36,539 bases of DNA, from NCBI GenBank assembly GCA_903939735.1, contig CAJAIA010000014.1:1-36539 (forward strand), in the 5' to 3' direction. A program made the position numbers and the translations under genes. Below the pieces are notes generated by a model that worked only from the letters and a program-made list of their open reading frames with translations, was not told where the DNA came from and ran no database searches. The stretch comes from an uncultured Ignavibacteria bacterium (lineage in GTDB: Bacteria > Bacteroidota > Ignavibacteria > Kapaibacteriales > Kapaibacteriaceae). Shown here in pieces: positions 1-36,539 of this stretch (positions are counted from its first letter, which is position 1; the number at the start of each line of letters is the position of its first letter).

Positions 1-92
1 CGCCCGCGAAACATTGCGTGCATCGCCCGCGAAACATTGCGTGCATCGCCCGCGAAACATTGCGTGCATCGCCCGCGAAACATTGCGTGCAT
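1..92. repeat. 23-bp tandem repeat, four perfect copies
   Basis: Four identical 23-base units run head to tail from the first base of the window, at 1-23, 24-46, 47-69 and 70-92. The array is probably cut by the window edge. The unit begins with CGCCCGCG and ends with GCGTGCAT. A degenerate inverted copy of the unit's start (GCGGGCG) lies at 104-110, so the last unit could fold into a 7-bp stem. Because 23 is not a multiple of three and there are no spacers, this is neither coding nor a CRISPR array. It lies downstream of the gene that ends at 145. It is a minisatellite of unknown role. Confidence 0.9.
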
Positions 93-144
93 CATCATTA
101 CGTGCGGGCGAGACAGGCCTGCCCCGAGTGTCAGGTAGATACGA

Positions 145-1668
145 TCAATTCATCACAATGGTATAGCTGCGTATCGCCGACGGACGATTCTCGGGATGGA
201 CGCTGAGCATGTAGCGTCCGGCGGGTAGGGATTGCGGCAGGGTTATCACAAGGCGGCCGCCGGCGGCCATGCCTTGTCCGCCATCGATGCGGCTTGCGGT
301 GGTGCTCCATAGAGACCACGCCATGGGTCCGTCGTAGGACGTCGGCAGTGTAACCGTGCCCGTGGTGGGATTGGGATACACCGGCCTGGCACCTGCATCG
401 GTGCTGCCGGCGGTTGTCGCGTCGGGCCCGGTGCCTGTTGTGAAGTCGTAATCCAGCGCCATGACGGTGAAGGGATAATATCCCACCGTGCCCTGCCTCG
501 GTGAAACGAAGCGTCGCCGCAGGTCGGGCGACCAGAGAGATAGACCGCCATCACAGTTTGGACTGTCAAAGACCTCATTTTTAAAGCTCAACCCCGGCAC
601 CACGCTGCGGGCAATGGGTATGGTATCCGGCATACGGTAGAAGTACCCGCCTTTGAGGTAGGTGCCGGCGACGGTGTCGTCGCGGTAGGCATACACCAGC
701 GAGCCATCGGCGCTGATGGCATAGCTCAGCATGTCCTTATCTGAGTTAATGTTCTCATTCTCAATACGCGTCCCGGTGATCTGCCAGACGGTGTCGCCGG
801 TCATCAGGTCGAACACTGTCAGCTGCGGGAGCTGCATAACCGATGTAGTCGTGACCGGCCCTGTATATGCCAGTGCATAGCGCCCATTGGCCGAGAACTT
901 GGCATTCCACAGCTGGGGGCTGGCATTGACAGAGCGCCACGGCTTGCCTCCCTTCGTCAGGTCGGTAATCGCGAACGTCCAGAGTCCAGATTTATCGGGT
1001 CCACGACTTCCGATCAACTCGGTCGATGCATCGTTGAAATGAAAGCCGACAACGCGCATTTCCTCCTTCGTCCCCGACTGCAGGTCATGTAGCTCATACA
1101 CACCTGATTGCGCCACCACCCAGCGTCCGTCGGGAGATATCATCGTTTGATTCCGATCAAATCTCGGCTCCCTCGACGGTGTGAACGGGAAGTTCCGCAC
1201 CAGCTGCCCTTCGGGATACGATACCAAGATCGTATGCAGGGTGTCGCTCACGCGGTACGTGACCAGCACCAGCCGTCCGTCCCGCGTACAGGAGACGGCC
1301 TCGGGTACCGCCACGTCGTAGATGGGCACGTTGTAGACAGGTTTGATGTTCATGAGCTTGGTAATATTCACCCTGCCATGCTCAAGACCGGTGCGTCCAT
1401 CGACGGCGATCACATGATTATACACGCCGAGGCGGAAGATGAGATTCGCACCTTCGGCAAACGCCATCGCCGGATATATAAATGGATTGCGATCATCCGA
1501 ATTGGCACGATCGTGGGCATACATCCACACCGTATCGCCCACTGAAGGGATCGTGCCCAGCGTTCGATCATACTGCCTGACTTGTGCGGCTGCGGTGGTG
1601 CCCGCCCAGCACATGAGAACACTCACGGCCATTAGCCATGCTATCGTTGTACATACTCGCGCGTTCAT
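145..1668 (-). CDS. T9SS-exported beta-propeller-like protein
   Basis: This 507-residue secreted protein starts with a Sec signal peptide (about residues 1-28, ending in TTAAA). The middle is rich in short beta-strand segments with phrases such as SPDGRW, SANGRYAL and SADGSLVY, as seen in WD40/YVTN-like propellers. The last 75 residues have the layout of a T9SS type A sorting domain: a YPNPTTG motif near residue 432, then strands ending in PAGRYMLSV. It is therefore expected to cross the outer membrane by T9SS and sit on or leave the cell surface. The start is supported by a GGAGGT ribosome site about 6 bases upstream. Its coding sequence looks GC-richer than the genes to its right (two 60-base samples gave about 65-68%). 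No enzymatic motif was recognised, so its role is unknown. Confidence 0.85.
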   Translation of the reverse strand: MNARVCTTIAWLMAVSVLMCWAGTTAAAQVRQYDRTLGTIPSVGDTVWMYAHDRANSDDRNPFIYPAMAFAEGANLIFRLGVYNHVIAVDGRTGLEHGRVNITKLMNIKPVYNVPIYDVAVPEAVSCTRDGRLVLVTYRVSDTLHTILVSYPEGQLVRNFPFTPSREPRFDRNQTMISPDGRWVVAQSGVYELHDLQSGTKEEMRVVGFHFNDASTELIGSRGPDKSGLWTFAITDLTKGGKPWRSVNASPQLWNAKFSANGRYALAYTGPVTTTSVMQLPQLTVFDLMTGDTVWQITGTRIENENINSDKDMLSYAISADGSLVYAYRDDTVAGTYLKGGYFYRMPDTIPIARSVVPGLSFKNEVFDSPNCDGGLSLWSPDLRRRFVSPRQGTVGYYPFTVMALDYDFTTGTGPDATTAGSTDAGARPVYPNPTTGTVTLPTSYDGPMAWSLWSTTASRIDGGQGMAAGGRLVITLPQSLPAGRYMLSVHPENRPSAIRSYTIVMN

Positions 1669-1699
1669 CCTCTACCTCCAATAAAATGAATAACAATGC

Positions 1700-1736
1700 C
1701 CCGAAACATCTCGGGTTCTTCTTCTCGGGTACTTCT
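1700..1736. repeat. Short hairpin followed by a 14-bp tandem duplication
   Basis: A 5-bp stem (CCCGA at 1700-1704, TCGGG at 1711-1715) overlaps two copies of a 14-base unit (1709-1722 and 1723-1736) that differ at one base. On the plus strand the stem leads into a pyrimidine-rich run. It lies in the upstream region of the minus-strand gene starting at 1668. It may be a weak plus-strand terminator or simply repeat debris. Confidence 0.4.
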
Positions 1737-1825
1737 TCTTCCTATTCCTGTGTCAACATGCAAAAGGTTTTCTCGCCTGATACAACTTTTGTCGTGTTCT
1801 GAGCATGTTATTGAAATGTGGTATT

Positions 1826-1846
1826 CATTATGCAACGTTCATAATG
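1826..1846. other. 7-bp inverted repeat, possible operator or hairpin
   Basis: CATTATG at 1826-1832 and CATAATG at 1840-1846 form a perfect inverted repeat around a 7-base loop. It is AT-rich, which would suit a protein-binding site or a small hairpin. It lies in the spacer between two minus-strand genes, just left of the larger nested repeat at 1851-1932. No partner protein can be named. Confidence 0.35.
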
Positions 1847-1850
1847 CAAT

Positions 1851-1932
1851 CAGTGATGTGGGAGCGTCATCACCCGAGCGTCATCACCCGAGCGAAGCGA
1901 AGGGTGAGCGAAGGGGGACCACATCATCACTG
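1851..1932. repeat. Nested inverted and direct repeat (REP-like element)
   Basis: An outer 8-bp stem (CAGTGATG at 1851-1858, CATCACTG at 1925-1932) encloses two perfect 14-base direct repeats (1862-1875 and 1876-1889). Inside it is a further 6-bp stem (TCACCC at 1884-1889, GGGTGA at 1902-1907) and a GAGCGAAG-type purine run. The element begins immediately after the stop codon of the minus-strand cytochrome gene (stop at 1934), so it may fold at the end of that mRNA as a terminator or stabiliser. The overall look resembles intergenic REP-type elements. Confidence 0.55.
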
Positions 1933-1933
1933 A

Positions 1934-3871
1934 TCAGTAATCCCCACCAATTGTACGGCGTGCTGTTGACGACCGCATCTTCGGTAAGCGAGTCGGACGC
2001 TTTGTCAGACCCGTCGTGTCGGTGAGTGCTCGCATGAATGCAATGATGTCACGTCGGTCATCGGCTGTTAGGTCGAGGTTGTCGAATGGCAGAGTCTGAT
2101 ACGGAACGTCCCATCCAATTCCCTTGCCGCCACCGCGTGCGTAGAAGTCTACAACCTGCTCGAGGTTCTGATACGCACCGTTATGGAAGTAAGGTGCCGT
2201 TAGCTCAACGTTTCGCACCGTCGGTGTTTTGAACGAATGGCGATAGATCTCTGAGTGTTCGCGACGAATGCCGGCAGCACGACCCACGTCGCTATCCGGA
2301 CGTGCGTTAGCCGTATCAACACGCATAGGTACGCCGAGAATCTCCGATTCACTCTCGACAAACGCTGGTGGTACATATCCCGCAAACGTTGGTGGGAAGT
2401 GACACGTCGCACACACGGCCTTGCCCATGAAGAGGTTCATACCACGACGTTCACTTGTCGAGATCTGGACTGCTTCACCACGGAGATATCGGTCGATACG
2501 TGAGTTGAATGATCGCAACGTTGCGACATACGCACCAATTGCGAGACCGACATGCGTTGCGTCGATTGCTTCAGGCCCCTTGACATTGAACGCGCGCTCA
2601 AAACGCTGCATGTACTCGTCGGAATCACGAAGGCGTCCGACCATTTCGAGAAGCGAAGAACCGAACTCATCTACATGCGTCACAACGTGAGATATCACGT
2701 CGTTGAGTCGCAGTGCTCGAAGATCGTAGAAGAATCGACGCGCATACACGCTGTTGATTAGCGTTGGTGCGTTGCGCTGAATGGACTTCGTCTTGCCAAG
2801 CGCGAGGCTCGTCTTACGTCCGTCCGTGAATGCGAGCTCGGGTTGATGACACGACGCGCACGCGCGCTCACCAGTCGATGAGAGCACTGGATCAAAGAAC
2901 AGGAGACGTCCCAGCTCGACCATCTCTGGTGAGTGAGATGCAGCCGTCATTCCCGTCGTGGCGTACGGGTTGAACACATCATCGGCGAACATGCTCGTAC
3001 CACGCGGATTCACAACAACAAGTCCGTTGCCAACTTCATCTGCAAACTCGATCTGGAGCGCCGTCTGTAGACGTGCAACATCTTCATACAACGGATCAAG
3101 CGCGGTCCGGATAAGTTCAACGCGATCACATTCATCAAACGGTGTCCTCATCTCACCTATTGCAGCATCGATATGCGACAGAGCTTCGGCTAGAATCTTC
3201 TGTGTTGATGCCACCTGGCACCACGGACCGTACGTGGCGAGAATGTCACGGAGCGTTTCGAGCGCCGGGATGTTATCTGCAAGCTTCGGGGCGGATGCCG
3301 GTCGGTCGAAGCCGGTGATACCCATAGCAGTTATGCGCAGCACTCCTGTTCGTACGCTTTCCAGCATCATGCGATCAGTCCAGGGGGCTGCGCGAAGCAG
3401 ACTTGCTGCGTATCGCATAACAGTTGACAGGCGATCGGCGCGATCACGGAGCAACGTTATCTGCTCGACGGACATCACGTCGTCTTCGAACAGTAGTTCG
3501 TCTATCACTTGTAGTCCCTCTGGTTCGAGGACTTCGATGAACGTCGACTTTGGATCCAACTTCGGTAGTGGCGCACCATTCATGTGCGCTGTTACTGTTC
3601 CTGGATCGAGATACTCGATGAGAGGTTCACAAGCTTTATACGCTCGACGTACATCCTCGTAGAATGCGTGAAGTCGCTTGGCGCTATCCCCTGGTTGGAT
3701 GTTCTGCGTCGCTACGGCAAATGCCTCTGTTGTCTGTTGTGCTGATAGCGTTATGCGCTCCAGGATTGCTCTCTGCTTATCACGCCGCTCGGTGTGCATA
3801 TCACGTGCAAGAGCACCAATGATGATAATCAGACCCGCAATTGCGCTGATGGTGATTATGTAGCGGTTCAT
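1934..3871 (-). CDS. Diheme cytochrome-c peroxidase / MauG-family protein with N-terminal helical domain
   Basis: This 645-residue protein begins with a membrane segment (residues 4-22) that could be an uncleaved anchor or a signal peptide. About 270 mostly helical residues follow that I do not recognise (an imelysin-like bundle is possible). From about residue 300 it matches the bacterial diheme peroxidase/MauG family. Heme sites are CASCH (C338, C341, H342) and CATCH (C487, C490, H491), with the FxDPVLS start and a C-terminal block of the KTPTVRN...HNGAY...VVDFY type. Family members reduce hydrogen peroxide or carry out oxidative chemistry in the periplasm. The usual length is 330-450 residues, so the N-terminal extension is extra. 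No clear ribosome site precedes the ATG. It lies downstream of the PhoX-like gene on the same strand, with a hairpin between them. Confidence 0.88.
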   Translation of the reverse strand: MNRYIITISAIAGLIIIIGALARDMHTERRDKQRAILERITLSAQQTTEAFAVATQNIQPGDSAKRLHAFYEDVRRAYKACEPLIEYLDPGTVTAHMNGAPLPKLDPKSTFIEVLEPEGLQVIDELLFEDDVMSVEQITLLRDRADRLSTVMRYAASLLRAAPWTDRMMLESVRTGVLRITAMGITGFDRPASAPKLADNIPALETLRDILATYGPWCQVASTQKILAEALSHIDAAIGEMRTPFDECDRVELIRTALDPLYEDVARLQTALQIEFADEVGNGLVVVNPRGTSMFADDVFNPYATTGMTAASHSPEMVELGRLLFFDPVLSSTGERACASCHQPELAFTDGRKTSLALGKTKSIQRNAPTLINSVYARRFFYDLRALRLNDVISHVVTHVDEFGSSLLEMVGRLRDSDEYMQRFERAFNVKGPEAIDATHVGLAIGAYVATLRSFNSRIDRYLRGEAVQISTSERRGMNLFMGKAVCATCHFPPTFAGYVPPAFVESESEILGVPMRVDTANARPDSDVGRAAGIRREHSEIYRHSFKTPTVRNVELTAPYFHNGAYQNLEQVVDFYARGGGKGIGWDVPYQTLPFDNLDLTADDRRDIIAFMRALTDTTGLTKRPTRLPKMRSSTARRTIGGDY

Positions 3872-3899
3872 AGGGGGCCTAGTGGGTTCTTGTTTGAAT

Positions 3900-3942
3900 G
3901 CAGCACAGGACCGATGTCACGAAGACATCGGCCCTGCTCTGC
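3900..3942. terminator. Strong hairpin between the PhoX-like and peroxidase-like genes
   Basis: The sequence folds on itself from GCAG at 3900-3903 to CTGC at 3939-3942. The core is a perfect 8-bp stem, CCGATGTC/GACATCGG, with a 5-base loop ACGAA, extended outward with a few mismatches to about 19 positions. It follows the stop of the minus-strand gene ending at 3963 by about 20 bases. No T-run follows it on either strand, so it may be a processing or attenuation structure rather than a classical intrinsic terminator. Confidence 0.55.
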
Positions 3943-3962
3943 GTAGATCGAAATCGTTGGAA

Positions 3963-5810
3963 TTAGCGCTGGATCACGACTTGCTGTGTTGAACCATCAG
4001 CAAAGCGAACGTAGTAGACACCCGATGCGAGGTCGGCAATGTCGAGCGATGTTGTTTCACGAACAACACGAACACGAGCGCCTGTAGCATCGTACAGTGC
4101 AGCATCAACTGCAGTTGTGAAGTTGAGTTGTGTTGATGTTGGGTTCGGGAAGACAGAGACAGCACCTTGTGTGCGACCGTCATTGTCCTTCTCAATTGAA
4201 CTGACGAGTTGCTTCAGACCCGAGATCGCGAATGTGAGCGAGTTCTTCGCTGCTGCATCAGAGATCGTTGCGTTGTCTGGGTGCTGCGCGTTGATGAGGA
4301 CTGTGTTACCATCGTCGAGTGATGCGAAGCCGGTGATTTCAGAGCCATACTGCGAAATTGCCAAACGATAGAGGTTGTCGATCGTAGGAGCCTTCGACAT
4401 ATCGAGCAACCATGCTTCGCAGTTCGTGCCGCGCATACCTGTGTTTGGCATACGACCGAAGTTCACACCATTAAGATCTTCTTCAACGACCATGAACGTC
4501 TTGCCATTCACATACAGGAAGCCAATTCCATCAGGGTTCGAGAGGTGCTTCTCTGGGTAACGAGCAGGGACCGCTTGTGCGTCTGTGATGTACGGACCGC
4601 CTTCGAGGAATGAGCGAACAGAGTTGTCGTTGAGGTCGAGCACGAGAACACGTCCGTAGTAATCCATGTGTGCGCTGCTGTCTACCGCTACGCCTTGCTC
4701 CTTCGCACGATCGTACGTGTGCTGTGGGAGTGTCCAACCGTCAGCGAGAGCCGACTTGTAGTTTGCGCCCGGACGATCTTGACCTGTTTCTGTGATGTAT
4801 ATCTTGCCGTCTGTCTTGTTGAATGCGCCCCATTCGAGACGTGTGAAACCTGTGATACCCTTTGTCTTCGCCCAGTTGTGTGGAGCAACAAGGATATCCC
4901 AATCTGTCGCAGGGTTGTTTGGTACTTCTACCCATGTACCTGTGTACTTACCGGCATCTTGCTTGTAGAAGTAGGTCTTACCCTTCGTGTAGTCACCAGC
5001 AACATCAGCGACGAACTTTGTGAGGATTGAACGACCAGCTGCACCGTCTTCAAAGAGGAAGATCGTCTTACCGTCAGGCATCACTTGACCACCTTCGAAG
5101 CCTTGTCGACCCCAGTTGTAGTACTTGCGAACTGCTTTTGCTGTCTTTGGATCAATCTCGACCATCCAGTTCAGGTTCTGGAAGCGCTTGATTGTCTTAC
5201 CATCGAGACCTGGGAAACCAGATGGCTGCTTTGAGCCGATGACGAAGTCAGATGTATCACGGAAACCCTTACCATCTGCGTTGATTCCCTTGTTTGAGCT
5301 CTGATACCATTCTTCAGCTGTCCATACGCGACCGAATCCAGACATACCACCGCAGTTCATGCCTGTTTCGCCGACGGTGTTCTTGAAGTCGACGTTGAAG
5401 AACTTACCCTTGCGGCCATCAGCAAGAGTCTGATCAAGTACTTCGAGCGTACCGTCTGCCTTCTTGCCAAGCTTGAACATCGTCATTCCACCACCGTCAC
5501 CAATCTTGTCGTTGGCTTCGATCATTTCGTGGTTTACAATGATGTATCCGAGCGACGAACCTGTTTCATCAGCTGCATAGCCGATGTAGTCGTGCCACTG
5601 CTTAGCAGCTGAACGACCCATCTCTGTTTCAACGCTATCAACACCACCAACGAAGATGTTTTGATACTTCAGTGGTGATGGTGGCACAACGACGCGACCC
5701 TGGAGGTACGGGATCATTGTGACTGGCTCGATGCGCACAGGAAAATCTTGTGCTGTCATCGCGCCGCTGGCAGCAATAGCTGCTGCTGCAAAGAGACCCA
5801 ACATTTTCAT
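3963..5810 (-). CDS. PhoX-like (DUF839) secreted protein with T9SS sorting domain
   Basis: This 615-residue protein has a Sec signal peptide (about residues 1-20). Most of its length resembles the PhoX/DUF839 propeller family. NHE is at residues 93-95. The MNCGG...WTAEEW block (Cys153, Glu166-167) corresponds to the family motif that carries the iron-ligating cysteine and acidic metal ligands of PhoX phosphatases. EDGAAGRSIL and YITETGQDRPG blocks follow. Known PhoX enzymes are calcium/iron phosphatases, usually Tat-exported; here the leader looks like Sec and the last 70 residues are a T9SS type A domain (FPNPTST), implying cell-surface delivery. A GGAG site sits about 8 bases before the ATG. 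Codons favour AAC, TTC, TAC, GGT and CGT, suggesting strong expression. Phosphatase activity is inferred, not shown. Confidence 0.85.
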   Translation of the reverse strand: MKMLGLFAAAAIAASGAMTAQDFPVRIEPVTMIPYLQGRVVVPPSPLKYQNIFVGGVDSVETEMGRSAAKQWHDYIGYAADETGSSLGYIIVNHEMIEANDKIGDGGGMTMFKLGKKADGTLEVLDQTLADGRKGKFFNVDFKNTVGETGMNCGGMSGFGRVWTAEEWYQSSNKGINADGKGFRDTSDFVIGSKQPSGFPGLDGKTIKRFQNLNWMVEIDPKTAKAVRKYYNWGRQGFEGGQVMPDGKTIFLFEDGAAGRSILTKFVADVAGDYTKGKTYFYKQDAGKYTGTWVEVPNNPATDWDILVAPHNWAKTKGITGFTRLEWGAFNKTDGKIYITETGQDRPGANYKSALADGWTLPQHTYDRAKEQGVAVDSSAHMDYYGRVLVLDLNDNSVRSFLEGGPYITDAQAVPARYPEKHLSNPDGIGFLYVNGKTFMVVEEDLNGVNFGRMPNTGMRGTNCEAWLLDMSKAPTIDNLYRLAISQYGSEITGFASLDDGNTVLINAQHPDNATISDAAAKNSLTFAISGLKQLVSSIEKDNDGRTQGAVSVFPNPTSTQLNFTTAVDAALYDATGARVRVVRETTSLDIADLASGVYYVRFADGSTQQVVIQR

Positions 5811-5962
5811 GAGAATGCTCCGTAAACGATAAAGGTGATGAATGTCGATTGAAAGACATGCGAACCTATCGTTGGAACATCACGAGCATGTTAGATCTGT
5901 GTTAACAGCTCATCTCGACATGTAACGAGTGAATAACATATCACTAGCACGCTTCAGCATTG

Positions 5963-7063
5963 CTAAAACGCTTCGTTGAATCCTAAATAGAACTGGGGCA
6001 CACCGCGAGCTACGCCAACATCGAGACGTAGAGATATGCGTTCTTCCGGCACAAGCAGGAATCGTATCCCTGCCCCATAGGTAACCCATAGCTGGTTGAG
6101 TGCGACTGCCGATATGTTCGAAGCCACCTGTCCTACATCAGCATACGCTGCACCGCGAAACCGCCACAGAATCGGAAAACGCATTTCAACACCTGCAAGC
6201 AGTGACATACGATCGCGTTGCTGCGCGTCGATGATGCCACGCATGTTATTCGAACCACCGATGCTTGGCATCTGAAGGAATGGTGGCGTGCCGTCTGCTG
6301 ATTGCAGGAGAACGCGAGCAGCGATAGACGTTTCGCTTGCGATCGAGGTATATACACGCGCATCAACTGTCGTTATGGCCGATGAAAACGTACTACCCAG
6401 CAGCTCGTTATAGAAGATCGTATACGTTTCGGCGAACACTCCATCACGTGCATCAAAGTTGTTATCACGCGTGTCGTACGATACTTGAGGTCCGATACCA
6501 TTAAACCAGCCACCTTGTGCACCAGCGATTTCGCCACGGCCGAGCGGACCTATCGTGCCGTCCTCACGTGGCTCGATCGATCGGATCTGATCATATCGCA
6601 GATCAAGGTGCACACCCGCGCTCAATCCATGTTGCACACGACGTCCTGACAACGCATAGAGAACGCGCATTTCCAGCTTTGCACCGTAGGGAGTGTAGAG
6701 CTCTGCGTTAGATGATGGGTTGTTGTTTCCAACACCGAAGAAGTTGTACGGATACAGGTACCATTCGATTCCACCCTCAATTCGAACTCGATTGCTGTCG
6801 AGATAGATCTCAGGATACAAGCCGAGTGAGAACTGGTTCTTGAGGGTTCCCTGAAGAGCGACAGCAAGGGACGATGTGCGCATCGTCGGGTCGACATTAT
6901 CGCGATACGTTACAAACGCTGTTAACGCAGCCATCCAGCTTGTTTCAGGCGTGTACGCAGGGATTGGTACGAACGACCATCCGAGTCCGGTTTGGAGTGA
7001 GTCTTCTTGAGCAGAAAGCTGCAAGGACGCAAACAACATGACGACTACTATTCGTGCTCGCAT
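5963..7063 (-). CDS. Outer-membrane beta-barrel protein, BamA/TamA-type surface antigen domain
   Basis: The ATG at 7063 gives 366 residues with a signal peptide (MRARIVVVMLFASLQLSAQ). The frame stays open for 11 codons further upstream, but that start would reach deeper into the preceding gene. The mature protein is nearly all amphipathic strands. Its C-terminal half has the hallmarks of the bacterial surface antigen (BamA/Omp85 barrel) domain: GIGPQVSYDTRDN, DGVFAETY, GGSNNMRG, RFPI and a terminal phenylalanine (FNEAF). No POTRA domains are present, so it is a stand-alone barrel rather than an assembly factor like BamA itself. The start overlaps the end of the cation transporter gene by 16 bases, so the two are surely co-transcribed. 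The cargo is unknown. Confidence 0.85.
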   Translation of the reverse strand: MRARIVVVMLFASLQLSAQEDSLQTGLGWSFVPIPAYTPETSWMAALTAFVTYRDNVDPTMRTSSLAVALQGTLKNQFSLGLYPEIYLDSNRVRIEGGIEWYLYPYNFFGVGNNNPSSNAELYTPYGAKLEMRVLYALSGRRVQHGLSAGVHLDLRYDQIRSIEPREDGTIGPLGRGEIAGAQGGWFNGIGPQVSYDTRDNNFDARDGVFAETYTIFYNELLGSTFSSAITTVDARVYTSIASETSIAARVLLQSADGTPPFLQMPSIGGSNNMRGIIDAQQRDRMSLLAGVEMRFPILWRFRGAAYADVGQVASNISAVALNQLWVTYGAGIRFLLVPEERISLRLDVGVARGVPQFYLGFNEAF

Positions 7064-7686
7064 CCGCACTGATGGCCTTTCGCTTTTGCAAAACACTCAC
7101 GTCCTTCTGAAACACTGAACCAGATGATCGCAATAGCTCCGATTGCATCTGCGTATGCGAAGGATGTAAGCTCGTAAATACCGGACGAGATGAGCACAGC
7201 TATGCTCATGTAAATGCACACGAGCGTGCAGTTCGCATCAGCAAGAATTGGCGCACTGTTCAATGCGCGTCCCACACGACGTTTTGCTGCTACAAGAGCA
7301 GACATTGTTATGATCGAGACAGAAGAGATCACAACGCCCCAGAACGTCGACTCCGGAGCCTTGTGCTCAACAACATTCAGCGCAACAGTTGCAGCAAGCA
7401 TTACTGATAGCCCATAGAAGGCCCAGCCCGTAATGCGAAGAGCTTGCTTCTCAAACTCTGTTTGCTGACTTGCAGTTACCTGCTGCGCACTATGAGCTAT
7501 GCGGCGGATCATGACGTATACACCAACGCCAGAGATCGACTCGATGAAGCTATCAACCCCAAAGCCGAAGAGCGCTAGTGTCTCGTCGCCATACCCCATC
7601 GTAGTTGAAACAACGCCCTCGACGATGTTGTACACGATTGTGAACAGCGCAAGCAGTTGCGCGTTGCGATAGAGGTGCTTCACCAC
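7048..7686 (-). CDS. Small cation transporter, CDF/TMEM163-like membrane domain
   Basis: The 212-residue protein has six predicted membrane segments: about residues 10-30, 38-60, 85-107, 117-139, 155-175 and 178-197. It lacks the C-terminal cytoplasmic domain of full-length cation diffusion facilitators. Motifs typical of this short family are FGVDSFIES in helix 2 and ILADANCTLVC before helix 5, placing acidic residues in the membrane. The tail ends in a metal-binding-looking GHQCGCEHE. Family members export divalent metals by proton exchange; the metal cannot be told here. Translation starts at GTG 7686 or, more likely, GTG 7683, which makes a GTGA overlap with the stop of the porin gene. 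An AGGTGG stretch upstream may bind ribosomes. It is the middle gene of a three-gene envelope operon. Confidence 0.85.
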   Translation of the reverse strand: MVKHLYRNAQLLALFTIVYNIVEGVVSTTMGYGDETLALFGFGVDSFIESISGVGVYVMIRRIAHSAQQVTASQQTEFEKQALRITGWAFYGLSVMLAATVALNVVEHKAPESTFWGVVISSVSIITMSALVAAKRRVGRALNSAPILADANCTLVCIYMSIAVLISSGIYELTSFAYADAIGAIAIIWFSVSEGRECFAKAKGHQCGCEHE

Positions 7687-9050
7687 ACCACCTGATACTG
7701 GAGCGCAACTTGACTGCGTCGTTCGCCGTTGACGAGCTCGCCAAAGGGATCGCGCGAAACATCGACGCCGTAGGTAGGACGGTTTTGGAGTTCAAGTGTG
7801 ACGCGACTTCTGATGCCGTCGAGAAGGATAGAACAGCCAATGCCGTAGACGTCTGTGAGCGAACGATTCAATCGGTCGAACCATGCGAGATTAGCACTCA
7901 CATACGGCATGATGCCAATAGCACCGAGGACACGTGGAACGAATACTCCAACATGCGTGAAGAACACTTCGCCAGTGCCATACATCGGAAAAGCATTTCC
8001 CCACGACGGACCATACTGCGTAAGCGGACGAAGCGCAGTGCTATCATCAGATGTTAGCATTGATGTGCCCGTATTCATCGCCCCATTGTAGCGCAGATAG
8101 TTCGAGCCGTAGTTATGATGAAACAGGCCTGCATAGGCACTAAGTGTTGTTCCCCACCGATCGATGGGCGCATCATACATCGACTCAACTGCCATCAAGA
8201 GCAGATCTTCATACACGGTGTCGGCACCGCGTGAGCGCCACATCGCATCCGGTTGATAGATCACACCGGCGGCAACGTTGAAAATCTTTCGCGTGCCATA
8301 GTACGTGCCAGCCATGTTTGGCACCTGATGTGGCTCGTGATCAAAGAACTGATAGATCACGTAGGCTTGTTGCTGCAAGGTTCGCTGATTCTGCGCAAAG
8401 TTTGCTTCAGGCGCGATGGGTCGTGCTGGTTGACCGTTCGTTGTCACTGCCATCGGATCCGATAATGCTACGCGGTAATCGATGGGTCCGACTTGTCCAC
8501 GTGCAGTGATACTCAGTTTTCGTCCGGTTACATCATTCTGTTCCGACGTTGCTTGCGCGAACAGAGCACCGTCCATCGTCGGCAACGCAACGATAGCAGG
8601 CTGTGAGAAACGGCTTAGTCCGTTGACAAATGATAGCCCTGCTCCCAGCTTCAACTCATTCGCATCGAAGAGTCGATACTCGCCGAAGAAGTCGTGGAAG
8701 TATGCTTGAATTCGTCTGTTACCGCCATTCTGATATGCGTAGTTGAAGTTGTTAAAGCCGTAGTGGATGAAGAGGGTCGCTCGTGAATTGATGTTTGCAA
8801 AGGCCTGGACACGTGCCCGCCGAACTCCAATGTCAAACGATTCATCCTGAGGCTGTCCGAGAGCTAGTGTGCCGGGATTGTTCTGATTATACCGCGTCCA
8901 AAGCTGAGCGAACAACTGCACCTTAATTGGCGACGTTGTATCAGGCTGTGTGCCCCAGTTCATGTCCTGGGCCAGTACATTGCTGACTGCCATAGCAGCC
9001 AACAGGAATGCAGTGAGTGTGAAGCGGTAAGAGGTAAGGCGCGCAGACAT
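7680..9050 (-). CDS. Porin-like outer-membrane beta-barrel protein
   Basis: This 456-residue protein has a signal peptide (about residues 1-27, ending NVLAQ). It is followed by repeated amphipathic strands with many aromatic residues and a C-terminal aromatic (YQVVW), as in 16-strand porins. Segments such as FDIGVRRARVQAFANIN and ATLFIHYGFNN resemble the phosphate-selective porin O/P group, but the match is loose and phosphate selectivity is not supported. As the first gene of the operon with the cation transporter and BamA-type barrel, it may serve as the outer-membrane channel for the same solute. A TAACTTTC box ends only 4 bases before the ATG, hinting at a leaderless mRNA. It is divergent from the rhodanese gene across about 56 bases. 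Confidence 0.75.
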   Translation of the reverse strand: MSARLTSYRFTLTAFLLAAMAVSNVLAQDMNWGTQPDTTSPIKVQLFAQLWTRYNQNNPGTLALGQPQDESFDIGVRRARVQAFANINSRATLFIHYGFNNFNYAYQNGGNRRIQAYFHDFFGEYRLFDANELKLGAGLSFVNGLSRFSQPAIVALPTMDGALFAQATSEQNDVTGRKLSITARGQVGPIDYRVALSDPMAVTTNGQPARPIAPEANFAQNQRTLQQQAYVIYQFFDHEPHQVPNMAGTYYGTRKIFNVAAGVIYQPDAMWRSRGADTVYEDLLLMAVESMYDAPIDRWGTTLSAYAGLFHHNYGSNYLRYNGAMNTGTSMLTSDDSTALRPLTQYGPSWGNAFPMYGTGEVFFTHVGVFVPRVLGAIGIMPYVSANLAWFDRLNRSLTDVYGIGCSILLDGIRSRVTLELQNRPTYGVDVSRDPFGELVNGERRSQVALQYQVVW

Positions 9051-9054
9051 AGCC

Positions 9055-9062
9055 GAAAGTTA
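9055..9062 (-). promoter_or_regulatory. Candidate -7 box of the porin operon
   Basis: On the minus strand this reads TAACTTTC, one base off the Bacteroidota -7 consensus TAnnTTTG, and ends 4 bases before the start codon at 9050. If used, transcription would begin at or next to the ATG. No convincing -33 TTG element was found at the expected distance. Confidence 0.35.
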
Positions 9063-9095
9063 GGAAGGTCTGTACAATCAGCCTGTGTTGTGCGG

Positions 9096-9103
9096 TATAT
9101 TTC
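9096..9103 (+). promoter_or_regulatory. Candidate -7 box of the rhodanese-cytochrome operon
   Basis: TATATTTC differs from TAnnTTTG at one base and ends 3 bases before the ATG at 9107. It mirrors the box of the divergent porin gene inside a spacer of only 56 bases. A -33 element is not obvious. Confidence 0.3.
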
Positions 9104-9106
9104 GTG

Positions 9107-9478
9107 ATGCGCTTACTCTACACCCTCATTGCGTTTGTCCTCGTTCAGTCCTTTGCTTTGGCAGGGGGCGATGTCACGACGGCCGAAGCCGCTCGTCTGG
9201 CCACGAAGAAGTCGACCATCGTGCTCGATGTACGCACCCCAGCCGAGTATGCTGACGGACATTTGCGCGGTGCCCGGCTTATGGACTTCTACGCGAAGGA
9301 CTTCTGGACGCAGGTTGCAACACTGCCGAAGAACGCGACAATTGTTGTGTACTGCAAGTCAGGTCGGCGCAGCAAGGACACCGAAACTAAACTTGCCTCC
9401 ATGGGTTATTCGCATGTGGTCAACATGCTAGGGGGCTTCGATGCGTGGAAGAAGGAGCAACGTCAGTTTGAGAAGTAA
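9107..9478 (+). CDS. Periplasmic rhodanese-like sulfurtransferase
   Basis: This 123-residue single rhodanese domain is preceded by a signal peptide (about residues 1-19, ending ALAGG). Rhodaneses move sulfane sulfur through a cysteine persulfide. The active-site loop is CKSGRRS with Cys83, and the CH2A-like motif VLDVRTPAEYADGHLRGA is intact, so it should be active. The export signal places it in the periplasm. An in-frame GTG three bases earlier (9104) is possible, but the ATG gives the better leader. The 3' end overlaps the start of the diheme cytochrome gene by 38 bases, so the two are translated together, consistent with a joint role in thiosulfate or polysulfide handling. Confidence 0.9.
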   Translation: MRLLYTLIAFVLVQSFALAGGDVTTAEAARLATKKSTIVLDVRTPAEYADGHLRGARLMDFYAKDFWTQVATLPKNATIVVYCKSGRRSKDTETKLASMGYSHVVNMLGGFDAWKKEQRQFEK

Positions 9479-10460
9479 CGCAGTCATCATTGCGCTTGCT
9501 ACAGTGGCATGCATCATCGCAGCTGGATGCAGACATGAGGAGCCGAAGAACGAGGTCATCCTCGAAGCAGACACCGCGCTGTTTGTTCCGCCCGATACAT
9601 CAACGATTCCCGACAATGCTACCGGCGATATGATTCGCTATGGACGGGAACTGCTGGTGAATTTCCCGTACTATCTCGGACCTAAGGGTTCCGTTGGTTC
9701 CTTTGGTGGCAATGGTCTCGGATGCCAGAACTGTCACCTCGAGGCAGGTACACGTCCGTTCGGACTCAACTACTTCTCTGCTCATGCACGGTATCCGCAG
9801 TACCGAGCACGTGAAGGCAAGATCCTTACGCTCGGCGATCGCATCAACAACTGCATTGAACGTCCGCTGAATGGTCGCCCCATGCCCCTTGACAGCAAGG
9901 AGATGATTGCAATGCTCGCCTACATGCAGTGGCTAGGTAAGGGTGTTCCCGTTGGCGAACGCGTACATGGCGACAACTTGAAGGCGATTGCTCTGCTTGA
10001 TCGTCCAGCAGATCCAGTGAAGGGGCGCGCAGTGTATGACAAGCATTGCATGCGCTGCCATGGTGATGATGGACAGGGCGTGCTCAAGGAAGACGGCATT
10101 GCCTATGTCTATCCACCGCTCTGGGGTCCGATGTCCTACCAACCGGGTTCCTCTATGCACCGCCTGATCAAATCAGCGCAGTTCATCAAGTACAACATGC
10201 CGAATGACATTGCACGATGGGATGCACCGTTACTCACCGATGAAGAAGCGATGGACGTTGCTGCGTATGTGAACGACGATAAGCTTCATACACGTCCGCA
10301 ACCTGATCTGACAAGTGAGTATCCGATTCACAAAGAGAAGCCGTTGGACTATTTCTTCCCACCATATGCCGATCCCTTCTCTGCTGATCAGCATAAGTAC
10401 GGTCCGTTCAAACCCATTTTTGCGTGGCGCTCGAAGAACGGTCACCCTACGGGATACTAA
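9441..10460 (+). CDS. Diheme cytochrome c lipoprotein, thiosulfate dehydrogenase (TsdA)-like
   Basis: The protein has 339 residues. A basic N-terminus and hydrophobic stretch end in IIAAGC, a weak lipobox, so it is probably a lipoprotein. Two class I cytochrome c domains follow: heme sites CQNCH (C95, C98, H99) and CMRCH (C203, C206, H207). Between them, INNCIERPLNGRPMP (Cys138) matches the TsdA region that supplies the unusual cysteine axial heme ligand. TsdA enzymes couple two thiosulfates to tetrathionate, or the reverse. The gene starts inside the rhodanese gene, with an AGGGGG site just upstream. It converges on the ASST-like gene with only 10 bases between the stops and no clear terminator. 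Direction and substrate of the reaction are inferred from the family. Confidence 0.85.
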   Translation: MRGRRSNVSLRSNAVIIALATVACIIAAGCRHEEPKNEVILEADTALFVPPDTSTIPDNATGDMIRYGRELLVNFPYYLGPKGSVGSFGGNGLGCQNCHLEAGTRPFGLNYFSAHARYPQYRAREGKILTLGDRINNCIERPLNGRPMPLDSKEMIAMLAYMQWLGKGVPVGERVHGDNLKAIALLDRPADPVKGRAVYDKHCMRCHGDDGQGVLKEDGIAYVYPPLWGPMSYQPGSSMHRLIKSAQFIKYNMPNDIARWDAPLLTDEEAMDVAAYVNDDKLHTRPQPDLTSEYPIHKEKPLDYFFPPYADPFSADQHKYGPFKPIFAWRSKNGHPTGY

Positions 10461-10470
10461 GCGTGCTGCG

Positions 10471-12882
10471 TTATCGCGCGATCATCAGCGGTGCGCGATA
10501 GATAACACCGCGTGAGTCTGTAACGAACACCGTGTAGATACCAACAGGCAAGGTCGTAACATCTACATGCTCTCGTGTCCCACGCGCCGAGTGATAAAGG
10601 ACGCGCTCGCCGGACGCTGAATAGACTTCGAGTGCTGATATGCCCGATGCGACATTCGATACAACAACAGCATGTGATGCGGGCATTGGAAGCACCGTGA
10701 GCGGACCCTGCATCATTCGATCATCAGCTACCGATACCGCATCGGTGATCGTGATATTCTGTGCTCCCGTTCTTGTGATCGCTGCAAACGCAGCATCAAT
10801 GGATGACACGCGCACATGGTACTCCGTACCAGCAGGCACCGTGAGTGGAACCTTCCACAGGTACCCTTGCGACCGAGCAAGAACACTATCACGGATGAGT
10901 GCAACAACCTGATCGTTCTTCACAAGTTCGATGCGCACAAGACCACTGATGTTCGTCTTCCACGACACTGCATACGCGTTGTCGTACACCCACTGCACAT
11001 CCGTACTAGGACGCGTAACATCGAGGTACGCAGGAGCAACAACAGCGGAATCGATTGCAGACCATACACTCGCGATGTTGTCGGCGAACGCCATTGCACG
11101 CCAGTAGAGCGTGTATGTTGCATCAGTAACGTCTACGTTGACACGATCACTCGTGGCAGTGAGGTCGATCACACCCGACGTAAATGCTGGGTCGCGAGAC
11201 ACCTGAATTCGAATCGAATCAACACGTCCACTTGGCGTCACCTTGAACGCATGTGTTGTGCGCTCAAGAATGCGCTCGCCCTTCACCGGCCAGGTGAGAA
11301 GCGGCGATTGCACGTCTTCAACGCGTGCTTGTGGAATGCCGAAGCAGAACTCGCCGCCAGTGGTTGCCTGCACAACGAGTTCACGTGATGCAGCATCAAA
11401 GCTTGTCGCAAGCGGCTGGAAACGTCCAGTGTCAATAAGCGGACGATGATAGACGACAAGCTTGGTTGGATCAAGCGTAATACCGAGTGTATCGATGTTG
11501 AATCGTACATCTATGCGCTCGTTGCGAATCCCCTCGAGCAACAGCTCAACGCGCGACTGATGGATATGGGGCGAGGCAACCGTCCACTGAGGATTCTTCG
11601 GTGACCATGCAAAACGACGCGCCGTTGTGCGATTGTAGAAGCTTGATTCAAGAGCACGGAACGTGACAGTCGTACCGGTGTAGTGTGTACCGCGCCAGTA
11701 CGCGTATTGCTCACCAGGTAGGACGTCGTTGATCACAACGGTTGCCGATGGACGCCCTGTAGGCCACACTGGGTACTTCGTTGCGCGGTACACAAACATC
11801 TGCTTCGGATACGCAGCTTCGAACACCACACGTCCGGTTGAATCCACTTCGGTGATACCCGGAGCACCATCATTGGCGGCGCTTCCCCACCCTACCACGC
11901 GATTACCATTCGGGAGTGTTTGCAAGCCCCCTTGAATGCTCACGTAATAGTCAGGAACATGTCGATACTCCCATACCATTGTCGCTGTCATAGCACGTTT
12001 GTCAAGACGGTACTCTACACCACGTGAATACTGTGGCGTATGCTGTGTGCCGTTGTCGAAGATCGAGATGTTGCCATTCGGCAAACGACGCGCATCGTGT
12101 TGATAGCTGAAGAACGTTGGTGCGAGTTCCGGATGATCGCCGATAAACGTGAACTGATTGCTCTTGCCACCAAGCTTCCACATCACGTCGCCTGTTGTGC
12201 GATTGACCTTGATCACTTGCGACATGTGGCGCATGGAAATGATCCAGTTGCCGTCGTCATCAATCCAGAGCGAGTTGTTGTGACAGAACCGAATGGCGGG
12301 AGCTGTGAGATCTTCATACGAATCGGTGATTGGTAGATGATCGAGTGCTTTCCACTGCACAACGACATGACCGTCACGATCAATCTCTTGAATGACGGCA
12401 TTCACAACATTCGCTGCCGGGTGACCGCCGGGAACAACCGTACTCATATCGATGGTGACGTCTTCAGCACCGAGAACAACCATGTTGCCGTTTGGCAGCA
12501 TGTGGAAGTCGTGCTGCGTGGTGAGGTAGCCGCGAGCTTGCGACACAAATTCCTGTGCGGCAAGCAACGTATCGACGATGTACACACCTGCTGGGACCGA
12601 CGCACCAGAAAACACCACGAGTTCCGAGTATCCTAGACGTCCATCAGGAAACACCTTGAACTCAAACGGATAATTTGTCACGCGTCCGGTCTTAACCACT
12701 CCCGCATTGACGTTGTACACGCCAAGGAAGGAGCCGTATGGACGTGGCGTGATGCGACAGTTCGGTGCAAGCAGCAGGAAGCCCGGTTCGGGACTGTCGT
12801 TAACCAGCACCTTCAACGGGGCAAGGTCTGGCTGTGCCGATGCAACGGCACATGCTAGAACAAGGGCAAGGACAATGCGCAT
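10471..12882 (-). CDS. Arylsulfotransferase-like (ASST_2) secreted protein with T9SS sorting domain
   Basis: This 803-residue protein has a signal peptide (residues 1-16, ending ASAQ). Residues about 20-480 form an ASST-type propeller with conserved histidine blocks: DFH (His127), CHNNS (His201), MRH (His219) and YQHDARRLPNGN (His262), followed by QGGLQTLPNGN. A fibronectin-like module and a Kre9-like module (VSWKTNISGLVRIEL) precede the C-terminal T9SS type A domain (LPMPAS ... LPVGIYTVFV). Bacterial ASSTs move sulfate between phenolic esters through a histidine intermediate; whether this branch keeps that chemistry is unknown. It is the most divergent of four paralogues here and stands apart from the other three. 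A TAATTCTG box ends 5 bases before the ATG. Confidence 0.85.
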   Translation of the reverse strand: MRIVLALVLACAVASAQPDLAPLKVLVNDSPEPGFLLLAPNCRITPRPYGSFLGVYNVNAGVVKTGRVTNYPFEFKVFPDGRLGYSELVVFSGASVPAGVYIVDTLLAAQEFVSQARGYLTTQHDFHMLPNGNMVVLGAEDVTIDMSTVVPGGHPAANVVNAVIQEIDRDGHVVVQWKALDHLPITDSYEDLTAPAIRFCHNNSLWIDDDGNWIISMRHMSQVIKVNRTTGDVMWKLGGKSNQFTFIGDHPELAPTFFSYQHDARRLPNGNISIFDNGTQHTPQYSRGVEYRLDKRAMTATMVWEYRHVPDYYVSIQGGLQTLPNGNRVVGWGSAANDGAPGITEVDSTGRVVFEAAYPKQMFVYRATKYPVWPTGRPSATVVINDVLPGEQYAYWRGTHYTGTTVTFRALESSFYNRTTARRFAWSPKNPQWTVASPHIHQSRVELLLEGIRNERIDVRFNIDTLGITLDPTKLVVYHRPLIDTGRFQPLATSFDAASRELVVQATTGGEFCFGIPQARVEDVQSPLLTWPVKGERILERTTHAFKVTPSGRVDSIRIQVSRDPAFTSGVIDLTATSDRVNVDVTDATYTLYWRAMAFADNIASVWSAIDSAVVAPAYLDVTRPSTDVQWVYDNAYAVSWKTNISGLVRIELVKNDQVVALIRDSVLARSQGYLWKVPLTVPAGTEYHVRVSSIDAAFAAITRTGAQNITITDAVSVADDRMMQGPLTVLPMPASHAVVVSNVASGISALEVYSASGERVLYHSARGTREHVDVTTLPVGIYTVFVTDSRGVIYRAPLMIAR

Positions 12883-12887
12883 GGGTG

Positions 12888-12895
12888 CAGAATTA
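12888..12895 (-). promoter_or_regulatory. Candidate -7 box of the first ASST-like gene
   Basis: The minus strand reads TAATTCTG, one base off TAnnTTTG, followed by a 5-base spacer and the ATG at 12882. The spacing matches the other boxes in this window. No ribosome site fits between box and start, consistent with leaderless translation. Confidence 0.35.
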
Positions 12896-12972
12896 CGGAA
12901 TTCCTAGATTATGCCTCTGTCTTATCCGTCAGAGCGACACTATCCACAATCGACGACTTGAAAGCCCCCTTG

Positions 12973-13878
12973 ATGATCACGATTATCGGCGCTGGTTCGC
13001 GTCTTGCTTCGGCACTTCTTCCGGTACTTCTCGAGGAGACCGACGCACAGATCCACTGTGTTACGTCCCGCAAGATGGCGATACAGCATCCACGGGTTAC
13101 GGTTGACGTACTCGATGTAACCGATAAGACAGCGCTCAAGGAATCGGTGATGCGTGCGATGCCGTCGACGATCATTAACTGTGCGGCAATCACAAATGTT
13201 GATGCATGCGAGACCGACCGACAACTAGCGTGGGCAATCAACGTAACGCTCGTTGAGAATCTTGCACGCTTGGCGCGTATCGTCGACGCACATCTTGTGC
13301 ACGTATCAACCGACTACGTGTTTGACGGTACAAAGGGTCCGTACACGGAACAGGCCGTACCGAACCCCATTAACTACTACGGCAAGAGCAAACTAGCCGG
13401 TGAGAATGTCTGCACCAGCGGAACGTCGCACTCGTCAATCGTCCGCACGTGCCTTATCTACGGTCCGCCTAGCGACCGACCTGATTTCGTTCAGTGGGTT
13501 ATCAACGCGTGCTCTTCGAAGAAGCCAATACGTGTTGTCAATGATCAGTTTGCCCAGCCAACCTACGTCGAGGATATCGCAGAAGCGCTGCTGCGCATCA
13601 CCTTGCGCAAGCGCACTGGCTTGTATCATGTTGCCGGACCCGATTTCATGAGTCGGTATGATATGGCTGTGCGCATCGCTGAATTCTTCAAAGTAGATCT
13701 GTCGATGATTCAGCCCGTTACATCAGCTGAACTCCAGCAGCCAGCTCGACGTCCGCACCGTAGCGGTCTGGTTTCTCTAAAGGCCGAAACGGACTTGCTC
13801 TTGGACATGCGCGACTTCACCCGTGGTTTATCCACGGTCCGCCATGCGATGTTCTCACCCGATCGAATGATTCCCTAG
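12973..13878 (+). CDS. rfbD: dTDP-4-dehydrorhamnose reductase (SDR family)
   Basis: This 301-residue extended short-chain dehydrogenase uses the ATG at 12973; an in-frame TTG at 12958 would add five residues without purpose. The NAD(P)-binding turn is IGAGSRLAS near the N-terminus. The catalytic set is STDYVFDG (Thr113) and YGKSK (Tyr136, Lys140), and the RPHRSGL block near the C-terminus is typical of RmlD. The enzyme makes dTDP-L-rhamnose for surface polysaccharide. The other rhamnose genes (rfbA, rfbB, rfbC) are not next to it, so it is a lone copy. It could be another SDR reductase, but the motif set favours RmlD. Its stop codon overlaps that of comM in a shared CTAG. Confidence 0.85.
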   Translation: MITIIGAGSRLASALLPVLLEETDAQIHCVTSRKMAIQHPRVTVDVLDVTDKTALKESVMRAMPSTIINCAAITNVDACETDRQLAWAINVTLVENLARLARIVDAHLVHVSTDYVFDGTKGPYTEQAVPNPINYYGKSKLAGENVCTSGTSHSSIVRTCLIYGPPSDRPDFVQWVINACSSKKPIRVVNDQFAQPTYVEDIAEALLRITLRKRTGLYHVAGPDFMSRYDMAVRIAEFFKVDLSMIQPVTSAELQQPARRPHRSGLVSLKAETDLLLDMRDFTRGLSTVRHAMFSPDRMIP

Positions 13879-15413
13879 GCATTCCAGAATGGTCGGTCGA
13901 GGTTGCGGTATTGAATCGCCTCGGCAATGTGCTCCACACTAATGTCGGTGCTCGCGTCAAGATCAGCGATCGTGCGCGATACCTTGCATATGCGATCAAA
14001 TGCCCGTGCCGACAGATGCAGTCGCTGCATCGCTGCTGTGAGCACCGAGCGTGCTCGGTCTGACATCACGCAGAACCGTTCAATGTCTTTCGCCGACATA
14101 TCGGCGTTCTTGAATACTCCCTCGCTCACCACGAATCGTGCTGCCTGACGTTTTCGTGCATCGATGACGCGTCGACGAACATCTTCGGACGTTTCTCCAG
14201 GTGGTGCTTGTGCGAGCTGTTCAACATCAACCGCTGGAACGTCAACGTGAATATCTATCCGGTCTAGAAGAGGTCCGGAGATCTTCGATACATATCGCTG
14301 TACGTCATTCGATGTACAGCGACACTCCCGACGCTGACTGCCGAAGTTGCCGCACGGACAGGGATTCATCGAACTCACGAGCATAAAGTTTGCGGGAAAC
14401 TCCACACTCATCCGCGTACGCGACAGTCGAATGCGGCGCTCTTCAAGGGGCTGACGTAGCACCTCGAGTACGTTGCGCTGGAACTCCGGGACCTCATCAA
14501 GAAACAGCACGCCGTGGTGTGCAAGCGTGATCTCACCGGCGCGGACCACGCCAACGCCTCCTCCCACAAGTGCCGCATTACTGATCGTGTGATGCGGTGC
14601 GCGGAAGGGGCGTTGCGTGACCATTGGCTGTCCCGGGGGAAGAAGACCAGCCACAGAGTGAATCGTTGTTGTTTCGAGAGCTTCATCGAGGGTAAGGGGC
14701 GGAAGGATCGTCGCCAGGCGCTTCGCCAGCATCGTCTTTCCCGCTCCTGGTGGTCCAACCATGATCAGGTTATGTCCGCCCGCAGCGGCTACTTCGAGTG
14801 CACGCTTCACCCCCTGTTGGCCTTTCACATCGGACATATCAACGCGGTGATGCAGGGTGGCCTGCGCAAACACCGCGTCAACGTCGCATACTGCCGACGC
14901 AATCACCGTCAGCCCAGTCAGATGGTCGATTGCTTCCTGAAGCGTTCGAACACCAACGACGTCGACATCCTGCTTGATCGATGCCTCATCGGCGTTGCGT
15001 GCCGGCACAACGAAGCGCTGTTTAGCCCCCTTCATCATCACCATCGGCAACACACCTTGGGTTGGACGAATGCTGCCATCGAAGGCTAACTCTCCGAGTA
15101 GACAGGTCTCGTCGAGATCACGCGCACTAATCATCCCCATTGCATGAATGATGCCAATGGCAATCGGTAGGTCGAACGCGCTTCCCTCTTTGCGGATATC
15201 TGCGGGAGCAAGGTTGACGGTGATGCGTCGAGGCTCCCAACCGTATCCAGCCTGATGAAGCGCGGCTGTGACACGCTCCTTGGATTCTCGCACGGCATTG
15301 TCTGGGAGCCCCACGATCTGAAACGACGGCAAACCCGTCTCGACGGTGATTTCGATCTCCACGCCAAATGCGCCGATTCCTAGGACAGATGCTGAGTGCG
15401 TTTTCGCATACAT
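13875..15413 (-). CDS. comM: Mg-chelatase-like AAA+ ATPase YifB/ComM
   Basis: Starting at the ATG at 15413 (MYAKTHSA), the protein has 512 residues, the usual family length; the open frame continues upstream but only as antisense of the RNase H gene. It has an N-terminal Lon-like fold (SFQIVGLPDNAVRESKERV), then an AAA+ core with Walker A GPPGAGKT (about 219-227), FRAPHHT and Walker B LFLDEVPEF. A CPCG...C.C cysteine cluster follows, and a C-terminal helical domain (LSARAFDRICKVSRTIADL). ComM/YifB is a hexameric helicase that helps integrate incoming DNA during natural transformation. GGAG lies about 10 bases before the ATG. Convergent with rfbD. Confidence 0.95.
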   Translation of the reverse strand: MYAKTHSASVLGIGAFGVEIEITVETGLPSFQIVGLPDNAVRESKERVTAALHQAGYGWEPRRITVNLAPADIRKEGSAFDLPIAIGIIHAMGMISARDLDETCLLGELAFDGSIRPTQGVLPMVMMKGAKQRFVVPARNADEASIKQDVDVVGVRTLQEAIDHLTGLTVIASAVCDVDAVFAQATLHHRVDMSDVKGQQGVKRALEVAAAGGHNLIMVGPPGAGKTMLAKRLATILPPLTLDEALETTTIHSVAGLLPPGQPMVTQRPFRAPHHTISNAALVGGGVGVVRAGEITLAHHGVLFLDEVPEFQRNVLEVLRQPLEERRIRLSRTRMSVEFPANFMLVSSMNPCPCGNFGSQRRECRCTSNDVQRYVSKISGPLLDRIDIHVDVPAVDVEQLAQAPPGETSEDVRRRVIDARKRQAARFVVSEGVFKNADMSAKDIERFCVMSDRARSVLTAAMQRLHLSARAFDRICKVSRTIADLDASTDISVEHIAEAIQYRNLDRPFWNA

Positions 15414-15472
15414 ATACCGCGCTCCGATGAGTGTACCATCACGAGCATCGTGCGCAGGTGAACGTGACACCG

Positions 15473-15480
15473 TAACTTTG
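15473..15480 (+). promoter_or_regulatory. Candidate -7 box of the rnhA-dut-rpiB-bshB1 operon
   Basis: TAACTTTG is a perfect match to the Bacteroidota -7 consensus TAnnTTTG and ends 4 bases before the ATG at 15485. It is the best of five similarly placed boxes in the window. A TTG element around -33 is not evident. Confidence 0.45.
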
Positions 15481-15484
15481 CACC

Positions 15485-16129
15485 ATGGTGCAGGTGAAGA
15501 AACCGAAGTGGTATGTGGTTTGGACCGGACATGTTCCGGGTGTGTATACGTCGTGGGATGTTGCACAGCGCCAGATATCGGGATACCCGAAAGCACAATA
15601 CAAGTCGTATGAGTCAGCCGAAGAAGCCCAGCAGGCCTTCGCTGAGGGTCCGATCGATCTCCTACCGACCACGTCACGTGCGTCGTCTTCACGTCCTCGC
15701 AAGCCGTCCTTTGATCGAAGCCGCGTTGTGCTTCCAAGCATCTCCGTTGATGCGGCGTGCAACATGACCACCGGAGTGATGGAGTATCGTGGTGTGGATA
15801 CCGAGACCGAAGCTGAGTTCTTCCGAATGGGCCCGTACGAGGACTGTTCGAATAACTTGGGTGAGTTTCTTGCGATCGTACATGCTCTCGCGCACTGCAA
15901 GAAGCACGACATCGCACTCCCGATCTATTCGGATTCTCGCACAGCGATTGCATGGGTGCGAAACCGTCATGCCAAGACAACCGTCGAACGAACGCCGAAG
16001 AACGCACGTGTGTTCGAGCTCATCAAACGCGCCGAAGAATGGCTGAGCACAAACAGCTACGTAAACCATATTCTCAAGTGGGAAACAGAACAGTGGGGCG
16101 AGAATCCTGCTGATTTCGGAAGGAAGTAA
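15485..16129 (+). CDS. rnhA: Ribonuclease H with N-terminal viroplasmin domain
   Basis: The protein has 214 residues. Residues 6-50 (KWYVVWTGHVPGVY ... YKSYESAEEAQQAF) are the caulimovirus viroplasmin-type hybrid-binding domain found in eukaryotic RNase H1 and some Bacteroidota. After a Ser/Arg-rich linker, the RNase H fold keeps the four catalytic acids: Asp89 (SVDAAC), Glu127 (NNLGEFLA), Asp150 (YSDSRTA) and Asp210 (ENPADFGRK). It cleaves RNA in RNA-DNA hybrids such as R-loops and primers. It is the first gene of a four-gene operon with dut one base downstream. The promoter box almost touches the ATG and no ribosome site is visible, unlike the genes behind it. Confidence 0.93.
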   Translation: MVQVKKPKWYVVWTGHVPGVYTSWDVAQRQISGYPKAQYKSYESAEEAQQAFAEGPIDLLPTTSRASSSRPRKPSFDRSRVVLPSISVDAACNMTTGVMEYRGVDTETEAEFFRMGPYEDCSNNLGEFLAIVHALAHCKKHDIALPIYSDSRTAIAWVRNRHAKTTVERTPKNARVFELIKRAEEWLSTNSYVNHILKWETEQWGENPADFGRK

Positions 16130-16130
16130 G

Positions 16131-16577
16131 ATGACAATTGACATTGTGCGAATGGAGCATGCATCAGACCTCCCTCTGCCTGCCTATGCTACAAGCGGCT
16201 CAGCTGGCATGGACGTCCATGCTGCGGTTGATGAGCCCACGGTTCTCGCAGCTGGAGCAATCATGCTCGTACCAACGGGTCTGTGCGTAGCGATTCCGCA
16301 GGGCTTTGAGATCCAAGTGCGCTCTCGCAGCGGTCTTGCAGCTAAGCACGGGGTGTTCGCATTGAATGCTCCAGGCACGATCGACAGTGATTATCGTGGC
16401 GAGATCAAGGTGATCCTTGCGAACTTCTCGAAGGAAGATGCAATCATCGAACGCGGAATGCGGATCGCACAGTTGGTAGTTGCTCGACACGAGCAATGCA
16501 CATGGAATGTTGTGTCGGAACTCAGTGAAACACAACGTGGTGAAGGTGGATTTGGTAGCACAGGAGTACACCCATGA
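16131..16577 (+). CDS. dut: Deoxyuridine 5'-triphosphate nucleotidohydrolase (dUTPase)
   Basis: This 148-residue protein has all five trimeric dUTPase motifs in order: SAGMDVHA, VRSRSGLAAKHG, LNAPGTIDSDYRGE, GMRIAQLV and the C-terminal RGEGGFGSTG lid. It hydrolyses dUTP to dUMP and pyrophosphate, keeping uracil out of DNA and feeding dTMP synthesis. It starts one base after the RNase H stop, with a GGAAGGA ribosome site upstream, and its own stop overlaps the rpiB start in ATGA. Pairing with RNase H is consistent with a DNA-maintenance operon. Confidence 0.96.
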   Translation: MTIDIVRMEHASDLPLPAYATSGSAGMDVHAAVDEPTVLAAGAIMLVPTGLCVAIPQGFEIQVRSRSGLAAKHGVFALNAPGTIDSDYRGEIKVILANFSKEDAIIERGMRIAQLVVARHEQCTWNVVSELSETQRGEGGFGSTGVHP

Positions 16578-17017
16578 ACATCGCACTCGGCGCGGACCAC
16601 GGAGGGTATGCGTACAAAGAAGCGATCAAGGAAATGTTGATTGCAGACGGACATACTGTTCTCGATGTCGGCACTGATTCAACGGAGTCGGTTGATTATC
16701 CCGACTACGGCACGAAGGCGGCACATCTTGTTCGCGACGGACAAGCCGAAGCGGGCGTGTTGGTGTGCGGCTCTGGCATTGGTATTTCCATCGCTGCTAA
16801 CAAGGTGCGCTCAATTCGTGCAGCCAACTGCACGAGTGTTGAAATGGCACAATTAGCACGCATGCACAACAATGCAAACATGGTTGCCGTTGGCGAACGT
16901 CTGATGTCGGTTGATCTTGCACGCGACATCGTGCGCGCGTTCTTGTCGACACCATTCGAAGGTGGACGTCACGAGCGTCGCGTAGAGAAGATCGATTCGT
17001 TAGGAGACATCCAATGA
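16574..17017 (+). CDS. rpiB: Ribose-5-phosphate isomerase B
   Basis: This 147-residue RpiB/LacA-type sugar isomerase interconverts ribose-5-phosphate and ribulose-5-phosphate in the pentose phosphate pathway. Key features are GADHGG (Asp8, His9), the active-site Cys65 in VLVCGSGIGISIAANK, and His98 in MHNNANM. The length is normal. An AGGAG ribosome site precedes the ATG, which overlaps the dut stop by four bases; the end overlaps bshB1 in the same way. Confidence 0.95.
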   Translation: MNIALGADHGGYAYKEAIKEMLIADGHTVLDVGTDSTESVDYPDYGTKAAHLVRDGQAEAGVLVCGSGIGISIAANKVRSIRAANCTSVEMAQLARMHNNANMVAVGERLMSVDLARDIVRAFLSTPFEGGRHERRVEKIDSLGDIQ

Positions 17018-17745
17018 GTGCATATGCTCTCGTAATCTCAGCTCATCCCGACGATGCTGAACTCGCATGTGGTGGGACGATTCGCAACCTCACGAATGAA
17101 GGTCTTGGCGTGGTATTCCTTGATTGCACGCGTGGCGAACTCGGCACACGTGGCACTCCGGAACGTCGTGCGCAAGAAGCTCAGCGTGCTGGAGAGATTC
17201 TCGGCATACAACACCGCGAGTGTCTTGGTATGCCTGACGGAGCCATTGAGCACACGCAGGAAAACATTCGTGCAATTGCCACCGTTATCCGCGCATGGCG
17301 TCCGCACATCGTTCTCATTCCACCACCAGTAGAACGTCATCCAGATCATGTAGCCGTGCACCGACTGTGCACAGCTGCTACGTTTGTTGCAGGGCTTTCG
17401 AAGGTTACCACCTATCGTGACGGCGTCGAACAGCAACCGCATCGTCCACAACGGACGTTGTGTTTCCAGCAGCAGTATGATTTCCCTCGCCTACCGGATC
17501 TCTATGTCGACATCTCATCGACAATACAGGCGAAGATGGATTCGATCCGTGCGTATACATCGCAGTTCCATGCTCCCGGTGACTACACATCGGATGAACC
17601 TGAGACCTTTATCTCGCGGCCGGCCTTCTTACTTGAACTTGAAGCTCGGGCACGGTACTACGGAAGTCGAATCGGAACGGAATTCGCGGAGGGATTTCTC
17701 GCGGTGGAACCGGTGGGAGTTGGATCGCTGTCGGCGTTACTTTGA
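17014..17745 (+). CDS. bshB1: Bacillithiol biosynthesis deacetylase BshB1
   Basis: This 243-residue member of the PIG-L/LmbE deacetylase family carries the zinc signature AHPDD (His11, Asp13, Asp14) with the partner HPDH (His109-His112). The GRGELGTRGTPE-like stretch (CTRGELGTRG), the MPDG block and the DLYVDIS end region fit BshB1. It removes acetyl from GlcNAc-malate on the way to bacillithiol, a low-molecular-weight thiol used against oxidants and metals. bshA and bshC are not in the window. GGAG lies upstream of the ATG, and the start overlaps the rpiB stop by four bases. Its end overlaps the convergent cytochrome c gene by nine bases. Confidence 0.9.
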   Translation: MSAYALVISAHPDDAELACGGTIRNLTNEGLGVVFLDCTRGELGTRGTPERRAQEAQRAGEILGIQHRECLGMPDGAIEHTQENIRAIATVIRAWRPHIVLIPPPVERHPDHVAVHRLCTAATFVAGLSKVTTYRDGVEQQPHRPQRTLCFQQQYDFPRLPDLYVDISSTIQAKMDSIRAYTSQFHAPGDYTSDEPETFISRPAFLLELEARARYYGSRIGTEFAEGFLAVEPVGVGSLSALL

Positions 17746-18189
17746 TTGTCCAACAGCACCAAGACGTGTTCGTAGTGCTTCGATGTGTCGTTGCTTGACA
17801 CGCGCAACATCTGCAGGTGTAACGGTACTCGGACGCTTTGCGATCACACGCATCACATACATGGTGACTTCGGCGATGTCAGCATCGTTGTAAGGGGCAG
17901 GTGGCATTCCTTTGCGGACGCCATGTGCGTTGGCACGTACATCTCCCCGAGCACCGAACGCGATTGTTGAAATCACGGTATCGACGCCAAGTGTCCATAC
18001 TGCCTTGTCCCGAATCGGAAAACGGCCCTCGCCGCCTTCACCATTCATGCCATGGCATCGATAACAGTATTCTTGGTACACCGCAGCACCGCGACTGTTA
18101 GGGGGCTCCGGCACTGCATCGCCGGAAACTGACCACAATAACACCGCCATCGCTACAAGACCAAGGAACAGTGCAGTGTTCCGAATCAT
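17737..18189 (-). CDS. Monoheme class I cytochrome c
   Basis: This 150-residue protein has an N-terminal hydrophobic segment (about 6-22) that may be a cleaved signal or an anchor. A single heme site CYRCH lies near residue 42, followed by GMNGEGGEG. A GMPPAPYNDADIAEVTMYVM end carries the likely methionine axial ligand, as in small periplasmic electron carriers. A charged tail of about 35 residues follows. It probably shuttles electrons to a terminal oxidase or another enzyme; no partner is next to it. It is divergent from rsmH over about 43 bases and overlaps the 3' end of bshB1 by nine bases. Confidence 0.88.
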   Translation of the reverse strand: MIRNTALFLGLVAMAVLLWSVSGDAVPEPPNSRGAAVYQEYCYRCHGMNGEGGEGRFPIRDKAVWTLGVDTVISTIAFGARGDVRANAHGVRKGMPPAPYNDADIAEVTMYVMRVIAKRPSTVTPADVARVKQRHIEALRTRLGAVGQSK

Positions 18190-18232
18190 GTTGAACCCAT
18201 AATGATCGCCGCAAATTCGGCATTTTCCGCGT

Positions 18233-19135
18233 ATGGCCAGACTCGACCCTTCAACCTACCACATCCCCGTCATGCTTCGCGAGTGTCTCGATGCGATGCT
18301 CCTGCATCAATCTGGGCTGATCGTCGATGGCACGCTTGGAGGGGGCGGACACACAGCTGCTATCCTCGCCGAGGCTCCCTCAGAGAGCATCGTGATGAGT
18401 TTCGATGCTGATGAGAAAGCAATCGAGCATTGTCGCGAGCGCTTTGCCGACGAACTTTCGCGCGGCGAAGCATCACGGCTCCGGCTTGTACACGCAAACT
18501 TCTCAACCATGGCCGAGGTGATCGCCGCGTCCAACCTCCCGCTTCAATCGGTGCTCTTGGATCTCGGCGTATCCTCGTATCAGTTTGATCATCACGAGCG
18601 CGGTTTTTCATTCCGCATGATGGCGCCGTTGGATATGCGATTCATGCCTGAAGGCGAAACGGCAGCCGATATCCTCAACCGTCGAACCGAGCCGGAACTC
18701 GCCACAATCTTCCGTGAGTACGGAGACGAACCCCAAGCGTGGCGCCTCGCCAAAGCAGTTGGTCAACGTCGTGCGCTGGCTAAGCTTACAACAACGGCCG
18801 ATCTGCGTGATGTTGTTATACAGCATATCCCTCCGCACCATCAGCCGAAGACCCTCGCACGCTTGTTCCAGGCGTTGCGCATCGCGGTTAATGACGAGCT
18901 AGGGCGACTCGAACGGACACTAACGTCGATCATCCCACTGCTCCAGCCGGGTGGCCGCATCGTTGTTATGAGCTATCACAGTGGCGAGGATCGCATTGTG
19001 AAGAACGTCTTCAAGGCGCACACCGACGTGCTCACCATCGTCACAAAGAAGGCTGTTGAGGCGCAACCCGATGAACTGGCAACGAATCCACGTTCACGAA
19101 GTGCGCGTCTCCGCGTGGCAGAGCGACGCCCGTAA
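18233..19135 (+). CDS. rsmH: 16S rRNA (cytosine-1402-N4)-methyltransferase
   Basis: The 300-residue RsmH (MraW) has the N-terminal HIPVML block, the SAM-binding motif DGTLGGGGH (residues 32-40), the LLDLGVSSYQFD motif, RGFSFR and the C-terminal VMSYHSGEDRIVK. It methylates C1402 of 16S rRNA in the ribosomal P site. Usually it sits second in the dcw cluster, between mraZ and ftsL. Here mraZ is missing upstream (a cytochrome gene is there instead) and murF follows directly, without ftsL, ftsI or murE. There is no clear ribosome site. Confidence 0.96.
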   Translation: MARLDPSTYHIPVMLRECLDAMLLHQSGLIVDGTLGGGGHTAAILAEAPSESIVMSFDADEKAIEHCRERFADELSRGEASRLRLVHANFSTMAEVIAASNLPLQSVLLDLGVSSYQFDHHERGFSFRMMAPLDMRFMPEGETAADILNRRTEPELATIFREYGDEPQAWRLAKAVGQRRALAKLTTTADLRDVVIQHIPPHHQPKTLARLFQALRIAVNDELGRLERTLTSIIPLLQPGGRIVVMSYHSGEDRIVKNVFKAHTDVLTIVTKKAVEAQPDELATNPRSRSARLRVAERRP

Positions 19136-19170
19136 CCTATGTTTGTAGCGCAGCACAAGGGGTGACACTT

Positions 19171-20562
19171 ATGACGAATGCCGCTTCGTTTACATACGGG
19201 GATCTGCAGACCATTGCAGGAAGCGCGGCCGCACATCTTCCACGTTCACTAGCCGTTACGGGTGTCAGTACCGACACACGCACACTGGCCGCAGGAAACG
19301 TCTTCGTCGCGCTTCGTGGTGAGTACCTCGATGGTCATGATCACGTGCAAGCTGCGGTCGACAAGGGAGCAGCGCTTGTCGTTGTCGATACAGACTATGA
19401 TGTCGATGCGTTTATGCGCGCTGCACCTGGCGCACCGCCATTTGTAGCTGTTGCATCACCACTGCAATGTCTCGGCTCATTCGCATGGCACCATCGCCGT
19501 CGTTTCCAGATTCCCGTCGTCGCCATTGCTGGTGCAGCTGGGAAAACCTCGACAAAGGATCTTACAGCACACGTGCTGCAGAGCTCACTCCGCGTGCTCA
19601 AGACGGAAGCGAACTACAACAATCAAATCGGAACACCTCTCACGTTGCTCCAACTCACGCACGAGCATGAAGCAGCTGTGATTGAGATCGGAACGAATGA
19701 GCCCGGAGAAATTGAACTGCTCTGCGCTATGGTGCAGCCAACAATTGGTCTGATCACCAACATCGGCAAGGAGCATCTCGAAAAGTTGATCGACCTTGAT
19801 GGTGTGGAGCGTGAAGAAACTGCGCTCTTCGATTGGCTGCGCGATCACAACGGTCTCGCATTAGTGAACGTTGACGACGATCGTCTGGCGAAGTACGCAC
19901 CGACATTTACTCGGTGTATCACATTTGGCATCGACTCCGGCGCTGAGATCCATCCTCACGTGTCATTCGACAACGAGGTTCGTCCGATACTGCATCTTGT
20001 TCATGGAACATTCACGCTCCGTGCTCACATGCAGGCTGTTGGACTCGCCGCAGCGTACAATGCGACATGCGCACTTGCAGTTGCATGGGCGCTGCAGCTC
20101 CATGCGGCTGATGTGCAAAAGGCGTTGATGTCGTACCAGCCGGCACAAGGGCATGGATATGCACGTATGGTCGTGGAACAGTATGGCGCAATGACCGTAC
20201 TTAACGACTGCTACAATGCCAATCCGGAATCCATGGTGATGGCGCTACGCACATTGCAACACTATCCGGCAACGAAGCGCATCGCTGTACTGGGCGACAT
20301 GCGTGAACTCGGACGAGCGGCGCGAGAAGAGCATGTGCACATCCTCACCGAAGCTTCGACGCGATGCGATCTTGTGTTGGTAGTTGGTGATGAGTTTCGG
20401 GAAGCCGCAGAACTTGTCGATCTACCACATGTAATTGCACATCAAACTCATCATGGCTGTGCCGAGGAACTTCAACAACTCAATCACGATGGCGTGGTTG
20501 TATTGGTGAAGGGGTCACGTGGCATGCGGATGGAGACCATTCTCACGGAACTTGAGCATTAA
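19171..20562 (+). CDS. murF: UDP-N-acetylmuramoyl-tripeptide--D-alanyl-D-alanine ligase
   Basis: From the ATG at 19171 the protein has 463 residues; an in-frame GTG at 19162 is less likely because an AAGGGG site is well placed for the ATG. MurF adds D-Ala-D-Ala to the peptidoglycan precursor. Domain 1 shows VSTDTRTLAAGNVFVALRG, the central domain the P-loop AGAAGKTSTKD (about 120-130) and NYNNQIGTPLTLL, with EIGTNEPGEI. The C-terminal domain has NDCYNANPESM, LGDMRELG and KGSRGMRME. It lies 35 bases after rsmH and 5 bases before mraY. Confidence 0.95.
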   Translation: MTNAASFTYGDLQTIAGSAAAHLPRSLAVTGVSTDTRTLAAGNVFVALRGEYLDGHDHVQAAVDKGAALVVVDTDYDVDAFMRAAPGAPPFVAVASPLQCLGSFAWHHRRRFQIPVVAIAGAAGKTSTKDLTAHVLQSSLRVLKTEANYNNQIGTPLTLLQLTHEHEAAVIEIGTNEPGEIELLCAMVQPTIGLITNIGKEHLEKLIDLDGVEREETALFDWLRDHNGLALVNVDDDRLAKYAPTFTRCITFGIDSGAEIHPHVSFDNEVRPILHLVHGTFTLRAHMQAVGLAAAYNATCALAVAWALQLHAADVQKALMSYQPAQGHGYARMVVEQYGAMTVLNDCYNANPESMVMALRTLQHYPATKRIAVLGDMRELGRAAREEHVHILTEASTRCDLVLVVGDEFREAAELVDLPHVIAHQTHHGCAEELQQLNHDGVVVLVKGSRGMRMETILTELEH

Positions 20563-20567
20563 GGCCT

Positions 20568-21698
20568 ATGCTATATCAGCTTACTCTCTGGCTACGGTCA
20601 CTTGGTGACATCGCAGGTATCAACCTCTTTGGGTATGTCACGTTTCGAGCAGCCGCAGCAGCGATCTCGGCATTGCTGATTGCTATCGTTGTTGGACCCA
20701 GCATCATCCGGATGTTGAAGAAGCTTCAAATCGGTGAGCAGGCAAAGCAGGAGTTGCAGTCGGTTGGCGGACATTCGCTTAAGGCGGGTACACCCACGAT
20801 GGGCGGACTGATCGTTCTCGCCGCTGTGCTCATTCCAACACTACTCTGGGCCAACATTCTCAACATGTACGTTGTGATGGCTGTCTTTACCACAGCTGCA
20901 CTGGGTGCCGTAGGCTTTCTCGATGACTACCTCAAGGTGATCAAGAAGCTGCCAAAGGGGCTAATCGGACGGTATAAGATCGTCGGACAGGTGACGGTGG
21001 GTTTGATTGTGGGAAGCGCATTGTACTTCGTACCAGAGTGGTTTTCACCTGAGCTTGCTCCAATGAAAACGCTCACGACAATTCCATTTGAGAAGATGTC
21101 GAACTTCGACTTCGGTCTGCTCTACATCCCGGTCGTCATCTTCATCATCACGGCTACATCAAATGCCGTGAATCTTACCGATGGTCTAGACGGACTCTGT
21201 ATCGGCACAGTGGGTGTAAGCGCGTTAACACTTGCAGTGATTGCATACTTCAGCGGAAGCGCCTTCTTTGCTGACTATCTCAACATCGTGCACTTGCAAG
21301 GCACCGAGGAGCTCGCAATCTTCTGTGCGGCTATCGTTGGCGCGGCGATGGGATTCCTATGGTACAACGCCTACCCGGCACAGGTGTTCATGGGCGACAC
21401 AGGTTCGCTGGCTCTTGGTGGCGCAATTGGCGTGTTGTGTGTGCTCATCAAGAAGGAGTTTCTCCTTCCAATCGTTGGCGGCGTGTTCTTCGCCGAGACT
21501 GTGAGCGTGATTCTACAGGTAGCATACTTCAAGGTTACCAAGAAACGCTTTGGCGAAGGCCGGCGCATCTTCAAGATGGCTCCGCTACATCATCACTTCG
21601 AAAAGAGCGGATGGCACGAGGCAAAGATTGTTACGCGCTTCTACATCATCGCCATCATGTTAGCCATCGTCACAATGGCGTCGTTCAAGGTGCGATGA
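20568..21698 (+). CDS. mraY: Phospho-N-acetylmuramoyl-pentapeptide-transferase
   Basis: This 376-residue, roughly ten-helix membrane enzyme makes lipid I by joining UDP-MurNAc-pentapeptide to undecaprenyl phosphate. Family motifs are complete: GGHSLKAGTPTMGG, GFLDDYLKV, NAVNLTDGLDGL, GDTGSLALGGAIG and MAPLHHHFEKSGW with HEAKIVTRFYII. AAGG just before the ATG serves as ribosome site. It is the last gene of the short rsmH-murF-mraY run; murD, ftsW and murG do not follow. The stop is 6 bases from the stop of the convergent TonB receptor gene, with no terminator hairpin seen. Confidence 0.97.
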   Translation: MLYQLTLWLRSLGDIAGINLFGYVTFRAAAAAISALLIAIVVGPSIIRMLKKLQIGEQAKQELQSVGGHSLKAGTPTMGGLIVLAAVLIPTLLWANILNMYVVMAVFTTAALGAVGFLDDYLKVIKKLPKGLIGRYKIVGQVTVGLIVGSALYFVPEWFSPELAPMKTLTTIPFEKMSNFDFGLLYIPVVIFIITATSNAVNLTDGLDGLCIGTVGVSALTLAVIAYFSGSAFFADYLNIVHLQGTEELAIFCAAIVGAAMGFLWYNAYPAQVFMGDTGSLALGGAIGVLCVLIKKEFLLPIVGGVFFAETVSVILQVAYFKVTKKRFGEGRRIFKMAPLHHHFEKSGWHEAKIVTRFYIIAIMLAIVTMASFKVR

Positions 21699-21704
21699 AA
21701 ACGT

Positions 21705-23858
21705 TTACGGTGTATACCGAAGGTTCACCGTTGCGAATACATTTCGTGGTAGGCCAGGTTCAATAAACGGAACCCCACCACGAGTGACGTCGGGATTGAT
21801 CCAAGCCGACGCCATGTATGACGCATTGAAGACATTATCAGCTCGACCAATAATGTCGATTGAGAGGTGCTGAGGAAGTACACCTATGCGGATCCCTGCA
21901 GCCGCTGAAAGTACCGTCCAGCCATCAACAACAATCGTATTTGCATCATCAGCGTAGTACGAGCTCAGCGTACGAGATTCGATCTCCGCAAACCAACCGT
22001 CGTGTTCCGGTACGTCATACCGCAATCTCACAGTTGCCGACGCACGTGGAATACCGGATTGCTCATTCCCTGCGTACGATATTGTGCGACCGGAGAGCTG
22101 CTGCGAAATGTATCCTGAATCGATTGTGTAGTCAAGGAACGTTGTCGACATCAGCGATCCGCTGAGTGCGACAGTCAGGCCTGTAGCCGCTTGTATTGTT
22201 GCGCCAAGTTCAGCGCCTATTCTTCGACTTGCTCCGACGGTTGTGAAGAATGCACCCGAGTTATACGGGGCGATATCGTTTGTGATGTCGATCATGTACG
22301 CTGCTGCATCGAAGACAACATTCGAGCTGATGTTCCCCTTCACACCAAGTTCATACGTCGTACTGATGATAGGCGAAAGCAGAGGATTAATCGCGCGCGT
22401 CGGCACTGTTGCGCCGATGAAGGCTGGTGGATCCGTCTCATTACCTGCGGGAACTTCAATGCCCCCTCCAAGACTTGCATACACACTCACATCGCTACCA
22501 ATGCGGTAATTCACACCGAGCTTGGGAATCAGGCGGGAGAATGTGACGGATGTATCTGCTGCTGGATCGATGAAGTCTTGATTCGCGTACTGAACGGCAT
22601 CGTACCGAAGGCCAGCCACGATGCTCAGTGCACCAAGCATCACTTCGTCCTGCACGAAGGCACCTACATTGCTTGCACCTTCGCGTTTGTTCTGACGCAG
22701 CGTTGTACCACGACCAGCCGTAGTTGGGTCGAGATTGTAGAAGAGAATAGAACCATCTTGAACTTGAAGATCAGTACCGACAAGGATCTTGTTGTACATC
22801 GACGATGAGAGTTGTTGCGATGCATGCAGCACGGCGTTGCCGCCAACATGGTAGCGGTCGAAGTCGCGCCATGTGTTTCGCTCGGAACGAGCGAGCTTCT
22901 TGGTTTGCACGAAACCCATCGCAGACAATCCCACAGACGAGGAGAACTCGTGTTCAATCGTTGTGCCGATGCGAATCAGCGCATTATCGCGACGCTCATC
23001 ACGTTGGACAAAGCTTGGCTTGTACACCAGCGTATCACGTTGTGCCTGCTGTGGATCGGAGAGGAACTGATCTCGTGTTAGCGGACCAGGTATGTGGAAT
23101 TGATTGCGACCACCTGTCACAAACAGCTTCACCGTGGTTGATTCCGATGGTCGAGTCACCACGCCCAGCGTTCCAAGCACCTGCGACCCTCTCGATTGCT
23201 CTCGCCATCCATCGAATGCCGTATTCGTGATGGATGCATAGATCTGTCCATTGCCAAGGGGCGAATTGGCAAGCAATGACTGACGAAGGAGACCGAAGCT
23301 TCCCACGGTCGTACCGACATCAATAAACGCAGACTGTTCCTTGGGAACTGTTGAAACCGAGACAATACCACCTGACGCATTGCCCCATAACGTGGATGCA
23401 TTTGATCGAATGACCTCGATCGATGAAGCGTGAAACGTGTTGATGAGATCGAACGACGTACGTCCATCTGGTTCGGTCTCTGGAATACCGTCGGTATAGA
23501 ATCGTATTCCTCGTGATGTCCCAGCATTCGATCGCTGTCCAGCGCCTCTTGCGCCAAAACCACGTATCTGGATGCGGGCATCCGTGCCGCCAGAGCGCGA
23601 CTGTCCAATTACACCTGGAACGAGTGTCAGAACGCCATCAATTCCATGTCCACGTTGCGTTTGAAGCACCATGCGAGGGACAACGGTAACGGCGAGTGGA
23701 ATCTCAAGCAGGTTTTCTTCATCCCTGATTGCTGACACTACAACTTCGCGTGATTGATATGTGCTTATGCGTGTTGTGTCTGGAGATTGCAGGCGCGCAT
23801 GTGCGTGCATCGTTACGAGAGTAACACTCAAAAGCGTGCTGAGGACAATCTGTAGCAT
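21705..23858 (-). CDS. TonB-dependent outer-membrane receptor
   Basis: The 717-residue protein has a signal peptide (about 1-22) and a TonB-box-like stretch near REVVVSAIRDEE. The plug domain runs to about residue 165 (IQIRGFGARGAGQ, IRFYTDGIPETEPDGRT, IEVIRSNASTLWGNASGGIVSVST). A 22-strand barrel follows, ending NLRYTP. It lacks the N-terminal carboxypeptidase-like domain of SusC transporters and looks like siderophore or metal-complex receptors of the FecA type, but the ligand cannot be named. No SusD partner is present. It is divergent from an ASST-like gene across 92 bases. A TACCTTCG stretch (minus strand, 23895-23902) is a possible -7 box. Confidence 0.92.
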   Translation of the reverse strand: MLQIVLSTLLSVTLVTMHAHARLQSPDTTRISTYQSREVVVSAIRDEENLLEIPLAVTVVPRMVLQTQRGHGIDGVLTLVPGVIGQSRSGGTDARIQIRGFGARGAGQRSNAGTSRGIRFYTDGIPETEPDGRTSFDLINTFHASSIEVIRSNASTLWGNASGGIVSVSTVPKEQSAFIDVGTTVGSFGLLRQSLLANSPLGNGQIYASITNTAFDGWREQSRGSQVLGTLGVVTRPSESTTVKLFVTGGRNQFHIPGPLTRDQFLSDPQQAQRDTLVYKPSFVQRDERRDNALIRIGTTIEHEFSSSVGLSAMGFVQTKKLARSERNTWRDFDRYHVGGNAVLHASQQLSSSMYNKILVGTDLQVQDGSILFYNLDPTTAGRGTTLRQNKREGASNVGAFVQDEVMLGALSIVAGLRYDAVQYANQDFIDPAADTSVTFSRLIPKLGVNYRIGSDVSVYASLGGGIEVPAGNETDPPAFIGATVPTRAINPLLSPIISTTYELGVKGNISSNVVFDAAAYMIDITNDIAPYNSGAFFTTVGASRRIGAELGATIQAATGLTVALSGSLMSTTFLDYTIDSGYISQQLSGRTISYAGNEQSGIPRASATVRLRYDVPEHDGWFAEIESRTLSSYYADDANTIVVDGWTVLSAAAGIRIGVLPQHLSIDIIGRADNVFNASYMASAWINPDVTRGGVPFIEPGLPRNVFATVNLRYTP

Positions 23859-23950
23859 GTAATGCTCTGGACATACGTCGTTAGAAGGGACTACGAAGGT
23901 AACATTTCGGACCTCAATGGGTTATTAGGCTCGTTGACACCTCTTCACAT

Positions 23951-26900
23951 ATGAAGCTTCTGAACATCATAACGCGTATCCTCCTAGGAATTCTCTTCCT
24001 CTGGTCTTTCAGTGCCTCTGCACAGACGAGCTTTCGCAATCTCACCTTCTCGATTCTCAGGAACCCTGAGCCTGGGTATTACCTTGTTGAGCCAAACGCA
24101 TCGGATTCCGTCGGGTTTGTCGACAACAGTGGTCGAAGCATCAGCAAGACGTTCGTTGGCATTCACTCCAACGTGCAGGTATACAACGACACGTTTCTCA
24201 CGCACTTTGTATCAACTGCCAACGGCGATCCGTTCTTTCTTCGACGCGATCGTTTCCTCAACGTGATCGATACTCTACGACCAGTGAATGGGTACTTCGC
24301 GGACTTCCACGAGGGAAAAGTGTGGTCTGATTCCTCGTATGTCGTTCTCGCAACTGAGAATCGCCTCATGGATCTATCCGGAATAGTTACCGGCGGTAGT
24401 CCGTCGGCCACGATTATCGGTGCCGTGATTCAGGAGCGGCGTTTTTCGGATGGAGCGTTGCTCTTCGAATGGAAGTCTCTTGATCACATTCCTGTTACGG
24501 ATGCAACTGACGACATCAAGTTGACCGATAATCTCATCGACTATATCCACGTAAACAGCGTTGCCAAGGATACGGATGGAAACCTCATCGTATCGTGTCG
24601 ACATACAGATGAGATCATCAAGATCAAGAAGTCGAGTGGAACGGTATTGTGGCGTCTTGGTGGTTCATCCTCAAAGGGTAATCAGTTCACGATTGTCAAC
24701 GATACGTACAACAACTTTTCAGGGTTTTCCCATCAGCATTCCGCGCTGCGTACGAAGAGTGGCAACATCTTGTTGTTTGACAATGGGAACCTCCGTCCGG
24801 CTCCGAACTACGCTCGTGTAGTAGAGTATGAGATTGATACGATTGCAATGACTGCAACGCGTGTCTGGACATGGCAACCGCCGCTCGGTGTGATTGCAAC
24901 TTCACAAGGTAGCGTCCAGGAGTTGGATGGTGGCAATATCTTGATCGGCTGGGGCGCAGGTTCCGACCTCTATGTAGCTCACGAAGTTCGACGAGATGGA
25001 ACCATCGAAGCTGAGATCAAGAATGAGTCGGGTTCCGGCCTTATCCCCTATCGTGTATCCAAGATGCGACTAGGGCTTACTGGCATTCGAAAGAGTATCG
25101 CAACAACGGGAACCCACACGTTTTCAGACGGGGATAGTACGACACACGTGCGACTCTCCTTGACGAAAGCGACAGATACAACAAGCATTGTTATTGAGCG
25201 ACATCACTACGCTCCTCATGCGATCAACTTTGTCGGAGAAGCAGTATGTGGTGTCCTTCCTCTTCGTTGGACACTGCGCATTCGCGAACCCCAAAATGTT
25301 AACGGTTCGATTGTGTTTGATCTGGGATCGATTCCAGCAATTCAGTTTCCTGAGTTAGCGCATCTCTATCATCGACCAGTCGAGGGTCAGGGTGCATTTA
25401 CACGGTTAGTAGGTACCTACTCGGATGCACAGAAGACGTTCACAACCACGGGACTTACCAACGGCGAATACCTCGTAAGCTATGCCGATTGTCTGGAGCC
25501 ATCACCTGTTGAGCCGTTTCATCAAGCCGTTGAAGTATCAACGACACCGAAGCTCACTTGGTCTTCAGCCGTTGCGGCTACCTCATATGACGTACAGGTG
25601 TCGACCAGCGCAACCTTCGCACCACTGCTGTTTTCGCAAACGACTGCAAACCTCGATGTTATCCTCCCAACTGTCCAGGAGAGCACAACGCTGTTCTGGC
25701 GTGTGCGTAAGCGCACCGCAGCAGTGGTTGGACCTTGGTCTGCGCCGTATCGATTCACGGTCGTCATGGGTATACCCCAGCTTCTCTCGCCTGTAATGGA
25801 AGATGATACGGTTGCCGTTCTTGAGACGTCGGAGTTTCGATGGATTCCGGGTGTCGGCGTTCCGAAGAGTCGACTTCAGATCATCGTTGCAGCGTCAAAG
25901 GTTGTTGTTCTCGACACGATAGTTGATCAACCAGTCTTTATTCCTGGATCAAAGCTTCGACCTAACACATTCTACACATGGAGTGTACGGGGCTGGGCAG
26001 ATAATGTGAACGGACGTCCTTCGACGTCGGAGACGTTCATCACAGCAGTTGCGGCTCCAAGACTACGTGGACCTGGGGCGAATGTTGTCGGTGTACCTCC
26101 GATCAAGACAACATTCATCTGGGATTCTGTTGCAGGGGCAACGAGCTACAGATTGATCATTAAGAAAGCCGGCGACACATCGGTTGTTGCTATTCACGAC
26201 GTGAATGCGCCAACCTTTGTCGTACGTAATCTGCCTTCCTCTACCAAGCTGTCATGGACGGTACGAGGTAGCAACGTGTATGGAAGCGGACCCTATGCAA
26301 CGCCATCGCTCTTTACGACAGCTTCCTCCTCGAACCTCCCTGCACCAAAGACAGTATCACCACGCGGTGGTGTGATTGTCGATAGTACATCGATTTCACT
26401 CGCGTGGTCGGATGTCTACGGCGCAACATTGTACGATGTCCAGGTTTCCACGAGCCCAACGTTTACGTCTGATGTTACGTCGCGATTTGATCTGTATGGT
26501 ACGCAGACGAAGCTCGGCCCTCTGCGATCGGCTACTGCGTACTACTGGCGAGTGCTTGGCCGTAGTGACTTTGCAACTGGCACGTGGTCGGACACGGCGG
26601 CGTTTGTCACAGCTGCGCCACCTGGAAAGGGTCTCTCGCCTTTGTTCCCGTTACTGGGCACTGTAGATGTTCCTGTTCAGGGTAGTGTGCGGTACTCAAC
26701 GTCCAGCACCTATACGTCGTATCGCCTCGAACTATCGAAATCGCCGACCTTCGATCCACTTGTATCGACCTTCACAAGCGATCACGGCACGTGTGCCTAC
26801 CGCGATCTCGAACGTGAAACGACCTACTTCTGGCGTGTTCGTGGTTCCCGTGATGGACAACCTTCAGACGTAGGTACGGCAGCGTACTTCACAACGGAAC

Positions 26901-27181
26901 GTAAGGCCGTCGTATCAGTCAACGATGAAACCTCTATCGGTTCATCCGTAGTAGTGCGTCGAGAAGGATCACGTGTAATCGTGAACGCTCCTTCGTTCGC
27001 GAACAGGGTATCGAGCGTTCAAGTGTTTGATCTTCAGGGACGTTTGCTTGCGCAGTCCATGGCCAACACAGATGGCTTGTTCGTCGTCGACGTTCCATTG
27101 CTAGGAGTACCTCGCACCCTGTTCCTTCGAGTTGCGTCAGACGAAGGAGCCATCTGGACATCAACCTTCGTGTGGAATTAA
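23951..27181 (+). CDS. Arylsulfotransferase-like secreted protein with five fibronectin-III-like repeats
   Basis: This 1076-residue protein has a signal peptide (1-25, ending SASAQ). The ASST-like propeller spans about 26-510 and carries the shared histidine pattern: DFHEG (His120), IHVNS (His200), CRHTDEIIK (His218) and FSHQHSA (His261, His263) with LFDNGN. Next come five modules of about 90 residues, each with a TSYDVQVS-like strand and a YWRVRG-like strand: fibronectin type III repeats. A divergent T9SS-type C-terminal domain (VQVFDLQGRLLAQ) closes the protein without the usual PNP motif. It is probably displayed on the cell surface. The chain ends one base into the start of the next paralogue (TAATG). 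Sulfotransferase chemistry is a family-based guess. Confidence 0.85.
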   Translation: MKLLNIITRILLGILFLWSFSASAQTSFRNLTFSILRNPEPGYYLVEPNASDSVGFVDNSGRSISKTFVGIHSNVQVYNDTFLTHFVSTANGDPFFLRRDRFLNVIDTLRPVNGYFADFHEGKVWSDSSYVVLATENRLMDLSGIVTGGSPSATIIGAVIQERRFSDGALLFEWKSLDHIPVTDATDDIKLTDNLIDYIHVNSVAKDTDGNLIVSCRHTDEIIKIKKSSGTVLWRLGGSSSKGNQFTIVNDTYNNFSGFSHQHSALRTKSGNILLFDNGNLRPAPNYARVVEYEIDTIAMTATRVWTWQPPLGVIATSQGSVQELDGGNILIGWGAGSDLYVAHEVRRDGTIEAEIKNESGSGLIPYRVSKMRLGLTGIRKSIATTGTHTFSDGDSTTHVRLSLTKATDTTSIVIERHHYAPHAINFVGEAVCGVLPLRWTLRIREPQNVNGSIVFDLGSIPAIQFPELAHLYHRPVEGQGAFTRLVGTYSDAQKTFTTTGLTNGEYLVSYADCLEPSPVEPFHQAVEVSTTPKLTWSSAVAATSYDVQVSTSATFAPLLFSQTTANLDVILPTVQESTTLFWRVRKRTAAVVGPWSAPYRFTVVMGIPQLLSPVMEDDTVAVLETSEFRWIPGVGVPKSRLQIIVAASKVVVLDTIVDQPVFIPGSKLRPNTFYTWSVRGWADNVNGRPSTSETFITAVAAPRLRGPGANVVGVPPIKTTFIWDSVAGATSYRLIIKKAGDTSVVAIHDVNAPTFVVRNLPSSTKLSWTVRGSNVYGSGPYATPSLFTTASSSNLPAPKTVSPRGGVIVDSTSISLAWSDVYGATLYDVQVSTSPTFTSDVTSRFDLYGTQTKLGPLRSATAYYWRVLGRSDFATGTWSDTAAFVTAAPPGKGLSPLFPLLGTVDVPVQGSVRYSTSSTYTSYRLELSKSPTFDPLVSTFTSDHGTCAYRDLERETTYFWRVRGSRDGQPSDVGTAAYFTTERKAVVSVNDETSIGSSVVVRREGSRVIVNAPSFANRVSSVQVFDLQGRLLAQSMANTDGLFVVDVPLLGVPRTLFLRVASDEGAIWTSTFVWN

Positions 27182-29247
27182 TGCTCTCGCTCTTCCGTTC
27201 AGTGATCGCCTGCTTTGTACTTGCCTGTGGTATATGTGGCCTTGCGCACGCGCAGAATGAATTTCAGGATCTCGACGTCAAGGTCAACGGAATCCCCGGA
27301 GCGTCGTACTACCTTGTTGCACCCAATGCGCGAGATTCAATTGGTTTCGTCGATATGTCGGGACGTGCTGTGTTTCGTCGAGGCGTAGGATTACATACTA
27401 ACCTCGCTGCGTACGGAACGAAGAAGCTTTCGGTGTTCACAGGAAACTTTGGCTACTTCGCCTACGTGATCTTCGATAGTACGCTCACTCCTATTGACAC
27501 CATGACAGTTACGCAGCAGTACGTGACTGATTCACATGAGGGCATGCTGTGGACAGATTCAACGTTCATGATGCTTGGGTTGGAGTTTCGACCATTTGAC
27601 ATGTCGGGTATTGTTCCTGGCGGACAGCCAAATGCCTCGCTGATGGTCACGGTGATTCAAGAACGCCATCTCGTAACAGATAGCGTGCTGTTTGAATGGA
27701 ATGCATTCGGTCGTATCCCTGTCACGGACGCTACAAGCAACATCGAACTGCGGCAGCGAACGATCGACTACATCCACGCGAACTCGATTGTTCGTGATCG
27801 AGATAGCAACCTAATTGTGTCATGTCGACATCTTGATGAAATCATCAAGATTCGTCGTACCGATGGTTCGATTATGTGGCGCATGGGCGGCGTTGGTTCG
27901 AAGAACCGCGAGTTCACGTTCGTGAACGATGAGCACGAGGGTGTGACAGGCTTTTCGCATCAGCACAGCGCAATTGTTACGAAGACCGGTACAATCATGC
28001 TGTTTGACAACGGGAACCTCAAGCCGAATCAGCGCTCTCGGGTTGTAGAGTATGCGCTTGACACGGTTGCAATGACAGCAACACGTGTGTGGTCGTATAC
28101 ACCAGAGCCTCCGCTGTATTCACCGTCACAGGGCAGTATTGAGGTGCTACCGAACGGCAACATTCTGATAGGCTACAGTGCAACCAACGATCAACGCATC
28201 GCGGAAGAAGTTGATCGCAATGGTTCGATTGTCGTGCAACTCCGTCGGACGTCAGATGTCCCACTGCAGTCATATCGTGTGCGAGGAACATCTCTCGGCT
28301 GTACAGCTATAGATCGAGCAATTACGAAGCCTGGACGCGAGGAGTTTGCCGACGCAGATAGTTCAACATGGGTGTGTCTCGATGTCAGCAAGGTTAGTGG
28401 TTCACATCGAACCCGTATTGAACGACATCACTATCGACCACATGCATGGCAGGTCGATGATGCACAAGTGTGTGGTCCGCTTTCCCTGCGTTGGACTATC
28501 CGGGTATTGCCAGCGATAGGTATTGATGGCTCATTACGATTCGACGTCGATGAGATAGCTTCGCCGGAGAAGGCGATACTCTATCATCGAAGCAATGAGG
28601 GTAGCGGACGTTTCAAGCGGTACATAACGCAGTATGATGCGGACGCGAGAGAAATCATACTTGATACGATCATTGATGGCGAGTTCGCGATCGCATATCA
28701 GGAATGCGTTGATCCTATTCCTGTGTTCCCTATTCGGGGTGCTACGAGTGTACCATCAACAACGTCGATCCGCTGGTCTGAATCGCCGGACGCAACCTCG
28801 TATGATGTGGAAGTGTCATTCCAAGAAGACGTTAGCATGCCGTATGCTACGTTCACAACGCAGCGACGTGACACAGTACTCCGTGGATTACCCCCTTCCA
28901 CCACCGCATACTGGCGCGTCCGTAAGCGCGTTGAAAACGAACAAGGTGCGTGGTCTGCAACATCATCATTCACCACGGCCGGAACTGTGCACGTGTCGGA
29001 AGGCAATCTCGAGTCAGATCAATGTGTTGTCTGGCAACATGGAGATCGTCTCAACATTGCGTACCCCGGAGTTCCTGTGAAGGATGTACTGGTGTATGAT
29101 CTATTAGGCACGCTTGTCGCGTGGAGGTCCTTCGCTACCGAGTCATCGATGTATGAGATAGCCTGCGATCAACTACCGAGAGTTGGTGTAGTGATAGTTC
29201 GCGGAGTTGATGGCAGTATTCAACGACGAACAGTCGTTCGGGACTAA
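27181..29247 (+). CDS. Arylsulfotransferase-like secreted protein, short form with one fibronectin-III-like repeat
   Basis: From the ATG at 27181 the protein has 688 residues; an in-frame GTG at 27172 would place the start inside the previous gene. Signal peptide: residues 1-25 (GLAHAQ). The propeller keeps DSHEG (His119), IHANS (His199), CRHLDEIIK (His217) and FSHQHSA (His260, His262). Only one fibronectin-III-like module (about 510-605) is left between propeller and C-terminal domain, against five in its two neighbours. The C-terminal domain (VLVYDLLGTLVAWRS) is T9SS-like but divergent. The stop/start overlap TAATG couples it to the preceding paralogue. It converges on the propeller lipoprotein gene with three bases of overlap. 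Confidence 0.84.
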   Translation: MLSLFRSVIACFVLACGICGLAHAQNEFQDLDVKVNGIPGASYYLVAPNARDSIGFVDMSGRAVFRRGVGLHTNLAAYGTKKLSVFTGNFGYFAYVIFDSTLTPIDTMTVTQQYVTDSHEGMLWTDSTFMMLGLEFRPFDMSGIVPGGQPNASLMVTVIQERHLVTDSVLFEWNAFGRIPVTDATSNIELRQRTIDYIHANSIVRDRDSNLIVSCRHLDEIIKIRRTDGSIMWRMGGVGSKNREFTFVNDEHEGVTGFSHQHSAIVTKTGTIMLFDNGNLKPNQRSRVVEYALDTVAMTATRVWSYTPEPPLYSPSQGSIEVLPNGNILIGYSATNDQRIAEEVDRNGSIVVQLRRTSDVPLQSYRVRGTSLGCTAIDRAITKPGREEFADADSSTWVCLDVSKVSGSHRTRIERHHYRPHAWQVDDAQVCGPLSLRWTIRVLPAIGIDGSLRFDVDEIASPEKAILYHRSNEGSGRFKRYITQYDADAREIILDTIIDGEFAIAYQECVDPIPVFPIRGATSVPSTTSIRWSESPDATSYDVEVSFQEDVSMPYATFTTQRRDTVLRGLPPSTTAYWRVRKRVENEQGAWSATSSFTTAGTVHVSEGNLESDQCVVWQHGDRLNIAYPGVPVKDVLVYDLLGTLVAWRSFATESSMYEIACDQLPRVGVVIVRGVDGSIQRRTVVRD

Positions 29248-30896
29248 TTAGCGCGCCGACGCTGCTGCATCCACTTCGGCATTGGACTCACGTACATGTC
29301 GCCATCATCTCCAATGACATACACATTGTCGGCGTCACAGTATACTGTGCGAAGCACCATTGCTTTAGGAATGGTCGTGAGTTCCCAGGTTGTTCCGCCA
29401 TCTGTTGACGTAAACAGACCAGGGTAACCTGCAGCGAGCGCCACGCCGTTATGTGTAGTTGCGTCGTTAACACGTACTTGGTAATCAGCCTTTACACCCG
29501 GAGAGAAGAGTCCGAGCTGTCCGGAGTGATCAACAGTGTACGTCCCTGACGAAGCAAACACGAGCATAAGAGAATCAAGTCGGGTGACCGATTGAATGTT
29601 CTCATCGCGCAGCACCTCCATGAACACTGTAAACGATCGGGCTGAATCCTTGCTTACGTACAGTCCAGATGCCGTGCACGCATACAAGGTCGAATCGAAG
29701 ACACGAAGGCTCGTGAGCTCTGATTGCCCGAAGCTCTTTGAGCGCACCTGCCACGATGCACCTGTATCTGCAGAGAGCAGCATTGTGCCATCTGCTAGCC
29801 CCATAACAATGTTGCTGCCAAGCGTCGTGACGACATACTCGGAGCTCGTCGGAGCAGTAGAGGAAACAATACGTAGTCCATCACCATTTGCGTTGAAGGC
29901 GAGGGCACCTTTTAATCGCGAGCTCACAATCCAGGAGTCCCCGAGTTTCGAAACCGATTGATGGAGCGCGAGATTAATACCATCGGACAGAGAACGCAGG
30001 ATGTTACTGCCATACGGCACACTCAGTACGGCATGTTCCCGCGAGGCCACGTAGAGGGCACGGTCGTTTACAGACAACGCATGAACATCGAGCGCACCCT
30101 CAATCCTGTCAATCAGCATCTGCTCCCAGGTAGTTGTGCCGAGGATGATGCGAAAGACCCCGCCTAATGACAGTTTCGTTCCAACGTACAGCGTGTCGCC
30201 TCGTAGAGCCAATGCCGACAGAGCTTGACCGTTTAGAATGCGTGGAGTGTAGTGCTCCGTTGAAGCTGTTGAGAGTCGATACACAATCACATCATTTGCT
30301 CGGGTTGCTAGCACGATCACTGAATCGCTCGAGACCACGGGTCTTGTGTCAGCAAGGTCTGGTAGCGTGATAGACCGTGTAACCCCACTCCAATGCACAT
30401 AACGGAGAACTGAATCTGTGTGCGTGATTGTCATTGAAGGACGTGGCCAACAACGTGTGTTGAGGTTGTCGCTCGAGAGTGGTTCAGCATTTCTACCGAA
30501 CCCACGGATAGGTTGTATTCCGGTACGTTGCACAACACGCCATTGCAGTCCATGATCTGTTGTGCGATACACGGTGCCATGCCCTGATCCTGCATAAATT
30601 GTGTCGCCGTGAGCTTCGACTGCAGTTATGTTTTTGTGCGACAGCGGCTCAGCCAGACTTCCCCATGTTGCACCACTGTTTGAGCTGCGGAAGATGTCTT
30701 GGTTCGTCACAAGCACAAGGGTGGTGTCGGCGCGAAGAATTGCATTGACACCGAACATGATGCTTTTGCCGAGTTTTACGAACGCAAACGTGTCGCTCTG
30801 ATCCCTCGAAATCGGCTGACGACGAGGAACAGATGTCGCGCAACCCGAGAGTATTCCCACGAATGCGATTACAACCATGATGACGGAACGGAACAT
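29244..30896 (-). CDS. Lipoprotein with BNR/Vps10-type propeller repeats
   Basis: From the ATG at 30896 the protein has 550 residues. The start MFRSVIMVVIAFVG leads to a lipobox LSGC (Cys19), so it is lipid-anchored. The body repeats the BNR/sortilin pattern of an Asp-box-like S.D.G.TW turn: SSNSGATWG, TTDHGLQWR, SADTGASWQ, SKDSARSFT, STDGGTTWE. Such propellers bind glycans or proteins, or are photosystem-assembly-like factors; none of these roles can be chosen here. No T9SS domain is present. The open frame extends 23 codons upstream, antisense to the next gene, but without purpose. A GATATTTG box ends 4 bases before the ATG. The start codon overlaps that of the divergent ASST-like gene. Confidence 0.78.
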   Translation of the reverse strand: MFRSVIMVVIAFVGILSGCATSVPRRQPISRDQSDTFAFVKLGKSIMFGVNAILRADTTLVLVTNQDIFRSSNSGATWGSLAEPLSHKNITAVEAHGDTIYAGSGHGTVYRTTDHGLQWRVVQRTGIQPIRGFGRNAEPLSSDNLNTRCWPRPSMTITHTDSVLRYVHWSGVTRSITLPDLADTRPVVSSDSVIVLATRANDVIVYRLSTASTEHYTPRILNGQALSALALRGDTLYVGTKLSLGGVFRIILGTTTWEQMLIDRIEGALDVHALSVNDRALYVASREHAVLSVPYGSNILRSLSDGINLALHQSVSKLGDSWIVSSRLKGALAFNANGDGLRIVSSTAPTSSEYVVTTLGSNIVMGLADGTMLLSADTGASWQVRSKSFGQSELTSLRVFDSTLYACTASGLYVSKDSARSFTVFMEVLRDENIQSVTRLDSLMLVFASSGTYTVDHSGQLGLFSPGVKADYQVRVNDATTHNGVALAAGYPGLFTSTDGGTTWELTTIPKAMVLRTVYCDADNVYVIGDDGDMYVSPMPKWMQQRRRAN

Positions 30897-33800
30897 GCGG
30901 CAAATATCGACAACTCTGCAGTGGCAGCTTCTTACGATGCTTGCAATCGTTGGAGTGATGCTCACGCCTCTGTGCTCCGCCCAGGTAGCCTTTCGCGACC
31001 TCGACGTCTCCGTGTTGAAGAATCCTGCACCCGGTTACTATTTCATAGCTCCTAACTCCATGGATTCGATTTCCATGTTGGATCATGCTGGCAAGAACAT
31101 GTTCAAACGACGTGTTGGCCCACACGCAAACGTTCTGCCGTACAAGGGAAAGTGGCTTACACACTTCGCGACTATTGGAAACACACCTGTGTTCATTCGT
31201 CGGGACGTCAACCTTAATCCTATCGACACCCTGCGAACTGTCAATGGAGTACAAACCGACTTCCATGAATGTCGCATCATATCCGACACGAGCTACATCA
31301 TTCTTGGGATTCGTGAGGATACGGTAGACCTCTCGTCGATACCCGGTGGCAGACCGCGTGCAATCGTATGGAACAACGTTATCCAGGAGCGCACCTTCTC
31401 TGGACGCACCCTCGTCGAGTGGCGGTCGTTAGATCACATTCCAGTGGCAGACGCGATCGATAGTGTGGAGGTCAACACACCAGTAGTCGACTACATCCAT
31501 ATCAACTCGGTGGTAATCGACCGCGACGGAAACTATCTCATCTCGTGCCGCCATACAGACGAAGTCATTAAGGTTAACCGCTCAACAGGCGCTGTAATGT
31601 GGCGTCTTGGTGGATCGCTCTCGAAGGGCAATCAGTTTCAATGGCTCAACGATTCGACAGGGGGCTTTCGAGGGTTTAGCCATCAGCATTCAGCAATTCG
31701 TACAGCACGTGGGACAATCCTGTTGTTCGATAACGGCAACTTCAAGCCGGGTGATAGAGCATCGCGTGTCGTTGAGTACGAGTTGGATGAACAGGCGAAG
31801 ACCGTACGAAAGGTGTTCGAGTTCATACCATCCCCTAGCATCTATGCAGCTACAATGGGCAGTGTTCAGGAGTTGCCGAATGGCAACATCGTAATTGGCT
31901 GGGGATCTGGTTCAAATCGAACCGTTGCACACGAGATCGATCGCACTGGAACGGTGCAGGTGCGAATTGATAACCCAACGCAGAATGGATTCGTTGCCTA
32001 TCGCGTTGTGAAGGCCGTCTATGCCATGACTGGCATAGAGCAGGTACTTACCGCCCCTGGCACAACGGTGTTTTCTGACGCAGACAGTACGACACATGTG
32101 TCGTTCATTGCTTCCCGCGTATCAGACACGACACGCGTAACAGTCGAACGCCACAACTACCAGCCGCATGCAATCTCATTTGCCGACACAACGTATTGTA
32201 GTGTCGTCCCAATGCGATGGACCGTACGAGCAAGCGATACATCGAATCTTGCTGGTACACTTAGTATAGCGGTACGTGATGTACCAGGGGTGTTGGTGCC
32301 ATCCAAGGCGCGTCTCTTTGCGCGTTCGCGTGAAGGACGGGGTCCGTTCACACGCGTTACCACGACGTACGACTCTGTAAGTGGCAGTTTGAGTACATCG
32401 GCGCTTCGGTATGGCGAGTTTCTGATTGCCTTTGCCGATTGCACAGTTCCATCGCAGATCTATCCTTCGAACGGCGCAGTCGAGATTCCTACGACTGTCC
32501 AATTGCGTTGGTCACCAGCCCTACGAACCGATGGCTATCAGGTTGAAGTGTCGAAGTCGCCGTCGTTCAGCAATCCCGATCGATACGTGGTTGGCGATGA
32601 GGATACAACGCTGCAGAGCCTATCTGATTTCACAGCGTATCATTGGCGCGTTCGTGCAGTCCTTCCCAATGCAACCTATAGTCAATGGTCGGCCCCATGG
32701 AGCTTCCGGACACAGCTGCCTGTGCCGACGGTCGTTTCTCCAGTTCTTCGTACCGACACGATTGCTACACAGCTCCCTGTACAGTTAGTGTGGCGGCGCA
32801 CGCCAGCAGCATCGAAGTATCGATACCGTGTAATTCCTGTTGACCGTCGGAGTGATAGTGTTTCATCTGTCACGAGCGATACTGTAGCAACGGGATTGAC
32901 GACACTACTGCCTAACACGTGGTATGAGTGGTCGGTGCGTGCGATTTCAGATTCAGGCATTGTCGGTCGGTGGTCGATACCGGCGCGGTTCATCACATCG
33001 CCGCGTGCGCCAATGCTCCGAACACCGTCGCAGGACGCTGAGGATGTAGCGACGGATCGTCCTCGTTTTGAATGGCAATCGGTTGACAGTGCTCTCCGAT
33101 ACATCGTGAGCATTCGACGTGCGAACGACGGAACAGTTATCATCCTTGATTCCACTGCATCGACGACGTTTACGCCTGATACACTTCCGATGGCTACACG
33201 ATGCGTATGGACAGTCCGTGCTGTCGGACGGTACGGAGTTGGTCCGCACTCGCCAGCATGGGGCTTTACTACATCGTCAGCGTTTGTGCTATCAGCGCCT
33301 GTGACAATCGCACCAAAGAATATCGACCAAGTTGACACCTCTATGCTATCGATGACGTGGAGTGGTGTTGAAGGTGCGACATCATATGATGTGCAGCTAA
33401 CCTCTGGACGTTCCTTTGCTAACCCAGATATCGAACTGCTTGGACTGGCCAATACGTTTTGCGATGTGCAACAGATACGTCCCGGCACCACGTACAAGTG
33501 GCGCGTCATTGGGTATTCCGATACTGCAGTTGGAAGATGGTCTGATACAGCATCATTCACATCACGTCCTCGATTCGAGCAACGTCTTGTTCCTCTCACA
33601 CCGGAACGAGATGCTACCGATGTGCCACTGCGTGGTGTGTTGCGTTTCACCACATCCCCAGCCTACGTTGAGTACGAAGCGCAGCTCGCCAAGGATCCGT
33701 ACTTCACGATTCTCGATCACACCTTCCGTACTTCTGTCGACACCGTTGAGTATTACGGACTCGAGCCCGGTACACGCTACTATTGGCGTGTCCGAGGTTT

Positions 33801-34122
33801 TCTCGGTGGCGATCGATTTGATCAAGGCGAAGCATCATCATTCACAACGACCACGTCTGTTTCCGTGCATCGCGACATAGACGACGAACAAGGTGTCGTT
33901 GTCACTGCGACCGATAAGGGGATGGTGATTGAATTTCGTCGAATCGGACAGTATCTGATCAATGTCCGCGATCTCCGAGGACGACTTGTAAGCACATTAT
34001 CAGTTGACAAGTGGTGCCGGACCGTATATCTGCCTACGGAAGGACATGCCAGAGGGTGCTATCTCCTTGAAATATATAGAGATAGCAACACCGCAGGTGA
34101 TAATCAGGTGATTTGTCGCTAG
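30895..34122 (+). CDS. Arylsulfotransferase-like secreted protein with five fibronectin-III-like repeats (third cluster copy)
   Basis: From the ATG at 30895 the protein has 1075 residues; in-frame ATGs at 30877 and 30880 are alternatives that would extend into the divergent gene. The signal peptide ends LCSAQ near residue 30. The propeller (about 31-515) carries DFHEC (His124), IHINS (His202), CRHTDEVIK (His220) and FSHQHSA (His263, His265). Five fibronectin-III-like modules follow, each with a YWRVRG/YEWSVRA-like strand, then a divergent C-terminal domain (INVRDLRGRLVSTL) presumed to be a T9SS signal. Its architecture copies the protein at 23951. Unlike its two relatives it is separated by a gene on the other strand, so it has its own promoter, which I could not place. 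Confidence 0.84.
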   Translation: MRQISTTLQWQLLTMLAIVGVMLTPLCSAQVAFRDLDVSVLKNPAPGYYFIAPNSMDSISMLDHAGKNMFKRRVGPHANVLPYKGKWLTHFATIGNTPVFIRRDVNLNPIDTLRTVNGVQTDFHECRIISDTSYIILGIREDTVDLSSIPGGRPRAIVWNNVIQERTFSGRTLVEWRSLDHIPVADAIDSVEVNTPVVDYIHINSVVIDRDGNYLISCRHTDEVIKVNRSTGAVMWRLGGSLSKGNQFQWLNDSTGGFRGFSHQHSAIRTARGTILLFDNGNFKPGDRASRVVEYELDEQAKTVRKVFEFIPSPSIYAATMGSVQELPNGNIVIGWGSGSNRTVAHEIDRTGTVQVRIDNPTQNGFVAYRVVKAVYAMTGIEQVLTAPGTTVFSDADSTTHVSFIASRVSDTTRVTVERHNYQPHAISFADTTYCSVVPMRWTVRASDTSNLAGTLSIAVRDVPGVLVPSKARLFARSREGRGPFTRVTTTYDSVSGSLSTSALRYGEFLIAFADCTVPSQIYPSNGAVEIPTTVQLRWSPALRTDGYQVEVSKSPSFSNPDRYVVGDEDTTLQSLSDFTAYHWRVRAVLPNATYSQWSAPWSFRTQLPVPTVVSPVLRTDTIATQLPVQLVWRRTPAASKYRYRVIPVDRRSDSVSSVTSDTVATGLTTLLPNTWYEWSVRAISDSGIVGRWSIPARFITSPRAPMLRTPSQDAEDVATDRPRFEWQSVDSALRYIVSIRRANDGTVIILDSTASTTFTPDTLPMATRCVWTVRAVGRYGVGPHSPAWGFTTSSAFVLSAPVTIAPKNIDQVDTSMLSMTWSGVEGATSYDVQLTSGRSFANPDIELLGLANTFCDVQQIRPGTTYKWRVIGYSDTAVGRWSDTASFTSRPRFEQRLVPLTPERDATDVPLRGVLRFTTSPAYVEYEAQLAKDPYFTILDHTFRTSVDTVEYYGLEPGTRYYWRVRGFLGGDRFDQGEASSFTTTTSVSVHRDIDDEQGVVVTATDKGMVIEFRRIGQYLINVRDLRGRLVSTLSVDKWCRTVYLPTEGHARGCYLLEIYRDSNTAGDNQVICR
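30901..30908 (-). promoter_or_regulatory. Candidate -7 box of the propeller lipoprotein gene
   Basis: The minus strand reads GATATTTG, one base off TAnnTTTG, and lies 4 bases before the ATG at 30896. It sits inside the first codons of the divergent ASST-like gene. The geometry matches four other boxes in the window. Confidence 0.3.
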
Positions 34123-34206
34123 ATTATGCCGTAACCTTCTGTTTAGTCAGATGTTTAGAGGGTGTATCCGACGTGTGCATTGAGAGAAATGCGCGCGTTC
34201 GGAGCG

Positions 34207-34229
34207 GTGCGTTATAGGGGATAACGCAC
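34207..34229. promoter_or_regulatory. Perfect 9-bp inverted repeat in the leader of the Ig-like protein gene
   Basis: GTGCGTTAT (34207-34215) and ATAACGCAC (34221-34229) pair perfectly around an AGGGG loop. A T-rich run begins about 11 bases later (34241 onward), so this could end transcription of the upstream ASST-like gene, but the run is too far for a textbook terminator. Equally it could be an operator or a 5' leader hairpin of the gene starting at 34284, 54 bases on. The 161-base spacer (34123-34283) otherwise shows only a weak GCATT/AATGC stem and a GAGGGG ribosome site at 34271. Confidence 0.6.
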
Positions 34230-34283
34230 AATGATCGTTGAATTTTCTTTTCGTTTTACATCATCATTCTGAGGGGATGGTCT

Positions 34284-36539
34284 ATGAAGTCCGTTCTTCG
34301 ACGTGTTGGTTTCATGCGAGCATGTATTGTGATGCTTTCATTGCTCGCAATGCTCGCACCAACTGCTCTTCAAGCGCAGTGTACGTATGGATGGGGTATC
34401 ATCTATACAACAGCACCAGCAACTGGTGCTACGTTTACTACTGGTACCAACGCAACGGTATCATGGTACGGCGACCGGTACACAATCGGCAACTACGGTG
34501 GTAAGTACGGTATCGAATACTCAAGTGATGGTGGTGGAACATGGACCAACATCAGCAGCAATGTTGACGGTTATGCTCGTTCGTATACATGGGCAATTCC
34601 TGCGAGCCTTACGCCAGGTACGAATTATCGCATCCGTGTTCGTGAAGTGCCAGGTCCAAGCTGGAGCTGTGCGTTCTCAAACCCGGGAACAAGCGGTCAA
34701 TTCACAATCGTCAAGGGTTGTTTTGCACCTACGATCTCTGCGCAACCAACAAGCCGCACGGTGTGTGTAAATACAAGCACAACGTTCACAGTTGGATCAA
34801 CACTCGCGACAGCTGATGGTGTGTGGGAATGGCGCAAGAACGGCACTCCAATTCCAAATTCAAACTCAGCATCGTTCACGATCGCGTCGGTTCAAACATC
34901 AGACGCGGGTGTGTACGACTGTGTGTTGAAGGACATTTGTGATCCTGTCAAGACGCTTACAACAAGCTCATCAGCACAACTTTCGGTAAACCTTCCTCCA
35001 GCAATCACAAGCTCACCTGCAGGTCGTACAATCTGCGAGAACGCTAACGACACGCTTCGTGTGCGCTCAACAGGTGCAGGTCGCACGTTCCAGTGGTTCA
35101 AGGATGGTGTTGCGATCACCGGTGCACGTGATTCGAACTTTATCATCAACAACGCAGGTACAACAGCAATCGGTGTGTATACATGCGTCGTGACGGGTAC
35201 ATGTTCTCCGTCAGCTACAACACCTGTATGCTCTGTACTTGTTGCTCTTCGTCCGCGTGTATCGCAAGAGCCAACAAACCTTGATATCTGCCCAGGAACG
35301 ACGGGCTCGTTGTCAGTAACTGCAACTGGTCTCAATCTGGTGTATCAGTGGTTCCGCAACGGTGTTGCTGTATCGAATGCGTTTAACTCAACACTGACGT
35401 TCACGAACTACTCGATTGACAATGACGGACAGTACTACTGCTTGATCACATCGAACATTCCAAACCCGAACAACTGTGTCGTAACTGCGCAGTCACGCAC
35501 AGTGCGTGTTTCTGGTTTCCGCCGTCCAACACTCAAGGAAAGTCCACGCAACAGTGATGCATGCGTAGGTACCAACGTTACGCTTGTCTCTGACTTCTCG
35601 GGTACAGGTCTTCAGTTCCAATGGTATCGCAACGGTGTTGCACTGAGCGGTGCTAACTCGAACTCCCTGACACTCGCCAATGTCACAGCTGCAAACTCAG
35701 GCAAGTACTACGCTGTCGCAACTGGTACATGCGATCTCACAACAGCTACAGACACTGCAACAGTTACTGTGATTGCGAAGCCAACGCTCACAACGCAGCC
35801 AAAGAGCCAGAACCTTGAAGTTGGTCAGACTCTCGAGCTTTCAGTTGCTGGTACAGACGTTCGTTCTATTCAGTGGACGAAGAACGATCAACCTATCAAC
35901 GGCGCAAAGGCATCTACGTTCACCATTCAAAGTGTAACGAAGGGCGACGCTGGTCTGTACAATGCTCGCATCACGAACTCATGTGGCGGTGTATCATCTG
36001 CATATGCCAACGTTACGGTGAAGGATCCAACAGTTCCAGAACCAGTTCTTGAGCTCGGTCAGACAAGCGTTGAGTTCGGTGAGATTCCTGTCGGCTACGA
36101 CAAGTCAATCACTGCTCCTGCATTGATCAAGAACATCGGTACAGCACCGATGACGGTGTCTGTTCTTACAGCAACACCATCTGAGTTCTCAATCAGCAAC
36201 GCACCAGCCCTTCCATTGACACTCAACCCTGGTGAGTCACAAACGATCACGATCAAGGCTACGCCAACAACAAAGGGTAACCTTGCCGGTAACCTCAACA
36301 TCCGCACGAACGCTCCTGCGTCACCGAGCGCGAATGTTGCTCTGACAGCTGCCTATGTTCTTCGCTACGACCACGCTGCTAGCGAGGACTTTGGTACGGT
36401 GATGACAGACACGCCTGCTGAGCGCTGCGTTCGTCTGACAAACACATCTGCTCTCGACATCGCAATCGAGCAAGTAACGTTCTCTGGCATGGATGCTGGT
36501 CTGTTCACAACAGTAACAACTCTTCCACTGCAGATTGCC
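34284..36539 (+). CDS. Large secreted Ig-repeat / choice-of-anchor-D protein, 3' end beyond the window
   Basis: The frame runs open for 752 codons to the last base, so the C-terminus is missing. The ATG at 34284 has a GAGGGG site 8 bases upstream and begins a signal peptide (about 1-32, ending LQAQ). A Kre9-like module (about 33-140; SSDGGGTWTNI ... NYRIRVRE) comes first. Five Ig-like domains follow from residue 146 to about 575, each with a QWF.[KR][DN]GV core and a GxYxC or GxYxA strand, most with a cysteine pair. Then come one full and one partial choice-of-anchor-D/ASPM-SPD-2-Hydin-type module (VEFGEIPVGY, DFGTVMTD). Codons strongly favour AAC, TTC, TAC, GGT and GTT, suggesting high expression. 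It is likely a surface adhesin or structural protein; a T9SS domain would be expected past the edge. Confidence 0.88.
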   Translation, partial: MKSVLRRVGFMRACIVMLSLLAMLAPTALQAQCTYGWGIIYTTAPATGATFTTGTNATVSWYGDRYTIGNYGGKYGIEYSSDGGGTWTNISSNVDGYARSYTWAIPASLTPGTNYRIRVREVPGPSWSCAFSNPGTSGQFTIVKGCFAPTISAQPTSRTVCVNTSTTFTVGSTLATADGVWEWRKNGTPIPNSNSASFTIASVQTSDAGVYDCVLKDICDPVKTLTTSSSAQLSVNLPPAITSSPAGRTICENANDTLRVRSTGAGRTFQWFKDGVAITGARDSNFIINNAGTTAIGVYTCVVTGTCSPSATTPVCSVLVALRPRVSQEPTNLDICPGTTGSLSVTATGLNLVYQWFRNGVAVSNAFNSTLTFTNYSIDNDGQYYCLITSNIPNPNNCVVTAQSRTVRVSGFRRPTLKESPRNSDACVGTNVTLVSDFSGTGLQFQWYRNGVALSGANSNSLTLANVTAANSGKYYAVATGTCDLTTATDTATVTVIAKPTLTTQPKSQNLEVGQTLELSVAGTDVRSIQWTKNDQPINGAKASTFTIQSVTKGDAGLYNARITNSCGGVSSAYANVTVKDPTVPEPVLELGQTSVEFGEIPVGYDKSITAPALIKNIGTAPMTVSVLTATPSEFSISNAPALPLTLNPGESQTITIKATPTTKGNLAGNLNIRTNAPASPSANVALTAAYVLRYDHAASEDFGTVMTDTPAERCVRLTNTSALDIAIEQVTFSGMDAGLFTTVTTLPLQIA

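Follow-up and report, generated by a model that had tools for sequence, protein, structure and literature searches.

Arylsulfotransferase genes of the window and their surroundings

The window, a contig stretch of 36,539 nucleotides from an uncultured bacterium of the Kapabacteria type, encodes four proteins of the arylsulfotransferase (ASST) type, one on the reverse strand (P0001) and three clustered on the forward strand (P0002, P0003, and P0004) (Table 1). As the first-pass annotation reported, the three-gene cluster is flanked by genes for a TonB-dependent receptor and an Ig-like protein.

Table 1. Features of the window discussed in the text
Feature	Position	Strand	Length and start	Basis
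P0001, ASST outside clade B	10471..12882	-	803 aa	PF05935 1.6e-33, PF14269 1.9e-28
TonB-dependent receptor, PqqU/YncD-like	21705..23858	-		Near full-length PqqU/YncD match
P0002, clade B ASST	23951..27181	+	1076 aa	PF05935 1.4e-25, PF14269 2e-24
P0003, clade B ASST	27172..29247	+	691 aa; alternative ATG 27181	PF14269 2.9e-28, PF05935 3.1e-28
Asp-box (BNR) propeller protein	29244..30965	-	Likely start ~30896	DUF6242 2.5e-12, Sortilin-Vps10 3.2e-10
P0004, clade B ASST	30877..34122	+	1081 aa; start previously placed at 30895	PF05935 8.6e-27, fn3 1.7e-17
P0004 catalytic propeller with H130, H208, N210, R225, H271	30982..32025	+		Active-site alignment, homologue columns
Ig-repeat and choice-of-anchor D protein	34284..36539	+	Truncated by contig end	PF13927 1.6e-38, NF012200 above cut-off

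P0001 comprises a Sec-like N-terminus, a propeller (residues ~21-371), a beta domain extending to ~510, and a type IX tail (730-801); the region after the beta domain probably forms two Ig/fn3-like domains, judging from its length, the Pfam matches being weak. P0002 consists of a propeller, a beta domain, about five fn3-like repeats, and a diverged tail, the repeats being assigned by length and by likeness to P0004, whose C-terminal part is equally long. P0003 has the same order of domains with a single fn3-like repeat, and P0004 contains a propeller (39-380), a beta domain to ~510, about five fn3-like repeats, and a tail domain at ~1005-1081. All four proteins exceed the curated cut-offs of both PF05935 (E 1.4e-25 to 1.6e-33) and PF14269 (E 5.6e-24 to 1.9e-28), so that the profile check proposed in the first-pass annotation bears out its assignment of the four genes as ASST-like.

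The count of four holds for the window, but the source genome carries seven ASST genes above the PF05935 cut-off and an eighth, weak match, and the highest copy number per genome in the class is at least nine. A chosen sample of homologues was drawn from 117 matching ORFs, of which 16 were dropped (10 duplicates, four cut, and two weak); the C-terminus is complete in 94 of the remaining 101, and conservation was recounted on 99 after L034 and L117, each of which matches the propeller in part, were set aside. A supported branch separates P0001 from the clustered copies, which belong to a separate ASST clade (clade B). The four are therefore not members of one tight family, and an origin of four close paralogues by one recent duplication is rejected by this branch. 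Orthologues of P0001 (58-97% identity) occur at loci L009-L016, where RmlD and cytochrome c genes adjoin them as far as the loci extend. A plasmid search gave partial matches alone, at less than 60% identity, in 17 records.

Active site and fold of the propellers

In an alignment to E. coli AssT (PDB 3ELQ) and the Streptomyces ASST Cpz4, the D[FS]H, H.N, RH, and QH[SD]A motifs correspond to His252, His356/Asn358, Arg374, and the sulfated His436 of AssT, respectively; a new histidine motif is thus rejected in favor of the known ASST active site. The list of AssT residues, which includes Thr501 as a sixth, follows an excerpt of a review (PMC13426309). The first five equivalents (HHNRH) are intact in all four window proteins and in 94 of the 99 homologues with a whole propeller, and one residue is missing in the other five. 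Ranked by conservation across these 99 homologues, their columns all fall in the top 16 of 342 (a probability of 1.2e-7 for five columns drawn at random), so the histidine motifs that the first-pass annotation had described as shared are present in every copy and conserved beyond chance. Its [MC]RH motif needs to be divided: the Arg is the equivalent of AssT Arg374, but the following His is not listed as catalytic, is Asn in Cpz4, and is retained as His in 75 of 99 homologues, and a catalytic role for it was rejected. A chance resemblance to ASSTs is rejected by the profile matches together with the conservation of the catalytic columns.

Structure prediction was applied to one copy, P0004, and gave models with pLDDT 92.4 (used for comparison of the propeller fold) and 83.8. 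The former places Cpz4 (Z 41.9 over 338 residues, 3.1 A, 28% identity) and the AssT entries (Z 31.5-32.1) ahead of the next propeller family (Z 21.7), in keeping with the earlier assignment. The propellers of P0001, P0002, and P0003 are predicted to share this fold by homology to P0004, and the conserved histidines would meet in one pocket, as the alignment with AssT and Cpz4 suggests. Family, fold, and active site of the four proteins as ASSTs are strongly supported.

Cpz4, which acts in caprazamycin synthesis (PDB 9KF4, 9KF6), is the nearest solved relative (profile E 3e-62). It shares the His, His/Asn, Arg, and His positions with the window proteins and has Gln at the position of AssT Thr501, as do three of the four; P0004 has Met there. 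On the other hand, Cpz4, with a chain of 472 residues, is too short to include a long stalk and tail like theirs, and the window proteins are furthermore multi-copy and encoded in another gene setting. The window proteins share the propeller with AssT and, of the six listed active-site residues, all but Thr501, whose loss places them outside the AssT-type (enterobacterial) subgroup. They also lack the beta-sandwich that precedes the propeller in AssT, according to the excerpted review (PMC13426309), since their propeller match starts at residue 21-39, and they carry an extra beta domain after the propeller. The same source names an ASST from another member of the Bacteroidota (NCBI naming), Bacteroides vulgatus AST (BvAST).

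The propeller may alternatively be a non-catalytic head for binding or adhesion that is borne on a stalk. The multiple copies, the fn3 stalks, and the Ig-repeat neighbor are adhesin-like features, and Thr501 is not kept; however, a binding head would have no need of five catalytic residues that rank among the most conserved columns of the propeller, and we regard this explanation as very unlikely.

Probable export by the type IX system

The source genome encodes main parts of a type IX apparatus above cut-off, namely SprA (894.6 bits, with neighbors), PorU (822.8 bits), and PorV (316.4 bits), and by our count about 80 of its 124 TIGR04183 matches exceed the cut-off. The first-pass annotation assigned type IX C-termini to all four proteins. 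This is upheld for P0001, whose tail scores 26.7 bits against TIGR04183 (cut-off 23) and 20.1 against PF18962, below the cut-off of 27, and export of this protein by the type IX system is, on sequence grounds, well supported. By contrast, the tails of P0002, P0003, and P0004 have no curated match (TIGR04183, Pfam), do not begin with the usual PNP, and score individually at E 3.2, 2.5, and 0.015, respectively, against the genome's own tail profile.

The ASSTs could thus be active periplasmic enzymes, as AssT and its Klebsiella counterpart are according to the excerpted review (PMC13426309), if the diverged tails of the clustered three no longer serve as type IX signals. However, when 17 diverged tails were compared jointly with the genome tail profile (hhalign), they matched with 95.5% probability (P 1.5e-8), as opposed to 0.6% for the preceding segment; the relation of the P0002 tail to type IX tails is given by this profile-profile comparison of the group only. 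In addition, the P0004 tail domain is modeled with seven strands, the number given for type IX tails in an excerpt of PMC11285876, and P0001 bears a curated tail. A periplasmic location is therefore judged quite unlikely, and type IX export of P0002, P0003, and P0004 is indirectly supported. When the C-terminal half of P0004 was used as a Foldseek query, the matches were long fn3/Ig arrays and were uninformative on the tail.

Among the homologues with a complete C-terminus, a tail was detected at i-E<1e-3 in 63 of 94, compared with none of 1880 scrambled tails; a clear tail is absent from the other 31, the end being masked in two of these. Other classes of the phylum contributed 19 AssT-type proteins, none of which showed a type IX tail. 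The window proteins resemble the type IX cargo RgpB and HBP35 in their C-terminal domain, as seen in the curated tail of P0001 and the seven-stranded model of P0004, but differ in that the cargo is a sulfotransferase and three of the tails are diverged. All four proteins would be located at the cell surface.

Clade B gene group and a possible sulfate-handling system

Strong copies of the Asp-box family adjoin a clade B ASST at seven of seven loci and were found nowhere else in 61 genomes of the order. Of 16 genomes in the order that carry such propellers, 10 gave no strong Asp-box match, and in the stretches examined no Asp-box neighbor was seen beside the clade B ASSTs of L078 (6406-8442), L088, L093, L029, and L011 (1613-4927). 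Known proteins match the family over partial stretches only (xyloglucanases, sortilin, Ycf48, and like propellers). The window copy has the lipobox LSGC; a general lipoprotein nature of the family was rejected, as a lipobox at the signal end is seen in just three of 11 rows (those of the window, L018, and L025), whereas the pattern matches in three more are unconvincing and five rows have none. A homolog of the Ig protein adjoins clade B ASSTs at eight loci, the window included. The TonB receptor matches the structures of PqqU (9c4o, E 6.3e-47) and YncD (6v81, E 5.7e-47) far ahead of the next (E 1.1e-7); NCBIfam PqqU is its best model at 205.6 bits, below the cut-off of 1200, and it is thus named PqqU-like only. 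Homologous receptors adjoin clade B ASSTs in the window and at L019, L020, L024, and L095, whereas none was seen on the side examined at L026/L089 with L151 and at L084 with L149. The clustered three thus lie in a gene group common to relatives, which hints at an undescribed extracellular sulfate-handling system.

We consider it likely that the four proteins are PAPS-independent aryl sulfotransferases that are exported by the type IX system and displayed on, or released from, the cell surface, with the Ig/fn3 domains serving as a stalk. By homology to AssT, they may transfer sulfate by ping-pong steps: the six-bladed propeller would take a sulfuryl group from an extracellular phenolic sulfate onto the central histidine (His271 of P0004), with His130, His208, Asn210, and Arg225 holding the group, release the phenol, and then pass the sulfuryl group to a hydroxyl acceptor. 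The donor is proposed to be external because no match to PF00884, PF00685, or PF13469 was found in the genome, these being three families beside which other kinds of sulfatase or sulfotransferase may occur. A sugar or another aromatic alcohol is a likelier acceptor than a protein; the sugar is put forward on the single ground that Cpz4, the nearest structure, prefers sugar hydroxyls according to the review excerpt (PMC13426309).

As a special case of the main explanation, whose probability overlaps with its own, the clade B ASSTs may strip sulfate from external aromatic sulfates, replacing the seemingly missing sulfatases, and the freed aromatic may enter through the PqqU-like receptor. The neighboring receptors, their likeness to PqqU, and the lack of a PF00884 match are consistent with such scavenging, but the receptor is not seen in all the stretches examined and an ASST requires an acceptor; we hold it to be unlikely. 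One may speculate further that some Kapabacteria combine the clade B ASSTs with the Ig protein, the Asp-box propeller, and the PqqU-like receptor in a single surface machine. It would exchange sulfate between aromatic sulfates outside the cell and an acceptor, either captured or on the surface, coupled to aromatic or quinone uptake. Such a machine would use no PAPS and draw on environmental donors, in cells where none of the tested families of sulfatase or PAPS sulfotransferase was detected. This wider proposal is quite improbable as it stands.

The enzyme type and the ASST active site are already known; what the present enzymes seem to add is a design suited to surface export. New here are the placement of the clustered three in a separate clade and the restriction of the strong Asp-box copies to its neighborhood (61 genomes). 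The first-pass annotation took the exported family to be functionally undescribed, and a search of open-licence PMC papers agrees with this. According to the review excerpt (PMC13426309), natural acceptors and roles are unknown for most ASSTs. A class whose top genomes hold at least nine ASST copies, with export tails on most of those checked, allows the acceptor question to be asked extracellularly, and the partner genes provide a concrete hypothesis on what the clade B ASSTs serve. If active, these proteins would be surface sulfotransferases that use environmental donors, and may be relevant to the sulfation of surface glycans and the turnover of phenolic sulfates, and attractive as catalysts.

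Active site and fold of the four arylsulfotransferases

The four open reading frames of the first-pass annotation are present, with slightly shifted start choices (P0001 to P0004 in the table). All four products match both Pfam arylsulfotransferase (ASST) families, PF05935 and PF14269, well above the curated cut-offs; none of them is matched by an NCBIfam ASST model. Their N-termini, judged by eye from the sequence, look like Sec signals that end in Ala-x-Ala-Gln or similar.

The shared histidine motifs proposed earlier are visible in the alignment of the four proteins. A profile built from 98 related propellers and run against PDB sequences matched Cpz4 (9kf4; E 3e-62), AssT of E. coli (3elq; E 7.9e-23) and variants of these two, with no other PDB match below 0.01. 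In the alignment with AssT, D[FS]H corresponds to His252, H.N to His356 and Asn358, RH to Arg374 and QH to His436 (residue numbers were counted from the printed alignment; the H436N mutant 4p04 has Asn at the His436 position), and the stretch around His252 alone is a weak match (9.6 bits). In the literature, these five residues are assigned to the AssT active site, of which His436 becomes sulfated, and Thr501 is likewise listed (PMC13426309). As judged from this alignment, the histidine signature is the known ASST active site.

Of the 101 aligned homologues, 2 match the propeller only in part. Among the remaining 99 (P0004 numbering), Asn210 and His271 are conserved throughout, His130 in 98, and His208 and Arg225 in 97 each. 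The full set of five is intact in 94/99 homologues and in 4/4 window proteins, and the five columns fall within the top 16 of 342 by conservation (the commonest residue of the median column reaches 46%). Thr is not retained at the Thr501 position, where 54 of the 99 have Met and 24 have Gln; Cpz4 has Gln there in the printed alignment. One of the five exceptions to the intact site is a distant ASST of the same genome (L079:3838-5436), in which the active-site Arg is replaced by His.

Residues 31-525 of P0004, modelled from 34 sequences, gave a pLDDT of 92.4 and a pTM of 0.91. Cpz4 and AssT occupied the top Foldseek ranks, and the VIA-align Z scores were 41.9 for 9kf6, 40.9 for 9kf4 and 31.5-32.1 for AssT entries, followed by TolB at 21.7. 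In AssT, the residues aligned to the histidine motifs meet in one pocket.

Type IX and related tails

The genome encodes main parts of a type IX secretion (T9SS) apparatus (SprA, 894.6 bits with neighbours; PorU, 822.8; PorV, 316.4). TIGR04183, the curated type IX tail model, has 124 matches at E<=1, about 80 of them above the cut-off (4 only with neighbours in frame); 13 of 14 control genomes match at the loose limit of E<=1, and only 1 above the cut-off. Type IX C-termini had been claimed for all four ASSTs: the tail of P0001 exceeds the TIGR04183 cut-off, and those of P0002, P0003 and P0004 do not.

Against a tail profile built from 28 other proteins of the same genome, including the tail of a weak eighth ASST match (L060), P0001 scored E 3.3e-6, P0004 0.015, P0003 2.5 and P0002 3.2. 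An alignment of 17 diverged tails scored 95.5% against this profile (P 1.5e-8), and the segment directly before them 0.6%. The P0004 tail was modelled, with middling confidence, as seven strands; PMC11285876 describes the tails of type IX cargo as sandwiches of seven strands. A tail at i-E<1e-3 is found in 63 of 94 complete homologues and absent from 31, two of which have masked ends; this limit was reached by 0/1880 scrambled tails and 0/19 AssT-type proteins from other classes. On this sequence evidence, P0001 is likely to be exported, and export of P0002, P0003 and P0004 is probable.

Distribution and neighbourhood

PF05935 matches occur in 94/197 genomes of the class sample (92 above the cut-off), with up to at least 9 per genome and some in tandem groups, and in 89/296 genomes of the phylum sample (86 above). 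A propeller similar to those of the window at E<=1e-20 is found in 16 of the 61 genomes of the order, and the closest named records to the window genes are Kapabacteria-type MAGs. CAMCXP010000011.1 (loci L009 and L018) is titled Melioribacter roseus P3M-2, a title that looks wrong: its ASSTs are 85-97% identical to those of the window and cluster with Kapabacteria records.

Features of the window
Feature	Position	Strand	Remark
MauG-type peroxidase and PhoX-like genes	1934-5810		
456 aa protein	7680-9050		
P0001	10471-12882	-	ASST
TonB receptor	21705-23858	-	PqqU/YncD match nearly full length, E 6e-47; next 1.1e-7
P0002	23951-27181	+	ASST
P0003	27172-29247	+	ASST
Asp-box propeller	29244-30965	-	opposite strand to, and wedged between, clade B ASSTs
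P0004	30877-34122	+	ASST
Ig protein	34284-36539	+	

In a tree of 98 propellers (midpoint-rooted for drawing only), a branch with full support sets apart 30 rows, here termed clade B, which includes the clustered P0002, P0003 and P0004 together with L078:6406-8442 of the same genome; P0001 and L078:2027-4498 lie on the opposite side. Orthologues of P0001 (loci L009-L016) still have RmlD and cytochrome c genes beside them wherever the locus extends that far. The 456 aa protein, with zero Pfam matches at 1e-3, is retained near cytochrome c and a P0001-type ASST across several Kapabacteria-type loci. Elsewhere in the window, a di-haem MauG-type peroxidase gene adjoins that of a PhoX-like protein, whose type IX tail scores above the Pfam cut-off.

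Homologues of the Asp-box propeller occur at 11 distinct loci including the window, every one adjoining a clade B ASST; a weak match (61 bits) at locus L152 has no clade B ASST beside it. The seven strong matches (>600 bits; next <90 bits) all adjoin an ASST and are confined to six of the 61 order genomes, the same six that hold the top-scoring ASSTs by profile, and five further genomes of the family have neither. The link is one-way, since several clade B ASSTs have no Asp-box neighbour and a strong match is absent from 10 of the 16 genomes.

A TonB receptor and an Ig-like protein flank the clustered ASSTs, as first described. The Ig protein also adjoins ASSTs at L018, L019, L025, L027, L084, L087 and L095, and the receptor at L019, L020, L024 and L095; the receptor is not seen on the side covered for L026/L089 with L151 and for L084 with L149, and L031 and several other loci end too early to show it. 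The receptor scores below the NCBIfam PqqU equivalog cut-off, and a quinone or other small aromatic is a possible ligand.

Proposed chemistry and novelty

By homology, the reaction would follow a ping-pong course, from an aryl sulfate through a sulfo-histidine to a hydroxyl. PF00884, PF13469 and PF00685 have zero matches in the genome (the same searches were positive in 10, 2 and 2 of 14 control genomes, respectively), so that neither an internal PAPS-made donor nor a sulfatase is evident within these families, and the sulfate donor may therefore come from outside the cell. Cpz4 favours sugar hydroxyls, according to PMC13426309, and the nearness of the window proteins to Cpz4 suggests a glycan or glycoside as a first guess at the acceptor, albeit a tentative one that may well prove wrong.

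A search of titles and abstract openings in the open-licence PMC literature (ASST or sulfotransferase with T9SS or Kapabacteria) found, among the papers listed, no description of an exported ASST of this kind. The ASST family, its fold and its chemistry are already known; as far as we have searched, the export, the stalk, the copy number and the neighbourhood are new.
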